In this document: positions 1 to 64,000 of the stretch, one piece after another
Layout: the number at the start of each line of letters is the position of its first letter
Position numbering within the stretch: position 1 is the first letter of the stretch
From: Tulasnella sp. 424
Taxonomy: Eukaryota > Basidiomycota > Agaricomycetes > Cantharellales > Tulasnellaceae
DNA length: 64,000 nt
Assembly: GCA_019633425.1 (NCBI GenBank)
Contig: WSUB01000104.1
Location: 1 to 64,000 of the forward strand
Direction: 5' to 3'
Notes under the pieces: generated by a model
Seen by the model: only the letters and a program-made list of their open reading frames with translations
Told to the model about the DNA's origin: nothing
Database searches by the model: none
Program-made: the position numbers and the translations under genes

Positions 1-260
1 CTACAATGTAAATAGATATCGATATTTACATATATATAACACTCTGTGCACCATTTTGTCGTTTAGAAGGGGTCGTTGAGGGTGGTCGTCGATCGTGATT
101 GTCGATCGGAGGTCGGCAATCGGAATCGGCGATCGTGACACAAACGGCGCGCCATAAATTTGGGGAGTCGTGTGAATTGTCGGCCACACCTCAGCCACAC
201 CGGCTCGACAACGACTTCCTCCACCGGTTCGTCCTTCACCGCAGGTACAACACCTCAAAG

Positions 261-1615
261 ATGAAGACTGCGACCAGTAAGTTAAACTCAATCCTCATCC
301 GCGGTTCCTTTTGGCGCAAAGCTCATGCGAGTCTTCCAGGTGGCACCATCTTTACCGGATCCGAGAGCTTGAGCTGTCACGAGTTCATCCGTGCTATCCG
401 TGAACAGGCTCTGGAGTCCGGAAGGCAGACAGACAATCGATGGATGGCGGATTATGCATCCATCTGATTTGGTGGTGATGCCTTGAAGTGGTTCGAGAAC
501 CTGGAAGACGAGGTTCAAACCGACTGGAGACTCCTCTGTCGGGCTATCCTGTCCCATTACTCCGAACCTGCATATGCGGAGACTATCAATTCTCATAACG
601 GTATGTCGTAATTAACATGCTCTGAGCAGGTCCACCTGACCACTAGGGATTTCTAAGCTCCGCAAAGCTCCTCCGACTTGGTCTTCTATGGGAAGGACGA
701 AGACGAATGCCAATCTTTCATTCGTTCGATTCGACTGCGCGCTGCCGCCGAAGGGAGAGAGAAAGACTCGGACTGGATGCTCCGCTTGGCATTTCCATGC
801 TTCGCCGGGAATGCCCTGAAGTGGGACGCCTCACTTCCTGTTGACGTACAAAACGATTGGAGGCGTCTCGAGAGGGCCATTCTAGTCGACTACCCACTCC
901 CGTCCACCTTATCAATTTCTCCCGGTCGCATTCGTATTGAAGACTGGTACACGGTGGTACCCCCTTCCCGTTCCCTTCAAGCCATCCGGTCCCATGCTGA
1001 CTGGCTCGCTCAGGCAAGAGAGCGTCAAAGAATGTACCTGGAAGCCAACAATCCATCAATCCCATGCTGGCTGCTGCTTGAGGATGGAGATAAATTACCC
1101 CAGAATGCTATTCAGACGGGCTCCGAGGGATCAGGTGCTCCTTTATATAGTGTCCGAGCGTGGCACGGTGGCGACCTTCTTCTGTTAGGGAAGTACCATC
1201 AAGGCTACAATGGTAAGCTGCTATTTCTTCGAAGGACTCGGCTCAGTAGTGTGGTTCTCATCTTGAATGTTGCTTGCTATGCTATCGTGATATTTAGGTG
1301 CTCATCTATCTCTCGGAGGCAAAGCTATCCTAGACGTGAAGCCGTTGGAAGTACTCGTCGGGTGATCCCTCGGACTTCCAATGGATCTCAATTCCGGCGA
1401 AGTCATCAAATGGAAGGGGAATTCGACATCGCCAATTTATGGAAGTTGATTCAGGATTTGATGGCTTTCATACAGCATCTCTGGTCTCCCAAACGAGTCA
1501 CAAGATGGGCTGGCACCCTGGAAAGGCCCACACGGGTCAGACTGCGGGGTACTTCTGCTGGGGAGAGAAGGAGGAGGGCCAAGCGACTATCCTAGTTCTC
1601 GCATGGGCTGATTGA
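261..1615 (+). pseudogene. Gag-Gag-DM9 gene, copy A (broken)
   Basis: First of three tandem copies of a four-exon gene. By comparison with the intact copy at 4312-5663 the exons are 261-276, 340-600, 658-1212 and 1298-1615. The first Gag-like domain (starting GTIFTGSESLSCHEF) is cut by an in-frame TGA at 465-467 where the intact copies have CGA. The second Gag-like domain and the first DM9 half, in the exon from 658, are open. The last exon carries an extra G near 1362 (GTCGGGTGA against GTTGGTGA), which shifts the frame just after the DM9 motif EVLVG. The splice sites GTAAGT at 277 and GTAAGC at 1213 are kept. I infer a recent pseudogene, although a shorter product from the second domain is conceivable. 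Confidence 0.7.
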
Positions 1616-1958
1616 ATGTTCACGAAAGTCGACTTAAACTCCGCTGAGTACTCGCGTGGAACGGTATCGCCCTTCGACTTCGCCAGATTTTCGCTCCGCG
1701 ACACATGTACACCGAGATCTTTGGCTAACTAATGTACATTACTAAACAAAGCAGGAGCTTAATGATTGGAAGTGGAGTGAAGAGTGTGAGGCAATTTTTT
1801 GTTTATTTTCTTCCTAAGGATGCGCTGACCCTTCTCAGAGGTCCCCCCTTGCCTAATTCCGGAGGTCGTGTGAATTGTTGGCCACACCTCAGCCACGCCG
1901 TCTGGAGAACGAGCTCTGTCACCGCTCCACCCTTCAGCACATGCACTACACATCAAAG

Positions 1959-3686
1959 ATGGATAGTACTAGTGTTACCAGTACGTTAAACTCAAGCCTC
2001 CTATGCGGGTCCTTCTCGAGCGAAGCTCATGCGAGTCTTCCAGGTGACATCGTCTTTACGGGATCCGACGGATTGAGCTGTCACGAGTTCATCCGTGCTA
2101 TCCGTGAACAGGCTCTCAAGTCCGAAAAGCAGACAGATAATCGATGGATGGCTGATGATGCATCCATTCGATTTGGCGGCGATGCCTTGAAGTGGTTCGA
2201 AAACCTGGAGGACGAGGTTCAAACCAACTGGAGGCTCCTTCGTCGGGCTATCCTATCTCATTACTCCGAGCCTGCATATGCAGAGACGATCGATTCCCAG
2301 AGCGGTATGTTGTAATCCACATACCCCGAACAAGCCCTACTAATCGTTGTGGTTCTCAAGCTCAACAAGGCTCCTCTGGCTTAGTCTTCACCGGGAGGAA
2401 CAAAGCCGAATCCCGATTGTTCGTTCGAGAGATTCGATTGCGCGCTGCCGCCGAAGGGAAAGAGAAAGACTCGGACTGGATGGTTCGCTTGGCATATCCA
2501 TGCTTCGCTGGGGACGCTCTGGAGTGGCACGCCTCACTTCCGGCGGATGTGCGAAACGACTGGGAGCGCCTGGAAAGAGCCATTTTAGTCAACTACCCAC
2601 TCCCACCAACATTGGCAATTTCCCCCGCCCGCATTCGTATTGACAACTGGTTCTCCGCAGTACCACCTTCTCGTTCCCTTCAGGCCATCCGGTCCCAGGC
2701 CGATTGGCTCGCCCAGGCGAGAGAGCGCCGAAGAATTGGGGGGTTCAAGATGAGAAAAATGGCGCGAAAACGACGTGAAAACGGTGGGAAAAACGGTGAC
2801 AAAAACGGCGTTTTTGCAAAACAAAAACGCCGCAAAAACCGGACGAAACTCGGACTTACGCGCATATGACCAATCCAGTCCCTGATTTTCTACTATTCGA
2901 TTCGAGCCTGGTCGATCTCATGTCCCTTTTTTCCTTTCGTGTTCTCCACCCAGCTCCCAACTCTTTCTTCCTGTGGTATCAAGAAGGGGTCAGAGAGGGG
3001 CGGGCTGGGGCAGGGCTCAGATGCGTATTTTGATTCTGCCTACAGAGTGAACAGGGTCTCGTAGCCTTACATAAGGAAAGACAGCCGAGTTTTGGGGAGC
3101 TATTTTGTACAATGTAAAAGAGAGGGAGGGGGTTTCACGCGTGAGCTCAAAAACAACGCGAAAACGACACGAAAACGGAGGTTTCAGACGGGTTCCGAGA
3201 GATCAGGTTCTCCTTTATACAGTGTCCGAGTGTGGCACAGTGGCGACCTTCTTCTGTTAGGGAGGTACGGTCCAGGCTGGAATGATAAGCTGTCATTTCT
3301 TCGAGGGACTCGGCTCAGTGGTTTGGTTCTCGTCCTGAATGTTGTTTGCTGTGCAATCGTGATATTTAGGTGCTTCTCTCCCACTCGGAGGCAAAGCTAT
3401 CCAAAATGTGGAACCTTTCGAAGTACTCGTTGGTGATCCCTCGGACTTCCAATGGATCTCAATTCCGGAGAAGCCAAAAAGCGGGAGGGGAATCCGTCAT
3501 CGCCCATTTATGGGAGTTGATGCAGGATTTGATGGCTTCCATACAGCGTCTCTGGTGTTCCAGATCAGGCAAGACTTTGGCTGGCACCTTGGGAAGGCCC
3601 ACACGGGGCAGAATCTCGGGTACTTCACCGTTGGGGATAAGGAGGAGTGCAGAGCGACTATCGTAGTTCTCGCATGGGCTGATTGA
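1959..3686 (+). pseudogene. Gag-Gag-DM9 gene, copy B (interrupted by an insertion)
   Basis: Second tandem copy. Exon 1 (1959-1980, MDSTSVT), exon 2 (2044-2304, first Gag-like domain with DALKWFENLEDEVQTNW) and the start of exon 3 (from 2361, second Gag-like domain with DALEWHASLPADVRNDW) are intact. About 450 bp of unrelated DNA replaces the linker and the beginning of the DM9 domain from about 2733 to 3183. The donor site after the first DM9 half is also mutated (GATAAG near 3283 instead of GGTAAG). The last DM9 exon to 3686 is readable. The copy is therefore a pseudogene, or at best encodes a truncated Gag-like protein of about 220 residues ending inside the insertion. Confidence 0.7.
2733..3183. 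mobile_element. Insertion of unknown type within copy B
   Basis: This segment is present in copy B but absent from copies A and C, where the linker reads straight through. Near its ends are direct repeats of 21 bp with two mismatches, at 2764-2784 and 3158-3178 (GCGAAAACGAC then GT or AC then GAAAACGG). A perfect 10-bp inverted repeat (GGCGTTTTTG / CAAAAACGCC, 5-nt loop) lies at 2807-2831. No transposase or reverse transcriptase reading frame is visible. A non-autonomous element or a filler insertion fits; the boundaries are approximate. Confidence 0.45.
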
Positions 3687-3769
3687 ACGTCGACTTGAAG
3701 GCTCATGTGGTTTACTATGCGGATGTAGCACGGTATCGCTCTACGATATTCGTAAGATTTTCTTAGACA

Positions 3770-3948
3770 ACACATGTACAACGGGATATATGGCTAAACG
3801 GTTCATAGTGCAGGAGGGGCCTAATGCTATGAAGTGAAATGATGAATGTGGGGCTGTCATTTTGATTTTCTTAATTTACAGACGCGCAGAGCGGGTTTTC
3901 AATCAGTGCTATAAAATCAACTGCAGGCCTGTTTGCAACAGAGATCGT
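3770..3948. repeat. 3' flanking repeat, partner at 5766-5948
   Basis: The sequence downstream of copy B recurs downstream of copy C with few changes, from GACAACACATGT to the GATCGTT region. The duplicated unit therefore included the 3' flank of the gene. The rest of 3687-4311 holds no gene that I can see, except the conserved 5' flank of the next copy around 4205-4260 (TAATTCCGGAGTTCGTGTG), also found near 160 and 1855. Confidence 0.6.
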
Positions 3949-4311
3949 TTCTCAATTATCGATCCTAATTTATCAGATCATTACCTAGCTCTACTTGTGT
4001 GAATAGCCTATTGTTGGAGACGTGACAAAGACCAACAAGCGATGAGTCGACAACTCAGCCCAGGCTATATAATTTTACGTAGCAACCATACTCGCGGTGT
4101 TGTTGGGCTGGAAACGAGGCGAACAACTTGAATTAATATTGTACTAATTGATCACATATTCCAAACGAAGACGCGTCGAAGTTGTGCTCCTCGAAGGTCC
4201 CGCCTTGCCTAATTCCGGAGTTCGTGTGAATTGTTGGCCACACCCTAGCCACCCTCGACAACGAACTCCATCCGCAGTTCCACCCTCCAGCACATGCACA
4301 ACACATCAAAG

Positions 4312-5663
4312 ATGGACAGTACTAGTATTACCGGTACGTTGAACTCAAGCCTCCTATGCGGCTCCTTCTCGACCAAGCTCATGCGAGCCTTCCAGGCGAC
4401 ATCGTCTTTACCGGATCCGACGGATTGAGCTGCCACCACTTCATCCGTGCTATCCGTGAACAGGCTCTCAAGTCCGAAAAGCAGACAGACAATCGATGGA
4501 TGGCCGATCATGCATCCATCCGATTTGACGGCGATGCGTTGAAGTGGTTCGAGAACCTGGAAGACGAGGTTCAAACCGACTGGAGACTCCTTCGTCGGGC
4601 TATCCTGTCCCATTACTCCGAGCCTGCATATGCAGAGACTATCAATTCCCAGAGTGGTATGTTGTGATTAATATATTCTGGGCACGTCTTGCTGATTGTG
4701 ATAATTCTCAAGCTCAACAAAGCCCCGCCGGATTAATCTTCACGGGGAAGGACAAAGTCGAATGTCGATCGTTCGTTCGAGAGATTCGATTGCGCGCTGC
4801 CGCCGCAGGGAAAGAAAACGACTCGAACTGGATGATCCGCTTGGCGTTTCCATGCTTCGCCGGGGACACCCTGGAGTGGCACGCCTCACTTCCGGCGGAT
4901 GTGCAAAACGAATGGAGGAGTCTGGAGAGGGCCATCTTAATCGACTACCCAGTCCTGCCAACATTAGCAATTTCTCCCGCCCGCATTCGTATTGACAACT
5001 GGTTCTCCGCGGTACCACCGTCCCGATCCCTTCAAGCCATCCGATCTCAGGCCGACTGGCTCGCTCAGGCGAGAGACCGCCGAAAGATGTATCTTGAAGC
5101 CAACAATCCATCAATTCCATGCTGGCTTCTGGTAGAGAATGGGGATGGGTTACCCAAAAATGCCATTCGGACGGGTTCCGAGCCATCCGGCTCTCTGTAC
5201 AGTGCCAGAGCATGGTGCGGTAGCGACCTTCTTCTCGGGAAGTGCGGTCAACACTTGGAGGGTAAGCTGTTATTTCTTCGAAGGACTCAACTCAGTGGCT
5301 TAGTTCTCATCCCAACTGTTGCTCGCTGTGCTATCGTGATATTTAGGTGCTCATCTACCTCTCGGAGGTAAAGCTATCCGAAATGTGACGCCGTTCGAAG
5401 TACTCGTTGGTGATCCTTTGGACTTCCAATGGATCTCAATTCCGGAGAAGTCATCAGATGGAAGGGGAATCCGACATCGTCCATTTATGGCAGTTGATTC
5501 AGCATTTGCTGACTTTGATACAGCATCTCTGGTGTTTCAAGCGAGGCACGAGACAGGCTGGCACCCTGGCAAGGCCCACATGGGCCAGACTGCGGGGTAC
5601 TTCTGCTATGGAGGGAAGGAGGAAGGCAGGCCGACTATCCTAGTTCTCGCATGGGCTGATTGA
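4312..5663 (+). CDS. Gag-Gag-DM9-DM9 protein, copy C (intact)
   Basis: Four exons, 4312-4333, 4396-4656, 4713-5261 and 5347-5663, join in frame to 382 codons. Residues about 8-94 form a Gag-like helical domain (IVFTGSDGLSCHHF, then DALKWFENLEDEVQTDW, then AILSHYSEP). Residues about 98-180 form a second one (LIFTGKDKVECRSF, then TLEWHASLPADVQNEW, then AILIDYP). The pattern of a hydrophobic start, ALxWxxSL, then DWxxLxxAxL and Y resembles the retrotransposon Gag family. Residues about 235-382 look like two DM9 (DUF3421-like) repeats: NAIRTG, SARAW and GKCG, then GGKAI, FEVLVGD, GWHPGKAH and ILVLAWAD. DM9 repeats are carbohydrate-binding modules in animal lectins; the role of this fusion is unknown. 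No protease, reverse transcriptase or LTR is present, so it looks like a domesticated host gene. The start codon is conserved with copy B. Confidence 0.75.
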
Positions 5664-6035
5664 AAGTCGACTGCAATATCAATTCGACTGGGTACTCGCG
5701 TGGTTCACCACGTGGACGCAGCGCGGTACCGCTCTACTATTTCTCCAGATTTTCGCTTCGTTATTTGGACAACACATGTATGACGAGATATATGGCTAAA
5801 CGGTCGATAGTGCAGGAGGGTCTAATGCTATGAAGTGAATTGACGGATGTGGGGCAGTCATTTTGATTTTCTTGATTTACGGACGCGCAGAGCGGGTTTT
5901 CGATCAGCGCTGTAATGTCAGCTGCACCCCTGTTTGCAACAAAGATCGTTCCTCAGTTAGTAGGTGGTGAGTTGTTGGTTGTAACGTATATACAACTGAT
6001 CCTCATACCTCGCTCGTGTTTGTTTCCGTTCCTAG

Positions 6036-6360
6036 GAGGTCATATACCCTTTGTCGGAAAGGAGATCGGGCAACAGAAAAACTTCGAAGTTCTTGTTGGT
6101 GCCTCATACCACTTCAAATGGGTCGCGATACCCGAAAAGCTCCCGGACGAGAACGCGATTTTACCCGCCCGATTAGTCGCGGTCGATGCTGGAGTCGAAA
6201 CTCAGAGACCAATCGAGCGTACTTTGTATGCCAGATTGCACTCGAAGGATTCGGAAGGTATCCTGGTAAAGTGCCCTCGGGTGATTCCTATGGCTACGCA
6301 GGGTACGGCTGGGAAGAAAGAAAATCGCGAAACCCTTGGGTACTTGCGTGGGCGGATTGA
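6036..6360 (+). pseudogene. DM9 C-terminal fragment, copy D
   Basis: A diverged last exon of the Gag-Gag-DM9 family. After an acceptor TTCCTAG near 6035 the frame reads IPFVGKEIG, then NFEVLVGASYHFKWVAIPEK. A frameshift near 6235 moves the rest (GFGRYPGKV, then NPWVLAWAD and stop at 6358-6360) into another frame. Upstream, 5766-5948 is only the flanking repeat shared with copy B. No first exons are present, so this is a 5'-truncated remnant. Confidence 0.6.
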
Positions 6361-7575
6361 CGCGTGAACGGCGTAGAACAAGTCCAATGTAATTGTGCTA
6401 TAATTGAGAATTGCTGTCGGCCGGCTAAGCGGCTTTCAGGCTGGCTTTTCTTATCATAGTCCTCGGCCAATGTTACCCCAAGCGGAACTATAGCAAGTAC
6501 TGCGGATCCAGGGTCAGTTCGTCGCGTCGGTTTGTGTCCCTTACATTCCCGCGGTTCGGTTTCCGTCTGGACTGAAACGTTCCACGCAAGCCTAGCATCG
6601 TTTTTACTCCACGTTCAACCACAGTTGTCGAATAAAAACGAACATGTTGTCACTTCTCTAGTGACTGGTTACAATATTAATGTTCTCGGTGGATCAATCC
6701 CCGCCGGGCGCATCTCGGAATCATAGATAGATGATACCTCACTCTACCAACGTTGAGACCTTTTTATCCTCACCGAGGCACAACGTAACAACGTACACAT
6801 CCCCTGAATGATGTGAGTAGGTTTGACGCGTTCCTTTCAGAGTGGCTTACACTGATAGATAACCCTTCAGGTCGGAATCAGAATTCCACGAGGGCCCTGG
6901 CGAGTTGGCCTATCGTAGGGATGTCCCCGCTTCCGGTGGATACCGGGTTTCTTGTTCGCGTTATGTTTTCCTTCCAATGGAGCATCTGCACCGGCCGGGG
7001 TGTGAATGCCTCGTGCCGAATCTATCCTTAGCCAATCACTGCCTCCTACGAACTGCTTCGGAACCGCTTATCGAAGCTTAGGTCACAGGCTGATCCTGAG
7101 GCTTTCACATAGGCTTTACCAAGTCCCCTATCGATTGCGAGGATTACAATCACAATTATGCCCTTGGACGTGTAGCACGCGTGTTTAGGGATTTGCTTGG
7201 CATTCGAAGATGGGCGCTTTCATTCTGTGCCCTGTGATTGCGTCACACAGTGAGTCGGACGACGTCACTATTTATATTTTCCCGGCTATTTATTCCTCCT
7301 TTTTCCCAACTTATCCGCTCAGGGTTGGCAGTGCTCTGCTTCTATTCTGGGTCCACGCCGGGATCACCCACTTCCACACAGTTCAGCCCTGCCGAATTAC
7401 ACAAGCGCCGGAACAAACTTTCACACTGCTTTTGATCTATTTGAGGGCGCGACTCATTTTAGTTTCTTGGCGGACAGCTTTCCTCTCACCACCTAAGCTC
7501 TCCTTCCACCTTTTCCGCCCCCCTCCCCTCCCCTTGGCACGCATCCCTCACCTTGGCAGACGCTCCCTCTTGGCC
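6361..7575. other. Intergenic, no gene recognised
   Basis: Only short open frames without recognisable motifs. The last 300 bases are C/T-rich (for example CCCCCCTCCCCTCCCC near 7520), as in promoter and leader regions of highly expressed fungal genes, and lie just before the start codon at 7576. Confidence 0.5.
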
Positions 7576-8853
7576 ATGACGATCTTGACGTTCCTTGCTC
7601 TCGCCACATTCGGCATCTCCACTGTTCACGCGGCAGCCAACGGCACTTACACTTATGACCCCAACAATCCCAACGCCCTCCCAGTTACGTGGCAAGATGG
7701 ACAGGGGGGAACGAATCGCTGTGGAACGGGAAGCAGTCCGACTTCCATGTGCCAGAATGCGTTCATGAACTCGATTACGGATTTCTGCATCTGGGCTCCT
7801 CCATACTCGGATGGCCATAATGCAACGATCGGAGAGACTGAGGTACGGGTCCGGCATTGAATCACCGTGGTCGGCATGACGAACAGAATTTGATTTGTTC
7901 CATAGCGTGACGAAGTCGCGTACTGTTTGAAGGACGGATACGGGACTCGCCTAATTCCTGATGGTACTCTCTTGGGCGTCCACTGGGTCCAGACACCGGA
8001 TTACGTTCAGATCACAGGCGAAGGCGACTTCACCAAGGTCGGCATTCCCAAGGGTGATTCTGGAGGAGAGCTCGATCCGCATGGTACGTGGTAAAATTCT
8101 CCAACCATGTTTGAATCGCGTAGGCGGGAACTCAATGCCGTTCTTGGGGGCTTACGTAGGTGCTGATGGCAACGGGAACCCTATCGGCGGACTGGTCTTC
8201 GGGAACTCGTTTGGTGGCAAGTATATCCAATTCCAAGAATGGACCAGCTTCATGTCGGACACCGAATTCTGCTTCCGTGCGTGCAAGCCTGGTGCAAATG
8301 CCGCAGCGCTTTGCCAGCACATCTACGACGTCATGGGGTAAGCGCGTACATTGCTTCTTGGGCGACTGCACTCACTGACCATTGGGGATCAATTCGTTCA
8401 ATCAGATGCGGGTGGAACATGCCAGGAAACTATGACTCCGGCTACTTCGAAAGCTGCCTTGGCGACACTGGCGAGCCTATGGGCGTGTACGGGGGCTCGA
8501 CGTTCTACCAAGGCGGCCCAGCAACCCCTCCAGCCCATGCAGCTCCTCCAAGCTCGTCATGCGTCCGCGTAGCCTCTCTGACGTCGTTCACACCCCTTCC
8601 TTCAACTGTCTCGGTCTCTTCCTCCGTTACGATCGTCACCTCGGGTGCTTCACAATTCACTTACCTGATCAGTACGGCGTTTGTCTCCAGCAGCACGTCG
8701 ACGTCGTCGATCGCTAGCGTCATCTCGCAGACCGGTACGGCCAGCCCGAAAAGCAACGCTGGACCGAAGGCCATTTCTTCCGGAAATGCTTGGACTGCTG
8801 CAACGTTTACCGTTTTGGTAGGCGCGCTCGTGGGTGCTGTTCTCGCGCTGTGA
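7576..8853 (+). CDS. Secreted GPI-anchored glycoprotein, MP88 / macrophage-activating glycoprotein-like
   Basis: Four exons, 7576-7842, 7906-8083, 8160-8337 and 8406-8853, give 356 residues. The N-terminus (MTILTFLALATFGISTVHA) is a clear signal peptide. The conserved extracellular part has CQNAF and DFCIWAPP, GTRLIPDGTL, HWVQTPDYVQITG, ELDPHG, ADGNGNPIGGLVF, a FCFRACKPG cysteine motif, and CGWNMPGNYDSGYFESC. A Ser/Thr/Pro-rich stalk follows, then a hydrophobic tail (AATFTVLVGALVGAVLAL) preceded by small residues, as in GPI-anchored wall proteins. From memory this matches the basidiomycete mannoprotein family that includes Cryptococcus MP88; molecular function is unknown. The second intron could instead end at 8123, adding 12 residues in frame; the shorter exon was chosen because it joins DPHG directly to ADGNGNP. 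Confidence 0.8.
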
Positions 8854-9811
8854 ACGCTTGTGTTATGGACTCCTCGGACTCTTTTTTCTTTCTTCTCCAT
8901 CATTATCGTTACGGACGGACTCTTTCACGCTTTTTCGAAGGAGCTTACTCTGACGAACATTAGTGGATATTGGATACCTTGGACTGAATCACGACTTTTT
9001 ACTTGAGCTAAAACCCCCTTCTATCGTTCTACTCCCTCTTTACATGTTAAATATCTTATACAGGTTGCCAGTATTGGCGGTAACGGACATGCACCCAGTA
9101 GCTAGTAATGTTTTTACTTCCTCACCCCTGCCAAAATGTCGACGCCGTTGGGTTCCCCACAAGATCCCCTTACATATCAAACGCCGAGAATAACTTCATG
9201 GACACCATCACCACGATAATGCTCGCGACCATTGTGAGGATGTAACCCCAGGGGACTCGGCCCCAAATATTATTATTGTAGCTTTGCAGATGTTGGGTCG
9301 ATGCGATTGGATAACGATGCGGGGACTGAGGGGGGTTTGCCGGAATGGTTGCGGCGCTAGCCGGCACTTCCGAATTGGATTTACTATGAACGTCAACTTA
9401 GGTACAACCGGACGAAGAACGACACGGAGCTACGATACCTATATTGTTGAAGAAGAGCCCCTCTTAAAAGTCTCCAATCTCCCTTTATTGCTTCTGGGAG
9501 CGCTTCATGCCATATCAGAGCGCCTCCTCTCAGGCGTGATGCAGCGATTTGGGCCGCCCATCTGTTGTCTTGCTGTTTCTTTTCTGCTAAGATGGAAGCT
9601 TGAACGGAGTCTATAAACTCTCCAAGATTTTTCTCGGATGCTGAGTCTCCGTTGAATTCAACTTTGGGGGGTTCTTTAGTATGCAGGTGGACGCCCAGAA
9701 CGTTCAGCCTTTGAATGAACGAACTAAAAGAATACTAACGACTTACTTGAGGAAGTGGAAAATAAAGACTTGAGATACTGGGTTATCGTCATCGAAACTG
9801 ACCGAAGTTCA
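8854..9811. other. Intergenic, no gene recognised
   Basis: This is the 3' flank of the glycoprotein gene. It contains short open frames on both strands but no motif, splice pattern or repeat partner that would support a gene. Confidence 0.45.
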
Positions 9812-11287
9812 AAGCAAATCGTATGTGGTGAAGGGTAAAAGGCGTTGACGGTGGGATGCCTCCTTACGGCGATAGGTACCTCCACGGCATCTCGGCATGA
9901 CACCACTTGACCACGCGTCAACCACCAATATCCGCCAGCATTTCTCGGACGAAACCTCAGCCTCCTGTGCCTAACTGGAAGATACATATGTGTTACTATT
10001 CACTATCGTCGTAAGACTGCTCGGTGTCCTCATTGTCCTGAAAGTATCGGAAGAAGCCTCCATCAGGTGGTCGTCTCAGCCTCCTCCCCGTTACTGAAGT
10101 CCAAGCCCAGGACATTCAGGAAACCCAAATCTCTCCCCACTTGAGCAGGTCGCTATTAAATTGCTTCCCCGCTTGTGGAGACTGTCTTCTCAAGTCCGTC
10201 CGCTGCGGACATTTGCAAGCTGATGATTTCCTCGATATATCCGCACCACCGAACAAGGATCTACGCGTCAAGGCCATTCAGAAGCGCGAGTCCAAATCCC
10301 GTGGAGGACTTGCATATATTCCAAAGGTGCTCTCGGACGAACTCTCGGCCTCATGCATTGACGTCGGACTCTTCGTCCCCCCAGACCTTGATCTGGATAA
10401 GTTTATTTCCTCGGTTCCTGACCGCTTTACAGCGAAGTATTGAAATTTCATCTCACGGAGACCTACTGGACTCGGAAGTTCCAGAACCACTTTCCAATCT
10501 AGGAAAGACCAACGATTATTAAGGTTCAAGCTGTTGCATGGAACTTCGTGGGATTCATATGGCGCAAGGCCATTTAGAATTGCAAGATGTGGAGCTTCTT
10601 CCGGTCACTCTTCCCTATCCGAACTGAGCTCTCCGACGAACCCCCGGCTGATCGCGCTCCGGTCGGACCCTACTAATCGTACCTGCGCTCTCGATTCGGA
10701 TAATTTGCACAGTTGGCTCCTACGGTGTAGGGTGCTATATCCCGATAAAGCTCTCGAACCTTATTTATTTCTTGAAGCAAGTTTTGGAAGTCATACTATT
10801 GACGACAAACCGTGAGTATCCCGATTCCTCTCGGTGCTCCACGCTCGAGCATTTCAGTCCCAAACGAAGAGTGGCTCCGAGCCTATCGGACGGCATTTCA
10901 AACCTAAAATCCAATGCTCGCGTTTGTGCTAAATCTTGAGGTCTATAAAAAGTGCATGGTGGTGGTGGAATAATGGATCGAAGAGGCATCTCCGACGTGC
11001 TCGGCCACAACACCTTCGTCCGATGATTGCCCGAACCCGTAAATGCTTCGCACGCCTTGTCGAACCCGCCCATGTTTGGCTCTTAACTTTCTCCGTCCAG
11101 CGGCTGAACTGTTCTCTCAGAGTCTCTGGGAAACGCCTGGGAATTTCCTTTCCAAACTAGGAAAATACCTCCTCCCGCGCCAAGCTAGAACTTGCCTTAC
11201 CATGTGCAGCCCGGGCTCTTTATCCCTTTCTGGTCACCTGAGCCCAAATGATTGGTCCCGCATTCACTCACCACCATCCACCTATGC

Positions 11288-11295
11288 TATAAATA
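11288..11295 (+). promoter_or_regulatory. TATA box of secreted-protein gene 1
   Basis: TATAAATA lies 83 bases before the start codon at 11371, counting through the pre-gap copy. The same element is at 14543-14550, 83 bases before the start of copy 2, and TATAAAT is at 20919-20925 before copy 3. Confidence 0.6.
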
Positions 11296-11298
11296 TGG

Positions 11299-11554
11299 TC
11301 CCCTTTCAACTGAGCTTTCAGCAATTCCTCATCCACTTCACTGCTCATCACTCCCATCGCATCTATCACCATGTTCTNNNNNNNNNNNNNNNNNNNNNNN
11401 NNNNNNNNNNNNNNNNNNNNNNNNNNNNNNNNNNNNNNNNNNNNNNNNNNNNNNNNNNNNNNNNNNNNNNNNNNNTCCCCTTTCAACTGAGCTTTCAGCA
11501 ATTCCTCATCCACTTCACTGCTCATCACTCCCATCGCATCTATCACCATGTTCT
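11299..11554. other. Assembly gap with identical 79-bp flanks
   Basis: The N run is 11378-11475 (98 N). The 79 bases before it (11299-11377) and the 79 after it (11476-11554) are identical, from TCCCCTTTCAACTG to ATGTTCT. The flank spans the leader and start codon of secreted-protein gene 1. Unit 2 (around 14554-14632) has this sequence only once. The simplest reading is an unmerged overlap between two contig ends. The apparent start codon at 11371 is then the same base as the one at 11548. Confidence 0.8.
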
Positions 11555-12305
11555 CACCCTTCACTAAATTCCAACTCGTCAGCCTCGTCGCTGCTCTCAG
11601 TTCCTCTGTTGCATATGCCGGTCATGTTGGGGAAGGAGCCATAGCGCTCGATGCTCGTGCCAGCAGTCTCACCTTACCCGATATCTTCACGAATGGGACT
11701 GCACAGGTCAAGGCCATAACCCAGCAGCTTCAGCGTGAGTGCTCATTAAATCCAGGTGCACTTTGAGACATCTTACATTTGACCATCCGTAGGTTTCATT
11801 GTGTTCAATAATACTTTGAACGCTGATCCTTCCTCCGTCGAGGCTTTGTTAACAAAGGTGCAAACAGTAGTCAACAGCACGAGTACTCAAATCAATCAGA
11901 TTGGGAAGCTCCCCTTCGATCAAATATCCGGAGGTTTAACACAAAGCGACATTCAATACGTCTCCACGGATTTCGTCACAGTATGTTTAGCGATACTTTC
12001 GGCGCTGACTGAAATTCACGGTTTTGTGCTTGAATAGGCCGTCGCGCTGTCTGTTGTTGCTCCTCAAAGCATAGCCGCAACTTATCCTGAGATCCAGAAG
12101 AGCATTGACGGAGTCCAGTCAGTGATATTTACGATGCAGACTCCGGACACCGTCGCTTACTGATACCTTCACTTGCAGGGCGTGCATCATCCCTCTCCGT
12201 GGCTGGCTTTGCATCTTCTTCCCTTGGCTCTGCGGTATCTGGCCACCGTTCCTTCTCATTGCTTCTGCCACATTTGCCAAGATTGGTCAAGCGATTACTC
12301 CTTGA
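11548..12305 (+). CDS. Small secreted protein, copy 1 (unknown family)
   Basis: Exons 11548-11734, 11793-11980, 12038-12117 and 12179-12305 join to 193 codons before the stop. A signal peptide (MFSPFTKFQLVSLVAALSSS, then VAYA) is followed by SLTLPDIFTNGTAQV, then IVFNNTLNADPSSV, a heptad-like stretch rich in V, S and Q, and LPFDQISGGLTQSDIQYVST, then VAPQSIAATYPEIQKSIDGV. NGT, NNT and NST are possible N-glycosylation sites. The last exon is unusual: rich in Trp, Cys and Pro (CIIPLRGWLC, then PWLCGIWPPFLLIASATF) and ending KIGQAITP. I do not recognise the family. The identical exon lengths and phases of copies 2 and 3 support the model. The tail could be a membrane segment or a GPI-like signal. 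Confidence 0.75.
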
Positions 12306-12890
12306 TTTGTGAAATAGCATTTTGTCTTTTCTTCCTGGCTGGCGGCTTTCCGACGACATTTGGGAAGACTTCGTCTTGGCTCACTCCCTGAGTGATCGGC
12401 TACACTTGATCTCACACCCAGGCAGCCAATTCTCCAGAAATAATTAGAGACAATCATACTTCGAGCTAAACATGATCTCGAGACTACCAAATCCGTCTCA
12501 GCGTTCCAGAATTCCAGTATAGAACGCGGCGGTATCAGCTGGGATTTACGTACCTTCATGACCGAAACCACTTTTAGCCTCATATTCAAGCCAATTTCCC
12601 GGTGGCTGTAACTCCCTCGGCGCTTTTCAGCAGCCGATCTCATACAATAGAGGCCGAGCTTCTCAACCTAGGCATTGCGTAAGGCGACATACCGACTCGC
12701 TAAAATTGAACAATACAAGGGGTATTTTAGATTACAACATAGGAAAACGACTGATGGGCGAACGGAGAATGGGATCGCTTCTTTGCTACGATAAGATCCC
12801 CTCAATTTCTCTCCAAACTGGTAGTTTCGGTTTTCCCCGGTTACGATTCTGTAAACATAAGTTTCGGGAGGAAAGCTTTAGTACTATTTG
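12306..12890. other. 3' flank of secreted-protein gene 1
   Basis: No gene seen. The sequence is matched by 15383-15958 after copy 2, which shows that it travels with the duplication. It includes a conserved stretch ending in the GAGGAAAGCTT boundary. Confidence 0.45.
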
Positions 12891-12985
12891 TAATCAGCGA
12901 CCCCCCTAGAGGGGGGTCGCTGAGAAACCCCTTCCGATCGGAAGAGGTGCTGATTAACTGAAGGCCTCGGGTGACGCACCCGAGG
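12891..12985. repeat. Cluster of four inverted repeats between the duplication units
   Basis: There is a perfect 13-bp inverted repeat with a TAGA loop at 12894-12923 (arm TCAGCGACCCCCC). The palindrome CTTCCGATCGGAAG is at 12931-12944. An outer pair TAATCAGC / GCTGATTA lies at 12891-12898 and 12949-12956. A 9-bp inverted repeat with a 3-nt loop is at 12965-12985 (CCTCGGGTG / CACCCGAGG). It sits exactly at the junction after unit 1 and is absent after unit 2. It could be a structured RNA, a transposon end or a recombination relic; nothing coding is seen in 12986-13103. Confidence 0.6.
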
Positions 12986-13103
12986 GTAAATTGCCAACGG
13001 GCGTAAGGGCCAATCCCACCCTCGTCGCCTCACACAACGCCAGTTCGCCATCGCCCCGCGAGCCGAGAGCGCCCAAAGTCCCGATTACGTGTCAGGAAAT
13101 TTC

Positions 13104-15958
13104 AAAGCAAATCGTATGTGGTGAAGGGTGAAACGCGTTTACGGTGGGATGCTTCCGATAGCTATTGGAACACGGCACCTCGGCATGAAACTACTTGACC
13201 ACGCGTCACCCACCAACATCCGCTAGCATTTCCTTGGACGAAACCTCAGCCTCTTGTGCCGAACTGGCAGATACATATGTGTTACTATTCACCATCGTCA
13301 TAAGACTGCTTGGGTCCTGAAAGTATCGGAAGAAGCCTCCATGAGCTGGTGGTCTCAGCTTCCGCCCCGTTACTGAAATACAAGCCCGGGACATTCAGGA
13401 AACCCAAATCTCCCCCCTCCCCGCTTGAGCAGGTCGCTATTGAATTGCTTCCCGGCCTGTGGAGACTGTGTCTTCTCAAGTCCGTCCGCTGCGGACATTT
13501 GCAAGCTGAGGATTTCCTCGACACATCCGCAGCACCGAACAAGGATCTACGCGTCAAGGTCATTCAGAAGCACGAGCTCAAATTCCGTAGAGGACTTGAA
13601 TATATTCAAAAGGTGCTCTCCGACGAACTCCCGGCCTAATGCATTGACGTCGGACTCCTTCGTCCCCCCAGACCTTGATCCGGAACAGTTTATTTCCTCG
13701 GTTCCTGACCTATTTGCGTTCAAGTATTGAAATTTCATCTCACGGAGACCTGCTGGATTCAGAATGTTCTCAGAACCACTTTCCAATGTGGGAAAGACCA
13801 ACGATTCTTAAGGTTCAAGCCGTTGCATGGAACTTCGAAGGGTCCATATGGCGTAAGGCCATTTAGAATTGCAAGATGTGGAGCTTCTTCCGATTACCCT
13901 TCGCTATCCGAACTGAGCTCCCCGACGAACCCCCGGCTAATCGCGCTCCGGTTGGACCCTACTACAGTAATCGTACCTGCGCTCTCGATTCGGATAATTT
14001 GCACAATCGACTTATACGGGGTAGATGCTATATCCCGATACAGCTCTCGAGACCTTATTTACTTCTTGAAGCAAGTTGTGGAAGTCATACTATTGACGAC
14101 AAACGGTGACTATCTCGATTCCTCTCCGTGCTCCACGCTCCAGCATTTCAGTCCCAAACGAAGAGTGGCTCCGAGACTATCGGACGGCTTTTCAAACCTA
14201 CTATCCAATGCTTGCGTTTGTGCTAAATTTAGATGTCTATAAAAAGTACATGGTGGTGGAAGAATGGATCGAAGAGGCATTTCCGAGGTGCTCGGCCGCA
14301 ACACTTCGTCCGATGATTGCCCGAACCCGTAAATGCTTCGCACGCCTGATCGGACCCGCCCATGTTTGGCTCTTACCTTTCTCCGACCAGCGTCTGATCC
14401 TGTGTAATTCTTTTCCGAACTGGGAAAATACTACACCTCACGCCAAGCTAGGACTTACCTTGCCATGCTCGGCCGTGGCCCTTTCTGGACGCCTGAGCCC
14501 AAATGACTGGTCCCTCATTCACTCACCACCATCCACCTATGCTATAAATATGGTTCCCTTTCAACTGAGCTTTCAGCAATTCCTCATCCACTTCACTGCT
14601 CATCACTCCCATCGCATCTATCACCATGTTCTCACCCTTCACTAAATTCCAACTCGTCAGCCTCGTCGCCGTTCTCAGTTCATCCGTTGCATATGCTGGT
14701 CAGATTGGGAAAGGAGCCATAGCGCTCGATGCTCGTGCCAGCAGTCTCACTTTGCCCGACATCTTCAAAAATGGCACTGCACAAATCACCGCGATCACCG
14801 AGGAACTTCAGAGTGAGTCTTCATTAAATCTAGATGCCCTTTGAAACACTCACATTTGACCATCGGTAGGTGTAATTGTGTTCAATAATACTTTGAACGC
14901 TGACCCTTCCTACGTCGGGGCTTTGTTGACAAAGGTGGAAACCGTGGTCAACAGCACGAGTGATCAATTCAGCCAAATTGGGAAGCTCCCCTTCGATCAA
15001 ATATCAGGAGGCCTAACAGAAAGCGACATTCAATACATCACGACGGACTTCTTCACAGTATGTTTGGCGATACTTTCGGTTAGGACTGAAATTCACGGCT
15101 TCGTGCTTGCATAGGCCGTCGCGCTGTCTGTTGTTGCTCCTCAAAGCATAGCAGCAGCTTATCCTGAGATCCAGCAGAGCATTGATGGAGTCCAGTCAGT
15201 AATATTTACGAAGCATACTCCGGACACCGTCGCTTACTGTGACCTTCACTTGCAGGGCGTGCCTCTTGCCTCTCCGCGACTGGATTTGCTGGCTCTGCCC
15301 TTGGCTCTGCTGGATCTTGAGTCCGTGGCTCCTCGTTTCCTCTGCCACATTTACCAAGATTGGTCAAGCTATTGCTTCTTGATTTGTGAAATAGCCATTC
15401 TGTTTGTTCCCTGCCTGGCCGTTTTCCGAGGACGCTTTGGAACATTTCGTCTCGGCCCACGCCCTGAGTGAGCGGCTGCACTTGATCTCACACCCAAACA
15501 CCCAGCTCTCCAAAGATGCATTAAATAGAGACAAGCATACTTTGAGCTAAATGTGATCTCGGGACTATCAAATCCGTCTCAGCGTTCCAGACTTTCAGTA
15601 CCGAACGAGGCAGGATCAGCTGGGATCCACGTACCTTCATTACCGAAACTACTCTCAGCGTCATATTCAAGTTGGTTGCTTTGCGGCTATAGCTTGCACA
15701 GTGCTTTCCAGCAGCCGCTCGCATGGACTAGAGGTCGAGCTTCTCAACCTTGCGTGAGGCGACAAGTCGACTCGCTAGAATTAAACTATACAAGGGGTAT
15801 TTTATATTACAACATAGAAAAAAGATTGGTTATCGAACGGTGGATGGGATCGCTTCTTTGCTACGATCACATCCCCTCAGTTTCCTTCCAAGTCGGTCGT
15901 TTCGGTTTTCCCCGATTACGATTCCGTAAACATGAGTTTCTGGAGGAAAGCTTCAGTA
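13104..15958 (+). repeat. Tandem duplication, unit 2 (contains secreted-protein gene 2)
   Basis: Second copy of the 9812-12885 unit, beginning CAAAGCAAATCGTATG and ending at the GGAAAGCTTCAGTAAT boundary. Just beyond, the last exon of the minus-strand gene at 15977-17330 begins, so the duplication boundary may have cut that gene's 3' end. The leader at 13104-14542 has only frame-shifted open frames compared with unit 1. Confidence 0.75.
14626..15382 (+). CDS. Small secreted protein, copy 2
   Basis: Exons 14626-14812, 14870-15057, 15115-15194 and 15256-15382 have the same lengths as copy 1 (187, 188, 80 and 127 nt) and give 193 residues. It differs from copy 1 at scattered positions (AGQIGKGAIALDARASS, then FKNGTAQITAITEELQS). 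The last exon is even richer in Trp and Cys (CLLPLRDWICWLCPWLC, then WILSPWLLVSSATFTKIG) and ends AIAS. All splice sites are GT..AG. The TATA box is at 14543-14550. Keeping the frame through four exons despite many substitutions suggests selection on the protein. Confidence 0.78.
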
Positions 15959-15976
15959 ATCGCCAAGGATTTTCAT

Positions 15977-17330
15977 TTAGTTACGAACAACCCTTACTGC
16001 AAGTGTATATCCCTCTCCAACCCATGACACGAAAGAATCGAAGGAACTCACGACATACAGCCGTAAGGAGTCATCCCCGACGTAAACGACTACGTCGAGG
16101 CTTCGACGTCGTGTTCCAATAGCTAAGTGAGCGATAAGCAAGCAATTGAGACATAAAGACGGCAGGGTGAAAATGAATTCACTTACGTCCCGGTTCTTGA
16201 GGAAGCAGCTGTCCATCGTAGGCTACCTTCCATAACGGGCCCCAAATGTCACCGTGCCATGGTGAAGAAGTCCGCGTCGGGGACCATGCATATTTGGCAC
16301 TCACAGCCGTGATTTGAGCCGAACTAGAGTTATATGGGTAGATGTCGCCTACACTAACGATAACCGAACACTCACTCTGAGCTGGAGCTTCTGAGGTCAG
16401 GGTTCCTCGATGACCAAGTCAATCCAAGACACGAGTAGGCCGCATCTGAGTTCTGGGATAGCATCTATTAGTGCTTGAAAGTAACTGAACCATCGCCAAC
16501 ACTCACATTCAGGTAAATATCTCCCGTTTTCGGGAAGTACCTGACACGTAAGGCCATCGACTTGCTGAGCATGGCAACTTTAAAACAGCCGTTGTCTAAC
16601 GTTTTCGAAACGAAGGCGCTCCCCGATGGCCAACCGGGGACTACAACTTCAATTCTGCCTGTTCTCATTCCCACCGCTTGTTCCCCTGTGGGAGCAACAT
16701 TCTGAGTTTTAGGAGGGAGTGCCGGTATAGGTCCAACGTGCGGCGGGATGGTAATGGACTGAGTTGGTGGTGCAGCTGCTGCGTTATAGGAAGCAGATGG
16801 ATTCGCAATGGCGCCGACACTCGACGGTACTGTGGCGGAAGCTGGTGGTGTGGCAGATACGTTCTGTGAAGATAGCCAGGCAGGTGGAGCAGCCGCTGGA
16901 GTTGGAATTGTTCTAGCAATGGCATGTGTCAGATTAATGGGTCAAGGTAAAGGTATTCGTGGCTCATTCTTACGTGTTCAGAGTTCCTCCTCCGGTCCCG
17001 GCTGCGGCTGGGTATCGGTTAAGGAGTGCATGGCGTAGGAATCTCCAGTCCGCCTGAACGGTACCTGGTAAGCCCTCGTACCATCTTAATGCACCCCCTT
17101 TAAAGCAGGTTGAAGCGAATTGCGCAGTCCACTGGTTGTCGTTTTGTTTGCCCCTGTCAAAAGCATACTTGCGGACGGCTTGAACGAAATCTTCGGCCTC
17201 CTTTCCAGATCCCGAGTCACCGGAAAACGCAATATCAATCGAAGGCTCTGAAATAGAACATTAGCTAGGTTTCTATGACGATCACAGGCGAAAACGTACT
17301 TGAAGAGAAGAATGCTGAGAGCCGTTTCAT
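15977..17330 (-). CDS. Single-Gag-like protein with Pro/Ala-rich linker (intact copy J)
   Basis: On the minus strand six exons, 17300-17330, 16974-17247, 16507-16912, 16376-16452, 16187-16323 and 15977-16122, join to 357 codons (356 residues and a stop). Residues about 11-95 form a Gag-like domain: SIDIAFSGDSGSGKEAEDF, DRGKQNDNQWTAQFAS, GGALRWYEGLPGTVQADW and RHALLNRYP. A Pro/Ala/Ser-rich linker of about 65 residues follows. Then comes a beta-looking segment with RIEVVVPGWPSGSAF and LRVRYFPKTGDIYLN, and a C-terminal part with SPWHGDIWGPLWKV and LDVVVYVGDDSLRLYVVSSF. I do not recognise the C-terminal half. The 52-nt intron between exons 4 and 5 was chosen by alignment with the broken copy next to it (DSAQI against DCAQL). 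The true 3' end may be truncated, because the secreted-protein duplication ends at 15958. No protease or polymerase domain is present. Confidence 0.6.
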
Positions 17331-17428
17331 TTTTGTTGAAAAACTGATGGTTGAAGTTTCTCCCTAACCAACCTTAATCCAATAGCGAGTAAAAGGGAAT
17401 GCGGCTCCGCATATATCCCTTGGTGGAG

Positions 17429-19105
17429 TCACCGAGATTCGAATGTGCAAGAGACAACGGGGCGCGGCGTGCCGGTTGTTGCATGGTGGTGGCTGTGCAT
17501 TGGCTGACGTCTTCTATACGGAGTTAAGCGGTCCGAGAACGTTGCGAAGTGATCATGAATGACATGAATGATGGCCAGATCTTTGGGAATTTTCCTGGGA
17601 CGTGTCCGGCTCCGGTTATCTGCGCGGAGCATCCTCTGGATGAAGATGCGTGTTTCATGGAGTTCGTTGATAAAGCGAGGCGAAGAGAAGCCTGAGGCAA
17701 CGAGAGTAGATGGCGGTTAGACGTCCTCAAACCATAGTATCTAGAATATCAAGAAGGGTTAATATTTTCGAGTAAGAACGAGAGGAAGGAAGTGAGCTTA
17801 CTGCCTCCTTGTGGCCATCTCCTACCGAGGACGCGAATTCGTCAAACGAGCTCACGATGTAAAGCCGCATTGATCCATCACCACATTGAAAGCTACCCCG
17901 AGAGGACCCGATGGGTCGAATGGTACTATTATGATATTGATATGAGATACATCCCACAATCCGGAGGCTTCACGTACCTTGGGGCTCACAGCTAGGGGCT
18001 AGTACTCCTTTCCTCCCAACTTGCCCGACGGACTCCCATGTGTCACCGTACCATGATGACGAAGTAGGAATATCTTCGTTCTGTATTAAGTGTCCACCCA
18101 CGTCCGCGAGCTGTGCACAGCTAATATCTACCATTAGAGACTTTTAGCGAATAGATGAGACAAACCCCTTACTCTGAACTCGACTTGTTTAGATCGGGCG
18201 TCTTGCTTGACCACGTCAGTCCAAGCGACGAGAATTTAGAGTCGCAATTCTGGAGCGTATTTCCTTATCAGCGAGTAACAAGGCCCATGTGATAAGTACT
18301 CACTTCTAATATTGCGTCGCCGTTGTTCCGATGGTATTAAACTCGTAGGGCAGGCGCTTTCCCCGCGGAGACAATAAAGCAACCAGGGTGAAGTCCTTTG
18401 GATACGAAAATATTTGAGGACGCCACCCTAGAACAGAGACTTCAGTTTTTCCCCTTCTCCCTCCGACAGGTGGAGGAGTGCGAGTGTCCCCAGTGGGTCG
18501 GATGACATTCGGAAGAGGAAACGCCTGCTGAGGAGGCATGGGATGTGGCTGTATATCGACTGTTGAATTGGCTTCATTGAATCTTTGTCGACGTTCTGGA
18601 AACGGTTTCCCAGGCGTGAAGCTGCGGGAGGACTCGAGTTTAAAAGACGTCCTGCAATGGATGAAGCTGTTGCTGGAATTAGGAAGGCCCAATCAAAGAA
18701 AGGTGAATCAATGAATCCAAGACGCATAGTAGCTTGGTATATCTTACCACTCTCGTATGGCTTCCGCAGGTGCGTAAGTGGCTGTCAACGCTTCACGTAG
18801 GTGTCTCCAGTCGTTTTAGGTAACCTCAGGCAACGCTTCATACCACCTTAACGCACCGCCGCGGAGACAGATCGACGCGAATTGGGCAGTTCATAGGTTG
18901 TCGCCATGCTTCCCTTTCAAAGAGGAATATTTTTGAACAGCGGTGATAAAGGAGTCAACATCCGGATCTTCACGGGGATCCGGGCTTCCAGCAAAAGCGA
19001 TGGATTCGGAACGCTCTGTAGAGTAAAAATACTCGCTAATGTACCTGGAGAAACGAGACGCAGAAGGGCAAACTTACTAGCAAAGAATAGAGAGTGCGGT
19101 TTCAT
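17429..19105 (-). pseudogene. Single-Gag-like gene, broken copy K
   Basis: This is a paralogue of the gene at 15977-17330, in tandem and in the same orientation. Exon 1 is 19078-19105 (MKPHSLFFA) and exon 2 is 18748-19015 (SIAFAGSPDPREDPDVDSF, GGALRWYEALPEV). Exon 2 has in-frame TGA and TAA stops where the sibling has Trp and Gln-region codons. The linker exon from 18651 is open (KTEVSVLGWRPQIF) but runs into TAG at its end. Later exons are recognisable (DCAQLADVGG, WYGDTWESV, GDGSMRLYIVSSFDEFASSV). A final open segment at about 17429-17700 (including FINELHETRIFIQRM and DLAIIHVIHDHF) may be the last exon, lost from the sibling. Its frame relative to the previous exon is unresolved. Confidence 0.6.
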
Positions 19106-20918
19106 ATGAGGTCTGCTCCGCGGGAATTTTCGACCCGACTTCAAAGGTAAAAGATGAAGTTGGGTTTCGGAAGGCAATCAAAAGTCCGCCATAGGACTGA
19201 AGTGCGGCTTTGCACATCCGGGAGAATTGACATCATGTCGTTGCCGTCTCCGAGTCCCTTGGCTGGAGTTGAATACGGAGATAAACGGACTTAAACAGGC
19301 TAAACAGTTCCATTCCCCATCTCCAACGCAATCGTTGAGCTATGGTCTATGCACGATTTTGACGCAGCTCAGAGGATTACTGGCTCTTTCTACCAATCAC
19401 CTGTAACGAAGTCGGTTACGAGCCAGGTCAAACTTGAGATAGAGCGGTTAAGGCACGTGGCGGCGAGCGGAGTTTCAGACGTTCCGGCGCGGCACCCCGA
19501 CATGGAGCACACGACCACATTCCCTCGCCCTGACTCTTCCTTCTAATACCACCACGGGCGGTCCCTTACACCGAACTTCCATCCTGGCCATATACTACGT
19601 TGGGCAAGTTGTTCTACCGCTACCCACGGACCACCGTCTCGGACGACGTATAGGATAGGTTAACGCCAATAGCATGCGCTTAAGCTGACCACGACTTCCT
19701 CCCCACCGCATAGACTCTGAGTCTGGGGTATTCGGAGACGCCAAATCTCATGCCTTCTGAACGGGGCGCTATTCAATTGCCTCAGCACCTGTGGAGAGCG
19801 TGCGGCTTCTCCTAGTCCGACCGCTACGGGTTCCTCAAAGCCTGGGAGTTCTGGATCTACAGCACCGAACAAGGGCTCATCCCTCAAGGCCATTTAGAGT
19901 TGCCATCTCTTTTGCCTTTCTTGGAAGCCGGCCATATGTGTGATTGGGGGTCTCCGACGAACTCGCTGGCCCATAGCGCCTCTGGCCTACTCCTTTCACC
20001 TTCTCAAGATCTCGAATTGGACCCCCCCATTCTCACTGCTTACAACACAGCCTCGTGTCTCGAAATTAAGAACATATCTGAGTGAGCAGCTGCCAGATAC
20101 TATTGCGTCTATGACCACGTTCCGGCTGTTCATGTCGTGGACCCTTCGCAGGGTTTCGGGGCCGTGGAATGGATGTTCGAACAACAAAGTAAGAATAAAA
20201 TAAAGTTCATGGCGTAAGGCGGTTTAGGACTGCGAGAGGTTGAGCTTCTCTCGATTCCACGTCGCTATCCGAACTGAGCTCTCCGACGAACACCCGCCCG
20301 ACTGCGTTCCGGTCGGACTCCACTCGTTGTACCTGAGGCCCTCGACCCGGATAATTTGCCTTGTCGGCTCGTAGGGTGCGGGCCCTGGACACTAATGCAT
20401 GGCTCGGGTCTGTACTTTCCTTTCTCAGCACGTCCTCGAAGCCGTGGAGAAGTTCTTCATTCCTACCACCACTCTAATGTTCGCGTGCCCGACACTTGGC
20501 GCTTGAGAGGGGGAGCGCTCCGAGAAGATCGGACGACACTCCGGAGAGGAAATTCACCACTCACTCTCCGTGCTGCGTCTCGAAGTCCATGCGGAAGCCC
20601 TTCATTGCGGAAGAACGGGGAGAAGCGTTGTTTCTGACCCCTTCGGCCAGAGCCCCACCGTCCGACGATTGCCCGAACCCAACAATCCCTTCGCACGCCT
20701 CAATCGGGTCCCCATTCTCCGTTTTGTGCTCTTAATATTCTCTATCAGGAAGATTATGCTGGCTTTCGAGGTCTGTTGCACACGCCTGTCCAGCCTATTT
20801 CCTACCTAGGTAAGTCTTGGCTCTCTTGGCATGCTTGGCTGCGGCCCCTTCTCCCTCTTCTGTCCGTCTTAGCTCAGACAAAGTTCATGAACTCATTCGC
20901 TACTGTCAAACCAGCGGT
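19106..20918. other. Diverged third leader, no intact gene
   Basis: Parts of the leaders of duplication units 1 and 2 recur here in degraded order. Examples are a counterpart of GCACCGAACAAGG near 19863, the AAGGCCATTTAGA element near 19888 and a related element near 20214. It precedes secreted-protein copy 3. No open frame shows a domain or consistent splicing. Confidence 0.45.
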
Positions 20919-20999
20919 ATAAATGGGGGTCCATTTCGACAGAACTAACTGGCATTCCCAATCACTTCATTCCTCATCACTCGCGTCGCATCCATCTCC

Positions 21000-21785
21000 A
21001 TGTTCTCATCATACAAAAAAATCCAGGTCTTCGCCCTTCTCGCTGTCCTCAACTCGTCCGTCGCATACGGCGGTCAAGTTGGGGAGGGAGCTTCACCGTT
21101 CGAGGCTCGGGCCAGTACTCTCACCTTACCCGACATCTTCAAAAACGGAACTGCACAAGTCATTTCGCTAGGGCAAAAGCTTCGCAGTGAGTTGACACAA
21201 TACCTAACAGACGGCTTTCGTAACTGACAACTCCCTTCTGAACATCTCATCTGCAGATGTCATCGTATTCAATAACACCCTGAAGGCGGAACCTGCCTAC
21301 GTCCAGTCGGTGCTGACGCAGGTCAACGCGGTGATCGACAACACTGCGGCCCAAATCAACCAAATTGGGAAGCTGCCCTTCGACCAGATTTCCGAAGGAC
21401 TCAGCGAGAGCGACATTCAATACATTTCAACGGACTTCCTTAATGTGGGTTTGGTTTTTTTCTTTGGATCTGCAGCTTCCTGATTATTCACGCTTTCACG
21501 GTTACCCAATACGTAGGCGGTTGCGGTCTCTGTTACCGCTCCTCAAAGTATAGCTGCAGCTTACCCTGAGATCCAGAAGGGCATTGATACGATCACGTAC
21601 GTCGTTTCTTATCCAAGCAAATCGTATACTCTGTCGCTCAACTTCAAACATCGTGTACCAGAACGAGCATTTGCCCTCGTAATTGGCTTTGCATCATCTA
21701 CCCTTGGTTGTGCTGGGTGTGGTTGCCATGGGTTCTCTTTGCTTCCGCCACATTCAACAAGATAGGCCTACAGCTTGCTCAGTGA
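21000..21785 (+). CDS. Small secreted protein, copy 3
   Basis: Exons 21000-21186, 21257-21444, 21517-21596 and 21662-21785 (187, 188, 80 and 124 nt) give 192 residues. This is the most diverged copy. It has a signal peptide MFSSYKKIQVFALLAVLNSS, and keeps TLTLPDIFKNGTAQV, NQIGKLPFDQISEGLSESD and VTAPQSIAAAYPEIQKGI. The last exon keeps the Trp/Cys-rich tail (NWLCIIYPWLCWVWLPWVLF, then ASATFNKIG). The introns differ strongly from those of copies 1 and 2 while coding exons keep length and phase, which is good evidence for a real protein family. The TATA box is at 20919-20925. Confidence 0.8.
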
Positions 21786-22533
21786 AAATATGTATTTCTC
21801 TCTATTGCATCGCTGGGGTGTCCCTTTGGACACTTGAGTGGTATTTTCATTGGTTTGAATGTTGATTTCCACTTCGCGCTTGATATCACGATCCTACATC
21901 GACAGTCAACCCACCAGCAATTCTTGCTTATAGCCGAGCTTGGGATCGCGCTGATCCAACTTCATGATGCCAAAGTCAGGTACATGGCTGATTTGGGCTG
22001 AGCAACGACCTCGCTGAGCTTTGAGTTGAAACGCGTCAAAAATGTCGACGGAACGATCTTGGGTTAAGTGAGAGCACTGGCCCGAGCCTCGAGTAACGAA
22101 GCTCCCTTTCTGATGTATCTGATATATGCGATGGAGGAGATCACAACATCTAACGGTATGAAAAGCTGGGTCTGGTGTATGAGGAGTGATTTTACGCAGT
22201 GACATTTCGGATCACATTTCCACTCCACCCAGTCTCTTTTCGGTTACACGGCAGTCATGTAGTTCAGAATGTTATGGATTCACGGGACATAATACATAGT
22301 TACTGTAACGTATCCCATGGATCGTAGCATAATAAGAAAGTCGACAAGGCCGGAAGGCAGGTGTGGTGACATGTGAACGAAGAGCGAAAGGGTTCAAGCA
22401 GGATAGGCTCGAGAGTGGATCCAATACTTTGAATGATTGGAGGATAGACTAGAATTGGTCTATCTGACCACTGCAACACACATCCACGGTCAATATTGCA
22501 ACTCGAGGGGATGCAGGACCTTTGGACGAACCT
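21786..22533. other. Intergenic, left edge of the pheromone array
   Basis: No gene seen. From about 22441 rightwards the sequence is the inverted partner of the region ending near 59955 on the right side; left of that the similarity stops. Confidence 0.5.
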
Positions 22534-22659
22534 TTAGGCGATGGTGCAGTAGCCGTTACCTCCGCCGGATCCACCCTCCTGGTCGACGATGACGACTTCC
22601 TCGGGCTTAGAGGTGGCCGAAGCGGAGGCGAAGGAAGTGAAGAAGGAGTAGGAGTCCAT
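22534..22659 (-). CDS. Pheromone-like precursor 1 (class I, CTIA)
   Basis: A 41-residue peptide starting MDSYSFFTSFASAS and ending EGGSGGGNGYCTIA. The terminal C-T-I-A is a CaaX box. In basidiomycete mating pheromones this box directs farnesylation of the Cys, removal of the last three residues and carboxymethylation before export. The small size, acidic middle (KPEEVVIVDQ) and Gly-rich tail fit that family, but the Glu-Arg or Glu-His cleavage pair of many agaricomycete precursors is missing. TATATAA is at 22766-22772 and AGAAAGGGA at 22848-22856. This is the outermost gene of the left arm and the mirror partner of 59706-59831. The two share the longer spacing (188-189 nt) between AGAAAGGGA and the start. 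Confidence 0.8.
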   Translation of the reverse strand: MDSYSFFTSFASASATSKPEEVVIVDQEGGSGGGNGYCTIA

Positions 22660-24255
22660 TTGTTGGGCAGAGTGGGTTTTGGGGTGAGAGTAGGAAGTGA
22701 GGTGTGGATGGGAGTGGAGACTTGGAACTGATGATGAGCCTCTCCAACCTCAGAGTTCGATCTCATTATATACCATGGACTGACAAAGTGTCCGACGTAG
22801 ACTGCAAGCCACGTAGGATTGCAGTCTGCCGGAGTTTCGAGGGCAAGAGAAAGGGAACTGGATGTTGACGACGCTTCACTCTTCTCGTCATCCCAATTTA
22901 GAAGCGGCCAAGGTGAATTTTGCGGGGCACAGGAATCGCGCGAGTAGATTGTTTTCGCGTTGGGATTGGACGAGATTGGAAGTCTTGGACCCTGACGCTT
23001 CACGCGTGCGCTGCCAGCGTCCTCGCCTCTTTCGAACCGGTTCCGGAGCCCCGCGAGACGAGATCTAGGCGACCCCTGCGTACGTATAAGCGCTAGATCA
23101 AAGAACCCCCAGATATGTCTAGCATGCGGAAAGTGGGTATAGCAGTGGCCAAGTGCCTTTCTCCACCCATGACGACCCCCACATAATCTATGATTGTGGT
23201 CTTCAACTATCTCCTCTGAATAGAGCTTTGCCTTGGAATGTGTCAGCTCAGATGATAGGGATCATTTTCCCGATCCGACTCTGAACGACCGGAACCTTGA
23301 AACAGTCACTAAGTGACAGAAAGGGAGGCCTAATAAAACGGGTGGCGGTCAGAAAAGGACCGACCTAAGAAAGTCGCTTGAGACCCAGGCCAATGACCGC
23401 CACTAGTTCGAATTTCTCCCCCTGACTGAGTTCGCCGAAAAGGGCACGACCACGAGGGCGTCGACCTAAACGATCCTGGATAGAAACGCAGTTGTCCATA
23501 AGCGGTTGTACACAAGCGGTTCTTGTACGCGAGGCGCAAGAAAGGACGTCAAACGGCTCTTGTATCAAGATAAAATCTTATGAAATCCCGATCGGTAAGA
23601 GGCAAAGTTGGGAGTATTCGGTCACTCCATTGGTCAGAAAAGTTTGCCGTCGGTAATCAAATCGACGCCATCATCCCTGTCCGGCAATCGTGCCTCGTGT
23701 CAATTCTATTATCACCACGGTCTCGCCTGCCTTCAGTCATAGAAGAAAGATATTGTTCATCCTCGATGCAAAGTCGCGCTTTCTTCTAAAAGCCACAAAC
23801 GGCTTTGGAGGGTTCCGACGCTTCCTGGAACCAACTCGCTGGAGAGATCGCAGGACAACGCCAAATGAACCCCTATCGCGTGTCGGATGGTCGAACTATT
23901 GCCCAAACAAGTTCTCTCGAGGATCAGAGCTGCTTCCGAACGGAGAGAGAGATCATGTCATGACTCTAGCTTCTAAGAGTGATGCCTCACGTCAGTGGGC
24001 ACATTGCCTCCGGAGTTGCTTGATATCGAAATTGATGACCTGATGCCGTTCATCACTCTCTCGAGCACTGATACTCACCTCGATGCCCACTTTCCATCAG
24101 TGATGTCAATGTTTCCGGAGTGTACTTGATGAGCAAGGTTCGGCATACGCGGCAGTGCGGAGCCACGTGGCGCGGAGTTAAGCGGACGGAAAGTCTGGGA
24201 GCCTTTTCCGTCACACTACATTTGCCTTAACCTGCACTCCTGGCTAGAGCAGCGA
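22660..24255. other. Non-coding flank of precursor 1
   Basis: Apart from the promoter of precursor 1, only short open frames are visible. The whole stretch is matched in inverted orientation by about 58430-59700. It contains one TGAGTTCGCCGA motif near 23425. Confidence 0.5.
22848..22856 (-). promoter_or_regulatory. Proximal AGAAAGGGA element of precursor 1
   Basis: One base different from the Ustilago pheromone response element ACAAAGGGA; 189 bp before the start codon. Confidence 0.45.
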
Positions 24256-24617
24256 ATGCTCACGTTTCAGCACTTTCTTCTCAAAGGTCAGGTATACTCC
24301 CTGTACCGCTTGTTTATCCGAGCTTCGCGAGGTCCGTACTTATTTCATCGCGATCGTCCAGTTTTTGAGATGGTGTACTATGTCGGCCTAACTGAGAGTT
24401 TGATTTGCAGGCATCCCTGATCCGGAAACGAGGAGAGAAACATTGGTGTGGATTAGAAGTGAGATTGAGCAACATCGGATGGAGACGGACGCAGTGAGTT
24501 TATGGACATCTTGCCCGAGGACAAACGTCGCTAACGGGAGAGAAGGAGAAGATCAAGTCTCTCGTAGGATACGGGAGGAGGGCGCTCAAGCAATATTTCC
24601 CTGGAGCTCTATCGTAA
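24256..24617 (+). CDS. LYR-motif protein, LYRM2-like (intact copy)
   Basis: Exons 24256-24331, 24411-24493 and 24546-24617 join to 77 codons (76 residues). The N-terminus MLTFQHFLLKGQVYSLYRLF contains the Leu-Tyr-Arg tripeptide at residues 16-18. It continues IRASRGIPDPETRRETLVWI, RSEIEQHRMETDAEKIK and LVGYGRRALKQYFPG. This matches the layout of LYRM2-type members of the mitochondrial complex I LYR family, small helical proteins of the matrix that work with acyl carrier protein in complex assembly. The exact partner here is not known. It is the only housekeeping-type gene in the array and runs opposite to its pheromone neighbours. The last acceptor (GAGAAG at 24540-24545) is weak, so exon 3 could start a few bases earlier. 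A decayed mirror copy lies at 58123-58428. Confidence 0.75.
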
Positions 24618-26307
24618 AATGAAGTCGACATGACCTGTAGGAATCTGCCTGCATTCAATTCGCTTCCTCAGTGTTGGGAGGAAGACTACGGATGGTCAGT
24701 GGTCTTTGGCCTCTCTCGGCTGTCTGATTGCTCGGCAGAGAGTACCTCTATACAGCTCATTCCTGACAGTACTCTGTGTGGGCATTCGAGTTGAACTTCC
24801 CGCCAATAGTGTTTGGAGAAAGACCACCGACGGTCTGTGGCCTGTGGCTAATGAGTGGACGAACATGGCCCGAGATCGCCAACTCGGATGCGGTCATTTG
24901 TACTACGGGCTTCGGGACCATTTTAAGCCGATGATGCCATTGTTCTGGCACTATTTCTGGACGGGGTCTCGATTTCTCGTGTTTGAGCCCGGTCCTCATG
25001 TTCTAACATCATTCTATAGTCAATCTACGACTCCTGATATATAGACTTAAGCCAGGCCGAGCCAGAAAAATCAAATCCACTTCAGTAGGGCAGGTCAGAA
25101 ATTCATTCAGTGTTAGCAATGATAGAGGGTGAACCGTTGCTCGTCGGCCCGGAAGACCTCCGGTTCGAGATGGATCGGGCTGTCTCCATTCGTTGTTACA
25201 CATATCGCGGACTTTCCTCTAAGCCCGAGGGTCTAATTTCGGTTTCGTTTCTGAAACTTATGCTCTGGTTGCCTTGGAGAAGGGGAAGCCTAAAACTTCG
25301 ACGAATGTTCCACAACGGGAGGCCCGAACGGGATTGGTGCTGGTAGTTCTCGAAGCTACCATATAAACAAGGATTAAACCGCATAAAATGGGCACAGAGA
25401 CGAATTACTCGTTGTCAGAACATATGAAGGGAGACTTATAAAGGGGAATGCGTACGAAAGGGAACAACCGTTTCAAGTTCGTGCCCTGGCCCTTCCCCGG
25501 AACCCCCATCTCTAACTTCGTACTAGCTTCGTTCTCGTCGGAATGGCTGAGCTCGCCGGTGTGGCTTTTGTTACGGGGGCGATGTCAGTAACAGATGCCT
25601 CATTAGCACCCCTCTGCGGTGCAAGGAACTGCCTGCTTGAGAGCGCCAGAGTCAGACTTACTCCCAAATCGGATCCTCCGATTATTTCTACAATGACTGA
25701 GAGGACTTGAAACACAAGGAGTAATTCGAAGCTTCTGAAGTATATGACAGGGAATTTGACCGTAGAAAAGGGTTGTTGGTTGACGAGTCAAAGTATTGCC
25801 GTCACGAACTAACCTATTGATCTTACTGTCCTGTAAAAGTGATGAGGACGACAGCCCAGCTATAGAGCAGGTTTTCGTCTGCGTTGGACGGGAGGCGTTG
25901 TGAGTCTAGCTGGGGGAGGGTGCGTCAGATTTGCAATTTTCGTCCACTCAGAACGATGTTCTACCGGGAGCCACACACGAGAAACTGAGTCGAGAAATCC
26001 ATGGATTCGCAGGACATACAGCGATATGTAGATAAAGACACATGAATGCGTGGACAGCGACTGGCTGATGATAGCTGAGCACGAGGGCCAAAAGCGTGCA
26101 CAAAAGGAGAAAGAAATAAAATGTAAAGGCAGGCACAATGTGAACGAAGAGGAGCGAAGTTGACGGGTAGGATGTAGGTTGGGAGCGTGTCGGATGGCTT
26201 GGTTGGTTATGGGACAGGAGTCAGGAGAGCATATCTTTGAGCACTGGAATCCGACAGTGGGGTCAATAACGCGGTTTGGAAAGAGCTAATGAATCATGAA
26301 CCGACCT
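24618..26307. other. Intergenic between LYRM2-like gene and precursor 2
   Basis: The open frame at 24706-25044 has no motif, and I do not call it. The part near 25940-26160 is the conserved 3' flank of class I genes. Precursor 2 has its 3'-UTR intron at 26244-26305. Confidence 0.45.
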
Positions 26308-26433
26308 TTAAGCGATAGTGCAGTAGCCGTTGCCTCCACCGGATCCGCCCTCTTGGTCGACGATGACGACCTCCTCGGGCTTAGAGGTGGCGGAAGTGGA
26401 GGCGAAGGAGGTGAAGCTGAAGTAAGAGTCCAT
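26308..26433 (-). CDS. Pheromone-like precursor 2 (class I, CTIA)
   Basis: 41 residues, MDSYFSFTSFASTSATSKPE then EVVIVDQEGGSGGGNGYCTI and A. TATATAA at 26537-26543, AGAAAGGGA at 26575-26583. Two bases after the stop an intron with GTCGGT..CAG is predicted at 26244-26305, in the 3'-UTR. It is the mirror partner of 57556-57681, and both are preceded by the conserved SEAEFAE small frame. Confidence 0.8.
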   Translation of the reverse strand: MDSYFSFTSFASTSATSKPEEVVIVDQEGGSGGGNGYCTIA

Positions 26434-26574
26434 TTGTTGGGTGGATTGGGTTTTGGATTGAGAAGAAGAAGAGAGATGTGGATGTGAGTGGAGGCTGCTG
26501 TTGATGGGCTTCATCGACCTCGCAATCCGAAGCTCGTTATATACCCATTCGCTGACATAGAGATTCAAGGTGAG

Positions 26575-26583
26575 AGAAAGGGA
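26575..26583 (-). promoter_or_regulatory. Proximal AGAAAGGGA element of precursor 2
   Basis: Lies 142 bp before the start codon and upstream of the TATA box. Confidence 0.45.
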
Positions 26584-26912
26584 AGGCTGTTTGATTACGC
26601 CTCCCTCCCGTTGGTTCCTCTCGTGGTAATCTAAATTTGGGTCAGGGTGGAACGGTCCTTTTTGGGCTCAAACGAGACTAGCCACGGATTGGTCTGGCCT
26701 TGAGTCCTTCGCATTCGCTCGGTTCACCAAACCTACCAGGAACACCAGAATAAGTATTTGATTACCTCCCAGTCATACGAGATTCATCCGTGCCTCGAGT
26801 GCTGACCGCCGGGCCGCCATCTCGCCCCAGCTATCCAGAGGTGATCCGAGTGGATGTTCCCATACTATTATCGAGTACTCGTAATCCACCCCGAGAACTA
26901 GGGTTTGAAATT

Positions 26913-27137
26913 TCAAGCAAGTGCCTCCAAACGATACGTGGAACCGGAAGTTGCTGCGGATTTCTTCGCAACCGACCTTTGTCTGACCTCAACCCGCAAC
27001 GCCACCATACTGGGAAGCTGCCGTGCCACATGTTGCCAGGACGCGTTCTCCCAAAGACTCGCGTCTAGACTGCCACATAAGCGCATAAAGGCTCGATGGA
27101 TCCTTTCGGCGAACTCAGCTTCTGATAAGGGATCCAT
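26913..27137 (-). CDS. Conserved small open frame upstream of class I gene (74 aa)
   Basis: Reads MDPLSEAEFAERIHRAF, then MRLCGSLDASLW, SWQHVARQLPSMVALR and SVAKKSAATSGS. The mirror copy at 56874-57091 differs by substitutions and by indels of whole codons only, which suggests coding constraint. Other class I upstream regions keep the first 30 residues but then have a stop or a frameshift. Function unknown; it may be an exon of a longer gene, or only a relic. Low certainty that it is expressed. Confidence 0.35.
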   Translation of the reverse strand: MDPLSEAEFAERIHRAFMRLCGSLDASLWENASWQHVARQLPSMVALRVEVRQRSVAKKSAATSGSTYRLEALA

Positions 27138-28148
27138 GAAATTCGTGCGGGGTAAAAAAAAAGGAGAATATTTTCAATTGAGTTGGACCATGCCCGATTC
27201 GGAATCGGCGGCGAACACAGCGTCAGCACGATTCAGGAGTCGAGGGATCAGAGAGTAAGCCCCGCGTCCCAAGAGGGAAGGCCCCTTCGGCTAGTAACAT
27301 GAGGCACCACGAGAAAAGTTAGGCAGGTTGTTGTGATGTCAGGTTGATTCCCGAACGGACTTAACGGTCGTAGAGACGAATCCCCGTCAGCGAACATCCC
27401 CTCCGAGTTCTTACCGGCTTTCGCATACCTCCTCAAGTTTGTAAGAATCGCAGAAGAGCACGAGGGCAGTAGGCGCTCAAGTTCCAGCCAACAGCGAAGT
27501 CCCTCAAGACCAATGTAGTACGGGGCCAAAGGGACCCTTGTCGGATCGCAGACGAATACCCGCGGAGGGTCTCTCAATACCAGAATCACGTCCGAATGGG
27601 GAGAGCGATCATGTCAGAACCATAGCCACCAAAATTGATACCTCAGGAGCTGTGGACCTGGCTCGGGATCGTAGCTGTTGGTCATTCTGTGGAGCCTGCT
27701 TAGGAACGAGAGACTTGCTACAGTGAATAACTCCCAGAACTTGAACTGATATGTACTCACCTCTACAAGATTTCGGTAGTGGCTCACAATCTCTCGCTGG
27801 AATCGATGAGAGGAGTTCAATGGAATCCTATGGCACCGTTCCATAGCGTTTGTATACGCATTCGGGTACATCACCGCATTGCGGAAGGAGGCGAACATCC
27901 ATCTATTCACAGGAGCCAGACCTCATAGAACAGAATGAAAACCGAAAACTGAGAAAAGGATAAGAACGAAAAAAAGAAGAAAGCGAAGTAGGAAAGTGAA
28001 GATAAGAACGAAGAGCCAGGATCGGATCGCGGGTGGGTCCGCGATTGCTCGTCGGGGCGAGCGTTTATGGTAGGTATGCCGCTGTAGAGGTTAGGCGGAG
28101 TGATTGGTATACGGCCTCTGCTATTATGTGCTAAAGAAAGGCTTACAT

Positions 28149-28268
28149 TTAAGCAATAGTGCAGTAGCCGTTACCTCCACCAGTTCCGTCGTCCTGGTTG
28201 ATGATGACGATTTCCTCGGGCTTGGAGGCGGTGGAAGCAGCGGAGGAGAGGGTGAAGTAAAAGTCCAT
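28149..28268 (-). CDS. Pheromone-like precursor 3 (class II, CTIA)
   Basis: Class II type: 39 residues, MDFYFTLSSAASTASKPEEI, VIINQDDGTG and GGNGYCTIA. Compared with class I, the N-terminus is MDFY instead of MDSY, and the region before the tail is INQDDGT instead of VDQEGGS, so the secreted peptide would probably differ. TATAAAAA is at 28375-28382 on the minus strand and an exact ACAAAGGGA at 28845-28853. Three bases after the start of TAA a GTAAGC donor opens a 65-nt intron (28082-28146) in the 3'-UTR. Mirror partner of 55741-55860. Confidence 0.8.
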   Translation of the reverse strand: MDFYFTLSSAASTASKPEEIVIINQDDGTGGGNGYCTIA

Positions 28269-30202
28269 TGTTAAGTGGAGATGGAGATGAGTGTAGAGCA
28301 GATGTGAGAGTGTAAGAGCGGAGGAGTGGATGTGAGGGCTGATGGAGAACGTCTTGGCCTCGAAAGCCGAGCACTTTTTATACCTTGGCGTCGCCCTTGG
28401 GCTCGATAGAAGCCTATACTAGTGACATCGAGTGCACCGGGTCGATTTGATCATCAGGAGCCACCAACAGCCAAACTCAAGTGATGCTAGAAGCATCTGG
28501 CACCGACAAAAATGGAAATTATTGAGGGGCATGACGTATTGAATTGACGGACTAGCGATGTTTGGATGCACTCGTTTGTACAGGAGACTGCAGTGCACCC
28601 TCAATTCAGTCGAGCCTTTTTGGCCAACGGTGGCATAGCTTCGGCGCCATTGTTAGGACGGGCCCCGATTGCCCGAGTGTGGACCTCGTCCCGAGGCTCG
28701 ACCTGTATTCACTAAGCATTCTACGGCTCCTTACAGCTGGGACTAGGTCCAACGGAGAGATCAGAGCTACTTCGGAGGTGGCGAGTCGGACATTTTCTGG
28801 GCCTGAGAGAGTCTCGCCACAGTCAGCCGCGAGCGCACACGTCAACAAAGGGAGGCCCAAATAGGCGGAAAGACTTTTTGCCGCCAGCTCTAAGAACTTG
28901 CTAGCGTTCAATGGATTGAAAGTACTTGTCACATATGAGAAGTCAGCGAAAACTGAAACGATAGATGCCAAATCGTTGTTCCTCAGCGCGGAGGACCTTC
29001 CCCTGCCCTCCGGCTCGAGATGGATGGGGTTGTCTCCATTCGTTATTCCACATATATCGCAAAACTTTACTTCAGCTCGAGTGTGTGTTTCCGATTCAGC
29101 TTCTGAAACTTATGCTCTGGTTGGGGTTGGAGAAAGGAAAGCCCACTACTTCGACAAATGAACCACAGCGGAAATGCCCGAATGGGATTAGTGATGGTGA
29201 TTCTCGAAGCTGCTTTGTGAAACAAGGCATCAATAGCGTGAAATGGAGATAGTGACCGAGGAGCTGCTTCATATCAGAACATGTTCAGGGAAGTCCTTAA
29301 ATGGGAATCCCTATGAAAGGGAACAAACGTTGCGTGCAGGAGAGCCGTGGACCGTCCCTCGGGCTGACACTTCTCAATTTTCACTAACCTCGATCTCCTT
29401 CGCATGTCTGAGTTCGCCGATGTGGCTTCGCGCTGGCGACTATGAGCCAATGCCTGACTCGGATCCTCTGATGAATTAGGGTCTGCTCACGTGGACAGTC
29501 ACACTCATTGTCGACTCGGATCCCTCAGATAGTACGTCAGTCATAACCGGAAGAACTTGAAACGTCAGGAGGATAGGAAGTTCTCGAAGCAGTTGACAGG
29601 GGATGTGATCTAAGGCAAGGGTAGCTGGGATGGAGGTTGTTAAGGGTATACGGAAGACCTGAACAGCTCCCCATGAGCCCTGGTCGTTCCAGGTGAAGGT
29701 GATGGGGATAATAACTCAGCCTATAGAGTGGATCTTCATCTTCGTCGAATGGAAGGCGGCGGGTCTAACGTTGAGAATTCGAAGGGTCTTCCGGACCTGC
29801 ACTTTTCGTCGGCCCGAAAAGCGACCATCTGCTTTTGAAAGGGTCACGTAGTCGAACTAATGTTCTTCCAGAAGTCACACATCGAAAGCTGGGTCTAAAA
29901 ATCCATGGATTCGCAGGAAATACAGCGATATGTAGATAAAGACACATGAATGTGTGGACAGCGACTAGCTGAATAGGAGGGCCAAAAGCATGCATGAACG
30001 AAAAAAGGAAATAAAATGTAAAGGCAGGCTCAATATGAACAGAAGAGAAACGAAGTTGACGGGTAGGATAGGGTTACGAGCGAGTCGCATGGTTTGATTG
30101 GTTATGGGGCAGGGGACTGAAGATAGTATCTTCGAGCGCTAGAATTCGACACCGAAGTCACTACCGCGGTCTCGGAAGGGTCATTTGATTAGGAACTGAC
30201 CT
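28269..30202. other. Promoter of precursor 3 and 3' flank of precursor 4
   Basis: The right-hand part of the class II upstream block contains TATGAGAAG-type repeats and one TGAGTTCGCCGA motif near 29410. The 3' flank of precursor 4 includes the class I conserved stretch ACAGCGATATGTAGATAAAG near 29920. The open frames here are not conserved and are not called. Confidence 0.5.
28845..28853 (-). promoter_or_regulatory. Pheromone response element of precursor 3
   Basis: ACAAAGGGA, identical to the element bound by the HMG-box regulator Prf1 in Ustilago maydis, on the coding strand, 577 bp upstream. The flanks (GTCAACAAAGGGAGGCCC) are conserved in the whole class. Confidence 0.6.
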
Positions 30203-30328
30203 TTAAGCAATAGTGCAGTAGCCGTTACCTCCGCCAGATCCGCCCTCTTGGTCGACGATGACGACCTCCTCGGGCTTAGAGGTGGCGGAAGAAGAGGCGA
30301 AGGAAGTAAAGCTGAAGTAGGAGTCCAT
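30203..30328 (-). CDS. Pheromone-like precursor 4 (class I, CTIA)
   Basis: 41 residues, MDSYFSFTSFASSSATSKPE and the class I tail. TATATAA at 30436-30442 and AGAAAGGGA at 30474-30482. In position it corresponds to 51586-51711 on the right arm. Its upstream region holds a SEAEFAD small frame near 30870-30960 with a stop after ASLW. Confidence 0.8.
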   Translation of the reverse strand: MDSYFSFTSFASSSATSKPEEVVIVDQEGGSGGGNGYCTIA

Positions 30329-31897
30329 TTTTAGGGGAGAGTGGGGTTTTGGATTGAGAGTAGGAATAGAAATGCGGATGGGAGTGAAGGCTGAGAGTGT
30401 TGATGAGCTTCATCGACCTCGCAATCCGAACCTAATTATATACCCATTTGCTGACAGAGAGCGTCGAGGTGACAGAAAGGGAGGGTTGTTTGACTACGCC
30501 TCCCTCCCGCTCTTGGCAATCTAGATTGGGGTAAGGGTAGTACGTTTACGCTCGAAAAAGACTAGCCACAGATAGGTCTGGCCCTGAGTCCTCAGTATTG
30601 ACGAATTTCACCAAACCGACCAGGAACACCATTCAAGATTCATCCATGTGTACACCGAACGCTGGCCGCCTGGCCATCATCCTCCCCCAGCTTGCCCAAT
30701 GTAATCTGAGTGGCTATTCCCCATACTATTGAGGACTCGTCTTCTACACCGGGCACTAGGATTCGAAGTGCCAAGATGGTATCTTCAAACGATAATTTGG
30801 ACTCGCTGCCGCGGATATCTTCGGGACCGAGCTGCAACGTCACCATACTTGATGGGCCACATGTTGGTAGGTCCGAGTTTTACCAGAGACTCGCATCCAG
30901 ACTGCCACATAAGCGTATAAAGGCTTGATGGATCCTGTCGGCGAACTCAGCTTCCGATAAGCGATCCCTGGATACATGAGGGGTAAAAATTTTAATTCGA
31001 GTTCGGCCCATACCCGATTCGGAATCGGCGGCGAAAAGCGCGATTCAGGTGCCGAGGGATCAGAGAAGGAGTGTCACGTCCAAAAATGGAAGGCCCCTGA
31101 GGCTAATCTCCATGCTCGGCAGGTTGTTGTAGTGTCAGTTGATTCATGAAAACGGACTTAACGGTCGTAGAGACGAATCCCCGTCAGCGATGGAGATCCT
31201 TTCCGAGCTCATGCCGGCGTTCGCATACTTCCCCAGGTTTGTAAGAATCGCAGAAGCGAGCCCAAGAGCGGTGAGCCCTCAAGATGTTCCAGCTAAGGTT
31301 AAAAGGGTTCAAGAGAAACGCAGTGTGGTGCCAGAGCGACTGCTGTCGGACAGCAGGACACAACAGCCAATTGGAAAGAGGGTCCCTCATTGTAGCTGTT
31401 CGTCATCCTGTGAAAACTGCCGGATTGACAGGACGGAATACCTGATGTCGTGAATTACTCCCATAACTGAGACTCACCTTGATGACCACCTTCCAGACTT
31501 GGGTGACGTCGATAACTGACGCTGGACTCGGTGAGAGGAGTCCAATGGAATTCTCTAATCCTCGAGGTCAATGTTGTTAGGGGGAAGACCGGAACATCAA
31601 GCCTCTCAGAGAATGCCGAGCTTGAAGGTGGTTCTAATGGCAATATTTCCGTAGAACACTGCTACAGATCAGAGATAGGTGTATGTCTTTGGAGACCATT
31701 TTTTCATTCGGACGGCAACACAAAGGTGGGGAGAAGCAGTCGCTTCAAGAGCCAAAGCCATCTCATTTAAATGACTCGCCGAAAGCCATTGGGCGTTCTT
31801 GGCCCTTCATCGTGAAGACCACAAGTGTATCACTCTCCCATCCGCAAGCACATGCTACAAGACAGCCGGTACTACCCAAGTCGGTTCTCGAATCGCG
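30329..31897. other. Intergenic between precursor 4 and Gag-Gag-DM9 copy E
   Basis: Apart from the promoter of precursor 4, the part from about 31190 is the 3' flank of copy E. It is matched in inverted orientation by 48915-49690 (for example the CTGTCGGACAGCAG palindrome near 31345 and near 49533). No gene seen. Confidence 0.5.
30474..30482 (-). promoter_or_regulatory. Proximal AGAAAGGGA element of precursor 4
   Basis: 146 bp before the start codon. Confidence 0.45.
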
Positions 31898-33291
31898 TCA
31901 CTCCACCCAAGCGAGCACTCGTATACTACTCCGTGTAACCTCCTTCCCGTAATAACTCGTCTGAGTGACTGGGGAGCCAGAGTGTACCTTTCCGGGGTGC
32001 CAGCTAGAGTCCGAAAGCTCGACTTGAGACACAAGCGTACAGATGTCCTTGTGGGCAGTCTCGAAGCCCGCCTCCACTGCCACGAACGGCAAGTGGATGA
32101 CAGCCTGGAGATCTTTCGACTCGCTTGGCACGGCGACCCAGTGAAAGTAGGATGGATCACCAACGAGGACCTTGAATGGGGTGATACCATAGATTTCCTT
32201 TCCCTTTAGCGCGAAGATAGTGCCTAGTATGGCATTGGTCGACAAGCATGAGATTGTGATATAAGCCAGTTGGGGCAGGAAGCTCTTACCGTGGAAGTGT
32301 CTCCCGCATTTTCCAACGACGAGCCCAGCGTCCTCGTACCACACGCGCGCACTGTAAAAGGGCTTTCCTTCTACGTTCGTCCCGGTCCGTATGGCATTCT
32401 CTGGAATCTCCTTTTCACTCTGCACTAAGAGCCAACAAGGAGCTGACGGGTTTTTAGCTTCCGTGTACCGCTTTTGATTTGCCCTGGCATGGTTTAACCA
32501 ATCCGTATGCGACCGAATCGATTGGAGCAATGGGGATGGCGGAACGGGAGAGAACCATTTGTTCACCCGGATGCGAGCCGGCGAGATCTCCGACAGCAGT
32601 ACGCGGGGATAGTCAAGCAGAATGGCCTTTTTGAGTCGAGTCCAATGAGCTCTGATGTCTTTGGGGAGTGATGTGTGCCATTTGAGGGCTTCCGCGTCGA
32701 AGCATGGGTACGCCAAACGAGCCATCCAGGCGGAGTCTCCTTCTCTGCCTTGGGCAAACGCCCGTATTCTGATTTGTCGGACGAAATGCTGACACTCGGC
32801 CTCGCTCTCTCCCTTAAAGACAGGAAGTGACAACGCCATCTCCAAGTCTGGTTTAACCCAGACGTTAATGCGAGGTACTCATTCTTTCGCACACAAGTAC
32901 TCACTCGGCGGCTTCCCAACTATATCCTCAGAAATATCGTCCGAATAGCGGGTCAGGATAACACGACGGAGTCGTCTCCAGTCCGTTTGCGTCTCATCGT
33001 CTAGACTCTCGAACCACCTCAAAGCATTGTCATTGAATCTAATGGACGCGTAGTCTGCCATCCACCTATTGTCAGTCTGCCTGTCTACTTCAAGTCCTTG
33101 TTTACGAATAGCACGAATAAACTGATGGCAAGTGAGCCCGTCAGTCCCGTTAAAGGCGATATCTCCTACATAAATTTCCCCAATCCAGACGCTGGTCAGT
33201 CGAACAGGTCTAGAAAATGAGAGAAAGACTAACCCGCGTTGTAATTCTCTTTGGGTTCCATTTGTCGATTGGTGCCGAGGTCGAGGTTCAT
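31898..33291 (-). CDS. Gag-Gag-DM9-DM9 protein, copy E (intact)
   Basis: Minus-strand exons 33234-33291, 32905-33165, 32290-32847 and 31898-32223 give 400 residues. Exon 1 (MNLDLGTNRQMEPKENYNAG) is unrelated to exon 1 of the left-edge copies. Residues about 20-106 form Gag-like domain 1 (DIAFNGTDGLTCHQF, NALRWFESLDDETQTDW, RVILTRYSDD). Residues about 108-187 form domain 2 (LPVFKGESEAECQHF, EALKWHTSLP, ILLDYPR). The DM9 part has NAIRTGTNVEGKPFYSARVW, then GLVVGKCGRHF, FKVLVGDPSYFHWVAVP and SSWHPGKVHSG, ending RVLAWVE. A continuous open frame exists through the last intron, but GTAAGAG..TACTAG borders and the sibling copies favour splicing. It lies directly downstream of precursor 5 in the same orientation; its inverted twin is at 47549-48914. 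Confidence 0.78.
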
Positions 33292-33818
33292 GTCGTGCAC
33301 GCAGGTCGTAAGCAGGGATCCCTCCGTCATGTTTCGCACGACACCCTGAAATAGTTCAAGACGGACCTCCAAGGCTTCAACGGCCCGAACACGAGCTTAA
33401 GTTCGTTGGTTAGATGGCTCAGGTTTCTTCACTTTGAGATGTGGAAAAGCGCGCCTTAGAGTCTGGCTCATCCAATGTTCCCCATCTACACCATTTATGT
33501 AAGGCCGTTTCTTAATGCTCGGGCATGCGCTCGGGTTATCACGACAGTGTGGAAGGAGTCTGACATCCGTCTATTCACATGAGCCAGGTTCATAAGACAC
33601 GATAAAAACCGAAAAGCGCGAAAACAATCGAAAAAAAACAACCAAGAAAAAGCGAAGTAAGAAAGGGAAGATAAGAACGAAGGGTTAAGACTGGTTTGCG
33701 GGCGGGGACCGCGATTGCTCGTCGGCGCGAGCGTTTAAAGCGAGTATGTCACTGTGAAGATCAGATGAAGTGATTAGTATACGGTCTCTGCTATTGCGAG
33801 CTGAGCAAAAGCTTACAT
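33292..33818. other. Between precursor 5 and copy E
   Basis: Holds the 3'-UTR intron and T-rich 3'-UTR of precursor 5 on the minus strand (A-rich on the plus strand, 33600-33690), then the upstream region of copy E. No other gene. Confidence 0.5.
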
Positions 33819-33938
33819 TTAGGCAATAGTGCAGTAACCATTTCCTCCACCGGTTCCGTCCTCCTGGTTGATGATGACGATTTCTTCGGGCTTGGATGCA
33901 GTGGAAGCAGCGGTGGAGAGGGTGAAGTAGAAGTCCAT
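33819..33938 (-). CDS. Pheromone-like precursor 5 (class II, CTIA)
   Basis: 39 residues, MDFYFTLSTAASTASKPEEI, then VIINQEDGTGGGNGYCTIA; Thr at residue 9 is unique in the class. The TATA box is altered to TATTTAAA (34045-34052), so expression may be weaker. ACAAAGGGA at 34511-34519. It is followed by Gag-Gag-DM9 copy E and is the mirror partner of 46863-46982. Confidence 0.8.
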   Translation of the reverse strand: MDFYFTLSTAASTASKPEEIVIINQEDGTGGGNGYCTIA

Positions 33939-34510
33939 TGTTAAGTGGAGATGGAGATGAGTGTAGAAGAGATGTGAGAGTGTAAAAGCGGAGGAGTGGA
34001 TGTGAGGGCTGATGGAGAACGTCCTGGCCTCGAGATCCGAGCACTTTAAATACCTTGGCATCGCCTTTGGGCTCCACAGAAGTCCATACTAGTGATATCG
34101 AGGGCAACGGGTCAAACCGATTACCAGGATCAACGAACGGTCAAACTGAAGTGACGCTAGAAGCATCTGGCGCCGACCAAATTGGAAATTATTGAGGGGA
34201 ATGACGCATTGAATTGGCTGACTAGTGTGATGTTTGGATGCCGTCGTTTGTATCGGGGAGGCGTCGAGACCGCACTGCACCCTTAATCTAGTCGAGCCTT
34301 TTTGGCCAACGGTGGCATGGCTTCGGCCCCATTTTTGGACCGAGCCCCATTGCCCGAGTGTGAACCTCGATCCTGAGGCTCGACGACCAAGTACTCTACG
34401 ATCAGGACTAGGTCCAGCGAAGAAACCAGAGCTACTTCGGGGGAGGCGAGTCGGACATTCTCTGAGCGATGGCTAGACCCGTCGACAGGAGTTCGCGTAC
34501 GCGTACGTCA

Positions 34511-34519
34511 ACAAAGGGA
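34511..34519 (-). promoter_or_regulatory. Pheromone response element of precursor 5
   Basis: Exact ACAAAGGGA on the coding strand, 573 bp upstream. Confidence 0.6.
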
Positions 34520-35157
34520 GGCCCCGAATAGGTGGAAAGATGTTTTACCGTCCCCAAAAGGACTGCGAATGAACCGGACGTTGTTCCCCCTGACTGAGTT
34601 CGCCGATTTTTACAAGTAGACTTGCTGTGGGGTAGGTCCCTACCTGTCTGGGGCATTTCTTTCCATCATCACTGCAACGGTCAAGTTCAGAATCACGATA
34701 AGGGACCCTTGTATCGAGATGAAATCGTGATGCAGGGGTACCAGACTGGTTTTACCAGAGACTCGCATCCAGACTGCCACATAAGCCTATAAAGGCTTGA
34801 TGGATCCTGTCGGCGAACTCAGCTTCCGATAAGCGATCCATGGATACGTGAAGGGCTAACAAAATGAGAATATTTTAATTTGAGTTTGGCCCATACCCGA
34901 TTCGGAATCGGCGGCGAAAAGTACGATTCGGGCGCCGAGGATCAGAGAAGGAGTGTCCAAAAGGGGAAGGCCCCTGAGGCTAGTCTCATGAGGCCATGAA
35001 AAAGTTAGGCAGGTTGTTGTGGTGTCGGCTTGATTCCCGGAAACGGACTTAACGGTCGTAGAGACGAATCCCCGTCAGCGCCGAGCTCTTGCCGCCCGTC
35101 GCTGTGACCTCTCCAGGTTTGTACGAATCGCAGAAGAGTGCCCAAGAGCGATGAATG

Positions 35158-35890
35158 CTCGCGACCGAATCGATTGGAGTGACGCGGATGGCGGAACGGG
35201 AGAAGACCATTTGTTGACCTGGATGCGAGCCGTCGAGGAGATTCAAGGAGAATGGCCTTTTCGAGTCGAGTTCGATCAGTTCTAATGTCTTTAGGAGGTG
35301 ATGTGTGCCACTTGAGGGCTTTCCGCGTCGAAGCATGGATACGTTAATTGAACCATCCAGGTGGAGTCTCCTTCTCTACCTTGGGCAAACGCCCGTATTC
35401 TGACTTGCCGGACGAAATGATGACACTCTGCCTCGCTCTCTCCCTTAAAAATAGGAAGTGACAACGCCATCTCCAAGCCTGGTCCAACCCAAGCATTAAT
35501 GCGAAGTCCTCATTCCTATTACACAGACATACACTGGGCGGCTTCCCCGTTATATCCTCAGAAATATCGTCCGAATAGCGGGTTAGGATAGCACGACGGA
35601 GGAATCTCCAGTCCGTCTGCGTCTCATCTTCTAGGCTCTCGAGCCATTTAAAAGCGCTGCCATCGAATCCGATAGATGCATAATCTGCCATCCATCTATT
35701 GTCAGTGTGCTTATCTACTTCAAGTCCTTGTTTACGAATAACACGAATAGATTCATAGCATGTGAGCACATGACTGCGTAAATTTTTCCAATTAAGCCAT
35801 TGGTCATTTGTACAGCCCTAGAATATGAAATAGAGTCTAACCCGCGTCGCTATTTTGTCGATTGGTGCCAAGGTCGAGGTTCATGTGGTG
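35158..35890 (-). pseudogene. Gag-Gag-DM9 gene, truncated copy F
   Basis: Exon 1 end and exon 2 are present (RKQGLEVDKHTDNRWMADYA, FKWLESLEDETQTDW). The second Gag-like domain starts (LPIFKGESEAECHHF), but an extra base after YPCFDAE shifts the frame. The sequence then skips to the ARIRV-like segment and stops near 35158, where foreign repeat sequence follows. No DM9 part remains. It lies downstream of precursor 6 in the same orientation. Confidence 0.7.
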
Positions 35891-36401
35891 CATGCACGTC
35901 GTAAATGGGGATCCGTCCGTGTTTCGCACGACACCCTGAAATAATTAAAGACGTCGACGAACCTCCTTCAACGGCCCGAATAGCATGAACATGAGCTTGA
36001 GGTCGTCGGCAATATGGCGCAGGTTTCTTCACTTTGAGACGTGGATAGCATGCGTTAGAGTCCGGGTTCCCTATCTACACCATTCAAGGCTGCTGTTTCA
36101 CAACGTTCCCGGGGCGCGCTCCGGCGATCATGACACTGTGGAAGGAGCCGAACATCCGTCTATTCATATGAGCCAGGTTTCATAAAAACATAATAAAACC
36201 GAAAAGCGCGAAAAGGATCGAAAAATCAAGAAAAAGCGAAGTAAGAAAGCGAAGATAAGAACGAAGAGTTAAGACGGGTTTGCGGGCAGGTCCGCAATTG
36301 CTCGTCTGTGCGAGCGTTTAAAGCAGGTATGCCACTGTAGAAATCATACGAAGTGATTAGTATACGGTCTCTGGTGTTGGGAGCCGAGGAAAAGCTTACA
36401 T

Positions 36402-36521
36402 TTAGGCAATAGTGCAGTAGCCGTTACCTCCACCGGTTCCGTCGTCCTGGTTGATGATGACGATTTCCTCGGGCTTGGAGGCAGTGGAAGCAGCGGAGGA
36501 GAGGGTGAAGTAGAAGTCCAT
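36402..36521 (-). CDS. Pheromone-like precursor 6 (class II, CTIA)
   Basis: 39 residues, identical in sequence to precursors 3 and 8. TATAAAAA at 36627-36634 and ACAAAGGGA at 37132-37140. GTAAGC donor three bases after TAA. First class II gene of the tandem core; the truncated Gag-Gag-DM9 copy F follows it. Confidence 0.82.
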   Translation of the reverse strand: MDFYFTLSSAASTASKPEEIVIINQDDGTGGGNGYCTIA

Positions 36522-38421
36522 TGTTAAGTGGAGGTGGAGATGAGTGTAGAGGAGAGGTGAGAGTGAAGAGCGGAGGAGTGGATGTGAGAGCTGATGGAGA
36601 ACATCTTGGCATCGAAAGCCGAGCACTTTTTATACCTTGGCGATGCCTTTGGGCTCTACAGAAGCCTATGCTAGTGATATCAAGGGCAATGGACCGGACG
36701 GCCTACCAAGAGCAACCAACAGCCAAATTCAAGGGATGCTAGAAGCATCTGGCACCGACAAAAGAGGAAGTTATTGAGGGGCATGACGCATTGAATTGAC
36801 GGACTACTGCTGCTTGGTTGCAGTGGTTTGTACAGGACAGGCGTTGAGACCGCAGTGCACCCTCAATCCAGTCGAGCCTTTTTGGCCAGGGGTGGCATAG
36901 CTTCGGCGCCATCTTTAGAACAGGCCCCAATTGCCCGAGTGTGCACCTCGTCCTGAGGCTCGACCTGAATTCACTAAGCATTCAACGGCTCCATCCAGCT
37001 GGGACCAGTTCCAGCGAAGAAACCAGAGCTACTTCGGGGGTGGCGAGTCGGACATTCTCTGAGCCTGAGAGAGTCTCGTAGTAGTCAGCGACACCCGTCG
37101 ACGAGAGTCGGGCTCGCGAACGCATACGTCAACAAAGGGAGGCCCGAATAAGTGGGAAGGGTTTTACCGCAGGCGCCAAGCCCCAAAAAGCACTTCCTCG
37201 CTTTTGTCACATATGAGAAGCGAGCCAGCGGGATGTTGATATGTCATTGCCGAATCGTCGTTCCTCCGGCACAGCAGACCTTCCCCTCCCCTTCCGGTTC
37301 GAGATGGGTGGGGTTATCTCCATTCATGCATCACAGACTTCATTTCAACTCGACGTTGTTCTTCCGATTCGGCTTCTGAAACTTATGCTCTGGTTGCGTT
37401 GAAGAAAGGGAAGCCCAATACGTCGACAAGTTTGCCACGGCGGAAATACCCGAACGAGATTAGTGATGGTAGTTTCTATGTAAAATAAATTATTGATAGC
37501 TGAAATGAGCGTAGAGACCGAGAGGAGCTGCTTCGTATCAGAACATGTGCAGGGAAGCCCTTAAACTGGAATCCCAGTGAAAGGGAACACTTATTGCGGG
37601 CAAAAGAGCCTAGTCGTGGACCGTCCCTCGGGGCTGATACTTCCACATTCTTACTAGCCCCAGTCTCCTTCACATGACTGAGTTCGCCGATGTGGCTTCG
37701 CGCTGGTGAGATCATTAGCCAATGCGTGACTTGCATCCTCCGATGAATAAGGGACTGCTCACGTGTACCCGAGTTACACTCATTGCAGCCTCGGACTTTG
37801 AAATATTCGGGAGGATCAGGAGCTTCCGAAGCTGCTGATAGGGGATTTGATCTAAGAAAAGATAATTGGGATGGAGGTTGTTATCCTCGCTGGGAGCACG
37901 CGGGAGACCTGAGCTGCACCCCGTGAGCCCTGGCCGCTCCACGTGAAGGTGATGGGGATGATAGCTCAATGTATAGAGTGGGTGGAAGGCGGGCGAGTGT
38001 AACGTTGAGAATGGTCTTTCGGATCTGCAATTTTCGTTGGCCCGAAAAGCGATTATCCGACTTTGGAAGAGATATTCACGTCCCTCCAAAGAACACACAC
38101 CGAAAGCCAGGGCTAGAAATCCATGGATTCACAGGATATACAGCAATATGTAGATAAAGACACATGAATGTATGGACTGGGATTAGCTGATGATAGCTGA
38201 GTAGGAGGGCCAAAAGCATGCATGAACGAAAAAACGAAATAAATCTAAAGGCGGGCAAAATGTGAACGAAGAGGAACGAAGTTGACGAGTAGGATGAGGG
38301 TTGGGAGCCAGTCGGATGGTTTGAGTGGTGGAGTCAGGGATAGAGTATTTTCGAGCACTAGAAGTCGGCATTGGAGTCAATACCGCGGTCTCGGAAGAGT
38401 CAATGAATCAGGAACTGACCT
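36522..38421. other. Promoter of precursor 6 and 3' flank of precursor 7
   Basis: Conserved class II upstream block (36580-37460), then the class I 3' flank (around 38100-38400). It matches 40557-42433 closely. No further gene. Confidence 0.5.
37132..37140 (-). promoter_or_regulatory. Pheromone response element of precursor 6
   Basis: Exact ACAAAGGGA, 611 bp upstream on the coding strand. Confidence 0.6.
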
Positions 38422-38547
38422 TTAAGCGATAGTGCAGTAGCCGTTGCCTCCACCGGATCCGCCCTCCTGGTCGACGATGACGACCTCCTCGGGTTTAGAG
38501 GTCGCGGAAGAGGAGGCGAAGGAAGTGAAGCTGAAGTAGGAGTCCAT
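38422..38547 (-). CDS. Pheromone-like precursor 7 (class I, CTIA)
   Basis: 41 residues, same peptide sequence as precursor 4. TATATAA at 38656-38662 and AGAAAGGGA at 38694-38702. Sister of 42434-42559 in the next tandem unit. Confidence 0.82.
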   Translation of the reverse strand: MDSYFSFTSFASSSATSKPEEVVIVDQEGGSGGGNGYCTIA

Positions 38548-38693
38548 TTGTGAGGTAGAGTGGGTTTTTGGATTGAGAGTAGGAAGAGAGGTGTGGATGG
38601 GAGTAGAGGCTGAGAGCTGATGATGAGCTTAATCGACCTCGCAATCCGAACCTCGTTATATAGCCATTTGCTGACAGAGAGTGTCGAGGGGAT

Positions 38694-38702
38694 AGAAAGG
38701 GA
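38694..38702 (-). promoter_or_regulatory. Proximal AGAAAGGGA element of precursor 7
   Basis: 147 bp before the start codon. Confidence 0.45.
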
Positions 38703-39508
38703 GGGCTGTTGGATTACGTCTCCCTCCCGTTGGTTCTTCTCCTGGCAATCTAGATTGGGGTGAGGTGGGTGGGTTTACGCTCGAACGAGACTAGCCACAG
38801 ATGGGTCTGGCCCTGACTCGTTAAGTTCACCAACCGACCAGGAACACCATTCGGGATTCAACCACTTGTGCGTCGAACAGGGCCGCCGGGTCGTCATCCC
38901 CCCCTCCAGCTTGCCCGATGTAATCTGAACGTATGTACATTCCCCATAGTATCAAATCGAGGACTCTTATTCCAAACCGAGAACAAGGATTCGAAGTATT
39001 CTAAAGCGATACCTGGGACTCGAGGTTGCTGTGGGTATCTCCGGGACCCGAGCTTGTCTGACTTGCAACCTGCAACGTCACCATACTGGGAAGGCCACAT
39101 GTCGCCAGGACGCGTTTTACCAAAGCCTCGCGTCCAGACTGCCACATAAGCATATAAAGGCTTGATGGATCGTTTTCGGCGAACTCAGCTTCCGATAAAC
39201 GATCCCATGGGATACGTGAGGGGTAAAATAAAAAGGAGAATGTTTTAATTTGAGTTCGGTCCATACCCGATTCGGAATCGGCGGGGAAAAGTACGATTCA
39301 CTGTCACGTCCAAAAAGGGAAGGCCCCTGAGGCTAGTTTCATGAGGCACCATGAGAATGTTAGGGTGTTGTGGTGTCAGCTTTGATTCCCGAGACGGACT
39401 TAACGGTCGTAGAGACGAATCCCCGTCAGCGCCGAGCTCTTGCCGCCGGTCGCAGTGACCTCTGGTTTGTTAGAATCACAGAAGAGTGCTCAAGAGCGAT
39501 GAATGCTC

Positions 39509-40054
39509 GCGACCGAATTGATTGGAGTGATGGGGATGGCGGAACGGGAGAGGATCGTTTGTTGACCCGGATGCGAGCCGTCGACGGCCTCGCTCTCTCC
39601 CTTAAAAGTAGGACGTGACAACGCCATCTCCAAGTCTGGTCCAACCCAAGCATTAATGCGAAGTCCTCATTTTTATTACACAGACATTCACTGGGAGGCT
39701 TCCCCACTATATTCTCAGAAATATCGTCCGGATCGCGGGTTAGGATAGCACGACGGAGGAGTCTCCAGTCCTTTTGCGTCTCATCGTCTAGACTCTCGAA
39801 TCACTTCAAAGCGCTGCCATCGAATCCGGTAGATGCATAGTCTGCCATCCATCTATTGTCAGTGTGCTTACTTACTTCAAGTCCTTGTTTACCAATAGCA
39901 CGAATAAATTATTGGCATGTGAGCCCGTCGGTCCCGTTAAAGACGATATGACCTGCCTAATTTTTTCCAATTCAGCCATCGGTCAGTTGTACGACCCTAG
40001 AATATAACATAGAGTCTAACCCGCGTCGGGATTTTGTCGATTGGTGCCAAGGTT
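39509..40054 (-). pseudogene. Gag-Gag-DM9 gene, truncated copy G
   Basis: Exon 1 remnant near 40030-40050 and exon 2 (about 39690-39950) are recognisable but contain a stop in the WF(E) segment (TGA at the Trp position). The exon 3 fragment joins FKGESEA directly to a linker-like piece, so most of the second Gag-like domain and all DM9 sequence are missing. Follows precursor 8. Confidence 0.65.
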
Positions 40055-40436
40055 TCTTCACTTTGAGACGTGGATAGCATGCGTTAGAGTCCGGCTCAAC
40101 CAAGGTTCCCCATCTACACCATTCAAGGCTGCAGTTTCATAACGTTCGGGCATGCGCTCGGACGATCACGACACTGTGGAAGGAGCCTAACATCGGTCTA
40201 TTCAGATGAGCCAGGTTTCATAAAACGTAATAAAACCGAAAAGCGCGAAAAGAATCGAAAAATCAAGAAAAAGCGAAGTAAGAAGCGGAGGTAAGAACGA
40301 AGAGTTCAGACTGGTTGCGGACAGGTCCGCGATTGCTCGTCTGTGCGAGCGTTTAAAGCAGGTATGCCACTGTAGAGATCATACGAAGTGATTAGTATAC
40401 GGTCTCTGGTGTTGGGAGCTGAGGAAAAGCTTACAT

Positions 40437-40556
40437 TTAGGCAATAGTGCAGTAGCCGTTACCTCCACCGGTTCCGTCGTCCTGGTTGATGATGACAATT
40501 TCCTCGGGCTTGGAGGCAGTGGAAGCAGCGGAGGAGAGGGTGAAGTAGAAGTCCAT
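40437..40556 (-). CDS. Pheromone-like precursor 8 (class II, CTIA)
   Basis: 39 residues, identical to precursor 6, its tandem sister. TATAAAAA at 40656-40663 and ACAAAGGGA at 41115-41123. The leader is six bases shorter than in precursor 6 (one TGGAGA repeat lost). Confidence 0.82.
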   Translation of the reverse strand: MDFYFTLSSAASTASKPEEIVIINQDDGTGGGNGYCTIA

Positions 40557-41114
40557 TGTTAAGTGGAGATGAGTGTAGAGGAGAGGTGAGAGTGAAGAGC
40601 GGAGGAGTGGATGTGAGAGCTGATGGAGAACATCTTGGCATCGAAAGCCGAGCACTTTTTATACCTTGGCGTCGCCTTTGGGCTCTACAGAAGCCTATGC
40701 TAGTGATATCAAGGGCAATGGGTCGGACGGCTTACCAAGAGCAACCAACAGCCAAATTCAAGGGATGCTAGAAGCATCTGGCACCGACAAAAGAGGAAGT
40801 TATTGAGGGGCATGACGCATTGAATTGACGGACTACTGATGCTTGGTTACAGTGATTTGTAAAGGGGAAGCGTCGAGACCGCAGTGCACCCTCAATCCAG
40901 TCGAGCCTTTTTGGCCAGGGGTGGCATAGCTTCGGCGCCATTTTTAGAACGGGCCCCGATTGCCCGAGTGTGCACCTTGTCCTGAGGTTCGACCTGAATT
41001 CACTAAGCACTCTACGGCTCCATAGAGTCGGACATTCTCTGAGCCTGAGAGAGTCTCGTCATAGTCAGCGATACTCGTCGACGAGAGTCGGGCTCGCGAA
41101 CGCATAGTACGTCA

Positions 41115-41123
41115 ACAAAGGGA
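41115..41123 (-). promoter_or_regulatory. Pheromone response element of precursor 8
   Basis: Exact ACAAAGGGA, 559 bp upstream on the coding strand. Confidence 0.6.
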
Positions 41124-42433
41124 GGCCCGAATAGGTGGAAGGATTTTTGCCGCAAACGCCAAGCCCCAAAAAGGACTTCCTCGCGTTTGTCACATATGAG
41201 AAGCGAGCCAGCGGGAAGTTGATATGTCATTGCCGAATCGTCGTTCCTCCGGCATGGAAGACCTTCCCCTCCCCTCCGGTTCGAGATGGGTGGGGTTGTC
41301 TCCTTTCATACATCACAAACTTCATTTCAGCTCGAGGTTGTCCTTCCAATTCGGCTTCTGAAACTTATGCTCTGGTTGCGTTGAAGAAAGGGAAGCCCAA
41401 TACGTCGACAAGTTTGCCACGGCGGAAATACCCGAACGAGACTCGTGATGGTAGTTTCTCGAAGCTACTATGTAAAATAAAGTATTGATAGCTGAAATGA
41501 GCGTAGAGACCGAGAGGAGCTGCTTCGTATCAGAGCATGTGCAGGAAGCGCTTAAACGGGAATCGCAGTGAAAGGGAACAATCGTTGCGGGCAAAAGAGC
41601 CTAGCCGTGGACCGTCCCTCGGGGCTGATACTTCCAAATTCTCACTAGCCCAAGTTTACTTCACATGACTGAGTTCGCCGATGTGGCTTCGCGTGGCAGC
41701 ACTATTAGCCAATGCGTGACTTTCATCCTCCGTTGAATAAAGGACTGCTCACGTGTACCCGAGTTACACTGATTGCCGACTCGGACCTGAAACGTTCGGG
41801 AGGATCGGGCGGTCTCGAAGCTGTTGATAGGGGATTTGATCTAAGGAAGAGGTAAGTAGGATAGAGATTGTTATCCTCGCTGGGAGCACGCGGGAGACCT
41901 GAGCTGCACCTCACGAACCCTAGCCGCTCCGCATGAAGGTTATGGAAATGATAGCTCAATCTACAGAGTGGGTCTTCATCTTCGTCGAAGGGAAGGCGGG
42001 CGAGTCTAACGTTGAGAAGGGTCTTTCGGATCTGCAATTTTCGTCGGCCCGAAAAGCGAATATCCGACTTTTAAAAAGATCTTGCTGTCCCTCCAGGAGA
42101 CACACACCGAAAGTCAGGGCTAGAAATCCATGGATTCGCAGGATATACAGCGATAGGTAGATAAAGACACATGAATGTATGGACTGAGATTAGCTGATGA
42201 TAGCTGAACAGAAGGGCCAAAAGCGTGCATGAACGAAAAAACGAAATAAAATCTAAAGGCAGGCACAATGTGAACGAAGAGGAACGAATTTGACGGGTAG
42301 GATGAGGGTTGGGAGCCAGTCGGATGGTTTGAGTGGTGGAGTCAGGGATAGAGTATTTTCGAGCACTAGAAGTCGGCATTGGAGTCAATACCGCGGTCTC
42401 GGAAAGAGTCAATTAATCAGGAACTGACCTTTT

Positions 42434-42559
42434 TTAAGCGATAGTGCAGTAGCCGTTGCCTCCGCCGGTTCCGCCCTCCTGGTCGACGATGACGACCTCC
42501 TCGGGCTTAGAGGTGGCGGAAGAGGAGGCGAAGGAAGTAAAGGTGAAGTAGGAGTCCAT
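42434..42559 (-). CDS. Pheromone-like precursor 9 (class I, CTIA)
   Basis: 41 residues, MDSYFTFTSFASSSATSKPE, and a tail with EGGTGGGNGYCTIA. The Thr instead of Ser before GGGNGYC is a class II feature in a class I gene. TATATAA at 42669-42675 and AGAAAGGGA at 42707-42715. Confidence 0.82.
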   Translation of the reverse strand: MDSYFTFTSFASSSATSKPEEVVIVDQEGGTGGGNGYCTIA

Positions 42560-44673
42560 TTGCGAGGTAGAGTGGGTTTTTGGATTGAGAGTAGGAAGAG
42601 AGGTGTGGATGGGAGTTGGAGGCTGAGAGCTGCTGATGAGCTTAATCGACCTCGCAATCCGAACCTCGTTATATAGCCATTCGCTGACATAGAGAGTCGG
42701 GGCGGCAGAAAGGGAGAGCAGTTGGATTACGTCTCCCTCCCGTTGGTTCTTCTCCTGGCAATCTAGATTGGGGTGAGGGTGGTGGGTTTACGCTCGAACG
42801 AGACTAGCCACAGATGGGTCTGGCCCTGATTCATTAAGTTCACCATCCGACCAGGAACACCATTCGGGATCCATCCACTTGCGCGTCGAAGGCCGGCCGC
42901 CGGGTCGTCATCCCCCCTTCAGCTTGCCCGATGTAATCTGAGCGTATGTACATTCCCCATAGTATCGTATCGAGGACTCTTATTCCAAACCGAGAACAAG
43001 GATTTGAAGTATCCTAAAGCGATACCTGGGACTCGAGGTTGCTGTGGGTATCTTCGGGACCCGAGCTTGTCTGACTTGCATCTGCAACGTCACCATACTG
43101 GGAAGGCCACATGTCGCCAGGACGCGTTTTACCAAAGTCTCGCATTTAGACTGCCACATAAGCATATAAAGGCTTGATGGGATCCTTTTCGGCGAACTCA
43201 GCTTCTGATAAGCGATCCATGGGATACGTGAGGGGTAAAATAAAAAGGAGAATATTGCCAATTGAGTTGGGTTCCCGATGACACGCTGTCACTTCCCGAT
43301 TTGGGGTCGGCGGCGAACACAGCTTCCGTAAGATGCAGGATTCGAGGGATCGGGGAAGAGAGTCTCACATCCAAAGGGGGAAGGTCCCTTCGGCTAGAAG
43401 ATTAAGGAAGCACCGCAACATGAGGCGCCGTGAGAGAATATTTGGGGAAGGTTGCTGTGGTGTCGGGTTGATTCCCGAAACGGACTTAACGGTCGTAGAA
43501 ACGGATGCCCCGCCAGCGTTGGATTTTTTTTCTCCTAGCCCTGCCGGCCTTTCGCGTACCCCCTATGAGGTCAAAAAAAAAAAAGAGGGTTTCTACACGA
43601 TGAAACTCGAACTACGGACATTCCAGCACTCGGGCACTTCGGAATGATGGTCAACCACTGCCACAGGTCCTCAGCAACGCAGCAGGCCAACCGGTGTTTC
43701 CCGCAAAGCACCCTTGGAAATGAAGTATCGAAGCAAAGCCTCGGCTCCAGTTGAACAAGACAACCTCGCATCTCGATTTGATCGCGATAACAGGGTTGCC
43801 CCAGAGGAGTGGATTGCAACGAGGCAAGGAGGGGGTTGTGATAGCCGAGTATTCCCAATCGAGATACGGTCAGGGCGTGAGGTTACAAATTCGGCGAACT
43901 CTGGCGAACTCAGTAAGGGTTAGTCTTCGCAGAGAAATTGAAGAGCGTGAGGCTGGGTCGAGAACGACTTTTACGGGGGGGTTGTGAGAGAACATGTGGC
44001 AGAATTCGTTGTAGGGTTGTGTTTGGTCCTCCCTTTATGAACAATTTCCCAGCCACATATGGATCCTCCTCTGCCACACTCCGACGCCCCTCACATGCTG
44101 GAACCAAGTTCTATATTGGTGATGACAACTTGAATTGAGAAGAAGAATTTCCTATTAATGACCTCTGGTGCTGGTTAACGGAAGGACTCCCGCAATGTGC
44201 TGAAGCCCGAGCTCGTCGTTGCTGTCGGCCTCGAAACAGCGCCGGCTAAAGGTTCTCGAGGTTGTCCTCACATGGTCGTTATGTGATCCTCTTCAAAAGA
44301 TTGTGGTCATCCGATGAACTCCTCGGCGAACTCAGAGACAATGAAATTACGAGGTTAATTCTCCGGTGTATCCCAATCGGGCGAAGAACCCTACCCTGTA
44401 TCTAGGGTACTCAATCTCGCCCACCCTTACCCCAATCGAGATTGCGAGGACTGATTGACACCATACCAGACTTCACTTACCTCTCAAGTTGTTCTCTCAC
44501 TACGGTCCGGTGGTGGGAGTTCCTTTTGCTCGCAATGGTATATAACTCTCCCTCCCTCTGCCTCGATTCAGACCATCATCATCAGCTCCAACAGATCTCT
44601 CACCTACACAGCTCTCCTAGCCTCTTACAACCAGTCCACTTCTCCTCCGATCACACACTCTCGCATCCGATAA
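42560..44673. other. Turning point of the array, no further gene seen
   Basis: To the left, the promoter of precursor 9; to the right, the promoter of divergent precursor 10. These two point away from each other. 43450-44440 contains unconserved open frames and three TGAGTTCGCCGA-type motifs (near 43193, 43905 and 44336). I see no receptor gene here. Confidence 0.5.
42707..42715 (-). promoter_or_regulatory. Proximal AGAAAGGGA element of precursor 9
   Basis: 148 bp before the start codon. Confidence 0.45.
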
Positions 44674-44814
44674 ATGGACTACTACTACACTTTGTCTTCC
44701 TCCACTTCGGAGACCGCACCCTCGCCTAGGCCCGAGTCAGTAGTCATCGATATCGAGGTCGTTGACTTCGAGGGCGGCACCGGGGGAGGAAACGGCTACT
44801 GCGTCATTGCTTAA
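44674..44814 (+). CDS. Pheromone-like precursor 10 (divergent, CVIA)
   Basis: 46 residues, starting MDYYYTLSSSTSETAPSPRP, then ESVVIDIEVVDFEGG and the tail TGGGNGYCVIA. The CaaX box is C-V-I-A, the form most usual in basidiomycete pheromones. The body is five to seven residues longer than in the other genes and contains Pro-Arg-Pro. TATATAA is at 44539-44545. A GTGAGT..TTTGTAG intron follows just after the stop (44818-44880), as in all other members. No exact ACAAAGGGA was found close upstream. It stands alone at the centre of the palindrome and may be the oldest member. Confidence 0.78.
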   Translation: MDYYYTLSSSTSETAPSPRPESVVIDIEVVDFEGGTGGGNGYCVIA

Positions 44815-46019
44815 GCGTGAGTCTCAAGATCATCTCCTACTCTCTGCAACCAGATTGCTGACGACTTTTCCTTTTGTAGTGGCGCCTTAGAAAAACCCCT
44901 CCTACCATGCCCTTACCCCGACTCCCCCCTTACCCGCAATACTTTCCACCACTTCACGGCTCTAAAATCATCATGCATATCGATGGAGCATACTATTTCG
45001 TTCTTTGCTCCACTCGTTTCTCTTTCTTATTCCTCATTTTTTCGTTTTATTTTGGCGGCGCTTTTTCTTGCCTTTGTCCTCGGCATATTATCTTCTCTCT
45101 TCACGATTCCTTCCTTTTATTCGTCGGCCCTCCAGCACCTCGAGTTCGTCTTTATTCTCTCTCTCACTCTGTATGTATTAGTATGTCAACATGGAGGAAT
45201 GGATAAACATCTAAACTGTAGCTGGTACTCCGGGCGCGCGGCCCGCACGCGAGTTTTGAGTTTCAAGAAGCCGCTTCTGTGGGAAAAGCGGCGATTCGAA
45301 TCCTGACTGCCCCTCACCGGCACCTCAGCCCAGGTTTCTCACCACCGGTTCGCGACGACGCACTTAGAACGTTAGACTTCAAGCATTGTTCAGGTTTCCT
45401 CTCCGCCGGGACTTTGTTGACGTGTACCAGGAGCTTCGTGCTTTTCCAGCTTCCAGACTGGTGGCTGTGTCGCCACGAAAGTTCGTCTTCCCTGCCAACG
45501 AAAGTGCCGCGCTCGGACACAATCGCGACTTGCACGTCTTCCAAGAAGTCAAGTCCACTTCCGGCGGGAACGCGTGTTGTCGCTCTCACACCCTCCTTTG
45601 CCGCACCACATGCTCTCCTAGCCGTGGCCGCACGACGATGGCCGACCTACCACAAGGGATCACAAAAGGATCAAAAAGAAGATTGACTTGACCTTCGCAA
45701 CGAAAACGTTGATACGGAAAGTGCCGGGATAGGAAGGACGACGCGTCTGCCCCACGGGAATGAATTGATTTCACACCTGCCTAAAAGGGTCCCTATCGGC
45801 GGCGAACACAGCTTCCCCAAGCCTGGCCGTGGGATTAGAACCTTCCGGGTTTGGAATGTGAAACGTAAATGATGGTGCTTCGTCAGCTGTCGGGATCAAA
45901 ATGAAAAAAATGGTATTGTTCTTGAATTTACGGTTAATTTGATTACCGGGGGCTTAAATCTCCGATTGACCAATAGTCGACCGTCGTTTTCCGCAGCGCC
46001 TCTATCCCCGATGGCAAAT
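44815..46019. other. 3' region of precursor 10 and unassigned DNA
   Basis: 44880-45210 is a T-rich 3'-UTR that happens to encode a hydrophobic frame. 45280-45690 has overlapping open frames on both strands (for example 135 codons from 45279, plus) with no motif or paralogue, so I make no gene call. Confidence 0.4.
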
Positions 46020-46263
46020 GACCAGTCTGGTATCCCTGCATCACGATTTCATCTCGATACAAGGGTCTCTTATCGTGATTCCGCACTGGAGCGTTGCAGT
46101 GATGATGGGAAAAAATGCCCCAGACGGGTAGGGACTTACCCCACAGCAACTCTACTTCTGAAAATCGGCGAACTCAGTCAGGGGGAACAACATCCGGTTC
46201 ATTCGCAGGTCCTTTTTGGGACTTGGCGCTCGCGGTAAAATATCTGTCCACCTATTCGGGGCC

Positions 46264-46272
46264 TCCCTTTGT
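46264..46272 (+). promoter_or_regulatory. Pheromone response element of precursor 11
   Basis: TCCCTTTGT on the plus strand, i.e. ACAAAGGGA on the non-coding strand, as in all plus-strand class II genes of the array, 591 bp upstream. In the minus-strand copies, by contrast, it is on the plus strand, so its orientation relative to the gene is constant within the class. Confidence 0.6.
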
Positions 46273-46862
46273 TGACGTACGCGTTCGCGGACTCCTGTCG
46301 ACGTCGGGTCTTGCCGACTGTAGCGAAACTCTTTTCAGGCTCAGATAATCCCCGACTCGCCTCCCCCGAAGCAGCTTTGGTTTCTTCGTTGGACCCAATC
46401 CTGACCCGCAAGGCGTCGCAGAGTGCTAAGTCGTCGAGCCTCAGGATCGAGTTTCACACTCGGGCGATCGGGGGCCCGGTCCCAAAGTGAGGCCGGCGGC
46501 CAAAAGGGCTCGACTGGATTTAGGGTGCAGCGCGGGTCTCGACGCCTCCCCGACGGCATCCAAAACATCACACTAGTCCCGCCAATTCGATGCGTCACCT
46601 CCCCTCAATAATTTCCAATTCTGCCCGGCGCCAGATTGCTTCTAGCGTCAACTTCAGTTTGACAGTTCGTTTGCTCCTGGTATTCGGTCTGACCCGTTGC
46701 CGTCGATATCACTTCTGTAGAGCCTTGGCAAAGGCAACCCCAAGGTATAAGAAGTACTCGGTGATCTTCGAGCCAAAGACATCCTCCATCAGCCCTCACA
46801 TCCACTCCTCCACTCCTACACTCTCACATCTCCTCTCCACTTATCTCCATCTTCACTTAACA

Positions 46863-46982
46863 ATGGACTTCTACTTCACCCTCTCTTCCGCTGCTTCCGC
46901 TACCTCCAAGCCCGAGGAAGTCGTCATCATCAACCAGGAAGACGGAACCGCTGGAGGTAACGGCTACTGCACTATTGCTTAA
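46863..46982 (+). CDS. Pheromone-like precursor 11 (class II, CTIA)
   Basis: 39 residues, MDFYFTLSSAASATSKPEEV, then VIINQEDGTAGGNGYCTIA. It has Ala instead of the first Gly of the GGG run, and AT-SKPEEV as in class I. TATAAGAA at 46746-46753. GTAAGC donor after TAAAT. It is directly followed by the intact Gag-Gag-DM9 copy H. Mirror partner of precursor 5. Confidence 0.82.
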   Translation: MDFYFTLSSAASATSKPEEVVIINQEDGTAGGNGYCTIA

Positions 46983-47548
46983 ATGTAAGCTTTTCCCTCA
47001 GCTCGCACCTGCAGAGATCGTATACTTATCACTTCATTTGATCTCCAGTGGCATACTCGCCTTAAAGCTCTCGCACCAACGAGCAATCGCGGGCCCGCCC
47101 GCAAACCAGTCTTAAAATTCTTCGTTCTTATCTTCCCTTTATTACTTCGCTTTTTCTTGGTTTTTGTTTTTGTTTTTTGGATTCTTTTTGCGCTTTTCGG
47201 TTTTTATTATGTCTTATGAAACCTGGCTTATTTGAATAGACGGATGTTCAGCTCCTTCCACTGTGTCGCGATCACCCGAGCGCATGCACGAACGCTATTA
47301 AACGGCGGGCTTAAATGGTGTAGATGGGGAATCTTGGATGAGCCAGACTCTAAGGCACTCCTTTCCACATCTCAAAGTGAAGAAACCTGAGCCATCTAGC
47401 CAACGAACTTAAGCTCGTGTTCGTGCTGTTCGGGTCGTTGAAGCCTTGAAGGTCCACCTTGAACCATTTCAGGTGTCGTGCGAAACACGGAAGGATCGCC
47501 ATCTACGACCTGCACCACACGAACCCCGACCTTGGCACCAATCGGCAA
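46983..47548. other. Between precursor 11 and copy H
   Basis: 3'-UTR intron, T-rich 3'-UTR (47100-47220) and promoter of copy H; inverted match to 33292-33818. No other gene. Confidence 0.5.
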
Positions 47549-48914
47549 ATGCCACCCAAAGAGAATTACAATGCGGGTTAGGCTCTCTCTCATGTCTTAG
47601 ATCTGTCTGACTGATCAGCGGCTGGATGGGAAAAATTGATGTAGGAGATATTGCCTTTAACGGGGCGGACGGGCTCACTTGCCATCAATTTATTCGTGCT
47701 ATTCGTAAACAAGGACTCGAAGCAGAGAGGCAGACTGACAATAGATGGATGGCAGACTACGCGTCTATTAGATTCGATGACAACGCTTTGAGGTGGTTCG
47801 AGAGTCTAGACGATGAGACGCAAACGGACTGGAGACTCCTCCGTCGTGCTATCCTGGCCCGCTATTCAGACGATATTTCTGAAGATATAGTGGGGAAGCC
47901 GCCCGGTGAGTGTTTGTGTCCGATAAGAATGAGGACCTCGCATTAACGTTTGGGTCGAACCAGGCTTGGAGATGGCATTGTCACTTCCTGTCTTCAAGGG
48001 AGAGAGCGAGGCCGAGTGTCAGCATTTCGTCCGACAAATCAGAATACGGGCGTTTGCCCAAGGCAGAGAAGGAGACTCCACCTGGATGGCTCGTTTGGCG
48101 TACCCATGCTTCGACGCGGAAGCCCTCAAATGGCACACATCACTCCCCAAAGACGTCAGAACTGATTGGACTCGACTCGAAAAGGCCATTCTGCTTGACT
48201 ATCCCCGCGTACTGTTGTCGGAGATCTCGCCGGCTCGCATCCGGGTGAACAAATGGTCCTCTCCCGTTCCGCCATCCCCATCGCTTCAGTCAATTCGGTC
48301 GTATACGGATTGGTTAAATCAAGCTCGGGCAAATCAAAAGCGGTACACGGAAACTAAAAACCCGTCCGTTCCTTGTTGGCTCTTGGTGCAGAATGGAAAG
48401 GAGATTCCAGAGAATGCCATACGGACCGGAACGAACGTAGAAGGAAAGCCCTTTTACAGTGCGCGCGTGTGGTACGAGGACGCTGGGCTCGTCGTTGGAA
48501 AATGCGGGAGACACTTCCCCGGTAAGAGCTTCCTGCCCCAAGCAGCGTATTACCACAATCTCATACTTGTCGACCGATGCCATACTAGGTGCTGCCTTCG
48601 CGCTGAAGGGAAAGGAAATCGCTGGTATCGCCACATTCGAGGTCCTCGTTGGCGATCCATCCTACTTTCATTGGATCGCGGTGCCAAGAGAGTCGAAAGA
48701 TCCCCAGGCTGTCATCCACTTGCCGTTCGTGGCAGTGGAGGCTGGGTTCGAGACCGTCCACAAGGACATCTGTACATTTGTATGTCAAGTCGAGCATTCG
48801 GACTCTAGCTGGCACCCCGGAAAGGTACACTCTGGCTCTTCAGTTGCACTGGCGGGTTGGTTCGGGAAGGAAATTAGGGAGGGTGGTATACGGGTGCTCG
48901 CTTGGGTGGAATGA
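47549..48914 (+). CDS. Gag-Gag-DM9-DM9 protein, copy H (intact)
   Basis: Exons 47549-47576, 47645-47905, 47964-48521 and 48589-48914 give 390 residues; exons 2 to 4 have exactly the lengths of copy E (261, 558 and 326 nt). Gag-like domain 1: DIAFNGADGLTCHQF, NALRWFESLDDETQTDW. Domain 2: LPVFKGESEAECQHF, EALKWHTSLPKDVRTDW, ILLDYPR. DM9 part: NAIRTGTNVEGKPFYSARVW, FEVLVGDPSYFHWIAVP, FVAVEAGFET, SSWHPGKVHSG. The start codon of copy E corresponds to ACG at 47519-47521 here. I therefore chose the next in-frame ATG, so the leader is ten residues shorter. Most differences from copy E keep the reading frame. Confidence 0.78.
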
Positions 48915-49972
48915 TGCGATTCGGGAACCGCCTTGCATAGTACTGGCTATCTTGTAGCATGTGCTTGTGGATGGGAGGAGTGGGACACTTTTCCTCTTCA
49001 CGATCAAGAACGACTAATGACTTCGGCGAGTCATTTAAATGAGATGGCCTTGGCTGTTGAAGCAACTCCTTCTCGCCACTTCTGTGTTGCAGTCCGAACC
49101 GAAAAAAAGGTCTACAACACATACACCTATCTCAGGTCGGTAGCAGTGTTCCAGGGAGATATTGCCTTCAAGTTCCGTATTCTCTGAGAGGCTTGATCTT
49201 CCCGTCTTCCCCGCAACGGCATTTACCTCGAGGGTCAGAGAATTCCATTGGCTTCCACTCACCGAGTCCAACGTCAAGTATCAACGCCACCCAAGTCTGC
49301 AAAGTGGTCATTGAGGTGAGTCTCAGTTATGGGAGAAATTCACGACATCAAGTATTCCGTCCTATCAACTCGGCAGTTTCCACATGATGACCAACAGCTA
49401 CAATTCCCAGGCGAAGTCCGCAGTTTCTGAGGGACTAGTCGCTGTGGTTATAGTCGTGATATATTCCTCTTTCCTTCCGGGCACGATCATGGAGCTTGGG
49501 GGACCCTCTTTCCGATTGGCTGTTTTGTTCTGCTGTCCGACAGCAGTCGCTGTGGCACCACACTTCGTTCGGTTGAACCCTTTTAACCTTAGCTGGAACA
49601 TCCTGAGCGCTCACCACTCCTCGGCTCTCTTCTGCGATTCTTACAAACCTGGGGAAGTATGCGACAGAACGTTCGGGCATGGGCTCGGGTGATCACGACA
49701 GTGAGGAAGGTGTCTAACATCCGTCTATTCACATGAGTCAGGTTTCAGAAGGCATGATAAAAACCGAAAGGCGCGAAGTATTCGAACGAAAAAACCAAGG
49801 AAATGCGAAGTAATAACGGGAAGATAAGAACGAAGGGTTTTAAGACTGATTTGCGGGCGGGCCCGCGATGGTTCGTCGATGCGAGAGTTTAAGGCGAGTA
49901 TGCCACTTTAGGGATCAGATGAAGTGATTAATATACGGTCTCTGCTGTTACGAGCTGAGGAAACGCTTACTT
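48915..49972. other. 3' flank of copy H and of precursor 12
   Basis: 48915-49690 is the inverted partner of 31190-31897. 49700-49972 is the T-rich 3'-UTR region of minus-strand precursor 12. The open frames seen here are shadows of this repeat. Confidence 0.5.
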
Positions 49973-50092
49973 TTAAGCAATAGTGCAGTAGCCGTTACCT
50001 CCACCAGTTCCGTCTTCCTGGTTGATGATGACGACTTCCTCAGGCTTGGAGGTAGCGGAAGCAGCGGAAGAGAGGGTGAAGTAGAAGTCCAT
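49973..50092 (-). CDS. Pheromone-like precursor 12 (class II, CTIA; inverted)
   Basis: 39 residues, MDFYFTLSSAASATSKPEEV, then VIINQEDGTGGGNGYCTIA; closest to precursor 11. It is the only minus-strand gene in the right arm, so a local inversion or insertion has broken the symmetry here. TATAAAAA at 50197-50204 and ACAAAGGGA at 50676-50684. Confidence 0.82.
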   Translation of the reverse strand: MDFYFTLSSAASATSKPEEVVIINQEDGTGGGNGYCTIA

Positions 50093-50675
50093 TGTTTAGT
50101 GGAGATGGAGATGAGTGTAGAGGAGAGGTGAGAGTTTAAGAGCGGAGGAGTGGATGTGAGAGCTGATGGAGAACATCTTAGCCGAAAGCCGAGCACTTTT
50201 TATACCTTGGCGACGCCTTTGGGCTCTGCAGAAGCCTATACTAGTGATATCAAGGGCAATGGGTCGAACGGCTTGGCAAGAGCAACCAACAGCCAAATTC
50301 AAGGGATGCTAGAAGCATCTGGCACCGACAAAAGAGGAAATTATTGAGGGGCATGACGCATTGAATTGACGGACTAATGCAGGGAAGGCGTCGAGACCGC
50401 AGTGCACACTCAATTTAGTCGAGCCTTTTTGGCCAACGGTGGCATAGCCTCGGCCCCTTTTTAGAACGGACCCCGATTGCACGAGTGTGAATCTCGTCCT
50501 GAGGCTCGACCTGGATTCACTAAGCACTCTACGGCTCCTTACAGCTGGGATTAGGTACAGCGAGGAAATCGGGGCTACTTCGGGTGGCGAGTCGGACGTT
50601 CTCTGAGCCTGAGAGAATTTCGCGACAGTCAGCGATACCCGTCGACGAGAGTCGGGCTCGCGAACGCATACGTTA

Positions 50676-50684
50676 ACAAAGGGA
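50676..50684 (-). promoter_or_regulatory. Pheromone response element of precursor 12
   Basis: Exact ACAAAGGGA, 584 bp upstream on the coding strand, in the context GTTAACAAAGGGAGGCCC. Confidence 0.6.
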
Positions 50685-51431
50685 GGCCCGGTGAGGATCT
50701 CCACCGCTGGCGGGGATTCCTTTCTACGACCGTTAAGTCCGTTTTCGGGAATCAACCTGACACCACAACAACCTGCCCCACTTTCTCTCATAGCGCCTCA
50801 TGAGACAAGCCTCAGGGGCCTTCCCTCTTTGGACGTGACACTCCTGAATTGTACTTGTGTTCGCCGCCGATTCCGAATCAGGTATGGGCCGAGCTCAAAT
50901 GAAAATATTCTCCTTTTTCTTTACCCCTCACGTACCCATGGATCGCTTATCGGAAGCTGAGTTCGCCGACAGGATCCATCAAGCCTTTATACGCTTATGT
51001 GGCAGTCTGGACGCGAGTCTTTGGTAAAACTCGGGCCTCGCAACATGTGGCCCACCCAGTGTGGTGACGTTGCAGGTGGGGCAAGGTTGTTCTCGAAGAT
51101 ATCCGCAGCAACCTCGAGTCCAAAGTATCTTGATATTGCGAATCTTAGTTTTCGGTTGAAATACGAGTCCTCGATATTATGGCGAATACTTACTCAGATG
51201 ACATCGGGAAACTTGGGGGGAAGATGACGGCCCCGGCGGCCAGCGTTCGGCGTACACGTGGATGAATCCCGAATGGTGTTCCTGGTCGGTTTGCTGAGCT
51301 GAAAAAATGCGGAAGACTCAGGGCCAGACCTATCTGTGGCTAGTCTCTTTCCACAGTAAACGTACTACCCTTACCCCAATCTAGATTACCAGAAGAAGAA
51401 CCAACGGGAGGGAGACGTAATCCCACAGCCC

Positions 51432-51440
51432 TCCCTTTCT
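51432..51440 (+). promoter_or_regulatory. Proximal AGAAAGGGA element of precursor 13
   Basis: TCCCTTTCT on the plus strand, 146 bp before the start codon. Confidence 0.45.
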
Positions 51441-51585
51441 GCCACCTCGACTTTCTCTGTGAGCGAATAGGTATATAATTAGGTTCGGACTGCGAGGTCG
51501 GTGAAGCTCATCAACAGCTCGCAGCTCCACTCCCATCCACATCTCTCTTCTTCCTCTCAATCCAAAAACCCGCTCTACCCCACAA

Positions 51586-51711
51586 ATGGACTCCTACTTC
51601 AGCTTGACTTCCTCCGTCTCCTCTTCCGCCACCTCTAAGCCCGAGGAGGTCGTCATCGTCGACCAGGAGGGCGGATCCGGTGGAGGCAACGGCTACTGCA
51701 CTATCGCTTAA
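51586..51711 (+). CDS. Pheromone-like precursor 13 (class I, CTIA)
   Basis: 41 residues, MDSYFSLTSSVSSSATSKPE and the class I tail. The N-terminus is the most changed of the class (LTSSVS instead of FTSFAS). TATATAA at 51472-51478. 3'-UTR intron 51714-51775 (GTCAGT..CTAG). Its upstream SEAEFAD small frame near 50938 has a stop after ASLW. It points away from precursor 12, and their promoters share the interval 50093-51585. Confidence 0.82.
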   Translation: MDSYFSLTSSVSSSATSKPEEVVIVDQEGGSGGGNGYCTIA

Positions 51712-53595
51712 AGGTCAGTTCCTCATTAACCGACCTCCCCGAAACCGCGGTATTGATTCCGGGATCGAATTCTAGTGCTCGAAGATACTATCTTCCGGCT
51801 CCTGCCCCATCACCAATCAAACAATCCGACTCGCTCCCAACCTTCATCCTACCCGTCAACTTCGTTCCTCTTCGTTCATTTCGTGCCTGCCTTTACATTT
51901 CATTTCTCTTTTCTGTTATGCACGCTTTTGGCCCTCCTACTCAGCTAGTCGCTGTCCGCACATTCATATGTCATTATCTACATAACTCTGTATTTCCTGC
52001 GAATCCATGGATTTCTAGACCTGCCTTTCAGTGTGTGACTTCTGGAAGAACACCAATTCGACTCGGCGACCTTTCAAAAGCGGGTGGTCGCTTTTCGGGC
52101 CGACGAAACGACCCTTTCGTCACGCTGGACTCGCCCGGCTCCCCTTCGACGAAGACGAAGACCCACTCCATAGGCTAAACTATACCCTCATCACCTTTGC
52201 CTGGAACGACCAGGGTTCATGGGGTGCAGCACAGGTCTCCCGCATGCCCGCAACGAGGGTAACAACCACCATCCCACCGTTACACCAAGTCCCCTGTCAA
52301 CTAATTCGAAAGCTCCCTACCCTCCCAAAGGTTTCAGATTCTCCCGGTCATAGTTGAAGCACTATCTGAGGGATCCGAGTCGACAACGAGTGTGACGCGG
52401 GTGCACGTGAGCAGTCCCTTATTCATCAGAGGATGCGAGTCAGCATCGGCTCGCGAACTCGCCAGCGCGAAGCCACATCGGCGAACTCAGTCATGTGAAG
52501 GAAACCGAGCCTAGTGAGAATTTGGAAGTGCCACCCCCGAGGGACGGTCCACGGCTAGGCTTTCTTCCCCGCAACGATTGTTCCCTTTCATCGGGGTTCC
52601 CGTTTAAGGGCTTCCCGGAAGCAGCTCCTCGGTCTCCATCATCATTCCACTCTATTGATGCCTCATTTAACAGAGTAGCTTCGAGAAGCTACCATCACCA
52701 ATCCGGTTCGGGTATTTCCGGCGTGGCACATAAGTCGACGGATTGGGCTTCCCTTTCTCCAACTCAACCAAAGCATAAGTTTCAGAGACTAAATCGGAAG
52801 AACACCCTCAAGCTGAAATGAAAACTCGCGATATCTGTGAAATAACGAATGGAGACAGCTCTATTCATCTCGAACGGGAGGGGAGGGGAGAAGAAGTCTT
52901 CTACGCCGGAGGAACAACGATTCGGCATCTCTCACATCAACTTTCCGCTGACGTGCTTCTCATATGCGACAAACGCTAGGAAGTTGGCACTTGCGGCAAA
53001 AGATCTTTCTACTTATTCGGGCCTCCCTTTGTGGACGCACGCGTTCGTGAGCCCGACTCCCGTCGACGGGTATCGCTGACTGTGGCGAAATTCTCTCCGG
53101 CTCAGAGAATGTCCGACTCGCCACCCCCGAAGTAGCCCCGATTTCTGTACCTAGTCCCAGCTGTGAGGAGCCGTAGGGTGCTTAGTGAATCCAGGTCGAG
53201 CCTCAGGACGAGATTCACGCTCGGGCAATCGGGGTCCGTTCTAAAAAGGGGCCGAAGCTATGCCACCGTTGGCCAAAAAGGCTCGACTAGACTGAGGGTG
53301 CACTGTGGTCTCGATGCCACAAACACCTGCATCCAAACATCACTAGTCAATTCAATACGTCATGCCCCTCAATAATTTCCTCTTTTGTCGGTGCCAGATG
53401 CTTCTAGCATCCCTTGAATTTGGTTGTTGGCTGCTATTGGTATGCCTTCCGACTCATTCCCTTTGATATCACAAGCATAGGCTGCCAAGGTATAAAAAGT
53501 GCTTGGTTTTCGAGGCCAAGACGTTCTCCACCAGCCCTCACATCCACTCCTCCGCTCTTACACTCTCACATCTCCTTTACAAACTCCACTTAACA
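51712..53595. other. 3' flank of precursor 13 and promoter of precursor 14
   Basis: Open frames at 51753-52357 lie in the conserved class I 3' flank and are not genes. From 52430 the class II upstream block begins, with TGAGTTCGCCGA-type motif near 52474. Confidence 0.5.
53024..53032 (+). promoter_or_regulatory. Pheromone response element of precursor 14
   Basis: TCCCTTTGT on the plus strand (complement of ACAAAGGGA), 564 bp upstream. Confidence 0.6.
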
Positions 53596-53715
53596 ATGGA
53601 CTTCTACCTCACCCTCTCCTCCGCTGCTTCCACTGCCTCCAAGACCGAGGAAATTGTCATCATCAACCAGGACGACGGAACCGGTGGAGGTAACGGCTAC
53701 TGCACTATTGCTTAA
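53596..53715 (+). CDS. Pheromone-like precursor 14 (class II, CTIA)
   Basis: 39 residues, MDFYLTLSSAASTASKTEEI, then VIINQDDGTGGGNGYCTIA. KTEE instead of KPEE is shared only with precursors 15 and 18, so these three form a subgroup. TATAAAAA at 53491-53498. 3'-UTR intron 53718-53782 (GTAAGC..CTACAG) with a TACTAAT branch-point-like motif at about 53754. It has no mirror partner and is probably a local tandem copy of precursor 15. Confidence 0.83.
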   Translation: MDFYLTLSSAASTASKTEEIVIINQDDGTGGGNGYCTIA

Positions 53716-54985
53716 ATGTAAGCTTTTCCTCAGCTTGCAACATGAGAAACCGTATACTAATCACTTCATATGATCTCTACAGTGGCATAACTGCTTTAGA
53801 CGCTTGCACAGTCGAGCAATCGCGGACCTGCCCGCAAACCAGTCTTAACTCTTCGTTCTTATCTTCGCTTTCCTACTTCGCTTTTTCTTGATTTTTCGAT
53901 TCTGTTCGCCTTTTTCGGTTTATTATGTCTTATGAAACCTGGCTTATGTGAATAGAAGGATGGTCGGTTCCTTGCACTGTGTCGCGATCACCCGAGCGCA
54001 TGCCCGAACGCTATGAAAATGAAAGGGCGGCTTTAAATGGTGTCGATGAGGAACCTTGGAGGAGCCGGACTCTAAGACACTCCTTTCTCAACGTTGGACT
54101 CATCCGCCTCACCTTCAACAAAGACGAAGACCCGCTCTATAGCTGAGCTATTATCCTCACTTTCACCTAGAACATCCACCGCCGGTGGGGTGCAGCTCAG
54201 GTCTCCTGCGTGCTCCAGCGAGGATAACAGCCTCCATCCCAGCTAGCGGTTCCATAGATCAAATTCCATGTCAGCGACTTCAAGAGCCCCATATCTTCCT
54301 GGGCGTTTCAAGTTCTTCCGCTCATACTTGGGGTGCTACCTGAGGGATCCCAGTCGACACTGAGTGTAACTCTGGTACACGGACTAGCAAATGATCTCGC
54401 TAGCACGAAGCCACATCGGCGAACTCAGTCATGCGAAGGAGACTGGGGCTAGTGAGAAGCGTCAGCCAGAGGGATGATCCACGGCTCGCTTGAACGCAAC
54501 ATTTGTTCCCTTTCATGGAGATTCCCCTTAAGGGCTTCCCTGCAGCTGTTCTAATATGAAACAGCTCATCTATCTCTATGCTCATTCCAGCTATTAGTAC
54601 CCTATTCTACAGAGCAGCTTTGAGAATCACCATCATCGATCCCGTTCGGGCATTCCCGCGGTGGCAAATTTCGACGTATTGGGCTTCCTTTTCTCCAACC
54701 TAACGAAAGCAAAAGTTTCTGAAACTGAATCGGAAGCACACCCTCAAGCTGAGATGAAGGTTCGCGATAAATGTGGAATGACGAATGGAGACAACCCTAT
54801 CGATCTCGAACCGGAGGGGAGGGAAGGTCCTCCGTAACGGAACAACGACGATTCGGCATCTATTATAGAAGCATTCCGCTAACTTACCTCTCATATGTGG
54901 CATATAATGTAAATCCATTGAGCTCTGGCAAGTCCGTTCTGGGACTTGGTACTTGTGGCGAAGGATCTTTCCACCTATTCGGGCC

Positions 54986-54993
54986 TCCTTTGT
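54986..54993 (+). promoter_or_regulatory. Damaged pheromone response element of precursor 15
   Basis: TCCTTTGT: one C is lost from the TCCCTTTGT of the other class II genes. The distance to the start is 748 bp as assembled, or 571 bp if the false gap and its duplicated flank are removed. Confidence 0.5.
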
Positions 54994-55426
54994 TGACTTC
55001 CGCGCTTCCGAGCCCGCCCCCCGTCGAATGGTATCTGTGGCGAGACGCTTCAGGCTCAGAGAATGTCCGACTCACCACCTCCGAAGTAGCTCTAGTTTCT
55101 TCGCCGCACATAGCCCCAGCTGTGAGGAGCCGCAGAGCGCGTATTGAATCCAGGTAGGTTCACACTCGGCCAATCGGAACCGGTTCTAAAAATAGGGCCG
55201 AAACTATGCCATCGTTGGCCAAAAAGGCTCGACTAGATTGAGGGTGCACTGCAGTCTCGACTGCATCTAAACATCAATAGTCCGTTAATTCAATACGTCA
55301 TGCCCCTCAATAATTTCCTCTTTTGTCGGTGCCAGATGCTTCTAGCATCCCTTGATTTTGGCTGTTGGTTGCTCCTGGTAAGCCGTCCGACCCATTGCCC
55401 TTGATATCACTAGCATAGGCTTCTAC

Positions 55427-55680
55427 AGAGCCCAAAGGCGACGCCAAGGTATAAAAAGTGCTCGGCTTTTGAGGCCAAGACGTTCTCCATCAGCCCTCAC
55501 ATCNNNNNNNNNNNNNNNNNNNNNNNNNNNNNNNNNNNNNNNNNNNNNNNNNNNNNNNNNNNNNNNNNNNNNNNNNNNNNNNNNNNNNNNNNNNNNNNNN
55601 NNNAGAGCCCAAAGGCGACGCCAAGGTATAAAAAGTGCTCGGCTTTTGAGGCCAAGACGTTCTCCATCAGCCCTCACATC
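55427..55680. other. Assembly gap with identical 77-bp flanks
   Basis: The N run is 55504-55603 (100 N). 55427-55503 and 55604-55680 are identical, from AGAGCCCAAAGGCGACG to CAGCCCTCACATC, and include the TATA box. The homologous places at 53470-53540 and 63100-63170 have this sequence once. It is most likely an unmerged contig overlap. Confidence 0.8.
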
Positions 55681-55740
55681 CACTCCTCCGCTCTTACACT
55701 CTCACATCTCCTCTACACTCATCACAAACTCCACTTAACA

Positions 55741-55860
55741 ATGGACTTCTACTTCACCCTCTCCTCCGCTGCTTCCACTGCCTCCAAGACCGAGGAAATC
55801 GTCATCATCAACCAGGACGACGGAACCGGCGGAGGAAATGGCTACTGCACTATTGCTTAA
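55741..55860 (+). CDS. Pheromone-like precursor 15 (class II, CTIA)
   Basis: 39 residues, same peptide as precursor 18 (KTEE type). TATAAAAA at 55627-55634 after the gap, with another copy before it that is probably an assembly artefact. GTAAGC donor three bases after TAA. Mirror partner of precursor 3. Its response element is damaged. Confidence 0.83.
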   Translation: MDFYFTLSSAASTASKTEEIVIINQDDGTGGGNGYCTIA

Positions 55861-56873
55861 ATGTAAGCCTTTCTTGAGCTCAAAATAACAGAGATCGTAT
55901 ACCAATCATTTCGCCTGATCTGTCCAGTGGCATATATGCCATAAACGCTCGCCCAGACGAGGAATCGCGGACCCACTTGCGACCCAGTCCTAACTCTTCG
56001 TTCTTATCTTCGCTTTCTACTTCGCTTTTCTTGTTTTCGTTCTTATTGTTTTCGCGATTTTTGGTTTGATTATGTTCTATGAGGCCTGGGTCCTGTGAAT
56101 GGATGGATGTTTGGCTCCTTCCGCAATGTCGTGATTCACCCGAATGCGTACTCGAACGTTGTGGAACGGTGCCATACGATTCCATTGAACTCCTCTCATC
56201 GAGCCCAACGAGGGATTTTGATCCCACTGAAGTCTTGAAAGCGGTCATCGAGGTGAGTACATATCAGTTCAAGTTCCGAGATTGATTCACAGGAGCGGGT
56301 CCCTCGTTTTGTTAATTAAGTCCACTCTGCAGGCTCCACAGTCCGACCAACAGATACGATGACCGAGCCAGGTCTACAGCTCCTGAGGCATTAAGCTCGG
56401 TGACTATGGTCATGGGATGATCCCTCTTTCCATTCAGACGCGACTCTGATACTTGAGACCCTCCGGGGTATTATGTGTCCGCTTATATCCGACAAGAGTC
56501 CTTCTGGCGCCGTACTACAACTCTCTTGAGGGATTTCGCCATTAGCTGGAGCTTGAGCGCCTACTGCTCTTCAGCTCTTCTGCGTTCTTACCAACTTGGG
56601 GAGGTATGCGAAAGCCGGCAAGAGCTCGGGGAGCACTGCTGACGGGGATTCGTCTCTACGACCGCTAAGTCCGTTTTCGGGAATCAACCAGCTGACACCA
56701 CAACAACCTGCTTCTCGTGGTTATTAGCTGCAGGGGCCTTCCCTTTTGGGACGCGGGGCTCGCTCTCTGATCCCTCGACTCCTGAATCGTGCCGACGCTG
56801 TGTTCGCCGCCGACTCCGAATCGGGCATGGTCCAACTCAATTGGAAATATTCCCCTTTTTACCCCTTACGTGT

Positions 56874-57091
56874 CCATGGATCGCTTATCGGAAGCTGAGT
56901 TCGCCGAAAGGATCCATCAAGCCTTTATACGCTTATGTGGCAGTCTGGACGCGAGTCTTTGGTACAAGGTTACATCCTGGCAACATGTGGCACAGTACCT
57001 ACCCAGTATGGTGACGTTGCGGACATGGTCGGTTGCGAAGAAATCCGCAGCAACGTCCGGTTCCGCGTATCGTGTGGAGGTACTTGCTTGA
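56874..57091 (+). CDS. Conserved small open frame upstream of class I gene (72 aa)
   Basis: Reads MDRLSEAEFAERIHQAF, IRLCGSLDASLW, SWQHVAQYLPSMVTLR and SVAKKSAATSGS. The frame is open further upstream to 56789, but similarity with the mirror copy at 26913-27137 is clearest from the Met at 56874. Compared with that copy it has a one-codon insertion and a three-codon deletion, both in frame. No known domain; expression not shown. Confidence 0.35.
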
Positions 57092-57400
57092 CATTTCAAA
57101 TTCTAGTTCTCGGGTTAGAATACAAGGAATAATCATTCAGATTACCTCGGGGTGGCTTGGGGAAGATGACGACGCGGCGGTCAGCATTCGGGGCACAGGT
57201 GGATCGCGTATGATTAGGAGGTGGGCAAATGCTTATTCTGGTATACCTGGTCGGCTTGGTGAACTGAACGAATGCGATGGACTCAAGGCTAGACCAATCC
57301 GTGGCTAGTCTCGTTTCAGCCCAAAACAGACCGTCCACCCTGACCAAATTTAGATTACCACAAGAGGAACCAACGGGAGGGAGGCGTAATCAAACAGCCC

Positions 57401-57409
57401 TCCCTTTCT
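57401..57409 (+). promoter_or_regulatory. Proximal AGAAAGGGA element of precursor 16
   Basis: TCCCTTTCT on the plus strand, 147 bp before the start codon. Confidence 0.45.
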
Positions 57410-57555
57410 CTCACCTTGGATCTCTATGTCAGCGTATGGGTATATAACGATGTTTGGATTGCGAGGTCCATGAAGCTCATCAACAACTCTCAGTCTCCAC
57501 TTCCATCCACATCTCTCTTCTTCCTCTCAATCCAAAACCCCAATCTACTCTACAA

Positions 57556-57681
57556 ATGGACTCCTACTTCAGCTTCGCCTCCTTTGCCTCCTCTTCCGCC
57601 ACCTCTAAGCCCGAGGAGGTCGTCATCGTCGACCAAGAGGGCGGATCCGGTGGAGGTAACGGCTACTGCACTATCGCTTAA
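57556..57681 (+). CDS. Pheromone-like precursor 16 (class I, CTIA)
   Basis: 41 residues, MDSYFSFASFASSSATSKPE and the class I tail. TATATAA at 57441-57447. The 3'-UTR intron starts GTCGGT at 57684 and probably ends TTTCAG at 57747. Mirror partner of precursor 2. Confidence 0.83.
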   Translation: MDSYFSFASFASSSATSKPEEVVIVDQEGGSGGGNGYCTIA

Positions 57682-58122
57682 AGGTCGGTTCATGATTCAT
57701 TGACCCTTCCGAGGCCGTGTGTTATTGACCCCACTGTCGGATTTCAGTGCTCGAAGATACGCTATCCTGACTCCTGTCCCATAACCAATCAAGCCATCCG
57801 ACACGCTCCCAACCTCCATCCTACCCGTCAACTTCGCTCCTCTTCGCTCATATTGTGCCTAGCTTTACTTGCCCTTTCTTTCTCTTTTCGTGCACGCTTT
57901 TGGCCCTCATACTCAGTTATCGTCAGCCAGCCGCTGTCCACGCATTCATGTGTTTATTTACATATCGCTGTATGTCCTGCGAATCCATGGATTTCTAGAC
58001 TCAGTTTTCCATGTGTGGCTCCCGGTAGAACATTCATTCGACTACACGGCCTCTTCAGAAGCGGATGATCGGTTTTGGGTGGACGAAAACTGCAGAATCC
58101 AGATCCGACGCACCCCTTCCGT

Positions 58123-58428
58123 ATTCTACGAGAGACTTGAGATCTTCTCCTTCTCTCCCGTTAGCGACGGTTTTCCTCGGGGCCAGATGTCCCTAACTCA
58201 CTACGCCCGTCTCCATCCGTTGCTGCTCAATATCACTTCTAATCCACGCCATCGTTTCTCTCCTCGTTTCCGGGTCGGCAAATCAAGCCCTCCGTTTGAC
58301 CAACATACGGCATCTAGAAAACTGGACGATGGCGATGGAGATAAGTACGGACCACGCGAAGCTCTCACAAACGAGCGTTACAGGGAGTATACCTGACCTT
58401 TTAGAAGAAAGTGCTGAAACGTGAGCAT
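58123..58428 (-). pseudogene. LYRM2-like gene, decayed mirror copy
   Basis: Inverted counterpart of 24256-24617. The start region MLTFQHFLLKGQVYSL is kept, but the next codon, Tyr of the LYR motif, is TAA. The middle exon keeps DPETRRETMAWIRSDIEQ-like sequence after a rearranged start. The last exon has a frameshift (AAGATCTCAAG) and is lost at the junction with class I 3' flank near 58123. Loss of this copy while the left one is open suggests that only one is needed. Confidence 0.75.
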
Positions 58429-59705
58429 CTGCTGCTCTAACGGGGAATGGAAAAGGCCCCAAACCGTCCGTCCGCTTAACTCCGCGCCACGTGGCTCCAC
58501 ACCGTCGCTGTGTCGAACTGAGTTAACTTCTGCTGGACTTGCTCATCAAGTACACTCCGAAAACATTGGCATCACTTACGAAAAGTGGGCATCGAAGTGA
58601 GTATCAGTGCTGGAGAGAATGACCAACGGTATCAGGTCATCAATTTCGAAGTCAAGTCAACTCCGGAGCCAGTCAGGATTGCTGATCCAGGTCCGCGAGT
58701 GAGGCATCGCTGCTAGAAGCTAGAGTCATGGGTCATGATATGATCTCTCTTTCCATTCGGAGGCAGCTCTGCTATCCGACTCACGATAAGGGTTCATTTG
58801 GCGTTGTCCTGCGATCTCTCCAGCAAGTTGGTTGGAAGCGTCGGTCCTTTCAAGCCATTGTGGCTTTTAGGAGAAAGCGCGACTTTGCATCGAGGATGAA
58901 CAATATTGTTCTTCCATGACTGAATGCAGGCGAGACCGTGGTGATTATAGAACTGACACGAGGCACCGATTGCCGGACAGGGATGATGGCGTCGGTTTGA
59001 TTACCGACGGCGAGCTTTCTGACCAATGGAGTGACCGAATACCCCCAACTTTAAATCTTACTGATCAGGACTTAATAGGAATTCAATACAAGAGCCGTTT
59101 GACGTCCTTTCTTGCGCCTCGCGTACAACAACCGCTTGTGTATAACCGCTTGTGAACAACTGTGTTTCTGTCCAGGATCGTTCAGTTCAACTTCCTCGTG
59201 GTCAAGCCCCTTTCGGCGAACTCAGTCAGGGGGAGGAATCCGAACTAGTGGCGGTTATTGGCCGGGGTCTCAAGCGAATTTCTCAGATCGGTCCTTTTCT
59301 GACCTCGTCTCGAGGGGTTCCGGAACCGGTTTGAAAGAAACGAGGACGCTGGCAACGGACGCGTGAAGCGTCAGGGTCCAGGTCTCCCAGCTTCTTCCAA
59401 TCCCAACGTGAAAACAATCTACCAGCGCGACCCCTGTACCTGGCATAACCCACCTTGACGGTTTCCAAATCGAGATGACGAGGAGAGCGGAGCGTCGTCA
59501 ACATCCCGTTCCCTTTCTCTTGGCCTCGAGCTCCGGCAGGCTCTAATGCTTCGTATCCTACAGCCTACATCGGGATGCTTCTCAGTCCAAGGTATATAAT
59601 GAGATCGGACTACGAGGTCAAAGAGGCTCATCATCAACTCCCAGTCTCCACTTCCATCTACACCTCTCTTTCTCCTCTCAAACCAAAAGCCGCTCTACCC
59701 GACAA
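58429..59705. other. Flank of precursor 17, no gene
   Basis: Inverted counterpart of 22660-24255, with a TGAGTTCGCCGA-type motif near 59217. Only short frames are seen. Confidence 0.5.
59510..59518 (+). promoter_or_regulatory. Proximal AGAAAGGGA element of precursor 17
   Basis: TCCCTTTCT on the plus strand, 188 bp before the start codon; same longer spacing as the mirror gene precursor 1. Confidence 0.45.
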
Positions 59706-59831
59706 ATGGATTCTTACTTCTCCTTCACTTCCTTCACCTCCACTTCCGCCACCTCTAAGCCCGAGGAGGTTGTCATCGTCGATCAGGAAGGCGGATCCGG
59801 TGGAGGTAACGGCTACTGCACTATCGCTTAA
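59706..59831 (+). CDS. Pheromone-like precursor 17 (class I, CTIA)
   Basis: 41 residues, MDSYFSFTSFTSTSATSKPE and the class I tail. TATATAA at 59593-59599. The 3'-UTR intron begins with a less usual donor (GTTCGT at 59834) and ends TTGCAG near 59900. Mirror partner of precursor 1, with which it shares 3' sequence up to about 59955. Confidence 0.83.
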   Translation: MDSYFSFTSFTSTSATSKPEEVVIVDQEGGSGGGNGYCTIA

Positions 59832-59955
59832 AGGTTCGTCCACACGTCCTGCCAGTGCATCCCCTCGAGTTGCAATATTGACCGTAGTTCTGTGTTGCAG
59901 TGGTCAGATAGGCCAATTTCAGTCTATCCTCCAATCATTCAAAGTATTGGGTCCA

Positions 59956-60897
59956 CTCCCGAGCCTATCCTGCTTGCCCCCTTCGTTCTGCGTTCATATT
60001 TCGAACCAGCTAACTTTCGATCTTGCCGGCTTTCCTACTATGCTACAACCCATGTTACTATGCTACGATTCATGAGATGCTCACTGTAACGTGTAGTATG
60101 TTCCGTGATCCATAAAATCCTAAAAGTTATGGTTACCGCGTCAGGATGTGGTCACGAGAGACTGGATGTGGTGAAAAAGTGATCCGAACACCATACACCA
60201 AACCCAACTTTCCAGACCCCTCGTTGCCGTTAGCTTGTCCTCGCATCTAGTAGTCACTGTGGAAAGGGAGATCGACAAATCCTAAATCTTCAAGTTGCGT
60301 GATATGATTCTTTAGAGAAGCTATTGAATGGTGGTCGAAACGGTCCTCAAGCCCGTCTACCATGGGCAACTTTGGACAGGGAATTTGGAATGAAAAATCA
60401 ATTCTCCTTTTAAACTTTCACCGAAAATAAACAAGGGCGCTTCCCATGCCATTTCTGGGGTGCGCTTGACTTTGCCATCATCTACGTCTCACGCCGTGGC
60501 CCAAAGTCGACATTCCGGTCTTTCAAGCGTTGTATGAAGTGAGCCTCACCGTTATTGACCCTTGACTCGTTTTCTTCAGTCCGCGATGACCCAGGCCAAC
60601 CGCACGTCCTGACTTGCTCATGTCGTGGATAGAGAGGGGAACGTCCGACAGAAGCCAGATGTCTCTTAGGATATCTAAACTTCTGCCTTTGGTAGTCTTT
60701 GCTTTCAGAACGATCGAAGAATCAACAAAAGCGGACCGTAAATGAACCGAGACGGGCGAAGCAGGGATCTCACGTCTCGTTCGACCATCGCTCAGTCTTC
60801 TATCCTCAGGCTTGAAATCCTTTTCACCTGCGCAAAGTGCCCTATTTCAAGGTGTCGTGCGAAACATGACGGACCCTATTTACGACCTTGCACGACA
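59956..60897. other. Intergenic right of the palindrome
   Basis: No gene seen and no partner in the left arm. Near 60850 the upstream region of the Gag-Gag-DM9 family begins (GGTGTCGTGCGAAACA). Confidence 0.45.
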
Positions 60898-61999
60898 TGA
60901 ACCTCAACCCCGGCACCAATCGTCAAATGTACAAGCCATCCAAAGCGGATTGCGACGCGGATTAGGCTCTATATTATCCCCTAGACCTGTCCAACTGACC
61001 AACGCTGAATCGGGAAAATTTATGCAAGAGATGTCGCCTTTAACGGAACCGGCGAGCTCATATGCCATCAATTTATTTGTGCTATTTGGAAACACTGACA
61101 ATCGGCGTTTAGCAGACTACACATCTACTAGATTTGATGACAGCGCTTTGAGGTGATTCGAGAGTCTAGACCGACGAGCCGCAAAGGGACTGTAGACTCC
61201 TCCGTCGTGCGATCGTGGCCCGCTATCCGGACGATATTTCCGAGGATATATTGGTAAGTCTGCCCAGTGAATGCTTGTGTACAATAAGAATGAGGATCTC
61301 GCATTGGTTGGGGTTGAACCAGACTTGGAGGTGGCGTTGTCACTTCCTGGTTTTAAGGGAGAGAGTGAGGCCGAGTATCAGCATTTCGTCCGACAGGTCA
61401 TAATACGGGCGTTTGCCCAAGGTAGAGAAGGAGACTCCACCTGGATGGCTATATTGGCGTATCCATGCTTTGACGTGGAAGCCCTCAAGTGGCACACATC
61501 ACTCCATAAAGACATTAGAACTGATTGGCCTCGACTCGAACAGGCCATTTTTCTGGAATATCCCCGCATACCGTTGTCGGAGATCTCGCCGGCTCGTCAG
61601 CAAATGGTCTTCCTCCGTTCCGCCATCCCCATCCTCCAATCAATTCGGCCGTACACGGACTGGTTAAACCTCGCTAGGGCGTATCAAAAACGGTACACGG
61701 AGGCTAGAAGCCCGTCCTTTCCTTGTTGGCTCTTAGTGCAGAGTGAAAAGGATATTCCAGGGAATTCCATACAGACCGGAACGAATGCAGAAGGAAAGCC
61801 CCTTTTACAGTGCGCGCTTGTGGTACGAGGACGCTGGGCTCGTCGTTGGAAAATGCGGGAGACACTTCCATGATAAGAGTTTCCTCCTCCAAGAGGCGTA
61901 CTACCACATTCTCATGCCTGTCGACTAAGCTCATACTAGGTGCTGTCTTCATGCCGAAGGGAAAGGAAATCTAGGGGATCACCCCATTCGAGGTTCTCG
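60898..61999 (+). pseudogene. Gag-Gag-DM9 gene, decayed copy I
   Basis: Exon 1 still starts with ATG (MNLNPGTNRQM), but its donor is ATTAGG instead of GTTAGG. Exon 2 has lost about 27 bases and has TGA at the Trp of the ALRWFES motif. Exon 3 (about 61319-61870) reads LPGFKGESEAEYQHF, EALKWHTSLHKDIRTDW and PSFPCWLLVQ, but has a deletion before QQMVF and a frameshift in EGKPLLQ. The DM9 exon stops after TPFEVL near 61999, where class II upstream sequence begins. Confidence 0.7.
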
Positions 62000-63234
62000 T
62001 GAGACTAGCCTCAGGAGCCTTCCACTTTTGGACGTGACACTCCTCTGATGGCCACATCGGCGAACTCAGTCATGCGGGGGAGAATGGGGCTAGTGGGAAT
62101 TGGGAAGTTTCAGCCTGAGGGATAGTCCACGGCTCTCTTGAACGCAACGTTTGTTCCCTTTCATGGGCGTTCCCTTAATGGCTTCCCTGAACATGTTCTG
62201 ATATGAAACAGCTCATCTGTTTCTATGCCAATTCCAGCTATTAATACCCTATTTTACAGAGTAGCTTCGAGAACCACCATTATTAATCCCGTTCGGACAT
62301 TCCCGCTGTGGCACATGTGTCGACGTATTGGGCTTCCCTTTCTCCAACCCAACGAGAACATAAGTTTCAGAATCTGAATCGGATGCACACCCTCAAGTTG
62401 AGATGAAGTTTTAGATATGTGGAATGACGAATGGAGACAACCCTATCCATCTCGAACCGGAGGGGAGGGGAAGGTCTTCCGCGCCGGAACAACGACGATT
62501 CGGCATCCATCATATCAGCATTCCGCTGACTTACCTCTCATATGTGGAAGGAACTTTAAATCCATTGAACGCTGACAAGTGGGTTTTGGGACTTGGCCCT
62601 TGTGGCAAAAAAAATCTTTCCACCTATTCGGGCCTCCCTTTGTTGACTTACGTGCTCGCGAGCCCGCCTCCCATCGAATGGTATCTGTGGCGAGACTCTT
62701 TCAGGCTCAGAGAATGTCCGACTCACCGCCCCCGAAGTAGCTCTGGCTTCTTCGCCGGACCTAGTCCCAGTTGTTAGGAGCCGTAGAGCGCTCCGTGAAT
62801 CCGGGTAGGTTCACGCTCGGGCAATCGGGACCCGTTCTAAAAATAGGGCCGAAGCTATGCCACCGTTGGCCAAAAAGGCTCGACTGGATTGAGGGTGCAC
62901 TGCAGTTTCGACCCTTCTCCTATCCAGACGACTGCATCGAAGCATCAATAGTCCGTTAATTCAATACGTCATGCCCCTCAATAATTTCCTATTTTGTCGG
63001 TGCCAGATGCTTCTAGCATCCCTTGAATTTGGCTATTGGTTGCTCTTGGTAAGCCGTCGGACCCATTGCCCTTGATATCACTAGTATAGGCTTCTGTAGA
63101 GCCCAAAGGCGACGCCAAGGTATAAAAAGTGCTCGGCTTTTGAGGCCAAGACGTTCTCCATCAGCCCTCACATCCACTCCTCCGCTCTTACACTCTCACA
63201 TCTCCTCTACACTCATCTCAAACTCCACTTAACA
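62000..63234. other. Class II upstream block of precursor 18
   Basis: It closely resembles 52430-53595 and 54390-55740, so the right end of the window has at least three tandem class II upstream blocks. TGAGTTCGCCGA-type motif near 62057. No separate gene. Confidence 0.5.
62635..62643 (+). promoter_or_regulatory. Pheromone response element of precursor 18
   Basis: TCCCTTTGT on the plus strand, 592 bp upstream. Confidence 0.6.
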
Positions 63235-63354
63235 ATGGACTTCTACTTCACTCTCTCCTCCGCTGCTTCCACTGCCTCCAAGACCGAGGAAATCGTCATC
63301 ATCAACCAGGATGACGGAACAGGTGGAGGAAATGGCTACTGCACTATTGCTTAA
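63235..63354 (+). CDS. Pheromone-like precursor 18 (class II, CTIA)
   Basis: 39 residues, same peptide as precursor 15. TATAAAAA at 63121-63128. TAAAG GTAAGC donor after the stop and an acceptor CTACAG near 63421. It lies outside the palindrome; its downstream region to the window end (63430-64000) matches the region after precursor 15, so the array probably continues beyond the window. Confidence 0.83.
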   Translation: MDFYFTLSSAASTASKTEEIVIINQDDGTGGGNGYCTIA

Positions 63355-64000
63355 AGGTAAGCCTTTCTTCAGCTCAGAATAGCAGGGAACGTATATCAAT
63401 CCCTCCTCCTGATCTCTACAGTGGCATTCCCGCCATAAACGCTCGCCCCGAGGAGCAATCGCGGACCCACCCGCGACCCAGTCCTAACTCTTCGTCCTTA
63501 TCTTCGCTTTCTACTTCGCTTTCTTCTTTTTCGTTCTTATCCTTTTCCCTGTTTTTGGTTTGATTCTGTTCTATGAGGCCTGGCTTCTGTGAATAGATGG
63601 ATGTTCGGCTCCTTCCATGTCGTGATTTACCCGAACGCGTACCCGAACGTTAGGGAACGGTGCCGTAGGACACCATCTCCTTTCATCGAGTCCAACGAGG
63701 GATTTTGATCTCACGGAAATCTTGAAAGCGGTCATCGAGGTGAGTACATATCAGTTCAAGTTCCGAAGGCGATTCACAGGAGCAGGTCTCTCGTTTTGTC
63801 AAATCCACTCTGGAGGCTCCACAGTACGACCGACAGCTACGATTCCCGAGCCAAGTCTATAGATCCTGAGCATCAGGTTCGGCTGTTATGGTCCTGAGAC
63901 GACCCCTCTTTCCATTCGGACGCGATTTTGATACTCAGAGACCCTCGGGGGTATTATTTGTCTGCGTATATGGGACAAGAGTCCCCCTGGCGCCGTACTA
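63355..64000. other. 3' region of precursor 18 to window end
   Basis: 3'-UTR intron, T-rich 3'-UTR (63480-63570), then sequence matching 56080-56530 downstream of precursor 15. No gene seen. Confidence 0.5.

Follow-up and report, generated by a model that had tools for sequence, protein, structure and literature searches.

Pheromone-like precursor genes that lie away from receptors have been described or are expected in other Agaricomycetes (PMC8305134, PMC4101180, PMC3140503), and non-mating pheromone-like genes have been described in Coprinopsis, Laccaria, Agaricus, and Pycnoporus. The Agaricus genes are reported to have an intron in the 3' UTR, an MDS/AF start, and glycine-rich mature peptides (PMC8305134). 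On the receptor side, the orphan STE3-like Brl receptors of Schizophyllum commune have been proposed to be sensors of self signals (PMC8161036).

The window, which is the whole 64,000-nucleotide stretch analyzed here (positions 1 to 64000 of contig C7 of the Tulasnella sp. 424 genome), contains most of an array of 22 short CaaX-type precursor genes. The array precursors are similar in length (39 to 46 amino acids [aa]) to those of Agaricus (44 to 54 aa) and Pycnoporus (39 to 65 aa), and they share with them an MD start, a CaaX box, a glycine-rich mature part that closes with YC, and likeness among the copies within one genome. The copies resemble one another and no receptor was found on their contig, as expected of non-mating precursors. 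Agaricus has four precursors and Pycnoporus seven, of which three and four, respectively, resemble the non-mating motif; the 22 Tulasnella genes, by contrast, lie in one inverted array. They also differ in their CTIA box and in that the published charged dipeptides are missing at the usual distance. The 3' UTR intron is known from ESTs in Agaricus, whereas in the array it is suggested by the sequence alone. Precursors of the B mating type (P/R) are, like those of the array, short, with an MD start and a CaaX box, and a gene on contig C257 fits this kind; the array differs from P/R genes in its near-uniform tails and in that no receptor was found across the 148 kb of its contig.

Location, copy number, and arrangement of the array

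All 18 ORFs claimed by the earlier note were located between 22534 and 63354, on both strands and in the claimed size classes (eight of 41 aa, nine of 39 aa, and one of 46 aa). The ORF length filter returned 17 of them, and the 18th (46863) came from a separate look. The description of all tails as GYC-aliphatic-aliphatic-Ala holds for the single copy ending in CVIA but not for the 17 ending in CTIA, as threonine is not aliphatic. The features in and around the array are as follows (C7 coordinates).

22168..29426, no strand assigned: left-arm block; inverted-order match to C7:62051-70136, in pieces of 82 to 89% identity
22534..22659, minus strand: 41-aa precursor, tail GGSGGGNGYCTIA
26308..26433, minus strand: 41-aa precursor, tail GGSGGGNGYCTIA
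28149..28268, minus strand: 39-aa precursor, tail DGTGGGNGYCTIA
30203..30328, minus strand: 41-aa precursor, tail GGSGGGNGYCTIA
31389..34750, no strand assigned: left-arm block, inverted relative to 46021-49404 (86%)
31901..33355, minus strand: spacer ORFs that weakly match gag-like and DM9-repeat sequences; recurrent in the spacers, including 47933-48805 (plus strand)
33819..33938, minus strand: 39-aa precursor, tail DGTGGGNGYCTIA; TATA pattern absent from this copy alone among the 22
36402..36521, minus strand: 39-aa precursor, tail DGTGGGNGYCTIA
37045..43272, no strand assigned: later tandem duplication, 37045-39260 in direct repeat at 41025-43272 (91%)
38422..38547, minus strand: 41-aa precursor, tail GGSGGGNGYCTIA
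40437..40556, minus strand: 39-aa precursor, tail DGTGGGNGYCTIA
42434..42559, minus strand: 41-aa precursor, tail GGTGGGNGYCTIA
44674..44814, plus strand: divergent 46-aa precursor, tail GGTGGGNGYCVIA; flanks without a long match to other units
46863..46982, plus strand: 39-aa precursor, tail DGTAGGNGYCTIA
49973..50092, minus strand: 39-aa precursor, tail DGTGGGNGYCTIA
51586..51711, plus strand: 41-aa precursor, tail GGSGGGNGYCTIA
53596..53715, plus strand: 39-aa precursor, tail DGTGGGNGYCTIA
55741..55860, plus strand: 39-aa precursor, tail DGTGGGNGYCTIA; starts 138 bases downstream of a run of N
57556..57681, plus strand: 41-aa precursor, tail GGSGGGNGYCTIA
59706..59831, plus strand: 41-aa precursor, tail GGSGGGNGYCTIA
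63235..63354, plus strand: 39-aa precursor, tail DGTGGGNGYCTIA; last copy in the window

The genome-wide search for STE3 receptors and further copies that the earlier note had proposed yielded both. Five STE3 genes were found, and four additional plus-strand copies lie beyond the window on C7 (65054, 66825, 69649, and 71439), which gives 22 intact genes within 49 kb; lone relatives are present on C390 and C392. The count of 18 is thus correct for the window and too small for the array. Because of the run of N at 55504-55603, within the array, the exact copy number around it is uncertain. A CaaX-type box closes the short precursor in all 22 copies, and the Cys is followed by Thr in 21 and by Val in one, so that 21 are strictly CpaX, in the term of PMC8970355. 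Two 13-residue tails account for 18 of the 22 copies (GGSGGGNGYCTIA for 10 and DGTGGGNGYCTIA for 8), and four others occur once each. A pattern search of the whole genome (46.8 Mb) with a degenerate G-[YF]-C-box-A-stop motif returned 26 matches, 24 of them genes of the array class, and the backwards-read control returned 0, which excludes a chance origin of the ORFs. As for the other two matches, the one on C1 ends in TGG with no stop and falls outside the class, and around the one on C394 no CaaX ORF of 25 to 100 aa with an MD or ME start was found within 3 kb.

Judged from its repeats, the array arose through an old inverted duplication, now degenerate, to which tandem copies were added later, and the gag-like and DM9-repeat spacer ORFs are probably passengers. 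The copy number and the inverted-repeat structure look like the unusual parts of the locus.

Precursor anatomy and selection

The precursors start with MDSY or MDFY, followed by a leader of variable sequence and then by a glycine-rich core (GGSGGGNGYC or DGTGGGNGYC), with acidic residues 8 to 12 residues ahead of the Cys; they end in a C-T-I-A or C-V-I-A box. A TATA pattern lies 105 to 135 bp upstream in 21 of the 22 copies. No HMG-type promoter word (ACAAAG and others; simple pattern, 260 bp) was common to the copies except ACAAT, which sits at the start codon itself. A GT follows the stop codon by 2 bases in 21 copies and by 5 bases in one, and HAG occurs 60 to 67 nt after this GT in all 22; the donor is of a strict form (GTAAG, GTGAG, or GTRNG[TC]) in 9. 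An intron just downstream of the stop codon is possible in every copy.

Purifying selection acts on the copies and is strongest over the last 15 codons, where dN/dS is 0.013 for the 11 MDS copies (bootstrap, 0 to 0.060) and 0.063 for the 9 MDF copies (bootstrap, 0 to 0.201); values of 0.134 and 0.159 were obtained beside these, and those of the leaders are 0.244 (MDS) and 0.282 (MDF). In a neutral simulation with substitutions only, independent copies, and an assumed divergence of 0.07 to 0.15, the chance that all copies remain intact was 1e-4 to 2e-9 for the 11 MDS copies and 8e-4 to 1e-7 for the 9 MDF copies.

Processing signals, relatives, and receptors

A charged dipeptide (ER, DR, EH, NH, EE, or DE) placed for a mature peptide of about 11 to 13 residues was found in none of the 22 copies. 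EE, the only Agaricus-listed pair present, is separated from the Cys by 16 residues in 21 of the 22. In the 39-aa copies (9 of 22), 8 residues separate DD or ED from the Cys; the MDS copies have a single E near the Cys rather than a dipeptide, and in the C392 relative the distances are 10 residues for DE and 9 for EE. Candidate exons for processing enzymes include one match for a CaaX methyltransferase (ICMT) and 10 matches for prenyltransferase beta-type domains on C398, C223, and C394.

Three array representatives gave 11.6 bits, no match, and 14.2 bits with the Pfam pheromone family PF08015 (cut-off, 22), and C7 was not among the matches when the genome was searched with this family. The cut-off misses some precursors, and an E value of 0.45 was accepted for one from Flammulina, according to PMC3140503. 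A weak PF08015 match (17.6 bits) was seen on C425. The array peptides agree with the published non-mating consensus strings at 4 to 6 of 10 positions, a level that 36 to 100% of composition-matched shuffles also reached; the likeness to these Coprinopsis and Laccaria strings is treated as resemblance only. A protein search with one 41-aa peptide gave no match, and a search with the 22-row alignment gave four metagenome proteins, one of them weak (E value, 0.31); the other three are like the MDF, 46-aa, and C392 genes and have cores that are similar but not identical. Named Tulasnella proteins were absent from the matches to either query.

All five STE3 genes lie off C7, and the whole-genome search found no STE3 exon on this contig, in agreement with the earlier note's view of pheromone-like CaaX precursors with no visible receptor beside them. 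The assembly comprises 448 contigs, and receptor linkage was judged within the 148 kb of C7. On C257, about 0.5 kb separates a 36-aa CaaX ORF (43902-44012) from STE3 matches (42169-43365); this ORF exceeds the Pfam pheromone cut-off and has the C terminus YTYYCVIV. A loose rescan for CaaX ORFs (MD or ME start, 25 to 80 aa) around the receptors on C391 and C399 (10 kb each) and on C47 and C257 (20 kb each) returned two ORFs, both on C257, namely, this known gene and one ending in CIWT, which was judged to be due to chance. Four of the five STE3 genes have no adjacent CaaX ORF in the 10- to 20-kb stretches, a trait that recalls the Brl receptors, which have no pheromone genes beside them, and by analogy a Brl-type receptor is a possible reader of the array peptide. 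In a quick receptor tree, the Tulasnella sp. 424 proteins P0001, P0002, P0078, and P0079 fell into one clade with those of other Tulasnella; as it includes no receptors labeled as non-mating, the tree does not distinguish the two kinds, mating and non-mating.

Possible roles of the array

The reading that we favor, at about even confidence, is that the genes encode precursors of farnesylated, non-mating pheromone-like peptides and were multiplied for dose. The non-mating status is suggested by the absence of a neighboring receptor within C7 and by the low diversity of the peptides. As in other basidiomycete lipopeptide pheromones, the Cys would be farnesylated, the last three residues would be removed, and the Cys would be methylated, after which the peptide would be released and exported. 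Its predicted length is about 9 to 12 residues if cleavage occurs at the near acidic residues and 17 if it occurs at the upstream EE. The product may be a near-uniform self signal, acting in hyphal self-sensing, fusion, or growth rather than determining mating type, and its reader may be an STE3 receptor encoded elsewhere. The array would supply dose and might allow the 41-aa and 39-aa classes to be regulated separately; the near-uniform C-terminal parts are compatible with dosage amplification but do not prove it. More tentatively, this may be a lipopeptide locus, amplified palindromically, that makes a common signal for the fungus itself or its plant partner and not a mating signal; copy number would set the output, and the target would be one or more orphan STE3 receptors or something outside the fungus.

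The array might instead be a mating-type battery, that is, one specificity multiplied on a contig linked to the pheromone/receptor mating locus. The genome does contain a receptor-peptide pair on C257, and with 448 contigs in the assembly and 148 kb in C7, the array might be linked to such a locus past the contig ends. However, C7 has no detected receptor, the peptide beside the C257 receptor is of a different class, and the C-terminal parts are near-uniform in the genome and similar in the metagenome relatives, although mating pheromones are expected to diversify; we regard this explanation as unlikely. We give similarly little weight to the proposal that the peptides are prenylated but have no STE3-related role, being anchored in the membrane or at the surface or aimed at another organism, such as a plant partner. 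The missing dipeptide at the usual distance, the remoteness of any receptor, and the excess of 22 genes over five receptor genes would all fit it, but the length, MD start, glycine-rich YC tail, CaaX box, and possible post-stop intron match those of described pheromone-like precursors, and no sign of a host target was seen. That the genes are non-coding or decaying repeats with ORFs retained by chance, which the earlier note named as a finding that would overturn it, is very improbable. They do sit in repeated DNA with gag-like ORFs, but the dN/dS values and the 22 intact frames, improbable under the neutral simulation, rule this out as a full account.

Pheromone-like genes away from receptors are not in themselves new, as such genes are described or expected in other Agaricomycetes. 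No role is assigned to their peptides away from mating loci in the literature found, and the non-mating STE3-like receptors of mushrooms are still termed orphans in PMC8161036. The 22 near-uniform copies and five receptor genes make up a small, testable ligand-receptor matrix, and the size of 39 to 46 codons exemplifies how such genes slip past annotation. The copy number seems to be maintained by selection, and the locus is suited to asking what pheromone-like signals do beyond mating. If the tentative common-signal reading is true, the locus would control peptide dosage in a fungus through a structure akin to an ampliconic palindrome.

Number and anatomy of the array genes

The 18 short pheromone-like CaaX open reading frames (ORFs) that the earlier note reported in the window were all found at their positions. 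The count was too low for the array as a whole, since whole-genome searches (46.8 Mb in 448 contigs) added four copies past the window, giving 22 on contig WSUB01000104.1 (C7; 148,395 bp) over 49 kb (22534-71564). Genome-wide, 24 genes of the array class were found, comprising the C7 copies and two others:

C390:117383-117505, dispersed single relative of the array genes
C392:88230-88355, dispersed single relative of the array genes

A degenerate tail pattern had 26 matches in the whole genome, 24 of which are these genes, and 0 in the backwards control. Runs of N occur in the window at 11378-11475 and 55504-55603, the latter within the array.

By first residues, the 22 copies comprise 11 MDSY (41 aa), 9 MDFY (39 aa), 1 MDYY (46 aa), and 1 MEFY (41 aa) precursors, ending in CTIA (21 copies) or CVIA (1 copy). 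Six different 13-residue tails are present, two of which cover 18 copies. A TATA pattern lies 105 to 135 bp upstream of 21 of the 22 genes, as TATATAA or TATAAAA, with TATAAGA and TATAAAT once each. A GT follows the stop codon by 2 bases in 21 copies and by 5 bases in 1, and in all 22 an HAG lies 60 to 67 nt farther on, as read from sequence only; nine match a strict intron pattern, and the others have laxer donors, such as GTCAGT and GTTCGT. Agaricus pheromone-like transcripts have an intron in the 3' untranslated region, according to section 3.5 of PMC8305134.

Duplication history and selection

Self-comparison of C7:1-94000 revealed the following repeats:

22.2-24.0 kb versus 70.1-68.3 kb, inverted block, 85%
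25.96-29.43 kb versus 65.5-62.05 kb, inverted block, 82.5%
31.39-34.75 kb versus 49.4-46.0 kb, inverted block, 86%
28.9-31.2 kb versus 52.97-50.7 kb, inverted block, 80%
37.0-39.3 kb, repeated at 41.0-43.3 kb, direct duplication, 91%

Unit comparisons agree with this pattern, with the best other-arm partners being 22534-69649, 26308-65054, 28149-63235, 30203-51586, and 33819-46863 and the closest pairs being the later tandem pairs 36402/40437 and 38422/42434. An ORF family flanks the array in mirrored orientation at 20.5-21.8 kb (plus strand) and 72.7-86.7 kb (minus strand), with no Pfam match among the members scanned; this change of strand from left to right indicates that the mirror symmetry extends past the peptide array. 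Judged from the inverted blocks, unit partners, and mirrored ORFs, the array began as an inverted duplication long ago and has since grown by tandem copying and been rearranged.

In full, the repeated ORF families on the two sides of the array lie at window 9805-15958 and 20496-21795 (plus strand, left) and C7:72731-86663 (minus strand, right), and none of their scanned members had a Pfam match. A related ORF family recurs in and beside the array (window 99-6364, 31901-33355, 47933-48911, and 61271-61870). Some of its members, including ORFs in the spacers, have weak gag-like (retrotransposon) or DM9-repeat matches, one of which (31901-32878) exceeds the DM9 cutoff. ORFs at window 7189-8850 had no Pfam match; by eye, they suggest a secreted protein whose C terminus is hydrophobic and rich in Ser and Thr.

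Mean pairwise dN/dS was 0.134 among MDS copies (n = 11, 55 pairs) and 0.159 among MDF copies (n = 9, 36 pairs), with values of 0.244 and 0.282, respectively, in the leader and 0.013 and 0.063 in the last 15 codons. The dS among copies is 0.2 to 0.3, which shows that the majority are not recent. So many intact copies were unlikely in a neutral simulation that used substitutions only, independent copies, and assumed divergences; shared ancestry weakens its figure but not the dN/dS values. The array consists of real genes that encode pheromone-like CaaX peptides and are under selection.

Receptors and related peptides

A genome search for STE3, the receptor family of basidiomycete lipopeptide pheromones, scored all 15 of its first-look candidates and returned 15 exon matches, which were grouped into five genes on C399 (234,126 bp), C391, C47 (two genes; 110,449 bp), and C257 (304,797 bp). 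All lie on contigs other than C7, in line with the earlier observation of no receptor by the array. The C399 and C391 genes agree at 131 of 133 residues in the last exon, and six DNA blocks (84-98%) are shared near the contig starts (C391:1-8348 and C399:248-8577), which reflects either haplotypes in a dikaryon assembly or duplication. On C257, a 36-aa CaaX ORF (43902-44012) adjoins the receptor and passes the Pfam pheromone cutoff (24.4 bits). Related to it is a second array of another class than that of C7, with five tandem CaaX genes ending in RYTYYCTIA at C14:38950-47860 (spacing of about 2.2 kb); a further gene of the RYTYYCTIA class lies at C257:88152.

A single-sequence protein search with an array peptide found no relatives. 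When the alignment of all 22 copies was used as the query, four proteins from metagenomes were recovered:

P0094, similar to the MDF class (by eye), core GGTGGQGYC
P0095, a close relative of the C392 gene (by eye), core GGGGGNGYC
P0096, similar to the divergent 46-aa gene (by eye), core GGGGGNGYC
P0097, weak match (E value of 0.31), AGSGGGNGYCVIA

The first three suggest that three peptide classes predate the Tulasnella sp. 424 genome, with a similar core retained.

Predicted processing site and likely role

Agaricus precursors carry a charged dipeptide (ER, DR, EH, NH, EE, or DE) and yield mature peptides of 11 to 13 residues, according to PMC8305134. The C7 array differs in that none of its 22 copies has a listed dipeptide at the usual distance: in the nine MDFY copies, 8 residues separate a DD or ED from the cysteine; in the MDSY copies, 9 residues separate a single E from it; and the EE present in 21 of the 22 copies is separated from the cysteine by 16. 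This spacing is evidence against a plain family match or for a different cut. In the C392 relative, a DE/EE pair does lie at the distance usual for processing. Candidate processing enzymes in the genome comprise one ICMT exon and prenyltransferase-type exons on three contigs.

For Tulasnella, which are orchid mycorrhizal fungi, no publication on pheromone genes was found in the results of one literature search. No array of comparable size was found in the literature searched, and larger sets may be in print. Pheromone-like precursors outside mating loci are described or expected in several reports (PMC10949477, PMC8305134, PMC5755439, PMC4101180, PMC11433599, PMC8686365, PMC12387193, PMC3564976, PMC3140503, PMC8970355, PMC8161036, PMC12409109, and PMC5871698). 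The C7 array, which was amplified as a degenerate palindrome, is of a kind already known and is unusual in its scale and predicted processing site, and its peptides are most likely non-mating.
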